Source: Niastella populi (lineage in GTDB: Bacteria > Bacteroidota > Bacteroidia > Chitinophagales > Chitinophagaceae). From it: a stretch of DNA of 64,000 nucleotides. The translations under genes were made by a program, and so were the position numbers. The notes below the pieces were generated by a model. The model searched no databases and was not told the origin of the DNA. It saw only the letters and a program-made list of their open reading frames with translations. Shown piece by piece: positions 1-64,000 of the stretch. Every line of letters begins with the position of its first letter. The first letter of the stretch is position 1. The stretch lies in assembly GCF_002078015.1 (NCBI RefSeq), contig NZ_LWBP01000112.1, positions 62,001-126,000 on the forward strand, written 5' to 3'.

Positions 1-1641
1 AATAACACATCGGTATTGCCCCAGATCCAGTTTTGGAAAGGGGAGATCTCATACCGGTTGAATAAAGTCGATGATGCCATCCGCTATTTTTTCGAATATT
101 TGAAACGCCCGGTTTCATATATAGAGGTTAACCCCAATAATGCCAATTACAGTCTGGGTTATTGTTTTTTGAAACGCGAAAACTATAACCAGGCCCTGGG
201 ATTCTTCGAAAAAGTGGTTGTCAATCCGAAGATCAATGCCAATCCGCTGGAGCAGGACGCTTACGTTCGCAGTGCCGATTGTTATTATATGAACCGCGAT
301 TACAAAAAAGCCCTCGCGATGTACGATAAAGTGATCGGTTATTCGTGGGCCGCAGGTGACTATGCCACTTTTCAAAAGGCCATGATCACGGGTGTGAGCA
401 ATGAAAAAGAGAAGATCACCCTGTTGGCCAGCATCAGCCGCCGTTATCCGCAATCGAACTTATCGGCCGACGCCAATATGGAAGTGGCCACCACCCATAT
501 TGCTGCTGAAAATTTTCGCGAAGCCCTTCCTTATTTAAAGAATGTTGTGAACGATCCGGTTTCTTCATTGAAGCCAAAGGCCTATTTAAAAATGGGAATT
601 GCCTATTACAACCTGAACAACGATAACGAGGCGTTGAAGCAATATGCAACCGTTTTGCAGCAGTTTCCCAATTCAACCGAAGCGGAAGCTGCGCTCGAGA
701 ACTCCCGGATCATTTATGTTGAGCAGGGTAAAACAAGCGAATACGTAGCATTTGCCCGTTCAATGGGTAAGGAAATTACCACCAACCAGGAAGATGAGCT
801 GATGTATCAGCAGGCAGAAGTGCAATTCAATAATGGGAACTTCCCCAGTGCAGCCAAAAAATTTGAGGAATATCTTGCCCGGTTCCCTGAAGGCAAATTT
901 GCGCTGGAAGCATTGTATTATAAAAGTGAAATTTATTATAACCAGAAAGACTGGAAAAAAGCTGCAGACGGATATGAGAAGCTGAGCGAACTGGTGCCCA
1001 ATAAATTTGGCGAAAAAGCATTGCTCAACGCAGCCCGGCTGAACTTCTTTGAATTGAAGAATTACGAAAAAGCAGAAAAGTATTTTATTAAACTGAAAGA
1101 TTTTGCTACTTCGCAGGAAAATAAACTCGAAGCCATGCGCGGATTACTGCGAAGCCAGTTCCAGCTGCAAAAATGGAACGATGCCGTTACCAATGCCAAA
1201 GACCTGTTGAACCAGAAAGGTATTGGTTCCGATGATAAAGTGATAGCCAATATGGCTATTGCCAAATCATTCCACACATCAAATCAATGCGATCAGGCGA
1301 TCAGTTATTACCGTCAGGTAGTTTCATTGAATAAATCGGCTTATGGGGCGGAAGCCCGTTACGGAATTGCTCAGTGCTTCTTTGTACAGGACCGCTTGTC
1401 AGATGCCGAAAAAGCGGCATTCGAGGTGGTGAACAAATCAGGTTCTTATGAAGTATGGGTAACCAGGGCTTATTTGTTACTGGGTGATATCTACCTGAAA
1501 CAGAAAGATTATTTCAATGCAAAAGCTACGTTCCAAAGCATTGTAGACAATGCCAAACTGGAAGACGTGCGCCAGGAAGCGGATAAGAAATTGAAACAAA
1601 CCCAGGAAGAGGAAAGAAAGAACAGTAAAGTAGGAGGGTAA
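1..1641 (+). CDS. Tetratricopeptide-repeat protein, 5' end outside window
   Basis: The C-terminal 546 residues of a larger protein are visible. The frame is open from the first base, and the first possible initiator is a TTG at 16, so the true start lies upstream. The sequence is a run of degenerate 34-36 residue helical hairpins with TPR spacing (YYNLNNDNEALKQY and YYNQKDWKKAADGYEKL are typical) and ends in a charged tail. TPR proteins are scaffolds. Here the next gene downstream is an outer-membrane beta-barrel, so a periplasmic or envelope assembly role is inferred, not shown. No catalytic motif is visible. Confidence 0.85.
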   Translation, partial: NNTSVLPQIQFWKGEISYRLNKVDDAIRYFFEYLKRPVSYIEVNPNNANYSLGYCFLKRENYNQALGFFEKVVVNPKINANPLEQDAYVRSADCYYMNRDYKKALAMYDKVIGYSWAAGDYATFQKAMITGVSNEKEKITLLASISRRYPQSNLSADANMEVATTHIAAENFREALPYLKNVVNDPVSSLKPKAYLKMGIAYYNLNNDNEALKQYATVLQQFPNSTEAEAALENSRIIYVEQGKTSEYVAFARSMGKEITTNQEDELMYQQAEVQFNNGNFPSAAKKFEEYLARFPEGKFALEALYYKSEIYYNQKDWKKAADGYEKLSELVPNKFGEKALLNAARLNFFELKNYEKAEKYFIKLKDFATSQENKLEAMRGLLRSQFQLQKWNDAVTNAKDLLNQKGIGSDDKVIANMAIAKSFHTSNQCDQAISYYRQVVSLNKSAYGAEARYGIAQCFFVQDRLSDAEKAAFEVVNKSGSYEVWVTRAYLLLGDIYLKQKDYFNAKATFQSIVDNAKLEDVRQEADKKLKQTQEEERKNSKVGG

Positions 1642-1649
1642 GGATGACG

Positions 1650-1773
1650 AATATTGAACTGAAGAACATCGAATGTTGAAGTATAATATAGTTTCGTTAT
1701 GTCTTTTGCATTTCACTCGACATTCAACATTGGACATACGATATTCGACATTGAACATTGGATATTCGATATT
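1650..1773. repeat. Paired short-period array (GAATGTTGAAG family)
   Basis: The left arm (1650-1689) carries GAATGTTGAAG-type words. The right arm (1718-1770) carries their reverse complement (ACATTCAACATTGGACAT and similar) in tandem with a period near 9-10. The arms can fold on each other and fill the gap before the next gene. Confidence 0.6.
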
Positions 1774-1796
1774 ATTAAAAAGAACATCGTTTTCAG

Positions 1797-3458
1797 ATGA
1801 ATAAACAATTTCGAAAAACAGTTTTCTTTATCAGTGGTTGCTTTTTTGGTGTTGCTGCAGCACAGGCACAGGAGCCCAATAAAGGGAAAACCATCGATGT
1901 AACCTCTACATTCAAACCGGTATTACGGGAAGCTTCAAAGATCAATTTCAATGCAACCGAGCCTGCAGTCGACACCACAAAACCCAGGCTCAATTACAAT
2001 ATTCCGGCGCAGAATTTATTTTTTACCTATCAGCCCGCAGGCGTACACCCGGTGGCTTTGAAGGTTGATTCAATGAATGCCTGGCAATCGAGCAATTACA
2101 TAAAAGCGGGTATAGGTAACATTCATCAGCCATTTGTAAAGGCAGGCTTTAGTTTTGGCGATGGCAGACAAACCTTCTTTAACCTGTTTGCCAATCACTA
2201 TACGTCGAAGGGCGAATTGCCTTTTCAGAAGAACAGCCAAACCAGTGTAGCGGCAGCAGGTACATATAAAACCACAAAGAACCTCGAGTGGAATGCCGGT
2301 TTGGGTTTCCGCAGCGATGATTATTATTTGTACGGCTTCAAACCATCTGATCTGCCATATACCAAGGAGGATCTGCGGCAACGTTTTCAAACCATTGAAG
2401 GAAAAATTGATTTTCGTAATCTTAGTTCAACCGAGTTTGGGCTCAATTACCATCCCAGTATAAAAGTGAGCAGCTTTAGCGACAAACACGATCCTAAGGG
2501 AAGTGAGATCAACACGGTAGTGAACCTGCCGCTGGAAAAGACTTTTGGCGATGATGAGAAGTTTGCGTTCAACATTGGCGCCACAGCCGACCTCACGAAT
2601 TACAAACGCGACGATAATAACAAGTTAAATATCAAGAATAACTTATACCAGATTGCGACAGCGGTGTCGGTTAAGACAAACAACTTTAACCTGCACGCAG
2701 GTATTTTGCCCAGCTGGGATCAGAAGAAGTTTCACATGTTGCCGAATATTATGGCGGATATCACTACCGGCGACCGGCAGTTTACTTTGCAGGTGGGTTG
2801 GGTAGGGTACTACCAGAAGGGATCGTACCAGCGTTTTGCATCCATTAACCCATGGCTGGCGCAGCCCGATACATTGATTAATACGCGGGCTATCGATCTG
2901 TATGGCGGAATAAAAGGTTCACTGGGCGACCATTTTACCTATTCAGCCAAACTGGGCATAGTTACTTATCACGACATGCCCCTGTTCGTAAACGATTCGA
3001 TCGATGGCGGCAAATCATTTAAAATACGGTATGAACCAAAGATGAACGACCTGCAATTGCATAGTGAGCTGGGATATACCGTTGGCGAAAAGTTCAGTGC
3101 AACGGCCGGTTTAACAATCAATAATTATTTCAACCTCGAGCGCGAAAAAGACGCTTATGGGCTGATACCGGTAGAGCTGAATGCCGCCATTCGCTGGCAG
3201 CTGATAAAAGACCTGTTCTTTTACAGTGAACTGTGGGCCTGGACCAAGCCAAAATATCTTACCAAAGATGGCGACAGCTTCAAAGGCGACAATGCATTGG
3301 ACCTGAATGCCGGCGCCGAATTCAGGATAACAAAGAACTTCAACCTGTGGGTACAACTTAATAATTTGTTAAATGACAGGTACCAGCGCTGGAACCAGTA
3401 CGAAGTGTTCGGCTTCAGCATTATGGGTGGTATAACTTATTCATTTAATACGAAATAA
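1797..3458 (+). CDS. TonB-dependent-receptor-like outer-membrane beta-barrel protein
   Basis: 553 residues. It begins with a signal peptide ending near AAAQAQ, so it is exported. A short conserved stretch (KTIDVTSTFKPVLREASKINFNA) is followed by many alternating amphipathic strands with aromatic girdles, and the C-terminal strand (FGFSIMGGITYSFNTK) ends like a Bacteroidota outer-membrane barrel. LNAGAEFRITKNFNLWVQLNNLLNDRYQRW is typical of the last strands of TonB-dependent receptors. At 553 residues it is much shorter than a SusC and shows no clear plug domain, so it may be a porin-like relative, not an active importer. It lies 155 bp after the TPR gene and probably forms an envelope unit with it. 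Confidence 0.7.
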   Translation: MNKQFRKTVFFISGCFFGVAAAQAQEPNKGKTIDVTSTFKPVLREASKINFNATEPAVDTTKPRLNYNIPAQNLFFTYQPAGVHPVALKVDSMNAWQSSNYIKAGIGNIHQPFVKAGFSFGDGRQTFFNLFANHYTSKGELPFQKNSQTSVAAAGTYKTTKNLEWNAGLGFRSDDYYLYGFKPSDLPYTKEDLRQRFQTIEGKIDFRNLSSTEFGLNYHPSIKVSSFSDKHDPKGSEINTVVNLPLEKTFGDDEKFAFNIGATADLTNYKRDDNNKLNIKNNLYQIATAVSVKTNNFNLHAGILPSWDQKKFHMLPNIMADITTGDRQFTLQVGWVGYYQKGSYQRFASINPWLAQPDTLINTRAIDLYGGIKGSLGDHFTYSAKLGIVTYHDMPLFVNDSIDGGKSFKIRYEPKMNDLQLHSELGYTVGEKFSATAGLTINNYFNLEREKDAYGLIPVELNAAIRWQLIKDLFFYSELWAWTKPKYLTKDGDSFKGDNALDLNAGAEFRITKNFNLWVQLNNLLNDRYQRWNQYEVFGFSIMGGITYSFNTK

Positions 3459-3580
3459 GGCGGAACGCTTAAGGCTTAAGCTTAACGCTGGTTCCCGTCA
3501 TGAGTGTTTCCCGATCTGACTAAGGCATTCCGAAATTCGGACTGACACGTTCGGCCTTCAGCGTTTAGCTTTTAGCCTGG
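3459..3580. repeat. Paired short-period array (CTTAACGC family)
   Basis: The left arm 3459-3491 has words such as GAACGCTTAAGGCTTAAGC. The right arm 3548-3580 has the complementary CAGCGTTTAGCTTTTAGCC. The palindrome CCGAAATTCGG (3530-3540) lies between them. Confidence 0.55.
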
Positions 3581-3659
3581 CCTGGGGATAAAGGTTTTAA
3601 CATGTTTGTGCTTCCATTACCGGAAATTTTTTGTTCTTTGCAGAAGTAAACAGAATATT

Positions 3660-4346
3660 ATGAATAATGTGCTGGTAAGTTATCTGCTTCAACATAAAAG
3701 CATCAGTATTCCGGGACTGGGTTCAATGTATATTGAGCGTATCCCTGCGCAGACTGACTTTGTGAACCGTCGTATTCTGCCACCTGACTATCATTTTCGT
3801 TTCGATAAATATTTCGATGCTCCCGATAAAGATTTTTTCACCTACCTGGCAAAACAACAGGACATTGCCGATTATGAAGCCATTAAATGGTATAATGAGT
3901 GGGCATACGAGCTGCGGAGTAAATTGCGGGAAGGACAGAACGTAGAATGGGCCGGAATAGGCACGCTGAAAAAGGATATATCAGGAGAAATCGTATTCGA
4001 ATCTGCAGGCCGTATTCCCAGTTTGCAGGAGCCAACGCCGGCCAACCGGGTTATTCATACCCATAGCCAGCATACTATGCTGGTGGGCGACCAGGAAGTG
4101 ACCCGGAAGATCTCTAATGTCGACACTAACAGCCCAATTTCAGATAACAATAATGTTATATCCGGTGATGAGCAGGTGCCTGATTATCCACCCTATCCGG
4201 AAGAGCCGCCTAAAAAGCGGGGCTGGTGGATCTTCGCACTGGTAATTGTCGCCCTGGCGTTGACGGTGATCTTTTTCAGGGTATATAAAAACGGCTTTGT
4301 AACATCCGCAGCAGGTAATCAGCAGCGGATCAATGCAGCGCCCTGA
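3660..4346 (+). CDS. CCDC81-type HU-domain protein with one membrane helix
   Basis: 228 residues from the ATG at 3660. The frame opens at 3606, but those 18 codons overlap a promoter-like TTCTTTGC element near 3640, so the later ATG is preferred. Residues 1-120 resemble the two tandem CCDC81-like prokaryotic HU domains of Bacteroidota: MNNVLVSYLLQHKSISIPGLG opens domain 1, and the REGQNVEWAGIGTLKKD stretch marks domain 2. A proline-rich linker (YPPYPEEPPKK) leads to one hydrophobic helix (WWIFALVIVALALTVIFF). Many relatives end in a peptidoglycan-binding SPOR domain. Here only about 16 residues follow the helix, so that domain is absent. The function is unknown; a membrane-anchored HU fold could link nucleoid and envelope. 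Confidence 0.7.
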   Translation: MNNVLVSYLLQHKSISIPGLGSMYIERIPAQTDFVNRRILPPDYHFRFDKYFDAPDKDFFTYLAKQQDIADYEAIKWYNEWAYELRSKLREGQNVEWAGIGTLKKDISGEIVFESAGRIPSLQEPTPANRVIHTHSQHTMLVGDQEVTRKISNVDTNSPISDNNNVISGDEQVPDYPPYPEEPPKKRGWWIFALVIVALALTVIFFRVYKNGFVTSAAGNQQRINAAP

Positions 4347-4402
4347 TATTTTTCTTTTAAACAACCTGTTTCTTTCTTTTCTTTGCAGGTCATAAATACC
4401 TG

Positions 4403-5302
4403 ATGTCATCACCTATTCATTATACCACCTGCCCTGCCTGCGATTCGTCAGACATTCATTGTGTATTGGCATCAAAGGATTTTACGGTATCGCATAAAAT
4501 GTTCGAAATTTGGGAATGTGCCCGTTGTACCATGCGATTTACCCAGGATGTACCACAACAGGATGATATAGCCGCTTATTACCAGTCGGATAATTATATT
4601 TCACACAGCAATACCAGCAAAGGACTGGTGAACAGGTTATACCACCGCGTGCGAGAACGTAGTTTAAAAAATAAAAGAAAATTAGTACAGTCGTACACCA
4701 ATGCCGAAAGCATGCCCCGCCTGCTCGATGTTGGTTGTGGCATTGGCGCCTTCATGGACCATATGCGGCAGCATGGCTGGCTGGTTGAAGGGGTTGAGCC
4801 CAGTGAAACCGCACGCAACCTGGCCGTAAAACAATATGGGCTGTACGTTTATCCGCCCGATAAGTTCTTCGATAAATCTTTCGGTGATTTTGATATCATA
4901 ACCATGTGGCATGTGCTCGAGCATGTGCACCTGTTGAACGAATACATGTACCGGCTGAAAGAGCTGCTTCGTCCGCAGGGCACCCTGTTCATTGCCGTTC
5001 CCAATTATACCAGCTACGATGCCACCAAATACGGAGCGCATTGGGCGGCGTATGATGTTCCCCGCCATCTGTATCATTTCTCGCCCGATTCAATGCGTTT
5101 ACTGGTTGAAAAGCATGGGCTGAAGTTAAAGGCCGTAAAACCCATGTGGTTCGATAGCTTTTATGTAAGCATGCTGAGCGAGAAATATAAATCAGGTAAA
5201 GACAGTGTGTTGAAAGGCGGTATTATGGGGTCAATTTCTAATATCAATACGCTTTTCAATAAGGAGCAGTGTAGTTCGTTGATCTATGTTGTTTCGAAAT
5301 AA
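4403..5302 (+). CDS. Class I SAM-dependent methyltransferase with N-terminal zinc ribbon
   Basis: 299 residues. CPAC at 10-13 and CARC at 39-42 form a probable four-cysteine zinc ribbon. A Rossmann methyltransferase follows, with motif I LLDVGCGIGAFM and the MWHVLEHVHLLNEY stretch typical of the Methyltransf_23 type. Members modify varied small molecules or lipids, and the substrate cannot be read here. It begins 56 bp after the HU gene, with a TTCTTTGCAGG element just upstream that resembles the -7 box of Bacteroidota promoters, so it may have its own transcript. Confidence 0.8.
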   Translation: MSSPIHYTTCPACDSSDIHCVLASKDFTVSHKMFEIWECARCTMRFTQDVPQQDDIAAYYQSDNYISHSNTSKGLVNRLYHRVRERSLKNKRKLVQSYTNAESMPRLLDVGCGIGAFMDHMRQHGWLVEGVEPSETARNLAVKQYGLYVYPPDKFFDKSFGDFDIITMWHVLEHVHLLNEYMYRLKELLRPQGTLFIAVPNYTSYDATKYGAHWAAYDVPRHLYHFSPDSMRLLVEKHGLKLKAVKPMWFDSFYVSMLSEKYKSGKDSVLKGGIMGSISNINTLFNKEQCSSLIYVVSK

Positions 5303-5310
5303 TGCCGGCA

Positions 5311-5496
5311 ATCGTGAAACGTGAAACGGCAAACGTGAAAGGCTCAAACACGCGCCTAACAGCTATTTTAAAGCTAACTATATTCGGAATTTGCTTACAC
5401 TATGCAGCCTTGTAACCTGAAACCTGGAACTGGCTTTCCCGGTAACCGGAAACTGTTTACCGGTACCCGGTACCCCTGCAACCTGTAACGGTTCCA
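5311..5496. repeat. Short-period arrays (CGTGAAA and TGTAACC families)
   Basis: CGTGAAACGTGAAACGGCAA-type 7-nt repeats (5313-5348) are followed by TGTAACCTGAAACCTGGAAC-type 7-8 nt repeats (5410-5492). They occupy the gap between two convergent genes. No obvious terminator is present. Confidence 0.5.
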
Positions 5497-5534
5497 TAAA
5501 TACCTAAAAGTTCAAAGTTAGTATTGGGCTCCTG

Positions 5535-6356
5535 CTATTGGATCTTTATCTCGTAAATGAACGGCCATCTTTTTCCTGTAACAAGTATTCTATTGTTGGC
5601 GCTATCATAGGCGATGCCATTCAGCACATCGGCGCCGGGGCGCAGGGACGAGGCTTCCCTTTGCAGATTTTCCAGGTTGATACGGCCGACTACCATTCCG
5701 GTGCCGGGGTCAATTTTCAGAATATAGGACGTTTCCCACTGGTTGGCATAAATGTACCCGTTGATATACTCCAGTTCGTTGAGGTTGGGAACAGGGCCGT
5801 TGTTATCGGTTACCCGTAGAATATTCAATAATTTAAGCGAATCGGGGGTAAGGTAATAGAGGTTGCTGCTGCCATCGCTCATGATGAGGCTGGCAGAGTC
5901 ATGCGTTAAACCCCAGCCTTCTTTGGCAGGTAGTTTGAATTCGCCGAGCTTTTTAAAAGTATTGGCATCGTATATAAAGCCAACCTTGCTGGTCCAGGTA
6001 AGCTGGTAAAGTTTATCATTAAAAATAGTAATGCCTTCGCCGAAGTGTTTTGTTTTATCGAGCTGCACTTTGGTGGTCACCTTGCCGGTTTTCAGGTCGG
6101 CGATACCCAGTTCGGAAGGGTAGGGGCTTTCGTCGGCATTTCCGCCTGAGCTTTCAAAAAGCTGCCCTTTATAGAATTCAAGCCCTTCGGTGAAATAAGA
6201 TGTGTCGTGCGGAAATTTATTGACCACGGCATATTGAATGGCAGGTGGCGGCGGCGCAGCGTTATTGCTGGTGTTGTCAGTGTTGTTTGTGCCGGCTTCG
6301 TTACAGGCAGCCAGCGTGGTAAAGAGAACGATAGCTGCAATAGATACTTTCTTCAT
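5535..6356 (-). CDS. Glutaminyl-peptide cyclotransferase, lipoprotein
   Basis: 273 residues. The signal peptide ends in the lipobox LAAC (Cys18), so the enzyme is lipid-anchored outside the inner membrane. The body matches the beta-propeller glutamine cyclotransferase family (Glu_cyclase_2): NKFPHDTSYFTEGLEFYKG at the start, then FGEGITIFNDKLYQLTW, LNELEYINGYIYANQW and DVLNGIAYDSANNRILVTGK. The family converts N-terminal glutamine of peptides to pyroglutamate, which protects exported proteins. A low-complexity linker of Asn, Thr and Pro separates the anchor from the propeller. A TATTTTTG element lies about 20 bp upstream of the start on this strand. Confidence 0.88.
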   Translation of the reverse strand: MKKVSIAAIVLFTTLAACNEAGTNNTDNTSNNAAPPPPAIQYAVVNKFPHDTSYFTEGLEFYKGQLFESSGGNADESPYPSELGIADLKTGKVTTKVQLDKTKHFGEGITIFNDKLYQLTWTSKVGFIYDANTFKKLGEFKLPAKEGWGLTHDSASLIMSDGSSNLYYLTPDSLKLLNILRVTDNNGPVPNLNELEYINGYIYANQWETSYILKIDPGTGMVVGRINLENLQREASSLRPGADVLNGIAYDSANNRILVTGKRWPFIYEIKIQ

Positions 6357-6375
6357 AATAAAGGGAGTAAGCTGT

Positions 6376-6383
6376 CAAAAATA
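6376..6383 (-). promoter_or_regulatory. -7 promoter element TATTTTTG of the glutaminyl cyclase gene
   Basis: Reads TATTTTTG on the minus strand, a full match to the Bacteroidota TAnnTTTG box, 20 bp from the ATG. No TTTG is seen at -33. Confidence 0.4.
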
Positions 6384-6566
6384 CGATCGGAAAGATAAGT
6401 AAAGCTGACAGAATAATTAATTTTTGAATTTATTGGGATTTACGGGTAAGGCGGTTTGCGCGGGGGCAATATTCCGGTAACGTGACAAACGGGCGGGCGC
6501 AGAATTTTGAGGGTTTAAACAATTCCATTTGTTTTGTACCTGTTCTGTGCGTTCATATTTCGGGTT

Positions 6567-6604
6567 ACACGGTTATTGCCGAAAATGACACGGTTATTGT
6601 CGAA
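6567..6604. promoter_or_regulatory. Direct repeat ACACGGTTATTGyCGAA, 21-bp phase
   Basis: ACACGGTTATTGCCGAA (6567) recurs as ACACGGTTATTGTCGAA (6588). The two copies are 17 bp long, 16 of 17 identical, and exactly 21 bp apart, about two helical turns. This spacing is typical of tandem sites bound by LytTR-type response regulators. The repeat lies some 250 bp upstream of the broken secreted gene. Regulator unknown. Confidence 0.4.
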
Positions 6605-6851
6605 TCAGCACGAATATTAAAAATAATTAGTGTCTAATGATAAATGCGATAGTTTTGAATTGTGTAATCAGCGCAGACCATTATCGATTAATTACCCCAA
6701 CCCAAACGACTGTTTTATGAGCAGGCCTTATTATTATTTGTTTTATCCTCACGTAAGCGATCTTCCCTTGAAGCCGGATATTTCTTACCGGAAATAATAC
6801 AACGATGGTGCCATATTGAAGGTATTCCGCTTTGATTTTCAAACGCGAACT

Positions 6852-7350
6852 ATGAATTCTATGTCTATACGGCAGATACTGGGTACTGCATGTACCATAC
6901 TTTTGGCAAATTTTATTTCAACAACTGCTTATTCGCAGGAGAAAGGATCATTGGAGATAGATTCCCTGAAGGCTAAAGTTACCGGGCAGGTTAAGAGAGA
7001 ATTGTCAGGTGTATAAGGGCGCTTTCGGTTGCCTGCAACTGATACACTATCGCCATTAAAATTAGTAAAAGCACAAAAGGGAGAACTGAAAGGGATGCTG
7101 ACTGAACCCAAAGCTATTCAGCAACAATTGGTTTCAAAGATCGGGAATTCAGGGGACTTTAACTTTACCAAAAGTGATCGGGGACTGGGCTAGGCCTCTA
7201 CAATTCGAATCAATCACATTATCGGGCAAGAGAACATTAAATAGCTCTTCTACAAACCCTGGACATAGTTTTGAACAACGATTTGATTTAAGGTTAATAG
7301 ATCGTAAAACCTATTACGTATTTCCCAGGGAGTGGAATAGTCATAAGTAA
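6852..7350 (+). pseudogene. Broken gene for a small secreted protein
   Basis: An ATG at 6852 starts a clear signal peptide (ILGTACTILLANFISTTAYSQ) and about 20 mature residues, then a TAA at 7014. The same frame continues open with coding-like sequence (LPATDTLSPLKLVKAQKGEL) to a TAG near 7191. Another frame, open from about 7102, carries LTLPKVIGDWARPLQFES and ends in DRKTYYVFPREWNSHK before a TAA at 7348-7350. The simplest reading is one gene of about 165 residues interrupted by an in-frame stop and a frameshift near 7150. The product is not recognised. It may instead be a short intact peptide of 54 residues followed by unrelated sequence. Confidence 0.45.
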
Positions 7351-7425
7351 AGTATCATGCAAAAGCGCAGAGCTATGTTATTTTACAAGTACAGAATAAG
7401 TATGAATTAATATTAATTTAATTTT

Positions 7426-7779
7426 ATGAGCGGATCACTAATACCTATCACTGATGAAATGAGAATGATCTTTAAGGGTCATTATAATGGGACTATAGAG
7501 TCTCTTCAGATTATATTAACTTCTTTAAAAGAAAAAGAGTATAGCAAAGCGCAGGCCGTAAGATTGCTTCGGGCCGAATTGGAGTTGTCACTAGTTGATG
7601 CTGATAGAATTGTTATGAACGCTACCGCATGGAGTGATGGGAAGGACGGAAATGAAATGTTTCGTGAAGCATTTATAGATGCTGTCACATCTGGTAAGTC
7701 ATTGGACGAGGTTGGAGGATCTGATACAAATATGTTATCAAACGAAAATAAGGGATTTATAAGATCAGATGGCGAATGA
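7426..7779 (+). CDS. Hypothetical protein, 117 aa
   Basis: Begins at an ATG preceded by an AT-rich leader and is soluble, with no signal peptide or membrane segment. The N-terminal two thirds looks helical (GTIESLQIILTSLKEKEYSKAQAVRLLRAELELSL) and the tail is Gly/Ser/Asp-rich. I recognise no family. It sits alone in an AT-rich, gene-poor stretch after a broken gene and is followed 30 bp later by a perfect hairpin. Base and codon use differ from the neighbouring loci (AGA and ATA are frequent), which suggests acquired DNA. An immunity-like or orphan accessory protein is possible but not shown. Confidence 0.5.
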   Translation: MSGSLIPITDEMRMIFKGHYNGTIESLQIILTSLKEKEYSKAQAVRLLRAELELSLVDADRIVMNATAWSDGKDGNEMFREAFIDAVTSGKSLDEVGGSDTNMLSNENKGFIRSDGE

Positions 7780-7809
7780 ATTAGTTGAAAAGTTCACATA
7801 AGTAACATT

Positions 7810-7849
7810 CACATAAGAAAGCCAGGCAACAGCCTGGCTTTCTTATGTG
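7810..7849. other. Perfect 18-bp inverted repeat with AACA loop
   Basis: CACATAAGAAAGCCAGGC (7810-7827) and its exact reverse complement (7832-7849) enclose a 4-nt AACA loop. No T-run follows on either strand, so it is not a textbook terminator. The 10-mer TTCACATAAG is also present just upstream (7793-7802) and again at the left foot of the stem. Confidence 0.8.
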
Positions 7850-8713
7850 CAAGATGAACAGCAGTAAATCGACGGTGGAAACCAGTGTTAACAACAAAAA
7901 GAAGCTCAACATTATACGGAATGTCGGAACATAAAAGCAGAGGCAACCTGAGCGGAACGCGGATATACTTACCTTGGGATATCTGATAATAGGCATACAA
8001 CGGAAGACATGCGTTCCAATGCAGTATCCCCAGTGATGCGAGTAGGCAATTATCAAAGTCAGCGAGCGACAAATTAGTGGGATAATAAGACGTAATGCGG
8101 CCGAAAGCATTCACAAAATCAAGTGCCGAATGGTTAGAACGAGCAAACTTGTAAAGTTTATTGTTGGAGCTAAAAGCCGACCCTCTTAAGAGGGCTACTT
8201 ACTTGAGCATAGTTCGGAAACAGTGAAAAGTAAGAGGAGCGTAATCAATGGAAACATATAATAAGCAAGTACATCATTTTGATCAAACCACCATCTATCG
8301 AACATTGCATTCGGTAGTTTAAGTAGACCGTGAGGGGTAGTATAAAGTTCTTTATGATTTAATTGATTTTTAGAGATTCTAAAGTTTGGCTGTAATATTA
8401 CTATTAGCGAAGTATACGATTACCTGAGGAAACTTATTTTAGATACATCGGTCATGTGCAGTCAAATATTTTTGGTTGTTTAAGGGATTGTTGCAAAGGT
8501 AAATCAGAATAAGCGGTACCGGGCAACAATTTGATAAACGTGCAGTTTTAGAAATACACGTGTCTATTTGGGCAATAAGTGTGCAAAGAGAAATGCTTCA
8601 ACTGTATTTTTTACAATTTTTTTACTCCCTGCTAAAAAATAGTGAGCAAATTTTGCACATATTAGTTTTTTATCTGAAATTAGAACCGCGATATAAAACC
8701 AGAACTTGCCATT
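7850..8713. other. Gene-free AT-rich stretch with several inverted repeats
   Basis: No convincing gene is seen in 860 bp. Clustered hairpins include AAACTT-GTA-AAGTTT (8145-8159), the palindrome CCCTCTTAAGAGGG (8181-8194) and CTTACTT with AAGTAAG (8198-8204 and 8228-8234). The stretch could be a decayed mobile element or a structured RNA. Two minus-strand open frames of about 100 codons across 7781-8114 show no recognisable domain and include the hairpin. Confidence 0.4.
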
Positions 8714-9298
8714 TTGAATGATCCCAATCATATCAGATCGCTCCAGGAGCGTATTGCTTTGTATGAGGATATGCAGGCCTATCATGCCTTGTATGACCTC
8801 TTCTTCACCAACCTCCATCGTTTTTGCTTTTCTTTTGTAAAATCATCCGAAGCCGCGGAAGAAATTGTTTCTGACGTATTTATCAAATTATGGCAAATCA
8901 GGAACAAACTGATGGAGATCGCCAATCTGAAAGTATACCTGTACCAGATCGCTAAGAATTTCTGCCTTAACTATATTACCCGCCATTTTAAAAACCCGGT
9001 GGCCAGGCTCGATGAAATCGATATCGAAGCCGTCATCAGTCTCGATAACCCAGAAGAACTGTGCATTTCCGCCGATATCATAAATACTATTCAACAAACC
9101 ATTAAACAACTGCCGCCGCAATGCCGGCTTATTTTCCAAATGGTAAAGGAAGATGGCATGCGCTATAAAGAGGTGGCCGATATTCTTCATATTTCCGTTC
9201 TCACCGTTCGCAACCAGGTGGCGATAGCAGTAAAGAAAATTGCAGATACCCTGCCTGCATCTATTGGTTTGCAATACAATCTTAAAGGAACCAGGTAG
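8714..9298 (+). CDS. ECF-type RNA polymerase sigma-70 factor
   Basis: 194 residues. Region 2 reads YDLFFTNLHRFCFSFVKSSEAAEEIVSDVFIKLW, the core-binding and -10 recognition part of extracytoplasmic-function sigma factors. Region 4 reads LPPQCRLIFQMVKEDGMRYKEVADILHISVLTVRNQ, the helix-turn-helix that reads the -35. The start is a TTG at 8714: a stop lies in frame at 8681, no ATG lies between, and the next ATG (near 8771) would cut family-conserved residues. It heads the unit sigma/FecR/SusC/SusD and should drive locus 1 when released by the FecR protein. Confidence 0.9.
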   Translation: MNDPNHIRSLQERIALYEDMQAYHALYDLFFTNLHRFCFSFVKSSEAAEEIVSDVFIKLWQIRNKLMEIANLKVYLYQIAKNFCLNYITRHFKNPVARLDEIDIEAVISLDNPEELCISADIINTIQQTIKQLPPQCRLIFQMVKEDGMRYKEVADILHISVLTVRNQVAIAVKKIADTLPASIGLQYNLKGTR

Positions 9299-9299
9299 C

Positions 9300-9452
9300 G
9301 GTTGATATGTTGAAATGTTGACAAAGCCTGCCCCGAAGAAGTCGGGGTTGATAGCGGTAATACAGCGCGAAGTGCGATTTAGTCGCGAGGCCGGGAATTC
9401 AGGTCCTTTATCAACGTTATCAACATTTCAACTCCCCCGTCAACCCGTCAAC
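9300..9452. repeat. Paired short-period array (GTTGAAATGTTGAC family) with inner hairpin
   Basis: The left arm GTTGATATGTTGAAATGTTG (9301-9322) is complementary to the right arm (9409-9452, ATCAACATTTCAAC and GTCAACCCGTCAAC). Between them is the hairpin CCCCGAAGAAGTCGGGG (9331-9347), which recurs almost unchanged at 41289. The array separates the sigma factor from its FecR partner. Confidence 0.65.
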
Positions 9453-9517
9453 TTTTTTTCTTCCCCTTTGGTACATCTGCCAACAAACCCTTGTCTTAAG
9501 AGATACAGCTAATCATT

Positions 9518-10648
9518 ATGACCGAAGAAAGAGTCTGGTATCTGTTAAGTGTACAGCTTTCAGGCGAAGCTACCCCTGAAGAACTGGAAGAATTAAACAC
9601 CTTACTGCAGCAGCAGCCCGGGTTGGGTTTGCGTGCCGACATTATGCGTAATATCTGGAAAAGCAAACAGGCCCGTGAGGCGGTACCTGCTTCAGCCAGT
9701 CGTTATGATAAACACCTGCAACGCCTTAGCAATCACCTGGCACAGCCTGCATTGCAGTTTGATGCCGAGGCTGTTGATGCCGAACCGGAAATGGAGACCG
9801 TACCGCAGCGAAGCCGTCTGCGCTGGCTTTGGCTGGCCGCTGGCATAGCCGCATCGGTGCTCGTTGTTTTCCTGGTATTTGCACCCGGCGGTAAAACAGG
9901 TGGCAAACCGGTGGCCAGCAACACCATTAGTACCCGGCCCGGTTCCAAATCGAAAGTGGAACTGCCCGATGGTACCCAGGTTTGGCTGAATGCGGATAGC
10001 AAACTCACTTATGCCCACAATTTCTTAGGCAATACCCGCGAAGTGACCCTTACGGGGGAAGCGTATTTTGATGTGGCACATGTTAATTCGCCCGAAACCG
10101 GGCAAAGGATACCCTTTATCATTCACACCAGTTCAGTTGATATAAAAGTATTGGGAACGGCATTCAACGTTCGGTCGTACCCGGGGGAGAAAACCATAGA
10201 AACGGCGCTGATCCGGGGTTCTGTAGAAGTTACCCTGCATAACAATCCCGATAAGAAGATCGTACTTAAACCCGATGAAAAGCTGATCGTTAAAAATGAT
10301 AACGCCACGATCGTCAGCAACACACCGGCAGACAGCCCTGGCGCTGCAGATAATGTGCCTATGATGACGCTGAGCAAAATTCACCCCTGGAAAGAAGATA
10401 CCACCACCCACTATGAAACCATGTGGGTTAAAAATAAACTGGCTTTTGAAAACGAGACCTTCGACCGTATGCTGCCCGAACTGGAAAGGTGGTACAATGT
10501 TTCTATAGTATTGAAAAATGAATCACTGAAAGGGCTCCATTTTACCGGTGTTTTTGAAAATAAGTCACTGGCCGAGGTAATGGAAGCGCTTAGCCTGGCG
10601 CGCGGGTTTCATTATGAGATCAAAGGCGCCGAAGTCATTATCTGGTAA
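9518..10648 (+). CDS. FecR-family anti-sigma factor
   Basis: 376 residues. The cytoplasmic N-terminus (about 1-100) holds the sigma-binding region with LSGEATPEELEELNTLLQQ. One membrane helix follows (LWLAAGIAASVLVVFLVFA, near 107-127). The periplasmic FecR domain contains the family signature RPGSKSKVELPDGTQVWLNADSKLTY and EVTLTGEAYFDVAH, and the C-terminal DUF4974 (LAFENETFDRMLPELERWYNVSI) touches the STN domain of the receptor. The protein relays substrate occupancy of the downstream SusC to the sigma factor. It is encoded 219 bp after the sigma gene, with a hairpin array in the gap. Confidence 0.93.
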   Translation: MTEERVWYLLSVQLSGEATPEELEELNTLLQQQPGLGLRADIMRNIWKSKQAREAVPASASRYDKHLQRLSNHLAQPALQFDAEAVDAEPEMETVPQRSRLRWLWLAAGIAASVLVVFLVFAPGGKTGGKPVASNTISTRPGSKSKVELPDGTQVWLNADSKLTYAHNFLGNTREVTLTGEAYFDVAHVNSPETGQRIPFIIHTSSVDIKVLGTAFNVRSYPGEKTIETALIRGSVEVTLHNNPDKKIVLKPDEKLIVKNDNATIVSNTPADSPGAADNVPMMTLSKIHPWKEDTTTHYETMWVKNKLAFENETFDRMLPELERWYNVSIVLKNESLKGLHFTGVFENKSLAEVMEALSLARGFHYEIKGAEVIIW

Positions 10649-10830
10649 AGTACGAGTGCGCTATATAGAAGTTAACGATTGTGTAACCAAAACGAATGCA
10701 ATGAAAAATCTAACCTGACTACCGTAATAACAAAAACGGAGAATGTTGACGCATCCCCCGTTTGAAGTTAAATTCTGACAACCTTCTTGCTTAAGGAAAT
10801 TCTCATCCTTTAACTATTCAAAACTAAGTT

Positions 10831-13800
10831 ATGAAAAAAAATGGATGTAGGGTATTCTCATGCCCTGCCCCTGTCATCAAATGCTTGCTGCTGATGAAAT
10901 TGACTGTTCTGCTTATCTGCTTTTTCTCGCTTCAGTCTATAGCGCACGAATCATTTGGCCAGGAAAAGGTTACCCTGAAACTGGCAAATGCATCCCTGCG
11001 CACTGCTTTCAAAATAATCGAGCGGCAAACATATTTCCGGTTTGTATACAATGAAGAGATCTTACCCACTGAACAAAAGATCAATATCAATGTACAAAGT
11101 GAACCGGTTGGTAATGTATTGAAGCAACTGCTCAACAAAACCGCGCTCACTTATAAGATAGTAGGCAACGATCTTATCGTTATTTCAACGGAACAAAAAA
11201 CTGCGGTAGAAGAACGTACGCCGCTGGCCTTTGAGGTTACGGGCCGTATTACCGATACCCGCAACAATCCATTGCCGAACGTTACAGTGCAGGAAAAAGG
11301 TACCGCTAATGGTACTTCTACCAAAGAACTGGGTGCCTTCAGCATAAACGTTTCGAGTGAAAACGCCGTGCTGGTATTTAGTTCCGTTGGATTCCTCGAT
11401 CAGGAAATTCCCGTTAAAGGCCGCCATACGATCGATGTGGTTTTGCAGGAGAATGTGGCCGACCTGAACCAGGTGATCGTTGTTGGGTATGGTACCCAAA
11501 AGAAATCTGATGTTACCGGTTCAGTGGTATCGGTGCCCAAAGCACGTTTGAGCGAACTGCCGGTGACCAACGTATACCAGGCCATGCAGGGTTCGGTGGC
11601 AGGGTTGAACGTAACACAAAACTCATCCATACCAGGCAGTGGCGCTACTGTAACCGTTAGGGGCATCAATTCATTTAATGCCAGCAGGGAACCGTTCATC
11701 GTGGTAGATGGTATTCCGTTCAGCACTACAGGCGGAAATATCAACGACATCAATACAAACGATATCGCTTCAATAGAGGTGTTGAAAGACGCGTCTGCCG
11801 TTGCGATCTATGGTACCCGCGGCGCTAATGGCGTTATCCTCATTACAACTAAAAGAGGGCTTTCGGGTAAACCGGTCATCCGGTACAATGGCTACGTTGG
11901 TTTGGAAAACCTGGCCCATATAATGGAACCAAACAGTCCGGAAGGTTATGTAAAGAAATATGCCGATTGGTGGGCACAGGTGAACCCCACACAAACGCAA
12001 ACCAATATATTGCCCAACGCCTATGAAATAGCCAACTATAATGCCGGCAATACGGTCGATTGGATCAAAGAGGTTACCCGCCAGGGTATCATCCAGGATC
12101 ATAATGTAAGCGTATCGGGTGGTACCAAAGACGTGAAATACTATTTGTCGGGCGATTACCTGAACCAGAAAGGCGTGGTGGAAGGTTACCAGTATAAACG
12201 GCTGAGCATCCGGTCGAATCTCGATGTAAATCTCACCGATTACCTTACCGTTGGAACCTCCCTGTTCTTTGCCAATAACAATTATGACGGCGGAAGAGCG
12301 AATTTTTACCTCGGCGCTATTATGAGCCCATATGGAACCCTGCGTAAGGCCAATGGCGATTATGAGATTTTCCCAATGAACCCCGAGTTGTTGTATGTGA
12401 ACCCGTTGCTTGGTTTGTATAATGACCGCATCAGCCGGGGTAATAACCTCAATGGTACTTTTTATGCTGAATTAAAACCGGCTATTATACCCGGGTTGAA
12501 ATACCGCCTCAATGCCGCCTGGTCGTACCTGCCCGGCAGAAGCGCCAATTATACCGGCAGAAAATCGAATGACCAGTTGGGAACGGCTACTGTGAGCAGT
12601 ACCGAAAATAAAAACTGGATCCTTGAAAATATCATTACCTATAATAAAGACTGGCAAAAACATCATATCGACTTTACCGGTTTGTACAGTGCACAACGGA
12701 ATGATTATTTCGGAACATCTACCGTGGGCACCGGTTTTGTGAACGATGAATTAACCTATACGAACCTGAGCGCTGCCGCTACCCTCAGCGCCGGTTATGT
12801 GGGGTATTTCAATTTTGCGAACGTGTACGGTTCTTACCAAACCAAAAGTACGCTCACCTCGCAAATGGGCCGGTTGAATTATAATTACGACAGCCGCTAC
12901 CTCTTTACTGTTACTGCCCGCCGCGACGGTTATTCCGCTTTTGGCGCCAATACCGACAAATACGGCCTGTTCCCGTCATTTGCCGTAGGTTGGAATATCA
13001 GCAATGAAGCCTTTATGGCCCCGGTTACTTTTGTAAATAACCTGAAATTGCGGGTATCGTATGGTAAATCGGGCAACCAGGCCATTTCGCCCAACGGAAC
13101 ATCGGCCATCGATGCCTCCGTTCGTTTCCCCTATAACGGCGTAAGCACAATTGGCGTAATAAGCACCAGCGCCATGGGAAATAAAGAACTGCATTGGGAA
13201 ACAACTACGGGTTTCAATGCCGGTATCGACTTCTCGTTACTCGGCAGCCGTATTACCGGTACCGTTGAGTATTACAGTACCCGTACAACCGATAATTTGC
13301 TCAGGCGTAACCTGCCTGCTGCAACCGGGTACGCAACCGTTTGGGACAACCTGGGAAAATTAGCTAATAAAGGATTGGAAATAACACTGAATACCATCAA
13401 TGTGAAAAGCGGGGATTTCAAATGGGAATCCATGATCAACTTCTCACGCAACCGGAATAAGATCGTTGATATCTATGGCGATAAAAAAGACGATCTCGGT
13501 AACCGCTGGTTCATTGGCCAACCCATCTCCGTTATTTATGATTATGTATTGCAGGGCGTTTGGCAAACCGGTGAAGATGCTTCCAGCCACGACCCCGGCG
13601 TAAAACCCGGTGATCTGAAGTTCGCCGACATGGATGGCAGCAAAACCATAACTGCCGCTGACAGACGCATCCTCGGGTCTACCCTGCCCAAATGGATCGG
13701 CGGGCTGACCAATACCTTCCATTATAAGAACTGGCACCTGAACATCTTCATTCAAACCTTTCAGGGCGCTTTAAAAAACAATGTGAACCTCACCTTTGCC

Positions 13801-14160
13801 GATGAGGCCGGCCGTATGAACACGCCGAAAGAAATAGGTTACTGGACGGAAGAGAACAAAAGCAACTCGCGCCCTTCTTTGCGTTATACCAACACCCGCG
13901 GTTATGGATACGCTTCAGATAATAGCTTTACCCGCATCAAAGATGCTACATTAAGCTACACTACCCCGCAACGGTTATTAACCAAAACCGGACTGGGCAG
14001 TCTTACTTTCTATGTAAGTGGTCGTAACCTGTATACATTCACCGATTGGATAGGCTGGGACCCCGAAAATGACTTCACCTTCAGGGGCAGCAACGGCTGG
14101 GACAGCAACTATCCGCTTGTACGGTCATTCATATTCGGTGTCAATGTAGGACTTCGTTAA
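10831..14160 (+). CDS. SusC/RagA TonB-linked outer-membrane transporter with STN domain
   Basis: 1109 residues. A signal peptide (ending near HESFGQ) is followed by an STN domain (about 45-115), which makes this a signalling transporter of the FecA type. Next come a carboxypeptidase-regulatory-like domain (GRITDTRNNPLPNVTVQEKG), a TonB-box region (VIVVGYGTQKKSDVTGSV) and the RagA-type plug with IVVDGIPF and SIEVLKDASAVAIYGTRGANGVILITT. A 22-strand barrel ends in FGVNVGLR. It imports oligosaccharide captured by the SusD partner 25 bp downstream. The STN domain and the sigma/FecR pair upstream show it senses its own substrate, unlike the second SusC in this window. Confidence 0.95.
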   Translation: MKKNGCRVFSCPAPVIKCLLLMKLTVLLICFFSLQSIAHESFGQEKVTLKLANASLRTAFKIIERQTYFRFVYNEEILPTEQKININVQSEPVGNVLKQLLNKTALTYKIVGNDLIVISTEQKTAVEERTPLAFEVTGRITDTRNNPLPNVTVQEKGTANGTSTKELGAFSINVSSENAVLVFSSVGFLDQEIPVKGRHTIDVVLQENVADLNQVIVVGYGTQKKSDVTGSVVSVPKARLSELPVTNVYQAMQGSVAGLNVTQNSSIPGSGATVTVRGINSFNASREPFIVVDGIPFSTTGGNINDINTNDIASIEVLKDASAVAIYGTRGANGVILITTKRGLSGKPVIRYNGYVGLENLAHIMEPNSPEGYVKKYADWWAQVNPTQTQTNILPNAYEIANYNAGNTVDWIKEVTRQGIIQDHNVSVSGGTKDVKYYLSGDYLNQKGVVEGYQYKRLSIRSNLDVNLTDYLTVGTSLFFANNNYDGGRANFYLGAIMSPYGTLRKANGDYEIFPMNPELLYVNPLLGLYNDRISRGNNLNGTFYAELKPAIIPGLKYRLNAAWSYLPGRSANYTGRKSNDQLGTATVSSTENKNWILENIITYNKDWQKHHIDFTGLYSAQRNDYFGTSTVGTGFVNDELTYTNLSAAATLSAGYVGYFNFANVYGSYQTKSTLTSQMGRLNYNYDSRYLFTVTARRDGYSAFGANTDKYGLFPSFAVGWNISNEAFMAPVTFVNNLKLRVSYGKSGNQAISPNGTSAIDASVRFPYNGVSTIGVISTSAMGNKELHWETTTGFNAGIDFSLLGSRITGTVEYYSTRTTDNLLRRNLPAATGYATVWDNLGKLANKGLEITLNTINVKSGDFKWESMINFSRNRNKIVDIYGDKKDDLGNRWFIGQPISVIYDYVLQGVWQTGEDASSHDPGVKPGDLKFADMDGSKTITAADRRILGSTLPKWIGGLTNTFHYKNWHLNIFIQTFQGALKNNVNLTFADEAGRMNTPKEIGYWTEENKSNSRPSLRYTNTRGYGYASDNSFTRIKDATLSYTTPQRLLTKTGLGSLTFYVSGRNLYTFTDWIGWDPENDFTFRGSNGWDSNYPLVRSFIFGVNVGLR

Positions 14161-14184
14161 TTGATCAACTTAAAACAGTATTAA

Positions 14185-15801
14185 ATGAAAAAGCATATTA
14201 TCACTATAGCGTGTGTGTACCTGGTTTTGCAGGGTTTGTATTCGTGCAATAAAAAGTTCCTCGACGAGGAATTGTATTCTTACTATGCGCCCGAAACCCT
14301 CACCGACTCCCTCGGGTTCGATGCGGCTGCCATAGGGTTATATTATCAAACAGGATTGTTTTTCTCAAAAAGCGATGCCCAGGGCTGGCCCAGCGTATGG
14401 AATGCCGGAACCGATATCGCGTGGGTGCCGCCAACCCAGAAACAGGGCATTGAAGTGCCTTACTACGATTATACGCAGCTGATATCAACTGATGGCGCCG
14501 CTTCCTTTACCTGGACCTGGGCTTATCAACTGATCAATAATGCCAATAATATCATTGCCAATGCCGAAAACCCGGCCGTTACCAGTTTTTCTGAAGCCGG
14601 CAAGAATGTTTTCAATGCGGAAGCCCGCTTTTTCAGGGCCTATGCCTACAATATGCTGGCCACTTTATTTGGAAGGGTGCCTCTGGTAACCGAACCGCTT
14701 ACAAAACCCAGGACCAATTTTACAAGGTCGCCGCTCGATTCAATAAACGACGTGATCGCCGCCGACCTTACCTATGCTGCCACCTATTTGCCAACCATAG
14801 ATAATTTGAAGTCGAACTCAAAAGGCAAATTGTATGGCCGCGCCAATAAGGCCATGGCGCAGCAGTTACTGGCCGAAGCGTACCTGCGCATGGGTAAGAA
14901 CGACCTCGCTGAAGCACAGGCGCAGGCGGTTATCAGTAGCGGTAAGTTCAACCTCGTTACTTCACGGTATGGGGTGAAGACCAGTCAGCCCGGCGATGCA
15001 TTTTCTGATATGTTTGTATACGGCAATATGCGGTACGGACAAGGGAACAAGGAGGCCATCTGGGTGCTTGAGCTGGAAAATACCAGCACTGTGGTAGGCG
15101 GTTATAGCGGCGCTCCGCAACAACGCCGTAACTGGGGTGCAGCGTATTACCAGATCACCGATATGACAATTTGCGATTCGCTGGGCGGCCGCGGCATTGG
15201 AAGAATGCGGTTGACCGATTGGGTGGTATATGGCCTGTACGGCGCCAATGATATGCGTAATTCGGAAAACAATATCCGCCACCGTTTTTACTACAATACC
15301 GTTGGTAAGCCAAATTACGGCCAACAGGTGCCGTATGCGGGAGCCGACACCGTTTTCAAAATTGCGCCGCATACTACCAAATGGTACCAGTTCGATCCTA
15401 ACGATGTGTTTGGGTTTGCGATGGTAAAGGATTTTATTTTAATGCGTTTGGGCGAAACCTATTTGTTACTGGCCGAAGCCCAGTTCAAACAGGGTAAAAC
15501 AGGGGAGGCTGCTACCACCTTAAATACGCTCAGGGCCCGGGCGAACGCTGCCCCCATATCGGCAGCCGATGTAACGCTTGATTTCATCCTCGATGAAAGG
15601 GCAAGGGAACTGCTGGCCGAAGAGAACCGCCGCATGACCCTTATGCGCACCAAAACACTGGTTACCAGAACAACAAAATACAATACGCAGAATATTAACC
15701 CGGTTATTGGACTTACCAGCAAACATTTGCTATTGCCCGTTCCGCAGTCGGAGATCGATCTGAATAAGGATGCGAGGCTGGAGCAGAATGAGCTTTATTA
15801 G
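14185..15801 (+). CDS. SusD/RagB nutrient-binding outer-membrane lipoprotein
   Basis: 538 residues. The signal peptide ends at Cys21 (GLYSC), so it is a lipoprotein. It has the helical SusD core: ARFFRAYAYNMLATLFGRVPLVTEP near the N-terminus, AMAQQLLAEAYLRMGKNDLAEAQAQAVI as a TPR-like pair, and a C-terminal part with RLGETYLLLAEAQFKQGKTGEAATTLNTLRARA and DERARELLAEENRRMTLMRT. SusD lids close over SusC barrels and bind glycans on the surface. It is co-transcribed with the SusC gene, 24 bp apart. Confidence 0.95.
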   Translation: MKKHIITIACVYLVLQGLYSCNKKFLDEELYSYYAPETLTDSLGFDAAAIGLYYQTGLFFSKSDAQGWPSVWNAGTDIAWVPPTQKQGIEVPYYDYTQLISTDGAASFTWTWAYQLINNANNIIANAENPAVTSFSEAGKNVFNAEARFFRAYAYNMLATLFGRVPLVTEPLTKPRTNFTRSPLDSINDVIAADLTYAATYLPTIDNLKSNSKGKLYGRANKAMAQQLLAEAYLRMGKNDLAEAQAQAVISSGKFNLVTSRYGVKTSQPGDAFSDMFVYGNMRYGQGNKEAIWVLELENTSTVVGGYSGAPQQRRNWGAAYYQITDMTICDSLGGRGIGRMRLTDWVVYGLYGANDMRNSENNIRHRFYYNTVGKPNYGQQVPYAGADTVFKIAPHTTKWYQFDPNDVFGFAMVKDFILMRLGETYLLLAEAQFKQGKTGEAATTLNTLRARANAAPISAADVTLDFILDERARELLAEENRRMTLMRTKTLVTRTTKYNTQNINPVIGLTSKHLLLPVPQSEIDLNKDARLEQNELY

Positions 15802-15836
15802 CATGTGGGCTTGTCGGTAAAATGAGGCCGGAACCG

Positions 15837-15977
15837 GATGTAAGAAGTAGGATGTAAGAAGTAAGTAAAAAATAAGAACAGGTAATACGAAGTATTAAGT
15901 CTTAGGTGCGATTTAATGATAAATATTGAAAAATTACTATATGCTTAAATCATACTTCTTACATCTTACTTCTTAAT
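15837..15977. repeat. Paired short-period array (GGATGTAAGAAGTA unit)
   Basis: The 14-bp unit GGATGTAAGAAGTA occurs twice in tandem (15837-15864). Its complement, TACTTCTTACATCTTACTTC, lies at 15953-15972. The arms are about 85 bp apart. Confidence 0.65.
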
Positions 15978-16080
15978 GTTCGATGCTCATTCAGCTTATT
16001 GTTTTCCCAATTAAGCTTACTATTAACGTTCAAAAGTTTACTATATAATTCATTACATTCGACGGAAATTATTGCTATCC

Positions 16081-17295
16081 ATGAGATCATCTGTATTTGT
16101 TCCTGCTTTATTGTTCAGTGTAATCACCGGCAGTGTTGCCTGTGAAGCCCAAAAGAAAACGGTTTTTAAGGCGAAAGGCCCCCTTTTGCAAACCATACAA
16201 GCGAATTTTGAAGATGGCGCAAAACAATACAAGGTATTGAAAGCGACATTACCACCCGACAGGTTTCCGAAAACCTATTTTCCGCAAACCGGTAAAGCCG
16301 AAACCAGCGGTTCAGGCTGGTGGTGCAGCGGCTTTTATCCCGGCACACTGTTATACCTGTACGAACAAACAGGTGATACTGTGCTATACAACGAGGCGGA
16401 CCGTATACTCGGGGTATTACAGAAAGAACAATATAACAAAACCACCCACGACCTGGGTTTTATGATGTATTGCAGTTTTGGCAATGCCGACCGCATAAAG
16501 CCAAAACCTGAATACAAAGACATTATTGTCAATAGCGCGAAATCGCTCAGTACCCGGTTTAACGAAAAAGTAGGTTGTATAAAATCATGGGATTCGAAAA
16601 AGGAAACCGATTTCCTGGTGATCATCGACAATATGATGAACCTTGAATTGTTGTTTGAAGCAACAAAAGCTACCGGCGACTCCTCTTTCTGGAAAATTGC
16701 CGTTACCCATGCCAATACTACCATGAAGAATCATTTCCGGCCCGATTACAGTTCTTTCCACGTATTGAACTATGATATAACTACCGGTGATGTAAAGGAA
16801 AAGAAAACAGCGCAGGGTTTTGCCGATGCCTCGGCCTGGGCCCGCGGACAGGCATGGGGTTTATATGGCTATGCCGTTTGTTATCGCTATACCAAAGATG
16901 TTCGTTACCTGCAACAGGCGCAGCATATCGCAGCGTTTATTTTATCACACCCTAACCTGCCTGCAAATAAGATCCCTTATTGGGATTTCAATGCACCCGA
17001 TATTCCCAATGCGTTGCGCGATGCTTCTGCTGCCGCTATCATGGCATCTGCATTTATTGAATTGAGCCAGTATACAAAAGGCAAAGAAGCCCGTAAGTAT
17101 ATGCAGGCTGCGGAAACGATGATCACTAATTTATCGACCCCCGAATACAAAGCCGCTGCTGGCACCAATGGCGGTTTTATTTTACAACACGGGGTAGGGC
17201 ATAAACCCGCCGGCACCGAAATAGATGTACCGCTTACTTATGGCGATTATTATTTTATAGAAGCCTGTAAAAGATATAAGGAGTTGGGTAAATAG
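16081..17295 (+). CDS. GH88 unsaturated glucuronyl hydrolase
   Basis: 404 residues from the ATG at 16081, with a signal peptide. The family removes the unsaturated uronic acid left at the non-reducing end of oligosaccharides by polysaccharide lyases. The alpha6/alpha6-barrel motifs are clear: SGWWCSGFYPGTLLYLYEQTGD, HDLGFMMYCSFG with Asp124, IIDNMMNLELLFEA with Asp183, and SAWARGQAWGLYGYA. The two aspartates have nearly the same spacing as the catalytic pair of Bacillus enzymes (Asp88/Asp149). It follows SusD after an array-filled gap and precedes a GH2. No lyase is encoded in the window, so the substrate may be produced by enzymes elsewhere or by other organisms. Confidence 0.9.
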   Translation: MRSSVFVPALLFSVITGSVACEAQKKTVFKAKGPLLQTIQANFEDGAKQYKVLKATLPPDRFPKTYFPQTGKAETSGSGWWCSGFYPGTLLYLYEQTGDTVLYNEADRILGVLQKEQYNKTTHDLGFMMYCSFGNADRIKPKPEYKDIIVNSAKSLSTRFNEKVGCIKSWDSKKETDFLVIIDNMMNLELLFEATKATGDSSFWKIAVTHANTTMKNHFRPDYSSFHVLNYDITTGDVKEKKTAQGFADASAWARGQAWGLYGYAVCYRYTKDVRYLQQAQHIAAFILSHPNLPANKIPYWDFNAPDIPNALRDASAAAIMASAFIELSQYTKGKEARKYMQAAETMITNLSTPEYKAAAGTNGGFILQHGVGHKPAGTEIDVPLTYGDYYFIEACKRYKELGK

Positions 17296-17387
17296 TTGAT
17301 GAGTTGACAAGTTGATAAGAATGAGTGCCAACTCATGGTTTAAAATGCAAAGTTTTTCGTTCGCAGTTTTTAGTTGGTAAGCAGAAT

Positions 17388-17429
17388 GGCGTGTTATTCC
17401 GGCTCATCCGGGATGGCACGCCTTATTTT
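17388..17429 (+). terminator. Hairpin terminator after the GH88 gene
   Basis: GGCGTG (17388-17393) pairs with CACGCC (17417-17422) and is followed by TTATTTT. It would separate the GH88 transcript from the GH2 gene that begins 37 bp later. Confidence 0.55.
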
Positions 17430-17465
17430 CCGATGACGCGATTTTAACATTCATGAAATTCCCTT

Positions 17466-19292
17466 ATGAGGTCATTATATTTAACCGTTATTATAACAGT
17501 AGCCAGTACCATCGTGTACGCACAAACTCCATTGATAACAAATATCGCCGGTCGAAAAACAACCAGTCTCAACGGTAAGTGGCAATATATTATTGATCCG
17601 TATGGAACGGGGTTCTACGATTACCGTTTTCTCGAAAGAAAAGAAAACGACCGCGAGGCCTACTGGAATACGGATGTGCCCGAAAACAAGACCGATCGCA
17701 AAGAACATAAGTTCACTGATGAATATACCCTGAACGTGCCCGGCGACTGGAACTCTCAGGCGGAAAAATTCCTGTATTACGAAGGCATAGTATGGTATAA
17801 GAAGTCGTTTGATTTTACAAAAGCCAACTCCACAGATAAAGTATATCTGTACTTTGGCGCTTCCAACTACGAAACCGACGTGTATCTCAACGGCAAAAAG
17901 CTGGGTAAACACAAAGGCGGTTTTACGCCCTTTAATTTTGAAGTGCCCGATTCGGTGCTGAAAGCAACCGGTAACTACCTGGTGGTGAAAGTAGACAATA
18001 CCCGCCACAAAGATGAAGTGCCTACTGTGAATACCGACTGGTGGAATTATGGCGGCATTACCCGCGATGTGCAACTGGTTGAAGTGCCACCGGCATTCAT
18101 CAGGGATTTTACGCTGCAGGTACAAAAAGGCGCTGCGCTAAAAACAATGAAGAATGTTCCGGTAGAAGGGTGGGTGAATGTAAAGGACTGGCAAAACACC
18201 CGCGAGGTGACTGTAGAACTGCCTGAATTAAAGATCAAAAAGATATTCCCTGTAACGGGCGAACGGGTAAACCTGCGGTTTAATTTGCCTGCTATGCAGT
18301 TATGGTCGCCCCAAACCCCAAAGCTATATACGGTGGTAGTAAGCAATGGCGCCGATCGTATAGAAGAAAAGATCGGGTTCCGCACTATTGAAGTGGCGGG
18401 AAAGCAGGTATTGCTGAACGGTAAGCCGTTGTTCATGCGCGGTATTTGTATGCATGAAGAAATACCGCAACAGATCCGCCGCGCATACAGTAAACAGGAT
18501 GCCCTGCAATTACTGGGGTATGCAAAAGAGCTTGGGTGCAATATGGTGAGGCTGGCGCATTACCCGCATAATGAAAACATGTCCCGTACAGCCGATTCAA
18601 TGGGCATATTGGTATGGTCGGAGATCCCGGTTTACTGGACGATCGATTTCACCAGTGCCGAAGTGTTTAACAAAGCACGTACACAACTTACTGAAATGAT
18701 AACCCGTGACCGGAACCGGGCCAGCATCATCATTTGGTCGGTTGGTAATGAAACGCCGGTTAAGCCCGCGCGTACTGCTTTTATGCGCAACCTTATCAGT
18801 GCGGCGAAGTCGCTCGATTCAACCCGGTTGGTATCGGCGGCGCTGGAGGTGAATTACCAGGCGGGCGTAAGTAAGATTGATGACCCGCTGGGAGAATTTG
18901 TAGATATCGTTTCTTTCAATGAATACCTGGGCTGGTATGCAGGCCTGCCCGACAGATGCCGTACCGCCCAATGGGAGTTTGCTTATGATAAACCTTTCTT
19001 CATTAGCGAAACAGGCGCTGAAACGCTGTATGGCTTTCATGGCGATTCGCTTACCCGCTGGAGCGAAGAATACCAGGAATGGTATTATCGCGAGCAGGTA
19101 GCCATGTTCAAACGCATGCCTGAGAATTTTGCCGGGCTCTCGCCCTGGCTGCTCTGCGATTTCCGTTCGCCCCGCCGTAACAACCAAACCTTCCAGGAAG
19201 GCTGGAACAACAAAGGGCTTATAGATCAGCAGGGGAGAAAGAAGAAGGCCTTTTATGTGTTGAAGGGTTATTATGAAGAAAAGGGTTTATAA
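17466..19292 (+). CDS. GH2 glycosidase, probable beta-glucuronidase
   Basis: 608 residues with a signal peptide. It has the GH2 order: sugar-binding jelly-roll (about 30-210), immunoglobulin-like domain (about 215-305), TIM barrel (about 310-600). The acid/base Glu429 is in WSVGNETP and the nucleophile Glu515 in PFFISETGAET. Asn581-x-Lys583 (WNNKGL) matches the NxK motif that contacts the glucuronate carboxylate in characterised beta-glucuronidases and is absent from beta-galactosidases, which favours glucuronidase. With the GH88 upstream this points to a uronic-acid-rich glycan as target of locus 1. The GH2 family is promiscuous, so the exact linkage is inferred. Confidence 0.88.
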   Translation: MRSLYLTVIITVASTIVYAQTPLITNIAGRKTTSLNGKWQYIIDPYGTGFYDYRFLERKENDREAYWNTDVPENKTDRKEHKFTDEYTLNVPGDWNSQAEKFLYYEGIVWYKKSFDFTKANSTDKVYLYFGASNYETDVYLNGKKLGKHKGGFTPFNFEVPDSVLKATGNYLVVKVDNTRHKDEVPTVNTDWWNYGGITRDVQLVEVPPAFIRDFTLQVQKGAALKTMKNVPVEGWVNVKDWQNTREVTVELPELKIKKIFPVTGERVNLRFNLPAMQLWSPQTPKLYTVVVSNGADRIEEKIGFRTIEVAGKQVLLNGKPLFMRGICMHEEIPQQIRRAYSKQDALQLLGYAKELGCNMVRLAHYPHNENMSRTADSMGILVWSEIPVYWTIDFTSAEVFNKARTQLTEMITRDRNRASIIIWSVGNETPVKPARTAFMRNLISAAKSLDSTRLVSAALEVNYQAGVSKIDDPLGEFVDIVSFNEYLGWYAGLPDRCRTAQWEFAYDKPFFISETGAETLYGFHGDSLTRWSEEYQEWYYREQVAMFKRMPENFAGLSPWLLCDFRSPRRNNQTFQEGWNNKGLIDQQGRKKKAFYVLKGYYEEKGL

Positions 19293-19428
19293 GTTATTCA
19301 GTTGTTCAGTTATTGAGTTATTCAGTTGTTCAGTTATTGAGTTTGTAAGTCTTCTATCAATGGCGCAAAGGCGCCTGTGAACTATTGACAATTAATAGCG
19401 AGTCCCGAACTGAACAACTGAACAACTT
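19292..19428. repeat. Paired short-period array, exact 24-bp duplication
   Basis: A 24-bp unit beginning AGTTATTCAGTTG is duplicated exactly in tandem (19292-19339), itself built from 8-nt words. The complementary GAACTGAACAACTGAACAAC follows at 19407-19426. Confidence 0.7.
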
Positions 19429-19638
19429 GTATTTCCCGGGTTTTGTATTCAAAAAATAAATATCTCATCGCAGCCGCTTCCCAAACATCGGCAACGTTCA
19501 CTTTGGCATGGTTCTTTCAAAGGTATGAATGACGTTAATTTTCTGCAGAAAGTAATCTCTCACTTAAAGTAACTACTGAACGTACAGGTTTCAGGGCTTG
19601 TGAAGTTTGAGTTTTGTGAACCGGTAATTCTTTTTGTT

Positions 19639-19683
19639 TTGCCCAATGCCTGTCGTCTATTGCCCATTGCCCATTGCCTGTTG
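19639..19683. repeat. Short-period array (ATTGCCC family)
   Basis: Tandem words of the type TTGCCCATTGCCCATTGCC with 7-8 nt period. No complementary arm is obvious. The rest of the 888-bp gap between the GH2 and the Nudix gene holds a small possible gene and a terminator. Confidence 0.5.
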
Positions 19684-19765
19684 ATTATCCCTCCATTGCA
19701 CTTGTTTTAACCTGAATATTATGGCCGCACATGCGGGTTGTACCCTTTTATAATTTTCGCTAACT

Positions 19766-19924
19766 ATGAGATACGTTATTATGCTGTGTTGTTCTTTCAT
19801 GATCATCAGGAACGGCTTTGCCGTAAGATCATCTCCAAAGATTCCGGAAAATAAAAATTCACCTGGCATACAACTGCAGGTGAATGTTCGTCCCATAATG
19901 GCGCCGGCCATCAGATTATATTAA
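19766..19924 (+). CDS. Possible 52-aa secreted peptide
   Basis: ATG at 19766 with a hydrophobic, Cys-containing leader (MRYVIMLCCSFMIIRNGFA) followed by about 32 mostly polar residues. I recognise no family. A promoter-like TATAATTTTCG lies just upstream, and a strong plus-strand terminator lies at 20144-20178 with no other plus-strand gene between, so something is transcribed here. It could be a small peptide gene or only a non-coding transcript. Confidence 0.3.
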   Translation: MRYVIMLCCSFMIIRNGFAVRSSPKIPENKNSPGIQLQVNVRPIMAPAIRLY

Positions 19925-20060
19925 AGTTCACAGTTCACAGTTCATAGTTAATAGTTTATGTTTTATGGTTGGCGTTCGGCTTAATCGCAAGCTGCAAATA
20001 ACGGCGAGTTATGAAAGTCAGACAACAACAAACCAAAAACAATAAACCATAAACTAAAAG
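19925..20060. repeat. Paired short-period array (GTTCACA/GTTTATG family)
   Basis: The left arm 19925-19971 reads AGTTCACAGTTCACAGTTCA and onward to GTTTATG words (7-nt period). The right arm 20024-20060 reads AACAATAAACCATAAAC, its complement. Confidence 0.6.
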
Positions 20061-20143
20061 ATATTATGGTTTACGGGAAAGGCAAACAATGGGATGTCGC
20101 AGTTGGAATAGCAACTCTCCTCCAGTTATGTCCTGTTTTTTAG

Positions 20144-20178
20144 GGTGGTTCCTCCTCCGGGGAGCCGCCTTTTTTTTT
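20144..20178 (+). terminator. Rho-independent terminator, plus strand
   Basis: GGTGGTTCC pairs with GGAGCCGCC (nine pairs, two G-U) around an 8-nt loop, followed by nine T. It points away from the GH2 gene and ends next to the stop of the convergent Nudix gene. Confidence 0.75.
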
Positions 20179-20180
20179 GC

Positions 20181-20885
20181 CTACTTCAGGTTATCGGGAT
20201 TGGGAATGAAGTTCATGAATGAATGGAATTGCGAATCGTAGCGGCGTTTATCGAGCTTATAATAGAACGCGCCTTTTTTAGAACCTTCTTTCTCCTTTTC
20301 TTTTTGCTTAACGAGGAGTTTGGTAGAAAGGATCTTGCGGGTGAAATTACGTTTGTCCAGCACAGTGTCATATACACCGGTATACAGGTTGTACAGTTGG
20401 GGCAACGTGAATTTCTCAGGCAGCAGTTCAAATAAAATAGGGTGGAAGGCTGCTTTGTAGCGAAGTTTCTCCTGCGCCATTTTAACCATACGGCTATGGT
20501 CGAATATGAGCCTCGGTATTTTTTTCAGGGAGAACCATTCGGCATGGAAGTCATCGCTTATCTGCTTCTCGTACTTATGAATATCGATGAGGGCGAAATA
20601 GGCGATAGACACGGTGCGCTCTTCGGGATCGCGGGTTGGTTCGCCGAAGGCATATAATTGTTCAATATATACGTTCTTAAGACCGGTAAGCTGTTTCAGG
20701 GTGCGGGCGCCAGCCTGTTCAAAGTCTTCGTCGGGCTGAACGAAACCACCCATAAGGCTCCATTTACCTTTTTCGGGTTCAAATCCTCTTTGTATGAGCA
20801 GCAGTTTTAATTCATGTCCGTCAAATCCAAAAATGATCGAGTCTACCGCAACAAGCATGCGTTTTTGCTTGGAATAATGTTTCAT
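20181..20885 (-). CDS. Nudix-fold transcriptional regulator (NrtR/AraR type)
   Basis: 234 residues. Residues 1-150 form a Nudix fold (VAVDSIIFGFDGHELKLLLIQRG, WSLMGGFVQPDEDFEQAGARTLKQLTG). The catalytic box GX5EX7REUXEEXGU is degenerate: the REUXEE core is RTLKQL here, so hydrolysis is unlikely. The C-terminal half has the winged helix of NrtR-like regulators (FTLPQLYNLYTGVYDTVLDKRNFTRKIL), ending in a basic tail. In Bacteroidetes such proteins sense sugars or nucleotides (AraR for arabinose). It sits between the two polysaccharide loci, so it probably controls one of them; which one is not evident. Confidence 0.8.
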   Translation of the reverse strand: MKHYSKQKRMLVAVDSIIFGFDGHELKLLLIQRGFEPEKGKWSLMGGFVQPDEDFEQAGARTLKQLTGLKNVYIEQLYAFGEPTRDPEERTVSIAYFALIDIHKYEKQISDDFHAEWFSLKKIPRLIFDHSRMVKMAQEKLRYKAAFHPILFELLPEKFTLPQLYNLYTGVYDTVLDKRNFTRKILSTKLLVKQKEKEKEGSKKGAFYYKLDKRRYDSQFHSFMNFIPNPDNLK

Positions 20886-21020
20886 ATGAAAGTATATCGG
20901 TCCATTTATACTACTAAGATCCGGAAATCAGAATAGTGGAAACGGATAGAATTTTGGGTTAAAGTAATAAGAAAAACTGAACAATGGTATTACCGTGAGA
21001 TGAAGATAGCTATTTTTTTT

Positions 21021-21060
21021 AAAAAGGGGCCTGCCGGCGCGATGGGCGGTGCAGGTTTTT
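21021..21060 (-). terminator. Terminator downstream of the AraC gene
   Basis: CCTGC (21030-21034) and GCAGG (21051-21055) bound an inner GC-rich hairpin. On the minus strand it is followed by CCCCTTTTT. T-runs on both sides could make it bidirectional. Confidence 0.5.
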
Positions 21061-21123
21061 GCCATAACTAACGTCAGTGCCTGCCGGAGTTAACCGATAA
21101 TACTAACGCCGGTCAAGTATTCG

Positions 21124-22002
21124 CTAAATAAAGATGCGGGTGCCCGAAAAGCTTTCCCTGAAATCCTTGGGCGTGCAGCTTTTTTTCTTTTTAAAAATAC
21201 GGTTGAAGTTGGAAATATTGTTGAACCCGCAGTGGTAGGCTATTTCAGCGATCGACTGGGTGGTGTCTATCAGCATGCGGGAAGCATGACCCAGCCTTAT
21301 TTCGGTGAGGCTGTCGATAAATGTATTGCCGGTGCGCTGTTTAAAAAAGCGGCTGAAGGCAGCGTCGGACATATTGGCCAGCCGCGCCACTTCGTTGAGG
21401 GTAATGGGTTTGTCGAAGTTGTGGTTCATGTACTCCAGTGTTTTTTCAATACGCCGGCTGTTGTAGGTGTACTGCTCGGTGTTATTGAAAGTGGCATCCG
21501 ACAGGATGCGCATATTGCGGGAGATCGATAAATCGTGTAATATTGACATTAATTCAAGCACTGAATCAAATCCCTGTTTCTGGTTCAACTCAATAATACG
21601 CGGCGCCAATAGCTGGGTGGTCTCTTTCGAAAAAAGGATACCCCGCAGCGATTTCTCCAGCATGGTACGGATAAAGCTCAGCTGGTTGCGGCGTAATAGT
21701 TTTTCATCGAAGAGGTCCTTGTGAAACTGGATAGTGATTTCCCTGATCTCATTGCTTTTACAACTATGGGTGAACCAGGCATGCTGCAGGTTGCTGCCCA
21801 CCAGAACCAGTTCCAGCTCATCGATCTCTTCAATATGATCGCCGATCACCCGCCTGGCGTTTTTGGCGTTCTGAATAAAGTTGAGTTCAAATTCCTCATG
21901 GTAATGAAGCGGAAAGTCGAACTCGGATTTCACGCGGGAAAAGAGGGTAAAACAATCGCTTTGGGTAAGCGGCGTGATTTCACGCAATAATGTGCTTTTC
22001 AT
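21124..22002 (-). CDS. AraC-family transcriptional regulator
   Basis: 292 residues. The N-terminal 130 or so form a cupin-like sensor (HYHEEFELNFIQNAKNARRVIGDHIEEIDELELVLVGSNLQHAWF). The C-terminal 100 hold the two AraC helix-turn-helix units (ITLNEVARLANMSDAAFSRFFKQRTGNTF and SIAEIAYHCGFNNISNFNRIFKKKKSCTPKDFR). It is divergent from the SusC of locus 2 with 232 bp between, and repeated AATTGTAT half-sites lie directly before its start codon, so it probably activates the mannan locus and controls itself. The inducing ligand is unknown; mannose or a manno-oligosaccharide is inferred from context. Confidence 0.9.
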   Translation of the reverse strand: MKSTLLREITPLTQSDCFTLFSRVKSEFDFPLHYHEEFELNFIQNAKNARRVIGDHIEEIDELELVLVGSNLQHAWFTHSCKSNEIREITIQFHKDLFDEKLLRRNQLSFIRTMLEKSLRGILFSKETTQLLAPRIIELNQKQGFDSVLELMSILHDLSISRNMRILSDATFNNTEQYTYNSRRIEKTLEYMNHNFDKPITLNEVARLANMSDAAFSRFFKQRTGNTFIDSLTEIRLGHASRMLIDTTQSIAEIAYHCGFNNISNFNRIFKKKKSCTPKDFRESFSGTRIFI

Positions 22003-22008
22003 ATGCTG

Positions 22009-22073
22009 GCAATTGTATCGTAATTGTGATCAAAAATATACAATTGCTGGTATAATTAATATCATAATTGTAT
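22009..22073. promoter_or_regulatory. Candidate AraC operator: AATTGTAT half-sites
   Basis: GCAATTGTAT (22009-22018) and its inverse ATACAATTGC (22038-22047) form an inverted repeat with a 19-bp spacer. AATTGTGAT (22022) and AATTGTAT (22066-22073) add further half-sites. They begin 7 bp upstream of the AraC start codon and face the divergent SusC gene. Confidence 0.5.
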
Positions 22074-22207
22074 TGCCGGAGTGGAATTAACAGAATCCAG
22101 TGTATTCAACGATTTAGCAGGGGTATATTGGTTTTTGCCAGATATAAAATGGAAAATAATATAAAAATAGGTCATTATAGTATTATTTTATAATCATAAT
22201 CCAGGCA

Positions 22208-22215
22208 TAAATTTG
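22208..22215 (+). promoter_or_regulatory. -7 element TAAATTTG of the locus 2 SusC operon
   Basis: Full match to TAnnTTTG, 20 bp before the ATG. No TTTG is seen at the -33 position, which fits activator-dependent transcription. Confidence 0.45.
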
Positions 22216-22234
22216 GAGTAAATTGTATTGCTGT

Positions 22235-25200
22235 ATGAGAAAAAAAGTACTCTGCCGGGTGCTTGTGCTTTTTGCATGGGCGCTGGCACTAAACCTTTCT
22301 GCGTATGCCCAAACCAAAACGATCTCGGGCATTGTCTCCGACCAAAACGGGGTTCCGCTTGAAAAAGCTTCCATAAAAGTAAAAGGGACAAAAGGTTCAG
22401 CCGTTACCGATCACAATGGCCAGTTCAGGCTGGTTGTTCCGCAAGGGGCCACCGCGCTCGAAGTGTCGTATGTGGGCATGAAACCAGTAACTGTTGCCAT
22501 CGATGGCAAAGAAACTGTGCTGGTTACCCTGAACGTAACCGATAGCAAACTCAACGAAGTGGTGGTTATCGGATATGGCACCGCCCGCCGCAGCGATGTG
22601 TCGTCGGCCGTTTCTTCGGTAAAGGCAAAAGACCTTAAAGACCTGCCCGTGGCCGGTATCGACCAGGCTATCCAGGGAAAGGTGGCCGGTGTAACGGTTA
22701 TCAATAACAGCGGTCAGCCCGGCGGCGGCGTATCGGTAAAAGTACGCGGCGTTACCTCCATCAACAGCAACGACCCGCTGATCGTAGTCGACGGCGTGCC
22801 GTTTTTCACCAATACAAGGAACAGCACCGGCTATGCCGGCCTTGGCGGTTCCGACGGACAGATTGGAAATAGCGTAATGTCTACCATAAACCCCGGCGAT
22901 ATCGAAAGCATCGACGTATTGAAAGATGCTTCGGCGCAGGCTATCTACGGTTCCCAGGCTGCCAATGGCGTTATTCTCATCACTACCAAGAAGGGAAAGA
23001 ACGGGGAAGGCAGGATCGGTTATGAAATGTATTACGGCCAACAGGAAGTACAGAAAAAACTCGATCTCATGAACCTGCGCGAATTTGCACAGTTCCAGAA
23101 CGAAGTAGCGCCAACGCTGGGTCTTACACCTTCCGATGAATTTAAAGATCCCTCCGTGCTTGGCGAAGGTACCGACTGGCAGGAAGCCATGTTCAGGCAC
23201 GGACAAATGCAAAATCACCAGCTCAGTTTCTCGGGCGGAAAAGATAAAACGTCTTATTATCTCTCGCTGAACTATTTCGATCAGAAGGGAATTTTGATCG
23301 GTTCCGATTTTAAACGGTATACCCTCCGTTTCAATCTCGATCACCAGTTGAAGTCATGGTTGAAGATCGGTTTCAGCACCAATGCCACCAGGAGCATTCA
23401 AAACGTTACACTGGCCGATGCGGCCGAAGGTACCATCTGGTGGGGGGCGGTACAAAGTCCGCTGATCCCGGTTAAGAACCTCGATGGCACCTGGGGCGGC
23501 GGAACCACTATCGGCGGTGTTCAGTACAGCCAGGATAACCCTATCGCCAGAAGCCATTACCGCGGCAACAGGAACACCAACTGGCAGGTGTTCGGAAATA
23601 CCTATGCCGATGTGCAGTTGCGTAAAGACCTTTCCGTTAAAACGGAATTTGCCTATTCGCTCGGGTTGAACAACCGCATAGCCTATCAGAACTCAGGCGC
23701 TATTGGCCCCACTCAACTGCAAAGCCAGTTGTTCGACTCCCGGTCAAACAGCTATTATTATGCGCTTAGAAATTACCTGAACTATAATAAATGGTTTAGC
23801 AAACACAGCATTTCCGCTACCGTGGGGCATGAAGTGCAGTATTCCTATTACGAAGCCATTGGCGGCAAGAAAGTGAACCTGGCCAATAATATCCTCGACC
23901 TCGATGCCGGTGAAAGCGATAAACAAACCTGGGAACTGGGCGGCGGAAAAAATAACTGGGCTATGGAATCGTGGTTTGCCAGGGGCAGTTATACGTATGA
24001 CGACCGCTTCTCGCTCTCATTGAGCTTCAGGGCCGACGCCTCTTCCAATTTCGGTCCCAATAATAAATGGGGGTATTTCCCCGGCGCTTCTGTTGGCTAC
24101 ACGGTTACCAACGAACGTTTCGCCGATCGTTTTAAAGATGTAGTGAACTATCTGAAACTGCGTGTTGGCTATGGCTCGGTAGGTAACCAAAACCTGCCTT
24201 CCGGCGCCCCCAATCCGCCCTATACTTCTGTGGTTGGTTTCTGGCCCGGGCCTGTTGGTTTTGGTACATCCAGCTACCTGAACGGTATTTCAAACCCCGA
24301 TCTGAGCTGGGAATCTGTTGTAACAAAGAACGCAGGTTTCGACGCCTCGTTCCTGAAAGGGCGCATCGACCTGAACTTTGACGTTTACAAAAAAACAACG
24401 ACCGATATGCTGATGTTCCTTACCGGTCCGCGCCTGATAGGTGTGGGCGACCAATGGGACGATCTGAAGGCGCCTATTGGCAACGTAGGTCAAATGAGCA
24501 ATACCGGTATCGATATCAGTCTTACAAGCACGAACGTAAAGACAAAAGATTTCTCCTGGAAGACAAATGTGGTGTTCTCTCAATTCAAGAACAAGCTCGA
24601 TAAAATGGCCGCTTCAACCGCCGGCTTAACCGGTAAAGTGTATTACGATAACTACACCATCACGTTTACCAAACCCGGTTATGCGGTAGGTTCATTTTTC
24701 GGGCTGGTTACCGATGGTTTGTTCCGTACCAAGGATGAACTGGATAATAGTTTAACACAGTTCGGTTACAGCCGCGATCAGGCGCATACCTGGCTTGGCG
24801 ATGTACGTTTTAAAAATATCAACGGCGATACGGTGATCGATGCCGATGATATTACGTTTATCGGCAGTCCGTTGCCAAAGTTCACCTTTGGGTTCACCAA
24901 TACATTCCAGTACAAGGACTTTGATCTTAGTGTTTTCATACAGGGTAGCCATGGCGCAAAGATCTTCAACTTCCTGCGCTGGCAACTGGAGAAACTCGAT
25001 AATGCCTACTATAACCAGCTGAGTACTGTGCTTGACAGGTATACAGCTGCCAATCCAAACGGCAAATTGCCCCGGTTCACCAATACCAATACGAATAACA
25101 TCTATATCAGCGACCGGTATGTAGAAGATGGTTCATATATACGCATACAAAACATCAGCCTGGGTTACCGTATTCCCAAAAATGTTCTGAATAAGGTAAA

Positions 25201-25375
25201 AGTTAACAGCGCAAGGATCTATGTGTCGGTTCAAAACCTGAAAACATTTTCCGATTACAGCGGTTTCGATCCCGAGGTTGGTGCATTCAACAACAGTATC
25301 AAGTTGATGAATGTAGATATGGGCCACTATCCCAATCCGCGCACATTTACCATTGGCGCCAGTCTTGAATTTTAA
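22235..25375 (+). CDS. SusC/RagA TonB-linked outer-membrane transporter (mannan locus)
   Basis: 1046 residues from the ATG at 22235; the four upstream codons starting at a TTG are unlikely to be used because the ATG fits the -7 box and begins the signal peptide. There is no STN domain: the mature protein opens directly with the carboxypeptidase-regulatory-like domain (ISGIVSDQNGVPLEKASIKVKG), then VVIGYGTARRSDVSSAVSSV and the plug with IVVDGVPFF and SIDVLKDASAQAIYGSQAANGVILITT. The barrel ends in FTIGASLEF. Lack of STN agrees with control by the divergent AraC protein instead of a sigma/FecR pair. It starts the operon that includes the GH26 mannanase. Confidence 0.95.
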   Translation: MRKKVLCRVLVLFAWALALNLSAYAQTKTISGIVSDQNGVPLEKASIKVKGTKGSAVTDHNGQFRLVVPQGATALEVSYVGMKPVTVAIDGKETVLVTLNVTDSKLNEVVVIGYGTARRSDVSSAVSSVKAKDLKDLPVAGIDQAIQGKVAGVTVINNSGQPGGGVSVKVRGVTSINSNDPLIVVDGVPFFTNTRNSTGYAGLGGSDGQIGNSVMSTINPGDIESIDVLKDASAQAIYGSQAANGVILITTKKGKNGEGRIGYEMYYGQQEVQKKLDLMNLREFAQFQNEVAPTLGLTPSDEFKDPSVLGEGTDWQEAMFRHGQMQNHQLSFSGGKDKTSYYLSLNYFDQKGILIGSDFKRYTLRFNLDHQLKSWLKIGFSTNATRSIQNVTLADAAEGTIWWGAVQSPLIPVKNLDGTWGGGTTIGGVQYSQDNPIARSHYRGNRNTNWQVFGNTYADVQLRKDLSVKTEFAYSLGLNNRIAYQNSGAIGPTQLQSQLFDSRSNSYYYALRNYLNYNKWFSKHSISATVGHEVQYSYYEAIGGKKVNLANNILDLDAGESDKQTWELGGGKNNWAMESWFARGSYTYDDRFSLSLSFRADASSNFGPNNKWGYFPGASVGYTVTNERFADRFKDVVNYLKLRVGYGSVGNQNLPSGAPNPPYTSVVGFWPGPVGFGTSSYLNGISNPDLSWESVVTKNAGFDASFLKGRIDLNFDVYKKTTTDMLMFLTGPRLIGVGDQWDDLKAPIGNVGQMSNTGIDISLTSTNVKTKDFSWKTNVVFSQFKNKLDKMAASTAGLTGKVYYDNYTITFTKPGYAVGSFFGLVTDGLFRTKDELDNSLTQFGYSRDQAHTWLGDVRFKNINGDTVIDADDITFIGSPLPKFTFGFTNTFQYKDFDLSVFIQGSHGAKIFNFLRWQLEKLDNAYYNQLSTVLDRYTAANPNGKLPRFTNTNTNNIYISDRYVEDGSYIRIQNISLGYRIPKNVLNKVKVNSARIYVSVQNLKTFSDYSGFDPEVGAFNNSIKLMNVDMGHYPNPRTFTIGASLEF

Positions 25376-25410
25376 TTTTTCTGATCGTGATGGAATTAAA
25401 TACTATTACA

Positions 25411-26976
25411 ATGAAACGATTTAATATATATGCTTTTGCAGGAGCGGTGCTGGTGCTGGCGGCCTGTAAAAAAACATTTACCGAAAGACCTTCTCTCGAT
25501 GCTACCACGCTTTCGAATTACTATAACACGGCCGAAGAAGTACGGAGTCTTACCAGCACTTTGTACGGCCTGCCCTGGTCGGGTTATGAGAACCGTGCAA
25601 TGGATGCCATTGGCGATGTAATGGCCGGTAATGAATATTCAAGCGGCAACGATGATGTGCCCTATCTTGCTTTTTCGTTTGCTTCCACTTCTGTGCGTAT
25701 TGCCGACGCCTGGAAAGTGTTTTATAAGATCGGCGGCTGGACGAGCGAATACATGAAGGCGCTGGAGCAGAAAAAGGGAATGGGCGGTAATCCTGCATTT
25801 ATCGATCCCGCTATTGCGGAGTGCCATTTCTTCAGGGGTACCGTGTATTTCTATATTGGCCGCATCTGGGGCGATGCGCCAATTGTAACCGATCCCGGTA
25901 AAACGGCTTTGTCGGGCAATTTCAATATTCCCAAATATTACCAGAAAGATGTATTGCGCTTTGCGCTGGAAGAATTGAAACTGGCGGAAGCCGGTTTGCC
26001 TGAAACCGATCCGCAACCCGGCCGGCTTACAAAGTATTCGGCTAAGGGCATGATGGCGAAATTATATCTATATCTGAAAGATTATGAAAATGCAAAAAAA
26101 CTGGCGGAAGAAGTGATCAGTTCGAACAAATATGATCTGGTTACAAATTATGCCGGCATGTTCAGCTCAAGCACTTTCAACAATAACAAAGAATCCCTTT
26201 TCTCTATTCAACACCAGTTGACCAGCAATCCCTGGGGTTCTGCCAACCAGAAGAATCCCGACAGGGGGCCTTCCAACCTGCAAACCGAGGAAGCCAGTAT
26301 GTGGCAGTTGTATATTCCTTCCATAGATATGCTGAACGCCTATGAGTTCGGCGATCTTCGCCGTAAAGGTTCGGTTATGGAACAAGGCTGGGCAAAACCT
26401 GAATGGAAACCGAAGAATGCCAATGCAGCCTACAATACATTTATGGCTAACGGTTATATATACGATACAATCCAAAAAGATGGCGATGGCGGCATCAAGA
26501 ATCCAACCCGTTCCAATATCGCCAAGTATGTGGTTGGCCCCGGTAAGGCGTTTGGCGGCGAGCTGGTGCTCGGGATGAATACAGGTATCAATACAATGAT
26601 GTTACGGTTTGCAGATGTTTTATTGATCTATGCCGAAGCTGTTATGGGAACCGGCGCATCGACCACCGATGCCGCTGCATTGGAGGCGTTTAACAGGGTG
26701 CGTACCCGCGCAGGATTGAGCAATAAAACCATGATCACAAAAGATGATATACTTAAAGAACGCCGTGTTGAATTTGCGTTCGAGGGAGATTACTGGTTCG
26801 ATCTGCAGCGACAGGGTTTTGCGAAAGCGAAGCAACTGATAGAGGCGCAGAACAGAGGCACTGCCGAAGTACCCTCGTATGTGACATTCACGGAAAAGTA
26901 TATGTACCTGCCAATACCTGCCGGCGAAATATTGCAGGATCCCGAGCTGGCTAAAGAACCGGTTAGCTATTATTAA
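25411..26976 (+). CDS. SusD/RagB nutrient-binding lipoprotein (mannan locus)
   Basis: 521 residues from the ATG at 25411, chosen because it places the lipobox LAAC (Cys19) at a normal distance; frames starting at 25387 or 25390 add only seven or eight polar residues. SusD features are ECHFFRGTVYFYIGRIWGDAPIVTDPG, MMAKLYLYLKDYENAKKLAEEVI and the C-terminal MLRFADVLLIYAEAVMGTG with RRVEFAFEGDYWFDLQRQGF. It partners the SusC 35 bp upstream and is expected to bind mannan or its oligosaccharides at the surface. Confidence 0.95.
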   Translation: MKRFNIYAFAGAVLVLAACKKTFTERPSLDATTLSNYYNTAEEVRSLTSTLYGLPWSGYENRAMDAIGDVMAGNEYSSGNDDVPYLAFSFASTSVRIADAWKVFYKIGGWTSEYMKALEQKKGMGGNPAFIDPAIAECHFFRGTVYFYIGRIWGDAPIVTDPGKTALSGNFNIPKYYQKDVLRFALEELKLAEAGLPETDPQPGRLTKYSAKGMMAKLYLYLKDYENAKKLAEEVISSNKYDLVTNYAGMFSSSTFNNNKESLFSIQHQLTSNPWGSANQKNPDRGPSNLQTEEASMWQLYIPSIDMLNAYEFGDLRRKGSVMEQGWAKPEWKPKNANAAYNTFMANGYIYDTIQKDGDGGIKNPTRSNIAKYVVGPGKAFGGELVLGMNTGINTMMLRFADVLLIYAEAVMGTGASTTDAAALEAFNRVRTRAGLSNKTMITKDDILKERRVEFAFEGDYWFDLQRQGFAKAKQLIEAQNRGTAEVPSYVTFTEKYMYLPIPAGEILQDPELAKEPVSYY

Positions 26977-27000
26977 TGAATTCTAAACACGATTGTTGAT

Positions 27001-28077
27001 ATGAAAAAGTTATTCCGCTATAGATCTTTTCTGATCGTTCTTATTGTTTTATCAGGAGTGATGCTGCATGCGTGTAAAAAGGACAAAGATGGCAATCCCG
27101 GTGCGCCTTCCGGCAGCCTGGAGGCCGAACACCTTACACCGTCAACGGCTTCAGGTGGTACGTTACTTACGCTTACAGGCAGGGGCCTGGGCGATATACG
27201 CAGCATCGTTTTTGATAAAGACAGCGTGCCCGCGCCGTTCTATACAACGCTGAATACGGAAAGCGCAATTGTATTCAGGGTTCCTGATACAGTTTCGGGG
27301 GGGGCGCAAAATGTCATATTCACCAACGGTGCAGGTAAAACGTTGCAGGTGCCGTTTACAGGACTGGCCTTTCCCAGCGTAACAACCGTTTCGAACTATA
27401 ATTTTGTTGCCGGCACAGCGCTTACGCTCACCGGTAACAACCTGGAAACAGTTAGTAAGGTGGTGGTGAACGGCACTGCAGATGAGGCTACCGTTGTATC
27501 TAAGTCAAAAAAACAACTGGTGATAAAAATGCCGTCGACAACAGTTGCCCGCGCGGCATTGAACATCACTAACGTAACCGGAGAGATCACTACTACACAG
27601 GAGTTTGTAAATATCGACCAGGCGTTACAGATCTTTACAGATGATTATGGCAGCGGCTTTGAGAACGGTTCATGGGGCGATGCAGCCTTCATTACAACCG
27701 AAGAGTTTAAAACAGGCGCCAGATCAGTTGCCAAGAAATATCAGAAAGGCAACTGGCACCTTCTCGGTTTGTCGAATTGGGGCACAGGGGTTGCTCAGGA
27801 TCCCGCGTACAAATACCTCACTGTTTGGATAAAAGGTGCTTCAAGAGATTACTCGCTGTATATAATGTCTGATAAGATAACAGGCGGTTACGGCAATTAT
27901 CTCGATGCAAACAAAATAAACGTTCCTGCCAATGTGTGGACTTATTTCAAAGTGCCATTATCGACGCTGAACCTGTGGGCTACCGGTTCTCCGTTCAATC
28001 AACTGGGTTTCCGCATTCAGGGACCTGATGCGCAGGATGAAACATTCTATTTTGACGACCTGCTTTTGGTGAAATAA
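27001..28077 (+). CDS. IPT/TIG surface glycan-binding lipoprotein
   Basis: 358 residues. The lipoprotein signal ends at Cys25. Two IPT/TIG immunoglobulin-like domains follow (LTPSTASGGTLLTLTGRGLGDIRSIVF and NYNFVAGTALTLTGNNLETVSKVVV), then a C-terminal beta-sandwich of carbohydrate-binding type (WGDAAFITTEEFKTGARSV ... FNQLGFRIQGP) with several exposed Trp and Tyr. In Bacteroidota such proteins stand next to SusC/SusD and hold polysaccharide on the cell surface. It is 24 bp after SusD and 4 bp before GH26, clearly in the same operon. The glycan is inferred to be beta-mannan from the neighbouring enzymes. Confidence 0.82.
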   Translation: MKKLFRYRSFLIVLIVLSGVMLHACKKDKDGNPGAPSGSLEAEHLTPSTASGGTLLTLTGRGLGDIRSIVFDKDSVPAPFYTTLNTESAIVFRVPDTVSGGAQNVIFTNGAGKTLQVPFTGLAFPSVTTVSNYNFVAGTALTLTGNNLETVSKVVVNGTADEATVVSKSKKQLVIKMPSTTVARAALNITNVTGEITTTQEFVNIDQALQIFTDDYGSGFENGSWGDAAFITTEEFKTGARSVAKKYQKGNWHLLGLSNWGTGVAQDPAYKYLTVWIKGASRDYSLYIMSDKITGGYGNYLDANKINVPANVWTYFKVPLSTLNLWATGSPFNQLGFRIQGPDAQDETFYFDDLLLVK

Positions 28078-28081
28078 GCAT

Positions 28082-29239
28082 ATGAAAATGATTGCTTACC
28101 AAATAAAGCACCTTTTGCTGCTGGCCGCATTATTTGGGGCGAACAACTCCTTTTTGCGGCCGGTAACAGGAGAACTGCCTGCCGATAAAAACGCTACCAC
28201 GCAAACTGTTTTATTGTATAATAACCTGAAAAAGCTGGCTGGCAAAGGATATATGTTCGGTCACCAGGACGACCTGGCGTACGGCGTGAACTGGCGGTAT
28301 GAAAACGGGCGCAGCGATGTAAAGGAGGTGGCCGGCGATTACCCGGCCGTATATGGCTGGGAGTTAGGCGGGCTGGAAGCGGGGGCAGAAAGAAATATCG
28401 ATGGTGTTCCGTTCAAAAAAATGCGTCAGTTCATTAAAGAAGGATATGAACGGGGCGGGGTAATCACTATCAGCTGGCATGCCCGCAGTCCGTACGGCGC
28501 CGAAAAAGGGGCCTGGGATACCACGCATGGCACCGTGGCTTCAATACTACCGGGCGCTGCCAATCACCAGTTGTACAGAACCTGGCTCGATGAGCTGGCA
28601 AAATTCTTCCTGTCGCTGAAGGGAAGTAAAGGCGAAGCCATACCGGTATTGTTCCGGCCCTATCATGAGTTAACGGGTAACTGGTTCTGGTGGTGCCGCA
28701 ATGCCTGTTCGGCAGAACAGTTTAAAGTGCTGTGGCGGTTCACCCTGTACTACCTGAGCGAAGAAAAGAAAGTGCATAACCTGTTGTATGTATACAATAC
28801 CGCCGGCGATTTCAAAACAAAAGAGGAGTTTATGGAACGATACCCCGGCGATGATGCGGTAGATATGATCAGTTTCGACAGCTACCAGTACGATGATCCC
28901 GCCAAAAGCGACTGGTTTGTAAAGAACACCAATGTTCAGTTGGGATTAATGGGCGAGATCGCCGCAGAGAAGAACAAACTGACGGCTATTGGTGAAACCG
29001 GGTATGAACAAATTCCATTTGCCACCTGGTGGACGGAAACATTATCAAAAGCGATAGGGGAGCATAAGATCTCGTATGTGCTGGTATGGCGTAATCATGG
29101 TTACAATCAATGGATGAAGAAAATGCATTACTACGCGCCCTATAAAGATCATGGATCGGCGGCTGATTTTGTAAAGTTTTACCAGCAGGAAAATACTTTA
29201 TTTGAAAAGGATGTTGCCAGGGAGAAGTTATATGAATAG
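28082..29239 (+). CDS. GH26 endo-beta-1,4-mannanase
   Basis: 385 residues with a signal peptide, no extra binding module. Family GH26 hydrolyses beta-1,4-mannan internally. The TIM barrel shows MFGHQDDLAYG at the start, VITISWHARSP, the acid/base Glu196 in FRPYHELTGNWFWW and the nucleophile Glu305 in TAIGETGYEQ, followed by LVWRNHG. It is set between the glycan-binding protein and a symporter, with GH130 and an epimerase downstream, the same gene types as the Bacteroides fragilis mannan pathway (mannanase, transporter, mannosylglucose phosphorylase, epimerase). It probably releases mannobiose and longer oligosaccharides. The cellular site, surface or periplasm, is not fixed by sequence, since the signal lacks a lipobox. 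Confidence 0.93.
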   Translation: MKMIAYQIKHLLLLAALFGANNSFLRPVTGELPADKNATTQTVLLYNNLKKLAGKGYMFGHQDDLAYGVNWRYENGRSDVKEVAGDYPAVYGWELGGLEAGAERNIDGVPFKKMRQFIKEGYERGGVITISWHARSPYGAEKGAWDTTHGTVASILPGAANHQLYRTWLDELAKFFLSLKGSKGEAIPVLFRPYHELTGNWFWWCRNACSAEQFKVLWRFTLYYLSEEKKVHNLLYVYNTAGDFKTKEEFMERYPGDDAVDMISFDSYQYDDPAKSDWFVKNTNVQLGLMGEIAAEKNKLTAIGETGYEQIPFATWWTETLSKAIGEHKISYVLVWRNHGYNQWMKKMHYYAPYKDHGSAADFVKFYQQENTLFEKDVAREKLYE

Positions 29240-29431
29240 TTGATAAGTTGACGAGTTGATAAGTTGACGAGTTGACGAGTTAACGAGTTGACAAGGCAAT
29301 TGAAAAGCTGATAAAGGTGATAGAGGGAAATACAGTTCTAAGTTTTTAGTTTTACGTTCTTGGTTTTTAATGCGAAACCCGCTTTTAATGGTAACCTGTC
29401 TATAGTTCGGGTTTCAGGTTTCGGGTTCCGG
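29238..29431. repeat. Short-period arrays filling the gap after GH26
   Basis: A regular 8-nt array of GTTGATAAGTTGACGA words runs from 29238 to 29294 (seven units). Further arrays of AGTTTTTAGTTTTACG (29335-29369) and GGGTTTCAGGTTTCGGG type (29405-29431) follow. No clear complementary arm. The rest of this 323-bp gap shows nothing else. Confidence 0.6.
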
Positions 29432-29562
29432 CTTTGCCGCCCAAATCTTTAGTGTAGGCGGGGTGCCAGCGAAAGTGTGTAGCGCAGCTGTATTTTATAT
29501 TTGCTTTTAGCTTTAGGCTTTCAGTTGTATTTTACAATTGCCGATTCACGAATTAAGAAAGA

Positions 29563-31395
29563 ATGAGAATTACATTATTAGACGCAACGATTGTTTTTCT
29601 GTACCTGGCCACTATGGTAATGATAGGGTGGGTGTTACGAAAACGTGCCCGAAAGAATAAAGAAAGTTACCTGTTGGGTGGCAAGTCGCTTCCCTGGTAT
29701 ATGCTGGGCCTGAGCGATGCCAGCGATATGTTCGATATCAGCGGCACCATGTGGATGGTAGCCTTATGTTTTGTATATGGAATGAAGAGTATCTGGATCC
29801 CCTGGTTATGGCCTGTGTTCAACCAGGTATTTATGATGATGTTCATTTCAAAATGGGTACGGCGCTCCAATGCCAGCACCGGCGCCGAATGGCTGGTGAC
29901 GCGTTTTGGTACAACCGGCAAAAGCGTTAAAAGCTCACATAATGTAGTGGTGGCCTTTGCACTGCTAAGCTGTTTTGGTTTTCTGGCCTATGGTTTTGTT
30001 GGCCTTGGCAAGTTCATCGAGATCTTTGTTCCCTGGCAGGTAGTGCAGAACTATGTTCCGTTTGCGATCGCTCCGGAATATGTGCCGCATTTTTATGGTA
30101 TCGTATTCACGTTGTTTGCGATGTTCTATTCCATATTGGGCGGTATGCACAGCATTGTACTGGGCGATGTGATCAAGTACGCCATCATGACGGTTGCCTG
30201 TGTTTCCATTGCGGTAATTGCCATGTTGCGGTTACATGCACCTGGCACTGCACTGGTGGTGCCTGAAAACTGGACCAATCCTTTTTTCAACTGGCAACTG
30301 GATCTCGACTGGAGCAACCTGGTGCCTGATGCCAATAAGAAGATAGCCGGGGATGGCTTTGGATTGTTCGGTTTCTTTTTCATGATGATGTTGTTCAAAG
30401 GCATTTTCGCCAGCCTTGCGGGGCCGGCGCCCAATTACGATATGCAAAAAGTTTTATCAACCCGTTCGCCAAAGGAGGCGAGTAAAATGTCGGGGTTCGT
30501 ATCTATCATCCTGTTGCCGGTACGGTATTCGATGATCATTGGGTTAACCGTACTGGCGTTGTTGTATTATAACCAGCTCGATCTGCGCTCGGCCAACGGA
30601 ACCGATTTCGAAAAGATCTTACCGGCCGCCATCAATAATTTTTTACCGGTTGGTATTCTTGGCCTGGTGCTCACCGGTTTACTGGGTGCGTTTATGGGCA
30701 CGTTTTCCGGTACGCTCAATGCGGCGCAGGCATACATAGTCAATGATATTTACCTCAAGTATGTAAACCCGCAGGCAGGCACCAAAAAAGTGATCACGGC
30801 CAATTATATAGTTGGAATTATAGTTGTGGCCATTGGAGTAACGCTCGGCTTTTTTGCCAAAGACGTTAACAGCGTTTTACAATGGATCGTGAGCGCATTA
30901 TACGGCGGTTACATTGCCGCCAATATGTTGAAATGGTATTGGTGGCGGTTTAATGCCAATGGATTTTTCTGGGGCATGGCCAGTGGTATCATTGCCGCAA
31001 TGGCATTCCCATATATTTTTAAAAATACGCTGCCATTATATAGCTGGCCCCTGCTATTCGTGATCTCGCTGGCCGGTTGTTTTATAGGCACCTGGCTGGC
31101 CCCGCCCGCAGATGAAACCGTATTGAAACAATTCTACAGAACAGTAAACCCCTGGGGTTTCTGGAAACCCATACAGGTAAAGGTAATGGCCGAAGACCCG
31201 GCATTCGTACCCAATAAAGCATTCAAAAGAGATATGTTCAATGTAGTGCTGGGCATCATTGGCCAGTGTTGCCTTACCATTCTGCCCATGTATATCGTGT
31301 TATGGTTGAAGTTGCCATTACTGATCACTGCAGGTATGCTGGTGATCATTGTACTGGTGTTAAAAAAGACCTGGTGGGATAAACTTGAAAACTAA
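29563..31395 (+). CDS. Sodium:solute symporter family sugar transporter
   Basis: 610 residues with about 13-14 hydrophobic helices. The sodium/solute symporter signature is present: early VLRKRARKNKESYLLGGKSLPWYMLGLSDASDMFDISGTMW, later GFVGLGKFIEIF and YSILGGMHSIVLGDVIKYAIM. In Bacteroidetes mannan loci a transporter of this or the GPH/MFS type brings mannobiose across the inner membrane. Its place directly before the cytoplasmic GH130 and epimerase genes supports that job here. The exact sugar is inferred. The unusually long C-terminal part (about 80 residues with two more helices) lies after the ten-helix core. Confidence 0.87.
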   Translation: MRITLLDATIVFLYLATMVMIGWVLRKRARKNKESYLLGGKSLPWYMLGLSDASDMFDISGTMWMVALCFVYGMKSIWIPWLWPVFNQVFMMMFISKWVRRSNASTGAEWLVTRFGTTGKSVKSSHNVVVAFALLSCFGFLAYGFVGLGKFIEIFVPWQVVQNYVPFAIAPEYVPHFYGIVFTLFAMFYSILGGMHSIVLGDVIKYAIMTVACVSIAVIAMLRLHAPGTALVVPENWTNPFFNWQLDLDWSNLVPDANKKIAGDGFGLFGFFFMMMLFKGIFASLAGPAPNYDMQKVLSTRSPKEASKMSGFVSIILLPVRYSMIIGLTVLALLYYNQLDLRSANGTDFEKILPAAINNFLPVGILGLVLTGLLGAFMGTFSGTLNAAQAYIVNDIYLKYVNPQAGTKKVITANYIVGIIVVAIGVTLGFFAKDVNSVLQWIVSALYGGYIAANMLKWYWWRFNANGFFWGMASGIIAAMAFPYIFKNTLPLYSWPLLFVISLAGCFIGTWLAPPADETVLKQFYRTVNPWGFWKPIQVKVMAEDPAFVPNKAFKRDMFNVVLGIIGQCCLTILPMYIVLWLKLPLLITAGMLVIIVLVLKKTWWDKLEN

Positions 31396-31417
31396 AAGAC
31401 TTTAAAACTGAAATGCA

Positions 31418-32605
31418 ATGGATAAGAATTTTTTGACGCGGCTGGAAATGCTGGAAAAAGCACATGAACAATTGATCACCCGTACCAATGAAAGATCTGA
31501 AGAAGACAATGGTATTTACAGCCGGTATAAAAACCCGGTGTTGACGAACCGGCATACGCCCCTTATCTGGCGGTATGATCTCAATGCAGCATCCAATCCA
31601 TTCCTGATGGAAAGGATCGGAATAAATTCCGTGCTCAATGCCGGGGCAATAAAACTGAACGGGAAATATTATTTGATAGCAAGGGTAGAAGGCTCAGACC
31701 GTAAGTCGTTTTTTGCGGTTGCCGAAAGTGATAATGGTACCGAAGGGTTTCGCTTTTGGGATTACCCCGTACTGATGCCGCAAAACGAAGTGGAGGACAC
31801 CAATATTTACGATATGCGGGTAGTGCAGCATGAAGACGGCTGGATATACGGTTTGTTCTGTACGGAACGCCGCAATCCTGCTGCGCTGCCTTCCGACCAG
31901 TCTTCGGCTGTAGCCCAATGTGGTATTGCCCGAACAAAGGACCTTCGGCAATGGGAACGCCTGGCCGATCTGAAAACGCCTTCGCCCCAGCAAAGAAACG
32001 TAGTGCTGCACCCTGAGTTTGTTGATGGGCAGTATGCATTTTATACGCGGCCGCAGGATGGCTTTATAGAAGCTGGTACCGGCGGAGGTATCGGGTTTGG
32101 CTTAAGCCGGTCCATCGAAAATGCCGTGATCCATAAAGAAATGGTAATAGATAAAAGAGTATACCATACCGTTGCTGAATTAAAGAACGGCCTCGGGCCG
32201 CAACCGATCAGAACAGACTATGGCTGGCTGCATCTTGCGCATGGGGTTCGGAATACGGCTGCGGGAATGCGATATGTGTTGTATATGTTCATGACCGATC
32301 TGAACGACCTGTCGAGGGTCATATATAAACCGGCGGGTTATTTTATTGCGCCCGAAGGCGAAGAACGGGTGGGGGATGTATCGAACGTAGTGTTTGGTAA
32401 TGGCTGGGTGGTTGATGACAATGGCCGGGTGCTGATCTATTATGCATCATCTGATACGCGCATGCATGTGGCTGAATCAACCATCGACCGGTTGGTTGAT
32501 TATGTGATGAACACGCCGGCAGACGGCTTTACCTCCGCGGCTTCAGTTCGAACTTTATATAAAATGATCGAAAACAATAAGATCGTGCAGCAGCAGGATG
32601 TTTAA
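31418..32605 (+). CDS. GH130 4-O-beta-mannosyl-D-glucose phosphorylase
   Basis: 395 residues, no signal peptide, so cytoplasmic. The GH130 five-bladed propeller is recognisable: [37 protein letters not shown], Asp132 in [16 protein letters not shown] at the place of the catalytic acid, then [27 protein letters not shown] and [25 protein letters not shown]. The pattern and length fit subfamily 1, which phosphorolyses mannosylglucose to mannose-1-phosphate plus glucose. The adjacent epimerase would supply that substrate from mannobiose. A related mannooligosaccharide phosphorylase (subfamily 2) is the main alternative. Confidence 0.88.
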
Positions 32606-32640
32606 TCTCCGGCTGATCAAAAAAATGGTAATGTGGTATT

Positions 32641-33825
32641 ATGAACCTTTCCGTTTTCAAATCTGAAATGCAGCAGGAGCTGCGTTCGATCCTCGATTTC
32701 TGGATACAGCACAGCATCGATGAGCAACAGGGCGGCTTCTACGGCCGCCTCGATAATGATCAGGTTATCGATGCCGGTGCGCCAAAGGGCTGTGTGCTGA
32801 ATGCCCGCATTTTATGGACCTTCTCCGCCGCTTCCGGTTTAACCAATGACTGGCGTTATGCAAAAATAGCCAACCGTGCATTTGCATACATCCGCGATCA
32901 TTTTGTTGATAAGGAATATGGCGGTGTGTACTGGAGTGTGACCAGCAGGGGCGAACCGCTTGATCCCAAAAAACAGATCTACGCCCTGGCATTTGTAGTG
33001 TATGCCTGCAGTGAATATTACATCGCCATGCACAGCGAGCCGGCAAAACAACTGGCGATGGATTGCTACAGGATAATCCGGGAAAAAAGTTTCGATCCCC
33101 TGCACGGCGGTTACCTCGAGGCATTTGCCCGCAACTGGCAACCTGTTGAAGACCTGCGGCTGAGCCATAAAGATGCCAATGAAAAGAAAACCATGAACAC
33201 GCACCTGCATGTGCTGGAAGCGTACACCTGCTTATACCGCATATGGCCGAGTGACGAACTGAAACAACATATTAAACAATTGCTCGCCATTTTTGAACAG
33301 CATATCATCGATGCCCATACCGGTCATTTGCATTTATTTTTTGATGAGCAGTGGAATGTAAGATCGGGAACGGTTTCGTATGGGCATGATATTGAAGCCA
33401 GCTGGTTGTTGCTGGAAGCGGCGGAAGTAATTAAAGATGAGGAGTTGATTGCAAAAATGAAAACGCTTTCAGTAAAAATGGCGGAAGCCGTTATCATAGG
33501 TGTCGACACCGATGGCGGATTATGGTATGAGTATGAAGCGGCCCATAACCGGTTGATCAGGGAAAAACACTGGTGGCCGCAGGCGGAAGCCCTGGTGGGT
33601 TTTTACAATGCCTGGCAGATCAGCGGGCGTCATGAATTTCTGCAGTATGCACTCAATAACTGGTCGTTTATAAAACAGCATATACGTGATAATAAGAATG
33701 GCGAATGGTTTTGGGGCGTGCTGGAAGACCATTCGGTAATGCCGGGGCAGGATAAAGCAGGTTTTTGGAAATGCCCGTATCATAACGGGCGTGCCTGTAT
33801 GGAAATTATCCGGAGAATAGTTTAG
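32641..33825 (+). CDS. AGE-family cellobiose/mannobiose 2-epimerase
   Basis: 394 residues, cytoplasmic, alpha6/alpha6-barrel of the N-acylglucosamine 2-epimerase family. Conserved stretches are FWIQHSIDEQQGGFYGRLDN, GCVLNARILWTFSAA, GGVYWSVTSRGEPLDPKKQIYALAFVVYACSEYY, MNTHLHVLEAYTCLYRIWP, SYGHDIEASWLLLEAAE and REKHWWPQAEALVGFYNA, which fit cellobiose 2-epimerase better than the amino-sugar enzymes. It turns beta-1,4-mannobiose into mannosylglucose for the GH130 enzyme 35 bp upstream. This is the last gene of the mannan operon; the next gene is on the other strand. Confidence 0.9.
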   Translation: MNLSVFKSEMQQELRSILDFWIQHSIDEQQGGFYGRLDNDQVIDAGAPKGCVLNARILWTFSAASGLTNDWRYAKIANRAFAYIRDHFVDKEYGGVYWSVTSRGEPLDPKKQIYALAFVVYACSEYYIAMHSEPAKQLAMDCYRIIREKSFDPLHGGYLEAFARNWQPVEDLRLSHKDANEKKTMNTHLHVLEAYTCLYRIWPSDELKQHIKQLLAIFEQHIIDAHTGHLHLFFDEQWNVRSGTVSYGHDIEASWLLLEAAEVIKDEELIAKMKTLSVKMAEAVIIGVDTDGGLWYEYEAAHNRLIREKHWWPQAEALVGFYNAWQISGRHEFLQYALNNWSFIKQHIRDNKNGEWFWGVLEDHSVMPGQDKAGFWKCPYHNGRACMEIIRRIV

Positions 33826-33866
33826 TTCAGGTGAGCCACGTATTAAAACGAGGCTCACCTGAATTG

Positions 33867-34541
33867 TTACACAGCCATTGACCGTACCAGGTCGGCCGGC
33901 GATAACTGCGTATAATCAGTTATATATTGAATGATGTTATTGTATACGGTAAATTCCTCTTTTTCGTGCAATGTGGTGGCGGTAAGTACTACAGACGGCA
34001 TGCCGGCATTCAGGGCTGCTTCCACGCCTTTGGGGGCATCTTCAAATACCAGGCAGTTGGCCTGATCTACACCCAGTATTTCAGCGCACTTCAGATATGT
34101 TTCAGGATGTGGTTTGCTGGTTGTTACATCGTCGGCGCTTACGATAGCTTTGAAATAATGCCTGATGTTGAGATTGTCGAGCACAAAATCAATATTGAAC
34201 ATAATGGCTGCAGAACCAATGGCCATAGGAATATGCATGGCATGTGCTTTCTCTAAGAACTCATGCAAACCGGGAATCAGTTTCAGGTGCGGTTTGTATT
34301 CCTGTTGATATCTTTTTTCTTTTTCAACCGAAAGCCGGTCCATTTCTTCCTGTGTGAATTTATTTGGCCCGAAGATGCGCACCAGTAACTCCGTGTTTTT
34401 ACCATACATCTGCACCTTTGTATCTTCCCAGCTTAAGCCGGCGCCAAGGTCGTCATTCAAAATATGATACCATGCTTTTAAATGAAATTCCATATCATCG
34501 ATCATGGTGCCGTTCAGATCGAACAAAAAAGCCTTATCCAT
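33867..34541 (-). CDS. HAD-superfamily hydrolase, beta-phosphoglucomutase-like
   Basis: 224 residues. Motif I is FDLNGT with Asp8 as nucleophile, but the second aspartate, normally the general acid/base two residues on, is Asn10. Motif II is IGSAA, motif III includes Lys in TSKPHPETYLKCAEILG, and motif IV is VFEDAPKGVEAALNAGM. The cap domain is of the helical IA type. Relatives are sugar-phosphate phosphatases or phosphomutases. The Asp-to-Asn change should slow phosphatase turnover, so the reaction is uncertain. It converges on the mannan operon but has its own promoter. Confidence 0.8.
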   Translation of the reverse strand: MDKAFLFDLNGTMIDDMEFHLKAWYHILNDDLGAGLSWEDTKVQMYGKNTELLVRIFGPNKFTQEEMDRLSVEKEKRYQQEYKPHLKLIPGLHEFLEKAHAMHIPMAIGSAAIMFNIDFVLDNLNIRHYFKAIVSADDVTTSKPHPETYLKCAEILGVDQANCLVFEDAPKGVEAALNAGMPSVVLTATTLHEKEEFTVYNNIIQYITDYTQLSPADLVRSMAV

Positions 34542-34579
34542 AAATTTCCCCCTGTACTATTTAAAATAAAAAAACACCG

Positions 34580-34587
34580 CAAAAGTA
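34580..34587 (-). promoter_or_regulatory. -7 element TACTTTTG of the HAD gene
   Basis: Full TAnnTTTG match on the minus strand, 38 bp upstream of the ATG. No -33 TTTG at the normal distance. Confidence 0.4.
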
Positions 34588-34680
34588 AGGCTTGCGCCTC
34601 GTTTTGCAGTGTAAAACAACAAAACACAATATATTATTAATGCCTCCGGTAATTAATTAGGGCAATGAACGCTTTGGTTA

Positions 34681-36567
34681 TCAAATAGTAAAGTTTACCT
34701 GCATCCGGCACCCATGCCCCGGCGCCGACTCAATTTTAACACGGCCGTTAAACAATTCGGTTCTGCTTATGATATTGGTAATGCCAATGCCTTTTCGTTT
34801 CTGACCGGTATCGAACCCTTTGCCATCGTCGGCAATGGTTACCTGTAACTGCCGGTCTTTTTGAACAATGGCGATATATACCTGTGATGCCGCTGCATGT
34901 TTTACCGTATTGTTCAGTTGTTCCTGCACGATCCTGAAAATGGTCATCTTCAGTTTATCATCCAGTTGTTTTTCATCCTGTACCTTAAATTCCAGATCGA
35001 TGGAGAATTGCTGGGCTACGCGAACATTTTCAAGAAGATCGTTCAGCGATAATTCCAAACCTACTTCTTTATGAAATGTTTCTATCATTGATTTTGATAA
35101 GCGGCGAATTTCTTCAATGGCGCTACTGATGGTGTCAACGCTTCTTTTGATCATGCTTTCCTGCATGGCGGGCATATCTTTGGCGCAATTGAGATACAGG
35201 CGGGCCGTGGTTAATACCTGGCTGATGTTATCGTGTAGTTCGCGGCCAAGGGTTTCGCGTTCGCTTTCCTGCGCATCGATCACCGCTTTGGCAATTTCCT
35301 GTTGCCGCCTTATCTTTTCTTCAACCAGCTGATTCTGTAATTGAATTTTTTCGGTGATGTCGTTGGCAAGTACCAGCCAGGCATTGCTGCCTTTGTAATT
35401 GATGGCATGCGCCCATACTTCAACAAATATGGCTTCATTGTTCTTTTTAATATGCTTGCGTAAAATAGGCGGCCGGTTGATGTGATGGGCCCTTGGCAGC
35501 GATTGTTGTAATTCGTATTTCTCTTCCTGCGACATGATATCAAATGCCGCCATCTTCATAAATTCTTTGCGTGTGTACCCGTACAACTGTACCGCTGCTT
35601 CATTCACTTCCAGGAACTGTAACGTATCTGCGTTGCACACACAAATAGGAAGCGGGCTTTTATAAAAAAGGTTCTTGTACAGGTATTCCGATTCCTTTAT
35701 TAATTCTTCCGATATTTTACGTTCGGTAATATCCCTGAAGTTCCCAACCAATGCATTGATACCCGGTACCTGCAACATGTTGGAGGCAAGTCCCTGCACC
35801 CATCGTTCATTACCGCCTTTGTCAAATACTTTCAGGTCAATGGTGAACAGTTCGTCGGGGTATTGGATCAGGTTCTGCAGCAATTCGCCGATGGCCGGTA
35901 GGTAATCGGGATGTACAAACGAACAAACATGGCGGCCCATATAGTCCGCTTCTTCATAACCGAATACTTTTTTGGCGGAAGGCGAACCGTAAAAGATATT
36001 TCCTTCTATGTTGGCCATGGTTATTATGTCGGTACTGTTCTCGATAAGCGATCTGAATTTCAGTTCGCTTTGCCGTAATGCTTCTTCTGCGGTTTTTCGT
36101 TCGGTGATATCCTGGGCTGAACAGGCGAGGGCGATTATATTATCTCCTTCGCGAACCGGGTTTACCGAAATGTCGAAGAAAAAAGGCTTTTGTTGTATGG
36201 TTATCTGGTGTGTGAACCGGCTGGGCATATCGTTGAATGCTGCCTCGTAAATGCCGGCCCAGTTGAGCGGTTGCGTATTGTCGAGCAAAGCAATGCAGTC
36301 GATGACCTCCGAACCGGGCGTTGATTCATTGCCGGTGAATTGTTTTATCAGGTTGCGGAGGTGAATATTACAAACGATGTACCGCAGGCTTTTATCAATG
36401 ATCCATGTATATCCTTCAGTATTTTCGATTACGCCATTTAATATGGCGGCGAAAGCCAGTTGACGTTTGGGGCCATTCGTTGCCGGCATAGTAGCATTAC
36501 TACGCGAAACAGATGAGGTTTGCATAAAATAGTAAGTATTTACATCAATAAAACTCCTCGTCTTCAT
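34681..36567 (-). CDS. PAS-domain sensor histidine kinase (HisKA_3 type), orphan
   Basis: 628 residues, no membrane helix. Three PAS-like domains in a row cover about residues 35-410: one with FDISVNPVREGDNIIALACSAQDITER, one starting RSLIENSTDIITMANIEGNIFYGSPSAKKVFGYEEADY, one starting LFYKSPLPICVCNADTLQFLEVNEAAVQLYGYTRKEF. HisKA_3 follows with the phospho-accepting His in GRELHDNISQVLTTARLYL, then the ATPase domain with VTIADDGKGFD and RKGIGITNIISRTELFNG. This is the NarL-linked kinase class, but no response regulator is encoded nearby. An ATG 14 codons in (36525) could also be the start. Confidence 0.9.
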   Translation of the reverse strand: MKTRSFIDVNTYYFMQTSSVSRSNATMPATNGPKRQLAFAAILNGVIENTEGYTWIIDKSLRYIVCNIHLRNLIKQFTGNESTPGSEVIDCIALLDNTQPLNWAGIYEAAFNDMPSRFTHQITIQQKPFFFDISVNPVREGDNIIALACSAQDITERKTAEEALRQSELKFRSLIENSTDIITMANIEGNIFYGSPSAKKVFGYEEADYMGRHVCSFVHPDYLPAIGELLQNLIQYPDELFTIDLKVFDKGGNERWVQGLASNMLQVPGINALVGNFRDITERKISEELIKESEYLYKNLFYKSPLPICVCNADTLQFLEVNEAAVQLYGYTRKEFMKMAAFDIMSQEEKYELQQSLPRAHHINRPPILRKHIKKNNEAIFVEVWAHAINYKGSNAWLVLANDITEKIQLQNQLVEEKIRRQQEIAKAVIDAQESERETLGRELHDNISQVLTTARLYLNCAKDMPAMQESMIKRSVDTISSAIEEIRRLSKSMIETFHKEVGLELSLNDLLENVRVAQQFSIDLEFKVQDEKQLDDKLKMTIFRIVQEQLNNTVKHAAASQVYIAIVQKDRQLQVTIADDGKGFDTGQKRKGIGITNIISRTELFNGRVKIESAPGHGCRMQVNFTI

Positions 36568-36883
36568 GATGCGTCATGAAGACCCTGTTTGGTTTGGAAG
36601 GGATTAATTGCTACTATTCAGAGAGAATGAATGATCTACTGGTTGGAAAGTCACTGAGCCTTATATAGAAACGTGTAAAGCGAAAACCCGTTTTGTAAAT
36701 TTAAAGAAATATATCAATCACTTTGCATTAACGGTTATAAATCTTAACTATTGTTTGATTGAACGCATGAAATATTATTCGCAGTCCTATCTACTTGTTC
36801 AATAAACACATCGATATCATTCCCTGTTACGTGTGCAACGCCGGAAGGGTTGTGTAAAAATGAAAAAAGTCTGCAAAAATGTT

Positions 36884-36918
36884 TTTGTGCTGCAATCGCT
36901 TACTTACCAGTAATTTTG
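36884..36918 (+). promoter_or_regulatory. Promoter-like TTTG-N23-TAATTTTG before the MFS gene
   Basis: TTTG at 36884-36887 and a full -7 match TAATTTTG at 36911-36918. The ATG follows only 5 bp later, so if used the mRNA would be leaderless or nearly so. Apart from this, the 355-bp gap 36568-36923 shows nothing notable. Confidence 0.4.
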
Positions 36919-36923
36919 GCGCC

Positions 36924-38075
36924 ATGGAAAGTTTTCTGGTGCAGCCTGTTTCAAAACGGGCCGCGCGGTTATCGATAGGGTCCTTCTTTTTTATTGCGGG
37001 ATTATGTTTTGCCAGCTGGGCTTCCCGTATTCCTGATATTGTGTCGAAACTGGGATTAAGTGAAGGGGGACTGGGAGCGGTATTATTTGCCCTCCCGGTA
37101 GGGTTAATGGTATCGTTGCCATTTTCGGGTTGGCTGGTACATCATTTTGGAAGCCGTAAAATGGTGTTATTATCGGCGGTGTTGTACCCGCTTATTTTAT
37201 GCAATATTGGCCTGGTGCAGGAAACATGGCAACTGGTAGCGGTTTTATTTGTTTTTGGGTTAATGGGGAACCTGTTCAATATTGCCGTGAACACCCAGGC
37301 CGTGAGTCTTGAAGCATTGTATGGCCGTTCAATTATGGCATCTTTTCATGGTATCTGGAGCCTCGCCGGTTTTACCGGTGCAGCAATTGGCACCCTGATG
37401 ATCAATTTTCATTTAACTCCATTTGTACATTTTTGTATTATCACCGGCGCCGCTTATTTGTTGATCACGCTGTTGTACCGCAATTCCCTGCGAAAGGATA
37501 TCAATGCCGGTGACGACCGCCCGTTGTTTGCAAAACCCGATGCAACCCTGCTGAAACTGGGTTTGATAGCCATGTGTTGTATGGTTTGCGAAGGCGCCAT
37601 GTTCGACTGGAGCGGAGTATATTTTCAAAAAGTGGTGGAAGCGCCAAAAGGTTTGATACCATTGGGCTATACCGCGTTTATGAGCACGATGGCCGGCGGC
37701 CGTTTTGCGGGAGATAAACTGGTTATGCGGCTGGGCACCCTGCGGTTGTTGCAGGTGAGCGGACTGGTAATAGCAACGGGCCTGATCATTGCCGTTGCAT
37801 TCCCTGCGATCGTAACGGCTACCATCGGTTTTATGCTGGTAGGTATTGGCGTTTCGTCGGTGGTACCGCTTGTGTATGGGGTTGCAGGTAAGTCAACCGT
37901 GTTTTCACCTGGCGTAGCGTTGGCCGCAGTGTCAACTATCGGTTACCTGGGATTTCTGGCTGGTCCGCCCATGATAGGTTTTATAGCGCATGCGGCGAGT
38001 TTGCGTTGGTCACTTGGTTTGATTGCGGTATTAGGATTTATGACTACGATAATTTCGACTAAGACAAGATTTTAG
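36924..38075 (+). CDS. Major facilitator superfamily transporter
   Basis: 383 residues with about 12 hydrophobic helices. The frame is open from 36879, but those 15 codons overlap the promoter-like boxes, so ATG 36924 is preferred. Features are FIAGLCFASWASRIPDIVSKLGLSEGGLGAVLFALPVG at the start, the loop 2-3 GWLVHHFGSRKMVLLS, and NTQAVSLEALYGRSIMASFHGIWSLAGFTGAAIG in helices 4-5. The family resembles the uncharacterised YbjJ-type inner-membrane exporters. Substrate unknown. It stands alone between a divergent kinase and a repeat-flanked gene. Confidence 0.85.
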   Translation: MESFLVQPVSKRAARLSIGSFFFIAGLCFASWASRIPDIVSKLGLSEGGLGAVLFALPVGLMVSLPFSGWLVHHFGSRKMVLLSAVLYPLILCNIGLVQETWQLVAVLFVFGLMGNLFNIAVNTQAVSLEALYGRSIMASFHGIWSLAGFTGAAIGTLMINFHLTPFVHFCIITGAAYLLITLLYRNSLRKDINAGDDRPLFAKPDATLLKLGLIAMCCMVCEGAMFDWSGVYFQKVVEAPKGLIPLGYTAFMSTMAGGRFAGDKLVMRLGTLRLLQVSGLVIATGLIIAVAFPAIVTATIGFMLVGIGVSSVVPLVYGVAGKSTVFSPGVALAAVSTIGYLGFLAGPPMIGFIAHAASLRWSLGLIAVLGFMTTIISTKTRF

Positions 38076-38156
38076 TTCACAGTTCACAGTTCATAGTTTG
38101 CAGTTCATAGTTCGCAGTTCATAGTTCATAGCTCGTAGTTAATAGTTGATGGTTTA
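38073..38156. repeat. Short-period array, left arm (GTTCACA/GTTCATA)
   Basis: About eleven 7-nt units of the type GTTCACAGTTCACAGTTCAT begin at the MFS stop codon. The reverse complement lies at 38733-38799, beyond the four-helix-bundle gene. Confidence 0.7.
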
Positions 38157-38173
38157 CGGGGGTAGCTTCTATT

Positions 38174-38629
38174 TTAGTTGATTGTTAATGGGTTATTGTT
38201 TGAACCCGAAGAGTTGTTATTGTTCTTGTTGTTATTACGGTTTTTGAATTTTAGTCCTTTTTGGCTGCTTGCCTGGATATAGTTAATTAGCCCAAAGATA
38301 ATCTTCCTGATCTCATTGCATAAAAAGTACAATTCATCAAACTGTATTTTATTAATATACTTACGATCTAAAATGCGGTATAGTTGTGATTGGCATTCGG
38401 AAGCAGAGCCCAATGAAACGGTAAGGAATTGAATGAATTCATTGTTTCCCCCTCTGCCAAAACCTTCTGCTATGTTGTCCATTATTGAACCACTGGAGCC
38501 ATTGATCTGATCTTTTAACTTATAGTCTTTTGCAAGGTCTGTTGTTGTAGTAAGCGTTTGAATCTTTGAGCATAGTACACGTGCTTTTTGCCAGGCTGTA
38601 ATTTCTTCAAATGTGTTGAATGTAGCCAT
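38174..38629 (-). CDS. Four-helix-bundle protein (S23/bAvd-like)
   Basis: 151 residues. The body matches the S23 intervening-sequence family: FEEITAWQKARVLCSKIQTLT, KDQINGSSGSIMDNIAEGFGRGGNNEFIQFL, SLGSASECQSQLYRILD and LCNEIRKIIFGLINYI. Relatives occur in 23S rRNA intervening sequences, and the fold is shared with Avd of diversity-generating retroelements, where it is a basic nucleic-acid-binding pentamer. No reverse transcriptase or template repeat is found here. The last 25 residues are almost only Asn, Ser, Lys and Gly, encoded by DNA that looks like continued array sequence. The gene lies between two inverted array arms. Confidence 0.85.
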   Translation of the reverse strand: MATFNTFEEITAWQKARVLCSKIQTLTTTTDLAKDYKLKDQINGSSGSIMDNIAEGFGRGGNNEFIQFLTVSLGSASECQSQLYRILDRKYINKIQFDELYFLCNEIRKIIFGLINYIQASSQKGLKFKNRNNNKNNNNSSGSNNNPLTIN

Positions 38630-38732
38630 TATAAATTTATTAGATTGAATAAATTAGTTGTACTACTTCAAAGCCTGTTACTAAATATAGATACTTATAA
38701 AAGTACAGATAAATAATGTCTTTCCTGGCCCC

Positions 38733-38799
38733 TAAACTATGAACTGTGAACTATGAACTGTGAACTATAAACTGTGAACTGTGAACTGTGAACTGTGAG
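38733..38799. repeat. Short-period array, right arm (CTATGAACTGTGAA)
   Basis: About nine 7-nt units of the type ACTATGAACTGTGAAC, the reverse complement of the array at 38073-38156. It ends 7 bp before the stop codon of the FAD oxidoreductase. Confidence 0.7.
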
Positions 38800-38805
38800 A
38801 TTTAG

Positions 38806-39939
38806 TTACGAAATCATTAACTCAGCAACCCGTTCTCCAATAACAGGCGCCAAAGCAACCCCCATCCCGCTCATACGTACAGCACAGAAAATCTGCGGCG
38901 ATACTTCTTTTACAATGGGTAATTTTTCATTGCCCATACCCATGATGCCGCTCCAGCGATCGGTGATCTGGTATTCGTAACCGGGCAGTATATATGTTTT
39001 CAGAAAATGTTCCAGCTCCTGTTGTATTTTTTCGGTAATGTCGAGCCCGGTGGTTGTTTCTTCTTCAAACGCTTTATTGCGTGCGCCGCCAAGCAGTACC
39101 CGGTTGCCCAGGTTACGGAAATAGTAATACCCGGCATCATAATGAAATGTGCCTTTTAATGGTAATCCCTCAATAGGGGAGGTAACAAGCACCTGTCCGC
39201 GGGCGGGAACAATATTCAGATCGGGTAACAGCTGCCGGGCAAATGCATTGGTGCAGATCAATACCCTGGCTGCTTTAAAATGCATGAGCTGGTTCGTATA
39301 TAATACTACGTTATCATTTACTTTTTCAAGCCCGCTTATTTCGATGGCATTTAATACGGTAACGCCCATCGCCTGCACAGCCTGTAATAAAGCCTGGCAT
39401 AATTTGCCGGAATGCAGTTGACCTTCAAGTTTATTCTCGATGAGGTAATCGACATGATGCAGGCCGAGGCGGTCGATCTTTTTGTTTGCTTTTTTAAACG
39501 TTCTTTTCCTGCCCGTTATATCGTGCAGCAATTTATTCAACCGTTCTGTATCGTGCCCGAGCGCACTTTTATTAATGTTATCGTTTGGCGTGAAAAGTTC
39601 GTAGCCGCCGCAGAGATCAAAATCGATTGCCGGCTCTTTGAACACTTTACGAATGCGTTGTAAACCTTTATAACGCATTTCAACCAGTTGCAGCATATTG
39701 TCTTCCCCAAAGCGGGCGGCATCTTCAATCAGTTCGGTAACGCTGCCAAAACAGGCAAAACCGGCATTGCGGGTACTTGCCCCGGTGGGAATAATACCAC
39801 GGTCAACAATGGCGATGGAAATATTGGGATCGTTTTTTTTCAAATACCAGGCGCACCATAAGCCCACGAGGCCGCTGCCCACGATGATCACATCCCTTGG
39901 AGCATAAAAACTTTCTTTTTCCCAGACAGATATTTGCAT
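38806..39939 (-). CDS. FAD-dependent amine/amino-acid oxidase (DAO family)
   Basis: 377 residues. The N-terminal dinucleotide fold VIVGSGLVGLWCAWYLKK binds FAD, followed by VDRGIIPTGASTRNAGFACFG, the usual DAO second motif. Further family sequence is LICTNAFARQLLPDLNIVPARGQVLVTSP and the C-terminal RWSGIMGMGNEKLPIVKEVSPQIFCAVRMSGMGVALAPVIGERVAEL. Members oxidise D-amino acids, glycine or sarcosine. Substrate not evident. It is divergent from the DUF4197 gene. Confidence 0.88.
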   Translation of the reverse strand: MQISVWEKESFYAPRDVIIVGSGLVGLWCAWYLKKNDPNISIAIVDRGIIPTGASTRNAGFACFGSVTELIEDAARFGEDNMLQLVEMRYKGLQRIRKVFKEPAIDFDLCGGYELFTPNDNINKSALGHDTERLNKLLHDITGRKRTFKKANKKIDRLGLHHVDYLIENKLEGQLHSGKLCQALLQAVQAMGVTVLNAIEISGLEKVNDNVVLYTNQLMHFKAARVLICTNAFARQLLPDLNIVPARGQVLVTSPIEGLPLKGTFHYDAGYYYFRNLGNRVLLGGARNKAFEEETTTGLDITEKIQQELEHFLKTYILPGYEYQITDRWSGIMGMGNEKLPIVKEVSPQIFCAVRMSGMGVALAPVIGERVAELMIS

Positions 39940-39989
39940 TTTTTTAATTTTACGCCTTAATCTTGCATAATATAATCAGTAAACTATTG

Positions 39990-40721
39990 ATGATGAAAAA
40001 AATTATCCAATTATTATCCTGTGTAATCCTGTTTTCCGGCTGTGAGCATTCCCAACACATTATGAAGGCGCTGGAGCCTTATGCCGTCGGTGCCAATGGC
40101 GGGTTAACGTCAAATGAAATTGCTTCCGGCTTGAAACAAGCGCTTGAAGTAGGCGCTCAAAACTCTTCAAGCCAGCTTTCGTCCCTCGATGGCTTTTTTA
40201 AAAATGCCGCTATTAAGATCTTATTACCGCCCGAAGCGCAAAAGGTTGAAAAAACATTGCGCGATCTGGGCATGAGCAGCCTGGTTGATAAAGCCATTTT
40301 ATCGGTAAACCGGGCGGCAGAGGATGTAGCAAAATCAGCCGCGCCCATATTTATCGACGCCATCAAAAGCATGACCATTCAGGATGCGTTGGGCATTTTA
40401 AAGGGCGGTGATTTTGCAGCAACCAATTTCCTGAAATCAAAAACCACTGCTTCATTGACGGCTGCATTTAAACCGGTTATCGATAACTCGCTTTCAAAAG
40501 TGGGCGCCACGAAATACTGGGGCGATGTGTTCAATGCCTACAACAGGTTCGCTACCAATAAGATCAATCCCGATCTGAGTGGTTTTGTAACCGAAAAAGC
40601 CATCGGCGGCATCTTTTACCAGGTAAGTCTGGAAGAACAGAAGATCCGTAAAGATCCGGTTGCACGCGTTACCGACCTGTTGAAGAAAGTGTTTGGAAGT
40701 AAAGAAGCGCAGGGACAATAA
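39990..40721 (+). CDS. DUF4197 lipoprotein
   Basis: 243 residues from the ATG at 39990; the frame opens at a TTG 27 bp earlier but the ATG starts the signal. The lipobox is FSGC. The body matches DUF4197: GLTSNEIASGLKQALEVGAQNSSSQLSSLDGFFKNAAIKILLPPEAQKVEKTLR and AFKPVIDNSLSKVGATKYWGDVFNAYN with DLSGFVTEKAIGGIFYQVSLEEQKIRKDP near the end. The family is periplasmic and of unknown function. A strong terminator lies about 90 bp downstream. Confidence 0.88.
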   Translation: MMKKIIQLLSCVILFSGCEHSQHIMKALEPYAVGANGGLTSNEIASGLKQALEVGAQNSSSQLSSLDGFFKNAAIKILLPPEAQKVEKTLRDLGMSSLVDKAILSVNRAAEDVAKSAAPIFIDAIKSMTIQDALGILKGGDFAATNFLKSKTTASLTAAFKPVIDNSLSKVGATKYWGDVFNAYNRFATNKINPDLSGFVTEKAIGGIFYQVSLEEQKIRKDPVARVTDLLKKVFGSKEAQGQ

Positions 40722-40725
40722 AAAA

Positions 40726-40807
40726 ATCGAATGTTGAAGTTTGAATAATGAATGTTGAAGTAAGGAATACTTCGACATTGACCATTCGATATTCATTATT
40801 CAATATT
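40726..40807. repeat. Paired short-period array (GAATGTTGAAG family)
   Basis: The left arm AATCGAATGTTGAAG...AATGAATGTTGAAG (40726-40762) and right arm CTTCGACATTGACC...ATTCAATATT (40769-40807) are complementary and separated by only 6 bp. The same word family appears at 1650-1773. Confidence 0.65.
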
Positions 40808-40813
40808 TATAGG

Positions 40814-40844
40814 GGATCATCTGTCAACAGGTGGTCCTTTTTTT
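40814..40844 (+). terminator. Terminator of the DUF4197 gene
   Basis: GGATCATCTGT pairs with ACAGGTGGTCC (eleven pairs, two G-U), followed by seven T. Confidence 0.8.
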
Positions 40845-41094
40845 ATTTATTAGCCGATACAGGCGGCACAACAACATTTTCGCGGGTTGTAAGGCGGGTT
40901 TTAAATGTGAGAGAAACAAATATGAACGTTACCAGCAAACCGGCGGCAACTCCCCATAATAAATAGCCTGAGCGGCTTTTGAAGCGGAACATATGCTGGT
41001 CGTGTAACAGCGTGAGCAGCAGCATGCAAACCACGGTTATTACGATAAATATGACGCCATAAGAGAACAGGATGCCCCAGGGGTTTATATCCAT
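40843..41094 (-). CDS. Small two-helix membrane protein, 83 aa
   Basis: Two hydrophobic helices are clear: WGILFSYGVIFIVITVVCMLLLTLL and YLLWGVAAGLLVTFIFVSL, joined by a short basic loop (HDQHMFRFKSRSG), with a basic then polar C-terminus. No family is recognised. Length, an ATG start, helix pattern and the absence of any other gene in this gap support it as real. It is convergent with DUF4197 and upstream of lpdA on the same strand sense but separated by an array. Confidence 0.55.
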   Translation of the reverse strand: MDINPWGILFSYGVIFIVITVVCMLLLTLLHDQHMFRFKSRSGYLLWGVAAGLLVTFIFVSLTFKTRLTTRENVVVPPVSANK

Positions 41095-41164
41095 ATTCTA
41101 AATTTAAACATTAATTGGCGGGATTCATAGCGGATGTGATAATTTGATGATCGAATAAAGCCGG

Positions 41165-41226
41165 GATAAGTTGTTGATAATTGAAGGCGGGTTGACGAGT
41201 TAACAAGTTGGCGGGTTGACAGGTTA
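41165..41226. repeat. Short-period array (GTTGACGAGTTAACAAG family)
   Basis: Eight-nt words GTTGACGAGTTAACAAGTTG in tandem. The hairpin CCCCGATGAAGTCGGGG follows at 41289-41305, almost the same as the one at 9331. Confidence 0.55.
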
Positions 41227-41320
41227 AAACGCGCTCTCTTTCCGCCAACTGGTAGAGAGGCTGGGGAGGGTACCGGTTTCACAACCTGCCCCGATGAAGT
41301 CGGGGGATGGCGGGCATAAA

Positions 41321-41357
41321 AAAAGGATCACCTGAAACCAGATGATCCTTTTTTTAT
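41321..41357 (-). terminator. Bidirectional terminator after lpdA
   Basis: GGATCACCTG and CAGATGATCC pair around a short loop, with A-run before and T-run after, so it works for lpdA on the minus strand and could also act on the plus strand. Confidence 0.8.
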
Positions 41358-41373
41358 ATAAATGATATTTCAA

Positions 41374-42777
41374 TTAAATGTGAATCGCTTCACCGTAAGC
41401 TACTTCGATAGCTTCTTTGATATTCTCACTCATGGTTGGGTGAGGATGGATGCTATCCAGTACTTCGTGATAAGTAGTTTCCAGTTTGCGGGCAACTACA
41501 GTTTCGGCTATCATTTCAGTTACGTTGTAACCGATCATGTGGGTGCCGAGCCATTCGCCGTATTTAGCGTCGAAGATAACTTTAATGAAACCTTCGTTAT
41601 GACCGGCGGCAGAAGCTTTACCGGCAGCGCTTAACGGGAATTTACCAACCTTGATCTCATAACCGGCATCTTTAGCCTGTTTTTCTGTTAAACCAACAGA
41701 GGCGATCTCGGGTGTGCAGTACGTACAACCTGGTACGTTGCCGTAATCGAGCGCTTCGGGCTGGTGGTTGTATTTCTTTTCACTGTAGGCAATGCTTTCA
41801 ACGCAAATGATGCCTTCTTTTGAAGCTACGTGCGCCAATGCTTGGCCGGGAACGCAGTCGCCGATAGCGTATACGCCCTGTACGTTTGTTTTGTAATATT
41901 TATCTACAGTGATCTTGCCTTTTTCAGTTTTTACACCGAGCTCTTCGAGGCCGATGCCTTCTATGTTGGCCGATACGCCTACAGCGCTCAATACCACATC
42001 AGCTTCCAGCGTAACTTCGCCTTCTTTGGTTTTTACTTTGGCTTTAACACCGTTTCCGCCGGTATCAACACTGGTAACTTCGGCGCTGGTCATGATTTCG
42101 ATACCGTTCTTCTTGAAGTTCTTTGCGAGTTCTTTTGAAATTTCTTCATCTTCAACCGGAACGATGCGGTCCATGAACTCAACGATGGTCACTTTAGTAC
42201 CGAGGGTGGCATAGAAATAACCGAATTCAACGCCGATGGCGCCGCTGCCTACCACGATCATGCTCTTTGGTTGTTGCGGTAACACCATAGCTTCGCGATA
42301 GCCAATGATCTTTTTGCCATCTATTTTCAGGCTGGGCAGTTCGCGGCTGCGGCCACCGGTAGCCAGAATGATATGTTTTGCTTCAACGGTCTGTGTTTTG
42401 CCGTCGGCGGCTTTCACTTCGATCTGTCCTTTTGCTTTCAGTTTTCCGAAGCCCATGATCACATCGATCTTGTTCTTCTTCATGAGGAAGGTAACGCCTT
42501 TGCTCATTTTGTCGGCAACACCGCGGCTGCGTTTAATTACTGCCGAAAAATCAGCGGTTCCTGAGGCTTCGATACCATAATCTTTTGAATGCTTAATGTA
42601 TTCAAATACCTGGGCGCTTTTCAGCAGGGCTTTGGTGGGAATACAGCCCCAGTTCAAACAAATACCACCCAGACTTTCTTTTTCAATAATTGCGGTTTTG
42701 AATCCCAGTTGAGATGCCCGGATTGCTGCCACATATCCGCCGGGGCCGCTTCCGAGAACTACTACGTCGTATGCCAT
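41374..42777 (-). CDS. lpdA: Dihydrolipoyl dehydrogenase
   Basis: 467 residues. E3 component of the 2-oxo-acid dehydrogenase complexes: it reoxidises dihydrolipoamide with NAD+. FAD-binding GSGPGGYVAAIRASQLG at the N-terminus, redox disulfide Cys40/Cys45 in GGICLNWGCIPTK, NAD-binding VVGSGAIGVEFGYFYATLGTKVTIVE, second FAD motif GVYAIGDCV and the C-terminal catalytic SIHPHPTMSE from the partner subunit. Length is normal. It stands alone, not with E1 or E2 genes. Confidence 0.97.
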   Translation of the reverse strand: MAYDVVVLGSGPGGYVAAIRASQLGFKTAIIEKESLGGICLNWGCIPTKALLKSAQVFEYIKHSKDYGIEASGTADFSAVIKRSRGVADKMSKGVTFLMKKNKIDVIMGFGKLKAKGQIEVKAADGKTQTVEAKHIILATGGRSRELPSLKIDGKKIIGYREAMVLPQQPKSMIVVGSGAIGVEFGYFYATLGTKVTIVEFMDRIVPVEDEEISKELAKNFKKNGIEIMTSAEVTSVDTGGNGVKAKVKTKEGEVTLEADVVLSAVGVSANIEGIGLEELGVKTEKGKITVDKYYKTNVQGVYAIGDCVPGQALAHVASKEGIICVESIAYSEKKYNHQPEALDYGNVPGCTYCTPEIASVGLTEKQAKDAGYEIKVGKFPLSAAGKASAAGHNEGFIKVIFDAKYGEWLGTHMIGYNVTEMIAETVVARKLETTYHEVLDSIHPHPTMSENIKEAIEVAYGEAIHI

Positions 42778-42779
42778 TT

Positions 42780-42814
42780 CGATTTACGATTTTAGATTTT
42801 ACGATTTACCGATT
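42780..42814. repeat. Short-period array (GATTTACGATTTTA family)
   Basis: Words of the type GATTTACGATTTTAGATTTT repeat just upstream of the lpdA start codon. Confidence 0.45.
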
Positions 42815-43055
42815 CTTCCGGCAGTATTTCTGTTACTGACTTTCTTTGTCTCTTTCTAATAAAGACCTGCGAAGCTACTTGAAAATGAGAAAAGAGCAAA
42901 AAAAAGGGACGAACACGTTCCCGGAGGTTTTCAGTTAATTTTTATTGTGTTATACATTGCCTTTTTTTACACAGACCCGAAAAAAACAGTAATAATCAGT
43001 AAGATGGTTCATACAGGTTGGTTCAATTTGTTACCTTCATTCAACAACCGCCGCT

Positions 43056-44192
43056 ATGAGAAAGTTTATTAAGGCTATTGTAGTTGTCATTCTGTCGATT
43101 ATTGTCGCTTTTTCTGCATATGCCGTCATTTCAGGCCGCACTTATCTTTTTGAGGCGGTATGGTACAACTTTGCCGATATTGACGATTATAAAATATTCT
43201 CCAATAACACCGTGGTCACCGGTGAACCGCAGCCCTGGGTTATTTCCACAGGGTATAACAGGAACCCGCTGCCGGTTGCATTGAAGAAAATGCTGGAAGA
43301 ACTGGAAACCGTTGCAGTGCTGGCCATCAGGAATGATTCGGTTTTGTATGAATTTTATTGGGATGGCTACAGCGATTCTACCTTATCCGGTTCTTTTTCC
43401 ATGGCCAAAAGCATAACCAGCCTGCTGGTGGGTGCTGCCCTTAAGGAAGGAAAGATCAAATCGCTTGAGGAACCGGCAGGCAATTACCTGCGGGAATTCA
43501 AAACCGGCGAAAAAGCAAAACTGCGTATTATCGATCTGCTTACCATGAGCAGTGGCAGCAACTGGGATGAGTCATATGCCAACCCGTTTTCGGTTACTAC
43601 CGAATTGTATTACGGGCATAACATTTACAAAACAGCTACCGGGGTTTCCATTATACACCAGCCGGGCACCCTGCACGAATACAAATCGGGCGATACGCAA
43701 CTACTGGGGCTCATATTGGAAAAGGCAACCGGAAAATCGCTCAGCGCATATGCTTCGGAGAAACTGTGGCAACCGATGGGGGCCGAACATGCAGCATTAT
43801 GGAGCACCGACCGCATAGGTGGAAGCGAAAAGGCCTATTGTTGCTTTAATTCCAACGCCCGCGATTTTGCCCGTTTGGGCAAACTGATGCTCGACAGCGG
43901 CCGCTGGAAGGGCAATGAAATAATTCCCCTGGACTACTTTCACCAATCGGTAAAGCCCTGTATGATCCCCGATGCCACCGGCAAACCCTGTACGTATTAT
44001 GGCTATCAGTGGTGGATAGTTCCCAGCCGGCCCGAAATATTTTATGCCCGCGGCATTCTGGGACAATACGTGATTGTTATTCCTTCCAAAAAAACAATAA
44101 TTGTGCGGCTTGGGAAGAAGCGCTCCGACAGGCGGATAGACAATGCGCCGGCAGAGGTAGATGCACTTATTCGTTGGGGAATGAGTTTTTAA
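43056..44192 (+). CDS. Serine hydrolase, class C beta-lactamase fold
   Basis: 378 residues with one N-terminal signal or anchor helix (FIKAIVVVILSIIVAFSAYAVI). The penicillin-binding fold has its nucleophile in Ser115-Met-Ala-Lys118 (SGSFSMAKSITS), the second motif Tyr-x-Ser in EYKSGDTQLLG, and GILGQY in place of the KTG motif. LRIIDLLTMSSGSNWDE is typical of the Beta-lactamase family of esterases and D-peptidases. Substrate unknown; it need not give drug resistance. Confidence 0.88.
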   Translation: MRKFIKAIVVVILSIIVAFSAYAVISGRTYLFEAVWYNFADIDDYKIFSNNTVVTGEPQPWVISTGYNRNPLPVALKKMLEELETVAVLAIRNDSVLYEFYWDGYSDSTLSGSFSMAKSITSLLVGAALKEGKIKSLEEPAGNYLREFKTGEKAKLRIIDLLTMSSGSNWDESYANPFSVTTELYYGHNIYKTATGVSIIHQPGTLHEYKSGDTQLLGLILEKATGKSLSAYASEKLWQPMGAEHAALWSTDRIGGSEKAYCCFNSNARDFARLGKLMLDSGRWKGNEIIPLDYFHQSVKPCMIPDATGKPCTYYGYQWWIVPSRPEIFYARGILGQYVIVIPSKKTIIVRLGKKRSDRRIDNAPAEVDALIRWGMSF

Positions 44193-44194
44193 GG

Positions 44195-44420
44195 GTTTGT
44201 AGTTTATGGTTTGTGGTTGCTTTTTATTCAGGCAACCCCAACGGTTTTTATCTGTCTGAAAACCGGTCAGTAAGCTGTTGTTAAACCTCTACTAAGGCGG
44301 GAAACATCCACAAACGACAAACAACAAACCTTTAACTGCCTGAACCAAAGGCGGTAAGCTATTGTTAAACCTCTACAAAGCCCGGAAATAACCACAAACC
44401 ACAAACCGTAAACAATAAAC
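44195..44420. repeat. 74-bp direct repeat with paired short-period arms
   Basis: A segment containing TAAGCTGTTGTTAAACCTCT (44271) recurs with about 15-20% differences 84 bp on (44355, TAAGCTATTGTTAAACCTCT). Each copy ends in an ACAAAC-rich array. The GTTTGTAGTTTATGG arm at 44195-44217 is complementary to the last array (44390-44420). Confidence 0.6.
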
Positions 44421-44428
44421 TCTTTTCA

Positions 44429-44436
44429 TACCTTTG
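44429..44436 (+). promoter_or_regulatory. -7 element TACCTTTG of bshB1
   Basis: Full TAnnTTTG match followed by CGG, 17 bp from the ATG. The -33 region is array sequence with no TTTG. Confidence 0.5.
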
Positions 44437-44452
44437 CGGCTCAAATTTTATT

Positions 44453-45190
44453 ATGAAACTGGATTTACTGGCCATAGGCGTTCATCCTGATGATGTGGAA
44501 TTAAGCTGTTCGGGAACGATCCTTAATGAAATAAAGCGGGGCAGGAAAGCCGGGATCCTCGATCTTACACAAGGGGAACTGGGCACCCGGGGAACCATTG
44601 AAACCCGGTATGCCGAGGCTGCCAAAGCCGCTGAAATAATGGGTGTGCAGGTGCGTGCCAACCTGAAAATGCGCGATGGCTTTTTTAAGAACGATGAGGA
44701 GCACCAGCTGCAGCTGATACGGGCCATCAGGACCTGGCAGCCCGAAGTAGTGCTGGCGAATGCGCTGGAAGACCGTCACCCCGATCATGGCCGTGCCGGC
44801 CAACTGATAGCCACAGCCTGTTTTTTATCGGGTTTGGCGAAAATTGAAACAAAAGATGAGAACGGGAACCCGCAACAACGCTGGCGCCCTAAATACATAC
44901 TGCATTATTTGCAGGACTGGTATCATGAGCCCGACCTGCTCATTGATATCTCCGATGTGTTCGAGCAGCGCATGGAAGCCGTAAAAGCATATTCAACGCA
45001 ATTCTTCAATAAAGAGAATGGAGGCGACGGGCCGCAAACCTATATTTCCACACCTGATTTCCTCGATAGCGTAATTGGCCGTGCCCGGATGATGGGAAAA
45101 CGTATCGGCGTAAAATATGCCGAAGGGTTTATTTGTGAGAAGAAGATAGGGATCAGGAATTTAGACGCTTTATTACAGGTTGAAACTTAG
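44453..45190 (+). CDS. bshB1: Bacillithiol biosynthesis deacetylase BshB1
   Basis: 245 residues. LmbE/PIG-L fold zinc deacetylase that removes the acetyl group from GlcNAc-malate in bacillithiol synthesis. The zinc site is His11-Pro-Asp13-Asp14 (GVHPDD) with the later HPDHGRAG. ILDLTQGELGTRGTIETRYAEAAKAAEIMGV and RPKYILHYLQDWYHEPDLLIDISDVFEQRMEA are typical of the BshB1 branch. bshA and bshC are not in the window. Many Bacteroidota make bacillithiol. Confidence 0.9.
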   Translation: MKLDLLAIGVHPDDVELSCSGTILNEIKRGRKAGILDLTQGELGTRGTIETRYAEAAKAAEIMGVQVRANLKMRDGFFKNDEEHQLQLIRAIRTWQPEVVLANALEDRHPDHGRAGQLIATACFLSGLAKIETKDENGNPQQRWRPKYILHYLQDWYHEPDLLIDISDVFEQRMEAVKAYSTQFFNKENGGDGPQTYISTPDFLDSVIGRARMMGKRIGVKYAEGFICEKKIGIRNLDALLQVET

Positions 45191-45260
45191 TTGACGGGTT
45201 GAATAGTTAACGAGTTGACAAGGCAAAAGTTAACAAGTCGATAAGGTTACAGGTCAACAA
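45189..45260. repeat. Short-period array (GTTGACGGGTTGAATAG family)
   Basis: Eight-nt words GTTAACGAGTTGACAAG run from the bshB1 stop into the gap. The last copies change to AACAAGTCGATAAGG. Confidence 0.5.
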
Positions 45261-45341
45261 ATAAGATAGTTCCCTGTTATAATGCAGAACAAAGAATTTT
45301 AAACCTTTAAACGTGCCGCCAGCCGGGCGGATCTGGAAGAA

Positions 45342-46217
45342 ATGACAAAAGTAAAAGTAGGGATGGTGCAAATGAGCTGCACCAACGATAAAGATGCCAA
45401 CCTGCAGAAAGCGATCGCCAAAGTACGTGAGGCGGCAGCCAAAGGTGCGCAGATCGTGTGTTTGCAGGAGCTCTTCACTTCGCTCTATTTCTGCGATGTG
45501 GAAGATTATGACAACTTTAAACTGGCAGAGCCCATTCCCGGTCCTTCTACTGAAGCGCTGGCTAAGGTAGCGGCTGAAACCGGTGTGGTGATCATTGCTT
45601 CCTTGTTTGAAAAAAGAACACAGGGCATTTATCACAATACTACCGCCGTGCTCGATGCCGATGGTACGTACCTGGGTAAATACCGTAAAATGCATATACC
45701 CGATGACCCGGCGTACTATGAGAAATTCTATTTCACGCCCGGCGATCTGGGATACAAAGTGTTCAAAACAAAATTCGCCACTATTGGCGTGCTCATCTGC
45801 TGGGATCAGTGGTATCCTGAAGCAGCGCGGATCACGACGCTGATGGGAGCCGAGATCCTGTTCTACCCAACCGCTATCGGCTGGGCCACTTCACAGGATG
45901 ATGAAACCAATGTAGAACAGTATAATGCGTGGCAAACCATACAACGCGGTCATGCCGTGGCAAATGGGGTGCACGTAGTTAGCGTAAACCGCGTAGGGCT
46001 CGAGCAGAACGGCGCCATGAAATTCTGGGGCGGTTCATTCGTGAGCAATCCCTTCGGCACTATTCTATACCAGGCATCGGCCGATCAGGAAGAAGTGCAT
46101 GTGATGGAACTGAATACCGGTCTGAGCGATCGTTATCGCACCCACTGGCCGTTTTTGCGCGACCGCAGGATCGATAGCTACCAACCCATTACAAAACGGT
46201 TTATAGACGAGGACTAA
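45342..46217 (+). CDS. aguB: N-carbamoylputrescine amidase
   Basis: 291 residues, nitrilase superfamily. It hydrolyses N-carbamoylputrescine to putrescine, CO2 and ammonia. The Glu-Lys-Cys triad is visible: Glu in CLQELFTSLYFC, Lys in YRKMHIPDDP, Cys153 in GVLICWDQWYPEAAR. EKFYFTPGD and the C-terminal DRRIDSYQPITKRF are typical of AguB. The agmatine deiminase that makes its substrate is 87 bp downstream, which fixes the role. Confidence 0.94.
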   Translation: MTKVKVGMVQMSCTNDKDANLQKAIAKVREAAAKGAQIVCLQELFTSLYFCDVEDYDNFKLAEPIPGPSTEALAKVAAETGVVIIASLFEKRTQGIYHNTTAVLDADGTYLGKYRKMHIPDDPAYYEKFYFTPGDLGYKVFKTKFATIGVLICWDQWYPEAARITTLMGAEILFYPTAIGWATSQDDETNVEQYNAWQTIQRGHAVANGVHVVSVNRVGLEQNGAMKFWGGSFVSNPFGTILYQASADQEEVHVMELNTGLSDRYRTHWPFLRDRRIDSYQPITKRFIDED

Positions 46218-46304
46218 ATACAGCTACAAGTTGTAAGCAAATACGGTTCGCCCGGCGCGGCAACTAAGAACTTAAAACCAGGAACTCAGAACTTATTACT
46301 AAGA

Positions 46305-47369
46305 ATGGCATCATTTCAGTTTCCAGATACACCAACACCCAAAGAATCAGGCTATTTCTTTCCCGCCGAATTTGCGCCGCATACCGCCACGTGGTTAAGC
46401 TGGCCGCATAAAGAGGCATCATGGCCCGGTAAAATTGAAAGCATTTATCCTAATTACAGCCAGTTCATAAAAGAGGTGGCTGCGGGTGAGAACGTGTGCA
46501 TCAACGTGATAAATGAAGCCATGAAGGCTTTTGCCATCAAATGCCTGAGAGAGGCAGGTGCTGACCTCGGCAAAATTCAATTCTTCATTCACCCAACCAA
46601 CGATGCCTGGTGCCGCGATCATGGTCCGGCTTTTTTGATAAATCCCAACGCCGAAATCAAAAAAGTGATTGTTGACTGGGGGTATAATGCATGGGGAAAT
46701 AAATATCCGCCATACGATCTCGATGATGTTATTCCTACTTTAATAGGCAAACACTACAACATTCCGGTATATAACCCTGGTATTGTGATGGAGGGTGGTT
46801 CTGTTGAGTTTAACGGACAGGGCACCTTGCTTACTTCAACGGCCTGTTTGTTGAACGAAAATCGTAACCCGCATTTGAACCGGCAGCAGATAGAAGAATA
46901 CCTGTATAATTATTACGGGGTAGAGCAGGTGCTGTGGGTTGATGAAGGTATTGTTGGCGATGATACCGACGGGCATATCGATGATACCGTTCGTTTTGTA
47001 AATGCCAATACCGTTTTGACCGTAATAGAGGAAAACAAACAGGACGAGAATTACGAGCTGTTGCAACATAATTTACGTCAGCTGAAAAGCATGCGTTTGC
47101 TGAACGGCCAGCAGTTGAATATTGTTGAGCTGCCTATGCCCAATGCGGTGGTATATGATGGCCAGCGTTTGCCGGCTTCTTATGCAAACTTCTACATTGC
47201 CAATGCGGCGGTCATTGTGCCTACATTCCGTTGCGTCAATGATGATAAGGCATTGCAGATAATTCAGCAGCATTTCCCCGATAGAAAAGTAGTGGGCATC
47301 GATTCGACCGATATCATTTGGGGTTTGGGAAGTTTCCATTGTTTAAGCCAGCAGGAGCCGGCTGTGTAA
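46305..47369 (+). CDS. aguA: Agmatine deiminase
   Basis: 354 residues, guanidino-group-modifying fold. It converts agmatine to N-carbamoylputrescine. Motifs: ATWLSWPHKEASWPGK, TNDAWCRDHGPAFLIN, VMEGGSVEFNGQGTLLT, VGDDTDGHIDDTVRF with the catalytic Asp and His, and the nucleophile Cys346 in GSFHCLSQQ. It follows aguB and is closed by a terminator. No arginine decarboxylase is in the window, so agmatine comes from elsewhere. Confidence 0.95.
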   Translation: MASFQFPDTPTPKESGYFFPAEFAPHTATWLSWPHKEASWPGKIESIYPNYSQFIKEVAAGENVCINVINEAMKAFAIKCLREAGADLGKIQFFIHPTNDAWCRDHGPAFLINPNAEIKKVIVDWGYNAWGNKYPPYDLDDVIPTLIGKHYNIPVYNPGIVMEGGSVEFNGQGTLLTSTACLLNENRNPHLNRQQIEEYLYNYYGVEQVLWVDEGIVGDDTDGHIDDTVRFVNANTVLTVIEENKQDENYELLQHNLRQLKSMRLLNGQQLNIVELPMPNAVVYDGQRLPASYANFYIANAAVIVPTFRCVNDDKALQIIQQHFPDRKVVGIDSTDIIWGLGSFHCLSQQEPAV

Positions 47370-47395
47370 ATCTGAAATAGTATAACCTAATATAG

Positions 47396-47430
47396 GCACA
47401 ACAACTGAATAAGTCTGTTGTGCTTTTTTT
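47396..47430 (+). terminator. Terminator of aguB-aguA
   Basis: GCACAACA and TGTTGTGC form an 8-bp stem with a 12-nt loop followed by seven T. Confidence 0.8.
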
Positions 47431-47548
47431 GTCTTAAGAAGTTAATCACGATCAATTCAGTTAGTTTCGTTAATACCTGCCGTTAGTTTATTTTTACTAA
47501 CGGGTATCTCTGTTTTGGAAACTAATGTGCTTGTCTGAAGTATGAAAT

Positions 47549-47698
47549 ATGAAAAGTATGAAATCCCTGGAAAAGTATAAGGGGCAAGTGATCTTTAAGG
47601 AAAAATTAGACAAGGCTAATAAAATGCTTACAACTTATGGTGTGCCAAAATCAGCCGGTACACCTAATATTAATACCCCAAAGTCAAAGAAGAAGTAA
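47549..47698 (+). CDS. Possible small protein, 49 aa
   Basis: ATG at 47549, stop at 47696-47698. The product is basic and hydrophilic: KSLEKYKGQVIFKEKLDKANKML is helical, then a Gly/Pro/Asn-rich stretch and a lysine-rich end (KSKKK). The size and layout recall Bacteroidota small peptides but no family or processing site is recognised. It has its own space after the aguA terminator and ends 8 bp before the convergent thrC stop. Confidence 0.4.
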   Translation: MKSMKSLEKYKGQVIFKEKLDKANKMLTTYGVPKSAGTPNINTPKSKKK

Positions 47699-47706
47699 TC
47701 ATAGTT

Positions 47707-48882
47707 TTATAAAATATTTTCCAGGTACTTATACCCGCTCCCCGTGTTCAACAACAAGATCTTCTCGGCCCGCTGAACAATTCCCTGCTGCACCAGTTGC
47801 AATAACGCGCTCCACAATGCGCCGCCTTCGGGGGCAATGATCAGGCCTTCCTTTCGTGCAATTTCTTTTACCGCAGCTACCATCTCATTATCGCTAACGG
47901 CCAGCGGTTGGCCTTTCGATTCGCGCAGCGCTTTCAACATCATATCTTCTGCAAAGGGATTAGGTACTGCCAGTCCATTCGCGAGGGAAGGTTGGCCGGT
48001 ATAATTTTTTGCGTTGGGTTGTAATCCTTTCCAGGTTTGTACCACAGGCTGGCAGTTTTCTGCCTGTATAGCATACAGGCGGGGAAGTTTTTCGTCTATC
48101 CAGCCCATTTGCTGCATTTCCTTAAACGCTTTCCACATGCCGATCAACCCCGTACCGCCACCGGTTGGGTAAAGGATCACATCGGGCAGCGTCCAGTTGT
48201 TTTGTTCTGCAATTTCATAGCCCATGGTTTTTTTACCTTCCAGCCGGTAAGGCTCTTTCATGGTAGAGATATCGAAACAGTTGATCGACTCTTTTAGCCG
48301 GGCTACTTTTTTGGCGCAGTCACTTATGAGCCCGTCGACCAAAATCAGTTCAGCGCCGTACAGTTCGCATTCATCTTTAAATACCTGCGGCGTATGCCGG
48401 GGCATTACTACAATTGCTTTCAACCCTGCTTTGGCGCAATAGCCTGCCAGCGCCCCGCCGGCGTTACCGGCTGTTGGTATGATGCAGGTTTCCACCCCGA
48501 ATTCCTTTGCTTTTGAAACGGCAGCGCTTAATCCCCTTGCTTTAAATGAACCCGTCGGGTTCTTCGATTCATCTTTCAAATAGAGATTAGGCAACTCATA
48601 GGCTGCCTGTAAACGTTTTAGTTCAAGAATGGGCGTCATGCCTTCGCCAAGGCTTACGATGTTCTCTTCTTCCAGCACAGGCAAAACTTCTTTGTAACGC
48701 CACATGGTGGCCGGGCGGTTGTGCAGCACCGTTTTTGCCGGTACTTCATCCAGGTTGTATCCGGCTGTCAGTGGCTGCCGGCAACAGGCAGAAAAAGATT
48801 GTATCTCAAATGCACTGTAAGTTTGTTCGCACTGCGAACACACAAGCTGTGATAACGAGGTAAGTGGTTGTACTGTTTTCAT
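47707..48882 (-). CDS. thrC: Threonine synthase
   Basis: 391 residues from the ATG whose complement ends at 48882; a possible start ten codons earlier lacks conservation features. PLP enzyme making threonine from O-phosphohomoserine. The N-terminal zinc-ribbon-like cysteines (LVCSQCEQTY, SACC) are those of the archaeal/plant-like type. The PLP lysine is in DESKNPTGSFKARG, and the phosphate-binding loop in PTGGGTGLIGMW. LGEGMTPI and TAGNAGGALAGY also fit. Related PLP ligases (threonine dehydratase) lack the ribbon. It stands alone, with no hom or thrB beside it. Confidence 0.9.
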   Translation of the reverse strand: MKTVQPLTSLSQLVCSQCEQTYSAFEIQSFSACCRQPLTAGYNLDEVPAKTVLHNRPATMWRYKEVLPVLEEENIVSLGEGMTPILELKRLQAAYELPNLYLKDESKNPTGSFKARGLSAAVSKAKEFGVETCIIPTAGNAGGALAGYCAKAGLKAIVVMPRHTPQVFKDECELYGAELILVDGLISDCAKKVARLKESINCFDISTMKEPYRLEGKKTMGYEIAEQNNWTLPDVILYPTGGGTGLIGMWKAFKEMQQMGWIDEKLPRLYAIQAENCQPVVQTWKGLQPNAKNYTGQPSLANGLAVPNPFAEDMMLKALRESKGQPLAVSDNEMVAAVKEIARKEGLIIAPEGGALWSALLQLVQQGIVQRAEKILLLNTGSGYKYLENIL

Positions 48883-48948
48883 TGTTCCGTAATGACAAGG
48901 TAAAAGTAACAACCTGCTGCAAACGCAACGATACCGTTTGCTTATATG

Positions 48949-49857
48949 CTATAACTTTTTGTTATAATGGCTGGTAGCCAGTTTAATGAAGAGTTGATTG
49001 ATGCGATCCGTTTCTGAACCGCGCCGTTGCATAAAATAGAACGCACGATGTATTTGCAAACCAGCAATGGATAACCGAACCAGTTCGCCATTCTTCAGTT
49101 GCCTCGCAACTGACCGCAACGGCAAAAAGCCCAGGCAAACATCATCGAGCAGAAAATTCTTCAGGGCCTCGGTTCCGCCCAGTACTATTTTATGTTGCAG
49201 ATCGGCGATACTTATTTTACATTTTTGCAATGCTTCGGTAACCGCTGCCAGTGTGCCGGAACCTCTTTCACGTAAGGCTACGGGTAGGGTCCTCAGGTCA
49301 TCGGGAGTGAGGTTTTTCTTTTTTACCAGGTTGCTTTTGGCGCTGCAAACGGGTATTACCTCATCTGTTAAAAAGAACTGATATTTCACGGAGGTAATGG
49401 TGTTGCGCCCTTCGGTGATGGCGAGGTCGATCTCATGATCGAGCAGGGCTTTCAGAATGTTCTCCGAGTTGCGGTTAATAAGGGTGAGATCGATATTGGG
49501 ATATTGTTGGTGAAAGGCCGAGAAAACGGGTGGAATAACGTAAAGTGATATGGTAGTGCTGGTGCCCAGCGTTAGCGAGCCCCGGGCTAGCTGCAGATTC
49601 TTTTGTTTGGTAAGGTCGAATTCCAGCTGGCGTTGCAGCTCCCGGGCTTTTACCACGGATTCGAGCAGGATCCGGCCTTCGCTGGTGAGCGATACCGAAT
49701 TGCCTTTACGTTCGAACAGGCTTACTTTATAATGCTTTTCGAGTGATTGAATGTGTTTGGTAATAGCCGGCTGACTGATAAATAAAATATCGGCCGCTTT
49801 GGAGAAGCTGAGGTGGGAAGCCACTTCAAAAAAAACAATATGACTGTAACTGAGCAT
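48949..49857 (-). CDS. LysR-family transcriptional regulator
   Basis: 302 residues. The N-terminal winged helix (FFEVASHLSFSKAADILFISQPAITKHIQSLEKHYKVSLFERKG) is the LysR DNA-binding domain. The C-terminal substrate-binding fold starts GSLTLGTSTTISLYVIPPVFSAFHQQYPNIDLTL. This pattern resembles CysB/CysL-like regulators. It lies upstream of thrC on the same strand, but a 66-bp gap and the different role leave its target open. Confidence 0.88.
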   Translation of the reverse strand: MLSYSHIVFFEVASHLSFSKAADILFISQPAITKHIQSLEKHYKVSLFERKGNSVSLTSEGRILLESVVKARELQRQLEFDLTKQKNLQLARGSLTLGTSTTISLYVIPPVFSAFHQQYPNIDLTLINRNSENILKALLDHEIDLAITEGRNTITSVKYQFFLTDEVIPVCSAKSNLVKKKNLTPDDLRTLPVALRERGSGTLAAVTEALQKCKISIADLQHKIVLGGTEALKNFLLDDVCLGFLPLRSVARQLKNGELVRLSIAGLQIHRAFYFMQRRGSETDRINQLFIKLATSHYNKKL

Positions 49858-49886
49858 TCAGTTAATAGTATTATTCACCGCTGTAA

Positions 49887-50104
49887 GTTTGAGCTTAACG
49901 CTTAATGCCGAACGCTTAACGCAAAATACAACTGAAGGATAAAAGCCGAAGCAGGGCAAATACGAATACAGTTGAAAATTAACGCTGAATGCCCAAAGCA
50001 CAGGCTGTCGGGAATTACGGCTTATAACCTTGCGGGTAGGCAGTAGCAGACTAGTCGGAATTTCGCGAGCAAGCCTTAAGCGTTAGGCGTTCAGCGTTCA
50101 GCAT
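49887..50104. repeat. Paired short-period array (CTTAACGC family)
   Basis: The left arm AGCTTAACGCTTAATGCCGA (49891-49922) and right arm GCCTTAAGCGTTAGGCGTTC (50073-50104) are complementary; the same word family occurs at 3459-3580. They flank about 150 bp of otherwise featureless sequence. Confidence 0.6.
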
Positions 50105-50105
50105 T

Positions 50106-50933
50106 TTATTGGTGTATGGCCACAATTGGAATATGGCTGTGATAGGCCAGCTTTTTGGTGTGGCTGGTTTTGAACAGACCGCTGAGGAAAGAACGTTCCC
50201 TGGGAACAATTACGATCAGGTCGATATTCTTGTCTTCGGCAAACTGGCTGATGGCGTCAAAGAAATCATATTGCCTGATGAAGTAAAACTCAGGTGTATA
50301 CTTACTCAACATGGTTTCCAGCTTTTTTCTTTCAGCTTTGTATTCGTCGGTGAGCTCAACATAATGCTCGCTATCGACATTCACTATATGCAGGGCTGGT
50401 TTGAACAGGTCGAGGGTGGCTTTCAGCGGCGCCAGGGGAATAGTGGAATCAACATCTTTAAAGTCGCTGGCGAGCACCACATTTTTGATCTTGCGGTATT
50501 TTGCGTCTGGCGGAATGATCAAAACCGGGCAGGCGCTTTCCTGGGCCATTTCGAGGGTATTGCTACCCATAAAGATCTGCTCGAGGCGGGTGGCGCCGGT
50601 AATACCCATTATCACCAGGTCAATGCCCTGGTGGCGAACATAGCGGCTGAGGATTTCCACAAGGGAAGAGCCTTTTTCCATAACGAATTCAATAGGTACG
50701 TTGGCTACGGCTAACAGTTCGTCTTTCAACTGGCTAAGCGCCTGTGAAAGAATGATACGACGGTCATCATCGTCTTCGGTTAAAGGAGATCCGTCTGAGC
50801 CGCCGGTTATCTTATCTGATACATGGATCAGTATGATCGTTGCATTTTGAACGTCTGCAGCCATTTGAGCGGCAAACAGGGCCGCATTCTTCGATGTATC
50901 TGAAAAGTCAGTAGGAACCAGCAATTTCTTCAT
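50106..50933 (-). CDS. Universal stress protein with two tandem UspA domains
   Basis: 275 residues. Domain 1 (about 1-145) has the ATP-binding pattern G-x2-G-x9-G-S in MGITGATRLEQIFMGSNT. Domain 2 (about 150-275) keeps the fold (KNVVLASDFKDV ... HSHIPIVAIHQ) but lacks those glycines, so it probably does not bind ATP. Tandem Usp proteins act in stress survival. A second Usp domain in this window is fused to the manganese transporter. Confidence 0.9.
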   Translation of the reverse strand: MKKLLVPTDFSDTSKNAALFAAQMAADVQNATIILIHVSDKITGGSDGSPLTEDDDDRRIILSQALSQLKDELLAVANVPIEFVMEKGSSLVEILSRYVRHQGIDLVIMGITGATRLEQIFMGSNTLEMAQESACPVLIIPPDAKYRKIKNVVLASDFKDVDSTIPLAPLKATLDLFKPALHIVNVDSEHYVELTDEYKAERKKLETMLSKYTPEFYFIRQYDFFDAISQFAEDKNIDLIVIVPRERSFLSGLFKTSHTKKLAYHSHIPIVAIHQ

Positions 50934-51196
50934 GTATTTGATTGTTTTTGGGAAGTTACAAATTAATGATCATTCAATAAAGAGGATCAATCGTTTGCAT
51001 TAATTTTCATGGAAGTGACCGGATATTTTCCCTTAATTTACAAACCGGCAATCGGCAGTCGGCAATGCAGACCGCCCTGCAATTGGCTGGCCTACAATTC
51101 GGGTGCAACCATTTCGCGGCTAACTCCGACTTTGGGGTTATTCACGATTGCCGATTCACGATTCACGAAAAAACATCCTCAAAGAATAAGATTAAT

Positions 51197-53104
51197 ATGA
51201 AACAAATCAGCCTGTTACTTACCTCTTTTTTAATTGGTACCATGGTGGTTGCGCAAACAGCGAATGACATTGCCATTATTCCACAACCGGTTTCGCTTGA
51301 AAAAAAGAGCGCCCGGTTCATGCTTTCCGGCCAAACCAAAGTTGCCGCCGATGCTAAAAATGCCGAAGTACAACGGGTGGTGCGGATGTTCACCGATAAG
51401 GTAAAAAAAGCTGCCGGTTACACACTGGCTGCCGCTGCTCCTGGCGCTAAAGGAAATGTGATCAGTTTTGCAATCAACAAAACAGCCGACAAATCGATCG
51501 GCAAAGAAGGTTATACATTGGATGTGACGGCAACGGGTGTACAGGTTACTGCCAATGATGCGGCAGGCTTGTTCTATGGCGTTCAAACCCTGTTTCAGTT
51601 ACTGCCTAAAGAAATAGAAAGCCCTGTGGTGGTAAAAAAAGCAGGCTGGGTTATTCCCGGTGTACACATTACCGATTATCCGCGTTTTGCCTGGCGTGGT
51701 CTGATGTTCGATGTATCGCGCCACTTCTTTACCAAAGAACAGGTTAAAGACTACATAGACAATATGGTTAGGTACAAGTACAATTTATTACACTTGCACC
51801 TTACCGATGACCAGGGCTGGCGCATTGAAATAAAATCGCTTCCAAAACTTACAGAGGTAGGCGCCTGGCGCGTTGAGAAAACGGGTACATTCGGTACTTT
51901 CACGCCCCCTGCCGATAATGAACCGCGCACCTATGGCGGTTTTTATACCCACGACGATATCAGAGAGCTGGTTAAATATGCAGCCGATCGTTTCGTGAAT
52001 ATTCTTCCCGAAGTGGATGTGCCCGGTCATAGCATGGCGGTTGTGGCATCATATCCCGAATTGTCGTGCACACCCGGCACTTACCGGGTAAACTCAGGCG
52101 AAAAATTCATGCAATGGGGCAACGGCACCTTTTATGCGCTGGTTGACAATACCCTGTGCCCGGCCAATGAAAAAGTATACGAAGTGCTCGATAAAGTGTT
52201 CACCGAAGTAGCCCAACTGTTTCCATTTGAATATATTCATATGGGAGGCGACGAATGCGCCAAGAATTTCTGGGAGAAAAGCGACGCCGTAAAACAACTG
52301 ATGCAAAAGGAGAACCTGAAAGATATGCATGAGGTGCAAAGTTATTTTGTTAAACGCGTGGAAAAGATCATTGAGTCGAAAGGAAAAAAGATGATGGGCT
52401 GGGATGAAATTCTGGAAGGCGGACTGGCGCCCAATGCGGCGGTGATGAGCTGGCGCGGTTCAAAAGGCGGGGCGGAAGCAGCTAACCTAAAACATGAAGT
52501 TGTAATGAGCCCCAATAACCATGTGTACATCGATCTGATGCAGGGCGACGCCGCTATTGAGCCGCCGGTTTACCAAACGGTGCTCTTAACAAATTCATAT
52601 GCCTTTGAACCGGTGCCCGAGGGCGCAGATCCTAAATTTATCAAAGGCGGTCAGGCCAACTTGTGGACGGAGCAGGTGTACAATATGCGCCATGCACAAT
52701 ATATGACCTGGCCCCGGGCGTTCGCGGTGGCAGAAAGTGTTTGGACGCCTAAAGAAAAAAAGAACTGGAACGACTTCATTCGCCGTGTGGAAGATCATTT
52801 CACCCGTTTTGATGTAGCCGAAATAAAGTATGCACCCAGTATGTACGATCCAATTTTCAATGCTTCCAAAGACGGCGATCAGTTGAAAGTTGAAATGACC
52901 ACTGAGGTGAAGGGACTGGATATCTATTACAGCTTCGATAATTCATTTCCCGACCGGTTCTATCCCAAATACACCCAGGCGGTAAAAGTGCCGGTTGATG
53001 CCGTTAATTTGAAAGTGATCACGTACAGGGGGAAGGAACCGATTGGAAGAATGGTTGTTATTCCGGTTGCCGAATTGAAAAAGCGGGCAGAGAAGAAGAA
53101 GTAA
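51197..53104 (+). CDS. GH20 beta-N-acetylhexosaminidase
   Basis: 635 residues from the ATG at 51197, which begins a signal peptide (LLLTSFLIGTMVVAQ); the frame is open 132 bp further upstream but through array DNA. An N-terminal GH20b domain (IPQPVSLEKKSARFML) is followed by the TIM barrel: RFAWRGLMFDVSRHFFTKEQVKDYIDNM, LHLHLTDDQGWRIEIKSLPKLTEVGAWR, Asp352-Glu353 in HMGGDECAKNFWE as substrate-assisting and acid residues, and QANLWTEQVYN. A C-terminal chitobiase-like domain (VKGLDIYYSFDNSFPD) ends it. It removes terminal GlcNAc or GalNAc from glycans in the periplasm. A terminator follows. Confidence 0.95.
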   Translation: MKQISLLLTSFLIGTMVVAQTANDIAIIPQPVSLEKKSARFMLSGQTKVAADAKNAEVQRVVRMFTDKVKKAAGYTLAAAAPGAKGNVISFAINKTADKSIGKEGYTLDVTATGVQVTANDAAGLFYGVQTLFQLLPKEIESPVVVKKAGWVIPGVHITDYPRFAWRGLMFDVSRHFFTKEQVKDYIDNMVRYKYNLLHLHLTDDQGWRIEIKSLPKLTEVGAWRVEKTGTFGTFTPPADNEPRTYGGFYTHDDIRELVKYAADRFVNILPEVDVPGHSMAVVASYPELSCTPGTYRVNSGEKFMQWGNGTFYALVDNTLCPANEKVYEVLDKVFTEVAQLFPFEYIHMGGDECAKNFWEKSDAVKQLMQKENLKDMHEVQSYFVKRVEKIIESKGKKMMGWDEILEGGLAPNAAVMSWRGSKGGAEAANLKHEVVMSPNNHVYIDLMQGDAAIEPPVYQTVLLTNSYAFEPVPEGADPKFIKGGQANLWTEQVYNMRHAQYMTWPRAFAVAESVWTPKEKKNWNDFIRRVEDHFTRFDVAEIKYAPSMYDPIFNASKDGDQLKVEMTTEVKGLDIYYSFDNSFPDRFYPKYTQAVKVPVDAVNLKVITYRGKEPIGRMVVIPVAELKKRAEKKK

Positions 53105-53140
53105 TGTGATAATTCGATAATGTTGAAATGCAGGAATAAA

Positions 53141-53175
53141 AAAGGTCTGATGGGAAACCCGTCAGACCTTTTACT
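53141..53175 (+). terminator. Terminator of the GH20 gene
   Basis: AAAGGTCTGA and TCAGACCTTT form a perfect 10-bp stem extended by GGG/CCC, followed by a T-rich stretch. Confidence 0.8.
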
Positions 53176-53539
53176 TTAAAATAAAATAGGAACGCCGGCC
53201 GTACTTTTGTTTAATCCTTCACGCGTACATGGGCGTTCCCCTGGCAAGAAAACTTAAATATTTTTAAAAGGAAGGGTAATAACTGGGTTAATGTTTCGAC
53301 AACGTGCTGTAATTCAACTCTCTTTCACAAATAACGTTCGGGCTTTTCAGATTAATGGCAAAATATTTTTTGTTATAATATTTAAGCCGGTGATCCTGCT
53401 GTCATTTAGTATTTGAACATGACATGTTTCTGCAAAACGTTCGAACGGCTTTTCTCCGCTACCGTAAAAATTACCGGTACATTATCTATACTTTAACATG
53501 CTTACTTAACTGAAGGCGCAACGTATTTATTGCGTGAAC

Positions 53540-53690
53540 TGTCAATTAAAATAGATCATCGACCCTACATAACAAGGTGATGATTAACCGCTAAGCTCGC
53601 GGTAGTGGTTCCTGCACGTTAAAGAATGTACTGTTTAGGGTTTAATCAATCATTTCTAAAGGCCCCGGTGAAAACGGGGCCTTTTTTGTA
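53540..53690 (+). ncRNA. Candidate small RNA ending in a terminator
   Basis: No open frame, yet a strong plus-strand terminator (AAAGGCCCC paired with GGGGCCTTT, then T-run, 53658-53687) lies 490 bp past the GH20 terminator. Upstream of it GACCCT (53561-53566) can pair with AGGGTT (53637-53642), closing a domain with the inner hairpin ACCGC-TAAGCTC-GCGGT (53587-53603). I do not recognise the family; a 6S-like or other regulatory RNA is possible. The 5' end is not fixed. The stretch 53180-53540 shows nothing else. Confidence 0.35.
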
Positions 53691-53869
53691 GAAATTATGT
53701 CTCAGGCGGCAGCGGGTTTTGAAATGTTTGGTGGGGTTTATGGTTTCGTTAACAGGAATTCCGGTGCGGCAGCCTGCTCAGGCACAGAAATAGTGAATGT
53801 GATAAGGTAATTATCCGATAATCCCGACTATATCGGGACAAGTTGTGATAATTCAATAATCCTGCAGAG

Positions 53870-54015
53870 CGCACAGGGGCTAAGGAGAGCAGCCCCCGGG
53901 GCGGGGAACTAAAAATTGAGCACAAAGAACTTTTAAAATAGGTAAGTTAAGGGGTATTATCATCACAAAGGCTTTTCCCGATGCCGATCCTATTCGGTGG
54001 GAAGGGCCTTTTTGT
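53870..54015 (+). ncRNA. Second candidate small RNA ending in a terminator
   Basis: GGGGCT pairs with AGCCCC in a GC-rich hairpin near 53876-53898, and a long terminator hairpin (AAAGGC...GGCCTTTTT with inner TTCCC/GGGAA and CCGA/TCGG, 53968-54015) ends the region. No open frame is seen. Transcription from the plus strand is implied by the T-run. Confidence 0.3.
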
Positions 54016-54241
54016 TTGGGGGAGCAGGATGGTTACCATAAATACTACCGCAGCCGTACGACTGGCTTCCCGACTGCAGGTTTATGGTCCCCGATTGCAC
54101 TATAACAGCCCTGGAAATTGCATAGGAATTGCATAGAAATTGCACTGGCCCTTACTATCCGGTGCAACGCCGGTGTAAGCCGGGGAGGAGGAGATAGCCA
54201 TATTCAGAGTGTTTCAATACAGTTTGCGAAGGGGTGTAAAT

Positions 54242-54283
54242 AAAAAGGCCCCGGCGGTACGATAGCTATCGTAACGCCAGGGC
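54242..54283 (-). terminator. Terminator of the isocitrate dehydrogenase gene
   Basis: A long GC-rich stem with the central palindrome TACGATAGCTATCGTA; on the minus strand it is followed by CCTTTTTATTT. Confidence 0.8.
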
Positions 54284-54339
54284 ATATGAAAATTATTATA
54301 ACCTGCTGATTTTGATCCCGGTTCAGACCGGGAGAGTTA

Positions 54340-55575
54340 TTAAAGACCCATTTTCTTTTTCAGGTTGGTATCGATGGCATCGAGGAATTCTTCAGTATAC
54401 AGGAAGTGTTTTCCGTGTTCTACTTTATTTCCATGGATACAAACGGCCAAATCTTTAGTCATTTTACCGCTTTCAACTGTTTCTATACAGGTAGACTCTA
54501 ATGTGTTGCAGAAGTCGATAAGGGCCTGGTTGCCGTCGAGCTTGCCGCGGAAGGCCAGTCCTCTTGTCCATGCAAAGATAGAAGCGATAGGGTTGGTGCT
54601 GGTTGGTTTGCCTTTCTGGTGGTCGCGGTAGTGACGGGTAACGGTACCGTGAGCCGCTTCAGCTTCCATGGTTTTGCCATCGGGAGTGATCAGAACGGAG
54701 GTCATTAAACCCAGTGAACCAAATCCTTGCGCTACAGTGTCACTTTGAACGTCGCCATCGTAGTTCTTACAGGCCCAAACGAAATTGCCATTCCATTTCA
54801 GCGCGCTGGCAACCATGTCATCGATCAAACGGTGCTCATAAACGATGCCGGCCTGATCGAAAGCCTGTTTGAATTCGTTCTGATAAATTTCTTCGAAAAT
54901 ATCTTTGAAGCGACCGTCGTATTTTTTAAGGATGGTGTTCTTTGTGCTCAGGTACAAAGGCCATTTTTTAGCGAGGGCCATGTTGAAGCAACTGCGGGCA
55001 AAACCCCTGATGCTTTCGTCGGTGTTGTACATTGTCATGGCAACGCCATCGCCTTTGAAGTTATATACTTCGAAAGTCTGAGGTTCGCCGCCGTCTTCGG
55101 GAGTGAAGGTCATGGTGAGTTTACCCTTTCCTTTGATCACTGAATCGGTAGCACGATATTGATCGCCAAAAGCGTGGCGGCCAACGATGATGGGGGCTGT
55201 CCAGTTGGTAACCAAACGGGGGATATTGTTGATTACGATGGGTTCACGGAATACTGTACCATCCAGGATGTTACGAATGGTACCGTTAGGGCTCTTCCAC
55301 ATTTGTTTCAGGGAGAACTCTTTTACCCGCGCTTCGTCGGGAGTGATAGTAGCACATTTGATCCCTACACCATACTGTTTGATAGCATTGGCGGCATCAA
55401 TTGTAACCTGGTCGTTGGTCTGGTCGCGGTATTCAACACCCAGGTCATAGTATTTGATATCGACGTTAACGTAGGGAAGGATGAGTTTATCCTTGATGAA
55501 TTTCCAGATAATGCGTGTCATTTCATCGCCATCCAGTTCTACAACAGGATTCTGTACATTGATTTTTTGTGCCAT
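54340..55575 (-). CDS. icd: NADP-dependent isocitrate dehydrogenase (type II, dimeric)
   Basis: 411 residues. It oxidises isocitrate to 2-oxoglutarate in the TCA cycle. The sequence is of the eukaryote-like dimeric type: [24 protein letters not shown] at the N-terminus, [20 protein letters not shown] for substrate binding, [50 protein letters not shown] for metal and hinge, and [34 protein letters not shown] for NADP. Length is normal. It has a strong promoter and its own terminator, so it is a single-gene transcript. Confidence 0.96.
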
Positions 55576-55606
55576 AAATGCTTGTTTTTGCCTTCAAATA
55601 AGGGTG

Positions 55607-55638
55607 CAAACCTACAGCAGAATGGCCAAATGTGCAAA
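55607..55638 (-). promoter_or_regulatory. Promoter of icd: TTTG-N20-TAGGTTTG
   Basis: On the minus strand TTTG (55635-55638), a 20-bp spacer and TAGGTTTG (55607-55614), a full match to the Bacteroidota housekeeping promoter; the ATG is 32 bp downstream of the box. Confidence 0.7.
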
Positions 55639-55768
55639 AGGCTTTTTAGCTGCCCAACCGCCCGATCGTATGTTGTTTTTCCAGAAGCGGCTACATATAT
55701 GTACCTAAAAAACTGAGGCTCCCGGTGAAACCCCAACTATTAATTGTTGATAAAACATAACTTGCAGT

Positions 55769-56371
55769 ATGGTTGCTATATTACAGAAGTATATAGACCA
55801 GTTTATTGATCTTCCGGCTGAGGAACTGGAGGCACTTATCAATTCCATTGAAGTAAGATCTGTAGATAAAAAAGTTCGGCTAACCGACGTAAACGAAACG
55901 GAAAAGTATTTGTATTTCGTTATAAAAGGACTGGCCAGAAAGTTTTTTGTAAAGGGAAAAGAAGAGATAATAACCCAGATAGCAAAGGAAGGAGAGCTGA
56001 TCTCTTCTTCCGTATCGTATTTTTCAGGAAACCCTTCGGGGTATGTGGTTGAAACCATAGAACCCACCACTTTTTACTCACTCCATCACGACAAAGCAGA
56101 ACAGTTATATAGCCGATACCCTAAACTGGAGCGTTTAAGCCGTTTGATCATTACCGAATTGTTCCTGCAAAAAGAAGTTTGGGAGCTTGAACGCATCCGG
56201 TATAGCACAAAAGAGCGTTTTTTGCGTTTTATGAACGAAAACCCGGAACTGTTTCAGCGGGTACCGCAAAAGTACCTGGCCTCGTACCTGAACATAAAAC
56301 CTGAAACTTTCAGCCGGCTCAAGCATTTACTGAGAACCAAAAAGAACTCAGATGCTCCTTATCTTAAATGA
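55769..56371 (+). CDS. Crp/Fnr-family regulator, first of a tandem pair
   Basis: 200 residues. An N-terminal cyclic-nucleotide-like sensor barrel (EVRSVDKKVRLTDVNETEKYLYFVIKGLARKFF ... ISSSVSYFSGNPSGYVVETIEPTTFYSL) and a C-terminal winged helix (LASYLNIKPETFSRLKHLL). No Fnr cysteines, and the cAMP phosphate cassette is not evident. It is 9 bp upstream of a close paralogue. The ligand and targets are unknown. Confidence 0.88.
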   Translation: MVAILQKYIDQFIDLPAEELEALINSIEVRSVDKKVRLTDVNETEKYLYFVIKGLARKFFVKGKEEIITQIAKEGELISSSVSYFSGNPSGYVVETIEPTTFYSLHHDKAEQLYSRYPKLERLSRLIITELFLQKEVWELERIRYSTKERFLRFMNENPELFQRVPQKYLASYLNIKPETFSRLKHLLRTKKNSDAPYLK

Positions 56372-56380
56372 TGTTTTTTT

Positions 56381-56992
56381 ATGGGGGAAAAAAATATTGT
56401 TGCCCGGGAATGCTACGAACAACTACTGGTGCATCTTCAGCGATTCTCGGAAATAAGCCGTGGATCGGTGGAGCAATTGATACCTTACCTTGAGATCCGC
56501 CGTTTTGAGAAAAAGAAGAGACTGGTTAACCAGGGCGAAATGGAGGATTACCTGAACGTAGTTATCAAAGGCCTTGTTCGTAAATACGTGCTTTCGCCCA
56601 TTCGGGGCGAGGTTACCCTGCAACTGGCCACCGAGGGGCATATCATCCAGTCTGAGATCTCCTTTCATCACCGCGTTCCCTCTGAAGTCATCATTCAAAC
56701 ACTAGAGCCTACGGTGCTGGTTTCAATACGGCACGACCGCATGCAGGAGGCGCTCGAAAAAGTGCCCGAAGCCGAAGTCCTGGGCCGCGCTATCATTATG
56801 CAGATGTTCATAAAAAAGGACGCCCGCTATTTCGATCAGCTAAACACTTCTACCCGCGACCGCTTTCTCGAATACATCAACAACCATCCTCATATGTTGC
56901 AGCGGGTGCCGCAGAAGGTCCTTGCTTCTTACCTCAATATTAAACCGGAAACGTTTTCGAGGTTAAAACACCTGTTACTTCAGAAGAAGTAG
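56381..56992 (+). CDS. Crp/Fnr-family regulator, second of a tandem pair
   Basis: 203 residues with the same layout as the upstream gene: sensor barrel (LEIRRFEKKKRLVNQGEMEDYLNVVIKGLVRKYV ... IQSEISFHHRVPSEVIIQTLEPTVLVSI) and a recognition-helix region LASYLNIKPETFSRLKHLL that is identical to its neighbour, while the sensor parts differ widely. This suggests duplication with shared DNA target and diverged signal. The two are 9 bp apart and co-transcribed. Confidence 0.88.
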   Translation: MGEKNIVARECYEQLLVHLQRFSEISRGSVEQLIPYLEIRRFEKKKRLVNQGEMEDYLNVVIKGLVRKYVLSPIRGEVTLQLATEGHIIQSEISFHHRVPSEVIIQTLEPTVLVSIRHDRMQEALEKVPEAEVLGRAIIMQMFIKKDARYFDQLNTSTRDRFLEYINNHPHMLQRVPQKVLASYLNIKPETFSRLKHLLLQKK

Positions 56993-57103
56993 TTTATGGT
57001 TTATCGTTTATTGTTTATGGTTGCTTCGCGGTTCGAACAACTAAAATAATTGCGCGAGCCTGGAAGTGCAAGAACAATAAACCAAAAACAATAAACAATA
57101 AAC
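56991..57103. repeat. Paired short-period array (GTTTATG/CATAAAC family)
   Basis: The left arm GTTTATGGTTTATCGTTTAT (56993-57023, 7-nt units) starts at the Crp stop codon; the right arm ACAATAAACCAAAAACAATA (57073-57103) ends just before the stop of the convergent transporter gene. Confidence 0.65.
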
Positions 57104-57105
57104 TG

Positions 57106-58989
57106 TTATAGATTTACTACCAAGATCGGTATCTTCAACTCATGCCGTACAGAGTTGATGGTTTCGCCATACAACCAGTCCTTGATGCCGCTGTGACGGT
57201 GAGCGCCAATGACCAGCATATCGGCTTTTGATTCTTTGATAATCCTGACAATTTCCTCCGCGCGGTTCCTGAAACCGAGTTGACTGGTGGCTGTCAGCCC
57301 CTGTTCCTGTAATTGTTGAACATACATTTGTAAGCGCGCTTCATCGTGGCGGGTTTCGTAATCGTCACTTTCCCTGCCCAGCAAACGCGCCGAGGCGCTT
57401 TCTACCACATGTATCAACAGGTATTCGGCATTTCCCTTTCCCTGGCCTATGGCGTGTGCCAGCAGTTGGTCGTCATGCTCGCCGAAATCAAGTGCTACCG
57501 CTATCTTTTTATAGGTTGGGATGTTTAGTTTTTGCAATCCATCTACATGCGGGTGCATTTGTATAGATGCATTTTTTGATTTGCTGAAGATGGGATAAAA
57601 GATAATATAGGCCAGCAAGCCAAGGAAAACGGCGCCGCTGGTAATGATCAGGATATTCCATAAAATATTGGTAGGCCCCGCAAAGAATGAGCTTACTTCG
57701 TTGATCAACATGCGAAGATTCAGGTACACCAGCGTGGCGGTCACTATCCAGGCAGCTATTTGCACAATGGGTTTTATCGCAAACGAGCCCATGGTCTTTT
57801 TGTCGCTTACGAAATGGATAAGCGGAATGATGGCGAAACCCAGTTGCAGGCTGAGGATAACCTGGCTCAATACCAGCAGGGCATCTACTTCTTTTTCTCC
57901 TGCAATGGCAATAACCAGAATGGCAGGAACAATGGCCAGCAATCGGGTAATCATGCGCCGCATCCAGGGATTGATCCGCAAGCGCAGGTAACCTTCCATT
58001 ACTATTTGTCCGGCCAGGGTGCCGGTAACAGTTGAACTTTGTCCGGCGGCGATCAACGCAACGGCAAAAAGCACCGGCGCTACTGATGAACCTAACAGTC
58101 CCGACAATAATTGGTGCGCTTCTTTGATCTCGGCCACTTCAACCATTCCTTTCTTAAAGAAGGTAGTGGCTGCCAGAACCAGTATAGCGGCATTTACGAG
58201 GAAGGCCACATTCAGTGCAATGGCTGAATCGATAAAACTCCATTTCAATGCCTGTTTTATACCTTCTTTTGTTTTGGCAATTTTACGGGTTTGCACCAGC
58301 GCAGAATGTAAATACAGGTTGTGCGGCATTACAGTTGCACCGATTATGCCTATAGCTATATATAATGCCTGTTCATTGGGCAGGGTAGGCACCAGACCGG
58401 TAGCTATTTCACCAAAGGCAGGTTTGGCAATAATGATCTCTACGAGAAACGACAATCCCACTATCGCTACAAGAGCAATGATAAAAGCTTCCATTTTACG
58501 AATGCCCAGCCGTTGCAGGAATAACAGTAAAAAAGTATCGAGCACGGTAATGGAAACGCCCCAGATAAGTGGCAGGCCGGTCAACAGGTTAATACCAATG
58601 GCCATGCCCAGTACTTCAGCCAGGTCGGTAGCGGCTATGGCAATCTCTGCCAGTATATACAACAGGAAGTTTACCGGGCGGGGATAGGTTTCGCGGTTAG
58701 CCTGGGCCAGATCGCGCCCGCGAACGATACCAAGCCGGGCGCTCAGGGTTTGTAACAACAGGGCCATCAGGTTGCTCATGAGTAAAACCCAGATGAGGGA
58801 ATAGCCGAAACGGCTGCCGCCGGCCAGGTCGGTGGCCCAGTTGCCGGGGTCCATATAACCTACGCTAACAAGGTAAGCGGGGCCGAAAAATGCGAACACG
58901 CGTTTCCAGCCCATAGCTTTTTTGCTGATATCGACCGATTCGTGTACTTCGCTTAAAGAGGCATCCCCTTTTATTCTATTCATCATCAT
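57106..58989 (-). CDS. mntH: Nramp-family Mn2+ transporter fused to a UspA domain
   Basis: 627 residues. Residues 1-460 form the Nramp carrier: DPGNW of helix 1 in GYMDPGNWATDLAGGSRFGYS binds the metal, and MPHNLYLHSALVQTRK is the helix 6 signature. About 11-12 helices are seen. Residues 489-627 add a cytoplasmic universal-stress-protein domain (YKKIAVALDFGEHDDQLLAHAIGQG ... LVIGAHRHSGIKDWLYGETI) that ordinary MntH proteins of about 420 residues lack. It overlaps the upstream mntR-like gene by 14 bp, so it is under the same Mn-responsive promoter. Metal choice (Mn over Fe) is inferred from the regulator. Confidence 0.92.
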   Translation of the reverse strand: MMMNRIKGDASLSEVHESVDISKKAMGWKRVFAFFGPAYLVSVGYMDPGNWATDLAGGSRFGYSLIWVLLMSNLMALLLQTLSARLGIVRGRDLAQANRETYPRPVNFLLYILAEIAIAATDLAEVLGMAIGINLLTGLPLIWGVSITVLDTFLLLFLQRLGIRKMEAFIIALVAIVGLSFLVEIIIAKPAFGEIATGLVPTLPNEQALYIAIGIIGATVMPHNLYLHSALVQTRKIAKTKEGIKQALKWSFIDSAIALNVAFLVNAAILVLAATTFFKKGMVEVAEIKEAHQLLSGLLGSSVAPVLFAVALIAAGQSSTVTGTLAGQIVMEGYLRLRINPWMRRMITRLLAIVPAILVIAIAGEKEVDALLVLSQVILSLQLGFAIIPLIHFVSDKKTMGSFAIKPIVQIAAWIVTATLVYLNLRMLINEVSSFFAGPTNILWNILIITSGAVFLGLLAYIIFYPIFSKSKNASIQMHPHVDGLQKLNIPTYKKIAVALDFGEHDDQLLAHAIGQGKGNAEYLLIHVVESASARLLGRESDDYETRHDEARLQMYVQQLQEQGLTATSQLGFRNRAEEIVRIIKESKADMLVIGAHRHSGIKDWLYGETINSVRHELKIPILVVNL

Positions 58990-59647
58990 ATTTCACAAAT
59001 ACGTTTTTTGCTACATGTTCACTAATGGTTACGGGCGACTGGTTCTTTATTTTAAGTTCAATGGAATTGTCGAACGCGAACTTTTTCTTTACCTCCAGCC
59101 GGGTGCCCAGGCCTATATGTTTGTGGTTAAGTAATTCAAGGATCTCTGCCGACTGATCGCCGATGCCGCTTACTTCAGCCTGCTGATTTACAGGCAGGTT
59201 CAGCAGGTCAACCTGCCGGGTGAGCGTCCATCGGCCCTGGCTGTCGGGGATGGGATCGCCGTGCGGATCGGTTTTAGGGAAACCTAAAAATTCATCGAGG
59301 CGGTCGATGAGTTTTTTGCTGCCGATATGCTCCAGTTCCTCCGCAATTTCATGTACTTCATCCCAGCCAAAGCGTAGTTTTTCAACGAGGAAATATTCCC
59401 ACAACCGGTGCTTTCGAATGATCTGAAGCGCTACTTTACGGCCCTCCGTGCTCAGTTTAAAGCCCTTATATTTTTCATACAATAATAATTTCTGCGCTTT
59501 CAGCTTCTTCAGCATATCCGTCACGGATGCAGGCCGGGTTTGCATTTCACTGGCCACATCGTTGGTGGTCACAGTGCCATGAACTTCCTGCAGGTGAAAG
59601 ATCGCTTTCAGGTAATTCTCTCTGCTGCTTGAATATTGGGGAACCAT
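58976..59647 (-). CDS. mntR: DtxR/MntR-family metal-dependent repressor
   Basis: 223 residues. N-terminal winged helix (YLKAIFHLQEVHGTVTTNDVASEMQTRPASVTDMLKKLKAQKLL), metal-binding dimerisation region (RKHRLWEYFLVEKLRFGWDEVHEIAEELEHIGSKKLIDRLDEFLG with His and Glu ligands), and a C-terminal SH3-like FeoA domain that separates it from the short B. subtilis MntR. It precedes and overlaps the metal transporter gene. A palindrome covering its own -7 box (59818-59833) shows likely autorepression when metal is plentiful. Confidence 0.92.
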   Translation of the reverse strand: MVPQYSSSRENYLKAIFHLQEVHGTVTTNDVASEMQTRPASVTDMLKKLKAQKLLLYEKYKGFKLSTEGRKVALQIIRKHRLWEYFLVEKLRFGWDEVHEIAEELEHIGSKKLIDRLDEFLGFPKTDPHGDPIPDSQGRWTLTRQVDLLNLPVNQQAEVSGIGDQSAEILELLNHKHIGLGTRLEVKKKFAFDNSIELKIKNQSPVTISEHVAKNVFVKYDDE

Positions 59648-59651
59648 ACGT

Positions 59652-59791
59652 GAGATTGCTGATTTTGGGATTTCTGATTTCGAGATTTCCTTGAGTTTAG
59701 CATGCTGACAGATCGCAAAACCCTGAAATTCCTTTTGAGCTTAGCCAAATAAACAAATCTTAAAATCCTTTAATCAGAAATCTGAAATTCT
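59652..59791. repeat. Paired short-period array in the mntR leader
   Basis: The left arm GCTGATTTTGGGATTTCTGA (59658-59690) and right arm AATCAGAAATCTGAAATTC (59772-59790) are complementary. They lie between the mntR promoter and start codon, so they would be part of its 5' leader of about 165 nt. Confidence 0.5.
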
Positions 59792-59805
59792 CTTTTTATT
59801 GCTTA

Positions 59806-59854
59806 TCTAAAATAAAATTTAGACAAATCTAAAAAATAAATCGGCTCCGCCAAA
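59806..59854 (-). promoter_or_regulatory. mntR-mntH promoter with overlapping DtxR-type operator
   Basis: On the minus strand TTTG (59851-59854), a 19-bp spacer and TAGATTTG (59824-59831), a full consensus promoter. The -7 box lies inside the palindrome TTTAGACAAATCTAAA (59818-59833). A third half-site TCTAAA at 59806-59811 forms a further inverted pair with TTTAGA. The palindrome is where a metal-loaded repressor would block transcription. Confidence 0.7.
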
Positions 59855-59956
59855 CAGTGCCGCATTAAGGTGGCATTAGTTTTTAGGCAAATGTGTTTTC
59901 TTTTACAAGTGGGATTGAATGCTTACTTTTATTCATCAACAGCTATTGGATGTTTT

Positions 59957-60916
59957 ATGAAGAAGTACCTTTTTAGTCTGGGTTTTATTTTAATCTTATT
60001 TTCATGTAAGGATGATAAAAAAACGCTACAGGCAGGTGAGATAGTGACCTCTGCTGACTTTGTTGCATTTTATCCTGAAGTAAACCTGCCTTTTTCTGTA
60101 GCCGATACCACCCTGCTGAAGAAACAGAATGATTCAATGCTGCTTGAGCTTAATACATTTTCACAATTTATACCCGATAGCATCTGGCGGAAAGATTTTG
60201 GGAAGGCCTCGCCAAAAGTATATGCACTTGGCCGGGCTGTTGAAAAGGAAAAGGAGAACTATTTGTTCACCGCTTTGGTGGCCGGCAGCAAGCGGGCCGC
60301 CTACCTGGCCTGTTTCAGTAAGGACAATAAATTCCTGCAGGCCATGACGCTGGTAAGAACCGGTTTCGACAATTACAGTTCCGCATATGGTATGCTCGAT
60401 AAAAAATTTCAGATCACCACTTACCGCGATACCAAAAAAACCGGCGGCGACCTGATATATAAAAGGAACGTTTATTTCTACGACCGGAACGGGGATAATT
60501 TTACCCTTATTGTAACAGAGCCAAATGAAGATATAATTCAGGACGTTTTCAATCCCATCGATACCTTGGCGGCTAATAATAAATTTTCGGGCGACTATGT
60601 GCAAAATGACCGCAATTTCGTTTCAGTGCGGGATGGAAAGAATGCTTCTGAAATAATCTTCTTTGTGCATTTTGAAAAAAATGGCGGCAAATGTAACGGC
60701 GAGTTGAAAGGTAATGCACGTTTTATTTCACCTACGGTGGCGCAGTTTGTTAAAAGCGATAATCCCTGTTCAGTTGAATTTACATTCAGTGGCAGTAAGG
60801 TTACCATGAAAGAAAAAGGCGGTTGCGGATCGTACCGCGACATACAGTGTTTCTTTAGCGGAAGCTATTTTAAGAAGAAGGCGTCTACATCAAAGGGTAA
60901 AGAAAAAGTGAAATAG
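59957..60916 (+). CDS. Hypothetical lipoprotein, 319 aa
   Basis: Start at the ATG 59957, which begins a lipoprotein signal with lipobox LFSC; the frame is open from 59870 but with no signal. The mature part has FVAFYPEVNLPFSVADTTLLKK and two or three beta-rich segments (FFVHFEKNGGKCNGELKGNARFISPTVAQF), with cysteines near the C-terminus (NPCSVEF, GGCGSYRDIQC) that could form disulfides. The tail is Lys-rich. No family is recognised. It is divergent from mntR. Confidence 0.7.
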   Translation: MKKYLFSLGFILILFSCKDDKKTLQAGEIVTSADFVAFYPEVNLPFSVADTTLLKKQNDSMLLELNTFSQFIPDSIWRKDFGKASPKVYALGRAVEKEKENYLFTALVAGSKRAAYLACFSKDNKFLQAMTLVRTGFDNYSSAYGMLDKKFQITTYRDTKKTGGDLIYKRNVYFYDRNGDNFTLIVTEPNEDIIQDVFNPIDTLAANNKFSGDYVQNDRNFVSVRDGKNASEIIFFVHFEKNGGKCNGELKGNARFISPTVAQFVKSDNPCSVEFTFSGSKVTMKEKGGCGSYRDIQCFFSGSYFKKKASTSKGKEKVK

Positions 60917-60921
60917 GAGGC

Positions 60922-60990
60922 TGGTTGATCAGTTAACAGGTTGACAAGGAATATGCCTTTTGCAGCTGATAAGTTGAAACCGGTAAACCG
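60922..60990. repeat. Short-period array (GTTGATCAGTTAACAG family)
   Basis: Words GGTTGATCAGTTAACAGGTTG (60922-60947) are followed by GCTGATAAGTTGAAACC (60963 on). The rest of this 257-bp gap has no clear feature except a CATCTTTG sequence (61109) one base from the -7 consensus. Confidence 0.4.
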
Positions 60991-61173
60991 CAACTTCATG
61001 CAAGCGTGCTAACGAGCATTAGTTCAGATTGTTTTAACTTTCGGCATAACCACATCGCTTAATCCCGTCGAATTGGAATTATACGTTATATTCGCCCCGT
61101 TTTTATAGCATCTTTGTACCATTGACAGGCTATTTATATATAAGTACCTGGAAGTTTAAAATGAACAGTGTAT

Positions 61174-62829
61174 ATGAGTTTTACCAATTTTACAGTTCCT
61201 TACCCGATAGAGGGAAAATACAGTAAACGAGTAGCTTATTTTTCAATGGAGTATGCAGTGCATCAACCATTGAAGATCTATAGCGGAGGTTTGGGGTTTT
61301 TATCAGGATCGCATTTGCGCAGCGCATATGAGCTGCAACAAAATATGGTGGGCATTGGCATTTTGTGGAAGTATGGCTATTACGATCAGGCGCGTAACCA
61401 GGACCACACCCTGCAGGTAACCTGGCTCGAAAAGAACTATCATTTCCTGGAAGATACCGGTATTAAATTTCAGATAACCATTCACGATCACCTGGTATGG
61501 GTGAAGGCATATTATCTGAACCCGGAAACATTCAAAACAGCGCCGCTTTTTTTGTTGAGCACCGACCTGCCTGAAAACGATCACGTTTCACAAACCATTA
61601 CTCATCGCTTATACGATGCCAACGTGGCTACCAAAGTTGCCCAGTTCATATTACTGGGTGTTGGCGGCGCCAAGCTGCTGGATGAATTAGGGTTCAATCC
61701 CGACCTATACCATTTGAACGAAGCGCATGGCGTATCGTCGGTGTTTTACCTGTACAAGAAATTCGGCAACAAGGTTGAAGAAGTAAAGAAGCGCCTGGTG
61801 TTCACCACGCATACGCCTGAAGAAGCCGGAAATGAAAAGCACGATATACACCTGTGTCATAAGATGAGTTATTTCTGCGGCCTGAGCATCGACGAAGTAC
61901 GCAAACTCACCGGCATGCACGACGATCTGTTCAATCACTCCCTGGTAGCATTGCGTTTTGCGCACCTGGCCAACGGGGTATCGAAACTACATGGCGAAGT
62001 ATCGCGAAGCATGTGGGGAAAGCATGAAAATGTTTGTCCGATCATATCAATCACCAATGCACAGAACTGGCGCTATTGGGCCGATAAACAATTGTACCGC
62101 GCCGCTGAAGAGGGCAATGACAGCTGGTGGGATGATCGCAAGAAATACCTCAAACGCCGGTCGTTTGATATAGTAGCCGATCAAACGGGTAAAATATTCA
62201 ACCCGAATGTATTTACCATTGTGTGGGCGCGCCGTTTTGCCGGTTACAAAAGAGCAGAGCTGCTAACGCGTGATAAAGCACGATTTGAAAAATTATTGAA
62301 CAATACCAAACATCCCGTGCAGATCATTTGGGCCGGTAAACCCTACCCGATGGATTACCCCGCTATCAATGATTTCAATAGCCTGGTTCATTTAAGCAAA
62401 AATTATAAAAACGTGGCGGTGCTTGTCGGTTATGAACTGGCGTTATCGAAGCGGATGAAGCAGGCTGCGGATATCTGGTTAAATAACCCGCGCGTTCCCC
62501 GCGAGGCTTCGGGTACCAGTGGTATGACGGCTGCCATGAACGGCGCCATCAACTTCTCCACTTCCGATGGCTGGATTCCCGAGTTTATTGATCAGGGGCA
62601 TAATGGTTTTGTGATTTTCCATCCCGATTATGGCAAAATGAGCGTACAGGAACAGGACCAATACGACCTGGAAAAAATGTATGACATTCTCGAGAATGAA
62701 ATTCTGCCTATGTATTACGAGCGGTACGATACCTGGCGCACGATCGCCAAAAACGGAATGCGCGATGTTCGCTTCCAGTTCGATTCGGGCAGAATGGCGA
62801 ATGAGTACTACGAGTTGTTGTATAAATAG
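61174..62829 (+). CDS. GT35-like alpha-glucan phosphorylase, PLP lysine replaced
   Basis: 551 residues from the ATG at 61174. It matches the short alpha-glucan phosphorylase group (TIGR02094-like): VAYFSMEYAVHQPLKIYSGGLGFLSGSHLRSAYELQ, TTHTPEEAGNEKHD, ITNAQNWRYW and VWARRFAGYKRAELLTRD. In phosphorylases the cofactor lysine follows EASGTSGM or EASGTGNM; here the residue is Thr452 (EASGTSGMTAAMNGA, codon ACG at 62527). Without it PLP cannot form its Schiff base, so it may be a glycosyltransferase of another kind or inactive. It is also shorter than the 700-850 residues of most members, lacking the usual N-terminal extension. A role in glycogen metabolism is inferred. Confidence 0.8.
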   Translation: MSFTNFTVPYPIEGKYSKRVAYFSMEYAVHQPLKIYSGGLGFLSGSHLRSAYELQQNMVGIGILWKYGYYDQARNQDHTLQVTWLEKNYHFLEDTGIKFQITIHDHLVWVKAYYLNPETFKTAPLFLLSTDLPENDHVSQTITHRLYDANVATKVAQFILLGVGGAKLLDELGFNPDLYHLNEAHGVSSVFYLYKKFGNKVEEVKKRLVFTTHTPEEAGNEKHDIHLCHKMSYFCGLSIDEVRKLTGMHDDLFNHSLVALRFAHLANGVSKLHGEVSRSMWGKHENVCPIISITNAQNWRYWADKQLYRAAEEGNDSWWDDRKKYLKRRSFDIVADQTGKIFNPNVFTIVWARRFAGYKRAELLTRDKARFEKLLNNTKHPVQIIWAGKPYPMDYPAINDFNSLVHLSKNYKNVAVLVGYELALSKRMKQAADIWLNNPRVPREASGTSGMTAAMNGAINFSTSDGWIPEFIDQGHNGFVIFHPDYGKMSVQEQDQYDLEKMYDILENEILPMYYERYDTWRTIAKNGMRDVRFQFDSGRMANEYYELLYK

Positions 62830-63059
62830 TTGACAGGTTGATGGGTTGATAGTTGATACAGGGGAATACAGTATTTAAGAAAAATTGTTAAAATAATATT
62901 AAGGATCATCAGCCGGTTGGCGGATGGTCCTTTTTTATGAATAGCCCTCGCTGGCTCCTGGTCTATACTTTGCGGCGAAGGTTCAGGCTGGCATTTGTTC
63001 ATTCTATACAACAGAAATCCTTTATCAACTCTTTCAACTATATCAACTTTTCAACTTTA
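62827..63059. repeat. Paired short-period array flanking a terminator
   Basis: The left arm GTTGACAGGTTGATGGGTTG (62829-62859) and right arm TATCAACTCTTTCAACTATA (63022-63058) are complementary, 160 bp apart, with the terminator between. Confidence 0.6.
62903..62936 (+). terminator. Terminator of the glucan phosphorylase gene
   Basis: GGATCATCAGCC pairs with GGCGGATGGTCC (mostly paired), followed by six T. Confidence 0.75.
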
Positions 63060-63114
63060 TGTAATTCCATAAAAACCTGCATCTACTACTAAATCACTCA
63101 CCAAACTATATTAC

Positions 63115-64000
63115 ATGAAACGTACTTTTATTTTATTGATAGCCCTGTCAATGGCTGCAGGTGTGTTTGCCGGCGATGAAAAGAATATCGTTAGCTCGGT
63201 ATTGAAATCGGCCATGGTGTACCGCGTTGGCGCCGAACTGACCCACACGGCAAAAGCCACGTTAAGCCGGGGCAATAATGAACTGGTGATAGATAATATC
63301 AGCAACAGGATAGATGTCAATAGTTTGCAAATAGGCAGTAATGGCAACGTAACCATTTTGTCGGTTGAGTTTTCCACTAATTTTTTACGGCCCGAGCAAA
63401 AGCTGCCCATTGTAAAAAAGCTGGAAGATTCGCTGGATTCCGTTAATGATGAAATAAACAGGATACAGGTTATATTAAAGACCGACCAGGAGTTGCTCGA
63501 TCTGTTAAAAGCCAACAAGGAAATACGGGGCGATCAAACCGGGGTGAGTGTGGCCGAGCTTACCAAAATGATGGAGTACTATAAAACCAAAACGCTGGAG
63601 TTGCAGAACGAGATCAGCCGGTATAAGGAAAAAGAAAAAAAGCTTCACGCCATTACCGCTAAAATAAACCAGCAGATAAAAGAAGAAGAGCAAAAGAATT
63701 ATAAGACCATTGGTAAACTGATGCTGCAGTTGTATTGTCCCATAGCCGGCCAGTATGATTTCAATATCTCGTATGTAACGCCTTCTGCCAGCTGGAACCC
63801 TGCTTATGATCTTCGGGTGGAGAATATCACTAAACCGGTTGCATTGGCCTATAAAGCGAAATTGACGCAGATCACAGGCATTGACTGGGATAATGTGAAA
63901 CTGTCATTGTCTACTTCTATTCCTTCACAACATAATAATGCACCTGAGGTAAAGGCCTGGTATCTTGCATTTGTAAATGCAGGAAATTATGTGGCTCCCT
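63115..64000 (+). CDS. MuiA/DUF4139-family protein, 3' end outside window
   Basis: The first 295 residues are seen. A signal peptide (FILLIALSMAAGVFAG) is followed by the DUF4140-like N-terminal domain (VSSVLKSAMVYRVGAELTHTAKATLSRGNNELVIDNIS), a long coiled coil (about 100-190, KKLEDSLDSVNDEINRIQVIL ... KIKEEEQKN-like), then the start of DUF4139 (YCPIAGQYDFNISYVTPSASWNPAYDLRV and LTQITGIDWDNVKLSLSTSIP). The family was named mucoidy inhibitor A, but its biochemical role is unknown. It is exported to the periplasm or surface. Confidence 0.85.
   Translation, partial: MKRTFILLIALSMAAGVFAGDEKNIVSSVLKSAMVYRVGAELTHTAKATLSRGNNELVIDNISNRIDVNSLQIGSNGNVTILSVEFSTNFLRPEQKLPIVKKLEDSLDSVNDEINRIQVILKTDQELLDLLKANKEIRGDQTGVSVAELTKMMEYYKTKTLELQNEISRYKEKEKKLHAITAKINQQIKEEEQKNYKTIGKLMLQLYCPIAGQYDFNISYVTPSASWNPAYDLRVENITKPVALAYKAKLTQITGIDWDNVKLSLSTSIPSQHNNAPEVKAWYLAFVNAGNYVAP

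What the first reader, a model, noticed from the sequence alone, without database searches (positions are those of the whole stretch)
1650..63059. Paired short-period tandem arrays fill most intergenic gaps
More than twenty gaps carry degenerate tandem words of 7-8 nt (locally 10-14), a different word per gap: GTTGACAA, GTTCACA, GTTTATG, GGATGTAAGAAGTA, CTTAACGC and others. In at least twelve (for example 1650, 3459, 9300, 15837, 19292, 19925, 38073, 40726, 49887, 56991, 59652, 62827) the array is followed, after a spacer, by its own reverse complement, so the gap folds into a long imperfect hairpin. Many begin at or within a few bases of a stop codon, and several coexist with ordinary terminators. 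This is not explained by genes, REP elements or CRISPR. They may be generated by template switching or slippage, act as 3' mRNA structures, or be a nonautonomous repeat family. I know of no name for them.
Basis: partly seen in the sequence, partly recalled or inferred. Interest (0 to 1): 0.75.

Follow-up and report, generated by a model that had tools for sequence, protein, structure and literature searches.

The report
S23-protein elements ended by repeat arrays
The short repeat arrays between genes look like the two ends of a small genetic element whose only gene, when present, makes a little-understood four-helix protein (S23p), which would tie several unexplained kinds of bacterial repeats together.

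Summary
The arrays are real: 21 of 34 window gaps carry one beyond shuffles. In a larger Niastella sample the unit is nearly always 7 or 8 nt (270 of 297), and arrays tend to meet their own reverse complement in the same gap (124 of 289; 2 with shuffled remainders). They are not 3' mRNA structures: stem mismatches show no G.U excess (114 G.T: 108 A.C), while terminator-like stems in the same gaps do (88:23). The window holds the key. The array at 38073 pairs not within its gap but across gene 38174-38629 (23S_rRNA_IVP, S23p) with the array at 38735. Such flanking pairs occur at 41 of 44 Niastella S23p genes against 20 of 1322 other genes, at 17 of 29 in named Bacteroidota against 0 of 287, and at 15 of 17 S23p loci on plasmids, mostly cyanobacterial. 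Nostoc plasmids show filled, gene-less and empty versions of the same sites. Best reading: array-ended S23p elements plus gene-less derivatives. How they move is inferred. Cyanobacterial heptamer repeats, Xanthomonas GGGAATC arrays and the 23S rRNA IVS may belong with them (not tested).

The parts
38073..38147 (+). left array (W, TAGTTCA/GTTCACA, period 7, about 10.7 copies), begins in the TAG stop of 36879-38075; left arm of the S23p element (paired stretch 38077-38140)
   Evidence: TRF; cross-gene pairing score 48
38174..38629 (-). S23p / 23S_rRNA_IVP gene (PF05635, TIGR02436), 151 aa; S23p genes with arrays lie at what looks like the same place in six other Niastella genomes
   Evidence: E=1.1e-31
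38735..38798 (-). right array (W', AACTGTG, period 7, 9.1 copies), next to the TAA stop of 38806-39939(-); right arm of the S23p element
56990..57104 (.). gene-less element, word GTTTATG; arms 56991-57022 / 57073-57104
   Evidence: stem 22, 0 of 200 shuffles
15836..15976 (.). gene-less element, word GGATGTAAGAAGTA; arms 15841-15863 / 15953-15975; orthologous gaps have arrays, often of other words
19291..19428 (.). gene-less element, word AGTTATTC/AGTTGTTC (8 nt); arms 19291-19311 / 19408-19428
49893..50102 (.). gene-less element, word CTTAACGC family (best period 7); arms 49893-49922 / 50073-50102
44191..44424 (.). gene-less element, word GTTTRTG; arms 44191-44228 / 44387-44424
   Evidence: stem 22
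40719..40811 (.). gene-less element, word GAATGTTGAA; arms 40719-40762 / 40768-40811
9301..9432 (.). gene-less element, word GTTGACAA-like; best stem 9309-9324 / 9417-9432
19921..20056 (.). gene-less element, words AGTTCACA then GTTTATG; arms 19952-19970 / 20038-20056
   Evidence: not tested alone against shuffles
59651..59790 (.). array GAGATTTCTGATTTC with weaker partner 59763-59790; divergent gap
   Evidence: array significant, stem 12 of 200
1664..1773 (.). array TCGACAT (1714-1773) with weak upstream partner 1664-1680
   Evidence: stem 12 of 200
3457..3576 (.). array of the CTTAACGC family (3550-3576) with weak partner 3457-3475
   Evidence: array 2 of 200, stem 9 of 200
62827..63060 (.). 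GTTGAC-type W words after the stop, W' (TCAACT) array near 63025-63048
   Evidence: array 2 of 200, stem 24 of 200
29238..29295 (+). unpaired W array AGTTGACA (8 nt, 7.2 copies) starting in the TAG stop
17294..17319 (+). unpaired W array AGTTGACA starting in the TAG stop
45188..45218 (+). unpaired W array starting in the TAG stop
5310..5335 (+). array CGTGAAA
42780..42809 (+). array TTTACGAT-type, next to the start of the minus-strand gene
   Evidence: 2 of 200
51145..51168 (.). array CGATTGC/CGATTCA (W'-type), upstream of or in the start of the plus gene

Best explanation
The arrays are the ends of a family of small genetic elements. The full element is [W array] - S23p gene (PF05635, about 120-150 aa, four-helix bundle) - [W' array], W' being the reverse complement of W. 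W is a locus-specific 7-8 nt word, usually G-richer than its complement, that often starts at or near the stop codon of the upstream gene. The many paired or single arrays without a gene are derivatives that lost S23p or were copied without it. SHOWN: co-location of array pairs with S23p genes in Bacteroidota, Cyanobacteriota and one alphaproteobacterial plasmid; filled, gene-less and empty states of the same sites; joint change of both arms between species; low dN/dS of S23p at one locus; no RNA-type mismatch pattern. INFERRED: the element is inserted as DNA by host replication or repair enzymes, with S23p (no catalytic domain known) binding the arms or the hairpin they form; slippage and template switching within the hairpin then expand the arrays, let the word drift and keep the arms alike.
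For: S23p flanks: 41 of 44 genus loci with inverted pair score 16 or more vs 20 of 1322 other genes, Fisher 1e-59 (46 of the genus's 73 S23p matches were looked at, 2 dropped for short flanks); 14 of 25 in the rest of the order; 17 of 29 in named Bacteroidota, one locus per genome, vs 0 of 287 genes; 15 of 17 plasmid S23p loci (15 cyanobacterial, 1 Riemerella, 1 Azospirillum; misses L299 and L303) vs 3 of 26 neighbours (several loci share a strain or a site). Empty sites: hyp-hyp locus filled in 3 (one S23p interrupted) and empty in 3 plasmids with 3 nt between the genes; next gap filled in L298 and closed in L371/L372; TraM locus filled in 2, gene-less pair in 1 (stem 23, 0 of 200 shuffles), empty in 2; nrdB-nrdA filled vs empty. 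In Niastella the gap of L242 holds the S23p element in 3 species, a gene-less pair with another word in 4, and no pair in 2. Both arms change together at the S23p locus of 7 species; S23p dN/dS 0.09-0.22 in the 8 of 15 pairs where dS is not saturated. Order W..W' 60:0; left arm G>C in 35 of 41, 12 of 14, 17 of 17 and 15 of 15 paired S23p loci. 13 of 43 gene-less loops have a similar loop elsewhere in the sample, 0 of 43 control pieces. Arrays of period 7/8 outside the genus: 12 of 174 gaps in genomes with S23p, 0 of 98 without (closeness to S23p genes not checked).
Against: 3 of 44 genus loci (L256, L278, L292) and 10 of 29 named loci show no clear pair (including Chitinophaga rupis, C. sp. 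GbtcB8 and Pedobacter sp. BS3). S23p copy number does not track array density across 50 genomes (Spearman 0.04, p 0.79), and G013 with 14 S23p had 0 arrays in 8 gaps of one stretch. The 12/174 vs 0/98 contrast leaves out one period-11 array in an S23p-less genome after the fact; with it p is 0.02. At window 38 kb S23p looks vertically inherited, so jumps are rare. In 6 of 41 genus and 2 of 14 other loci the left arm is C>G. No insertion was observed happening; no consistent target duplication was found; at the TraM locus filled and empty records also differ in about 40-50 nt beside the element. The cas6-cas4 comparison (L306/L366) is not a clean empty site.
Confidence: 0.75

Rival explanations
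1. Pure mutation: slippage makes tandem arrays in unconstrained DNA after stop codons and template switching copies them inverted; S23p is a passenger that inserts into hairpin loops.
For: Multi-unit duplications in arrays (24-nt repeat at 19292; (GAACTGTAAACTGT)n array in G001); symmetric G.T/A.C mismatches; SbcCD, which cleaves DNA hairpins (recalled), has only weak hits in the 10 genus genomes; template switching makes and mends hairpins (PMC8794818, abstract seen).
Against: Fixed order 60:0, shared vocabulary, empty sites without arrays where the filled site has arrays plus S23p, S23p with array pairs in genomes with few other arrays in the stretches seen. Most sampled family genomes lack SbcCD yet have few arrays.
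Confidence: 0.15
2. RNA hairpins at mRNA 3' ends (stabilisers or terminators), selected on the transcript.
For: Position right after stop codons; arrays rarer in divergent than in convergent gaps (own genome 16 of 93 vs 31 of 80).
Against: No G.U excess: 114:108 in codirectional array stems, 38:53 and 14:12 in S23p stems, against 88:23 in terminator-like stems. W arrays also lie in divergent gaps, nearer the gene edge behind them (27 of 34). T tracts after the stems were not examined.
Confidence: 0.05
3. Retroelement: S23p, like the DGR protein Avd (likeness recalled), serves a reverse transcriptase that copies the element.
For: Avd-S23p structural likeness (recalled, not tested); RVT_1 found in all 10 genus genomes, the one in G008 below the cut-off.
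Against: Genomes with 4-9 S23p matches and no RVT_1 match, e.g. G019, G029, G033, G035, G043, G053.
Confidence: 0.05

Closest known systems
23S rRNA intervening sequence (IVS) elements with S23p ORF (Coxiella, Leptospira; PMC4990558, passages seen)
   Same: S23p ORF inside an inverted-repeat hairpin; tandem heptamers (GACAGAT) of variable number just upstream of the ORF; long suspected to be a selfish element
   Different: Here the elements lie between protein genes, arrays form both arms, words differ per locus, and gene-less copies are many; excision from RNA by RNase III not tested here
G-rich heptamer repeats GGGAATC (Xanthomonas) and GGGGA(C/T)T (Nostoc PCC 7120) (PMC4692102, section 10 and passages seen)
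   Different: One word family per genome in that study, few inverted pairs in Nostoc there; read as G-quadruplex repeats generally not found with mobile elements; the term S23 does not occur in its text
Cyanobacterial STRR heptanucleotides (Calothrix; name recalled, Calothrix heptanucleotides mentioned in PMC4692102)
   Same: Tandem heptamers, dispersed
   Different: Pairing and S23p not described there as far as I know (recalled)
TAACTGA repeats of Beggiatoaceae, Cyanobacteria, Bacteroidetes (PMC4679880, abstract, sections 10 and 24 and passages seen)
   Same: Mostly intergenic heptamer arrays, patchy in the same phyla
   Different: One word, in the main strain mostly upstream of starts, interpreted as regulatory; S23 does not occur in its text
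MITEs / REP elements (recalled)
   Same: Gene-less inverted-repeat derivatives of an element with a gene
   Different: Ends here are tandem arrays with drifting words, not a fixed terminal sequence; no transposase between the arms of the loci read

Membership tests
S23p/IVS element | S23p (PF05635/TIGR02436) ORF | tested here: met
   window 38174-38629; absent from the gene-less copies
S23p/IVS element | ORF enclosed by complementary ends | tested here: met
   41 of 44 genus, 17 of 29 named, 15 of 17 plasmid loci
S23p/IVS element | located in a 23S rRNA helix | tested here: not met
   the window's S23p and the annotated plasmid loci lie between protein genes (the Azospirillum stretch has no annotation); other loci not checked for rRNA; so not filed as an IVS
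S23p/IVS element | excised from RNA by RNase III | not testable with these tools
   -
STRR / heptamer SSR | tandem degenerate 7-nt units, dispersed, intergenic | tested here: met
   148 of 297 arrays period 7, but 122 have period 8
REP/BIME | 20-40 nt conserved palindrome plus RAYT transposase | not tested
   no fixed sequence is seen; RAYT not searched
MITE/IS | fixed TIR, target duplication, transposase in the parent | tested here: not met
   arms are arrays with drifting words; no consistent target duplication at the few sites compared; between the arms of the S23p loci read lies the S23p gene
CRISPR | repeat-spacer array | tested here: not met
   head-to-tail units of 7-8 nt without spacers
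RNA terminator/3' hairpin | G.U tolerated over A.C in stems | tested here: not met
   vs 128
DGR/Avd retroelement | needs a reverse transcriptase | tested here: inconclusive
   RVT_1 absent from several S23p-bearing genomes, but other RT models not searched

The most novel reading that the evidence does not exclude
S23p is the only protein of a widespread class of mobile DNA element without transposase or reverse transcriptase. It is spread by host replication or repair through a DNA hairpin made of 7-8 nt tandem arrays. Cyanobacterial STRRs, Xanthomonas and Nostoc heptamer repeats, many Bacteroidota intergenic arrays and rRNA IVSs are all its full or gene-less forms.
Probability: 0.45. Interest if true: 0.95.

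Novelty: new variant of a known kind. Interest (0 to 1): 0.85.

Why it matters
S23p ('23S rRNA-intervening sequence protein', 'four helix bundle protein') has no known function (PMC4990558, passage), although 48 of the 59 genomes of one search (own genome included) and 35 of 50 other Bacteroidota genomes carry it above the family cut-off. Heptamer arrays in cyanobacteria and Xanthomonas have been described without a source gene (PMC4692102, passages). If the two belong together, both puzzles become testable: S23p should bind the arms, and its removal should stop insertion or homogenisation of the arrays. A DNA element with no recognised recombinase would also be unusual.

Tried and rejected
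RNA hairpin selection: disfavoured by the G.U test with a positive control in terminator-like stems. Reverse transcriptase dependence: disfavoured. SbcCD loss as sole cause: SbcD over the cut-off and strong SbcC hits occur together in 10 of 59 genomes and in none of the 10 of this genus, but most array-poor family members sampled lack them too; at most permissive. Inner motif AATACAG as a mark of S23p elements: 7 of 44 left flanks vs 84 of 1322 controls, too weak. Copy number of S23p vs array density: no correlation. Microhomology at the stop codon: for 88 arrays that start inside a stop codon, matches to the next unit are mostly above background (0.28) up to about 11 nt upstream, so arrays reach a little into coding ends, but there is no sharp priming signature. 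cas6-cas4 pair L306/L366: the unfilled record has other DNA there, so not used as an empty site. Structure of the window S23p: single-sequence model, mean pLDDT 59.9, too weak for a fold search; PDB relatives by sequence are 2gsc and 2rld. A tRNA positive control for the mismatch test failed to parse and was replaced by terminator-like stems. Literature: the ten searches listed no paper that I could see joins S23p to intergenic tandem arrays; listings only, apart from four papers opened in part, and the library lacks most subscription papers, so this is weak.
Full report
Setting. The window is G000:C112:62001-126000 of an 8.6 Mb genome. Ten genomes of the genus are held.

The observation. 21 of 34 window gaps carry a tandem array that at most 2 of 200 dinucleotide shuffles reach. 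In 464 kb of the genome 60 of 256 gaps free of N score 16 or more; 1 of 255 coding pieces does, and shuffles reach it only in one further gap that is a run of N. Some of those 20-kb stretches were chosen near known arrays; in 20 stretches of G005 spread along its contig and chosen blind the share is 41 of 199 gaps at score 12. Of 297 arrays in 979 gaps, 148 have period 7 and 122 period 8; 27 have other periods. Arrays match the reverse complement of the rest of their own gap far more often than controls (124 of 289, against 32 direct, 30 complement, 14 reversed, 20 other gap, 2 shuffled).

Polarity and place. I named W for twelve word families after looking at sequences behind stop codons, so the second count below is partly by construction; the first is not. 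W precedes W' in 60 gaps and follows it in none. Within about 25 nt after a stop codon W is found 166 times and W' 5 times. Single arrays follow the same tendency, strongly behind stops (83:7 and 65:10), less behind starts (73:35 and 15:5). Arrays near stops start mostly within the stop codon or the next ten bases, and TAG is enriched (67 of 194 against 108 of 565, p 2e-5).

Not RNA. A stem selected as RNA on the sense strand should tolerate G.U but not A.C. Array stems in codirectional gaps have 114 G.T and 108 A.C mismatches (100 stems). S23p stems have 38:53 in the genus and 14:12 outside. Terminator-like stems found in the same gaps under equal penalties have 88:23 (216 stems).

Turnover. 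The gap after 14185-15801 could be read in seven congeners; by eye all seven have array words, six with a partner, and the words differ. Gaps 20886-21123 and 22003-22234 are conserved in length and largely free of arrays in eight congeners (one AACGC run in G003).

The gene inside. L049, and then the window, showed W and W' on the two sides of one small gene. Window gene 38174-38629 is a 23S_rRNA_IVP (S23p) protein (E 1e-31). Its flanking arrays pair over 64 nt with score 48. PF05635 has 73 matches in the ten genus genomes. I examined 46 of them; two had flanks too short; 41 of the other 44 have an inverted pair of score 16 or more within 300 nt, against 20 of 1322 other genes, of which 12 have arrays in both flanks. 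Outside the genus: 14 of 25 and 17 of 29 named Bacteroidota loci, one per genome, control 0 of 287. A search of 72,556 plasmid records gave 19 with S23p; 15 were read and 2 further Nostoc loci later; 15 of 17 have the pair, control 3 of 26, all three beside S23p elements. The 17 are not all independent: three come from one Nostoc strain, and L300/L370 and L310/L374 are shared sites. The 15 include Nostoc, Calothrix, Pseudanabaena, Anabaena, Geminocystis, Stanieria, Aulosira, Azospirillum and Riemerella; Stanieria and Riemerella are at the threshold. Words are again local: AGGGAAC, TAGGGAG, GGTGACA, TAGGGTG.

Empty, full and gene-less sites. On Nostoc plasmids one pair of genes is 3 nt apart in L371, L372 and L373 and holds array-S23p-array in L310, L374 and L376 (in L376 the S23p gene is interrupted by further DNA). 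L298 instead has the insertion in the next gap, which is closed in L371 and L372. At the TraM locus L300 and L370 are full, L369 has paired arrays of related words with a similar left junction but no gene (stem 23, 0 of 200 shuffles), and L367 and L368 have neither (stems 6 and 4). nrdB and nrdA are separated by an S23p element in N. edaphicum and not in Calothrix NIES-4105. In Niastella the L242 gap is full in 3 species (own, G005, G003), has a gene-less pair of other words in G001, G002, G006 and G007, and no pair in G004 and G009; G008 could not be read. Short repeats at junctions (TTCTA at one locus) are not consistent, so I claim no target duplication.

Evolution. S23p genes of seven species lie beside the same conserved block as the window's (judged from coordinates). 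In each both arms carry similar variant words (for example AGTTCCGA in G005, a 14-nt word in G009, 8-nt AAGTTATT in G004). In six of them S23p shows dN/dS 0.09-0.22 in the 8 of 15 pairs where dS could be computed; in 7 pairs dS is saturated; a second locus gave 0.11. G007's reading frame looks shifted near its start, and G006 has an internal stop; neither was altered.

Gene-less copies are in part dispersed copies: 13 of 43 loops find a similar loop in the 0.86 Mb sample, 0 of 43 control pieces do. Some of these hits are short (21-25 nt) and may include array sequence.

Mechanism. I infer a DNA process. S23p carries no known catalytic domain, and an RVT_1 reverse transcriptase is missing in several genomes with S23p genes. 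Host replication or repair must then do the chemistry, most simply by template switching at a hairpin, which is reported to make and mend such stems (PMC8794818, abstract). S23p of X. campestris forms a toroidal homopentamer (stated in PMC4990558, passage). Its role as hairpin or arm binder is a guess. The G-rich strand mostly runs into the element from both sides, as if each arm had been laid down from a 3' end entering the gap; this is a suggestion only.

Known relatives. The Coxiella IVS has S23p within a 28-bp inverted-repeat stem and two or three tandem heptamers before the ORF (PMC4990558, passages). Xanthomonas GGGAATC repeats lie preferentially within 50 bp after stops on the sense strand and form 70 inverted pairs in X. 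campestris (PMC4692102, section 10 and passages); the S23p structure 2gsc is XCC0516. I did not test whether that gene is flanked by them.

Limits. Gene calls come from a simple codon model of mine, not a standard caller. Stems were ungapped. Association with S23p is strong; mobility rests on a handful of sites; the step from S23p to the making of arrays is not shown.

Noticed in passing
ten Niastella genomes G000-G009: Only weak SbcC and SbcD hits: SbcD over the cut-off and strong SbcC hits occur together in 10 of 59 genomes searched, none in this genus (G008 is 61% complete). Could permit long DNA hairpins to persist.
   Followed up: partly
window 9331-9347, 41289-41305, 53823-53838; L076 10538: GC-rich REP-like palindromes (CCCCGAAGAAGTCGGGG, CCCACCGAAGCTTTAGCGAAGGCGGG) lie inside or beside arrays (positions); possibly a second repeat family that inserts into the first.
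   Followed up: no
window 40814-40837 and 41325-41348: Two similar terminator-like hairpins on either side of small ORF 40843-41094, complementary to each other across it (score 24; positions).
   Followed up: no
L056 (G001), gap orthologous to window 19293-20180: A run of (GAACTGTAAACTGT)n several hundred bases long: recent expansion of one array.
   Followed up: no
L302, L306: S23p genes sit between cas6 and cas4 on two cyanobacterial plasmids; on L306 a type I-D cas1 follows.
   Followed up: partly
L376 (Nostoc N6 plasmid): The S23p gene here is interrupted by a further inserted stretch with array-like words at its end (by eye); left as found.
   Followed up: no
L334 (G024, no S23p match): A period-11 array (CCTTAAAGCAT) in a genome without S23p, a different kind of repeat.
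   Followed up: no
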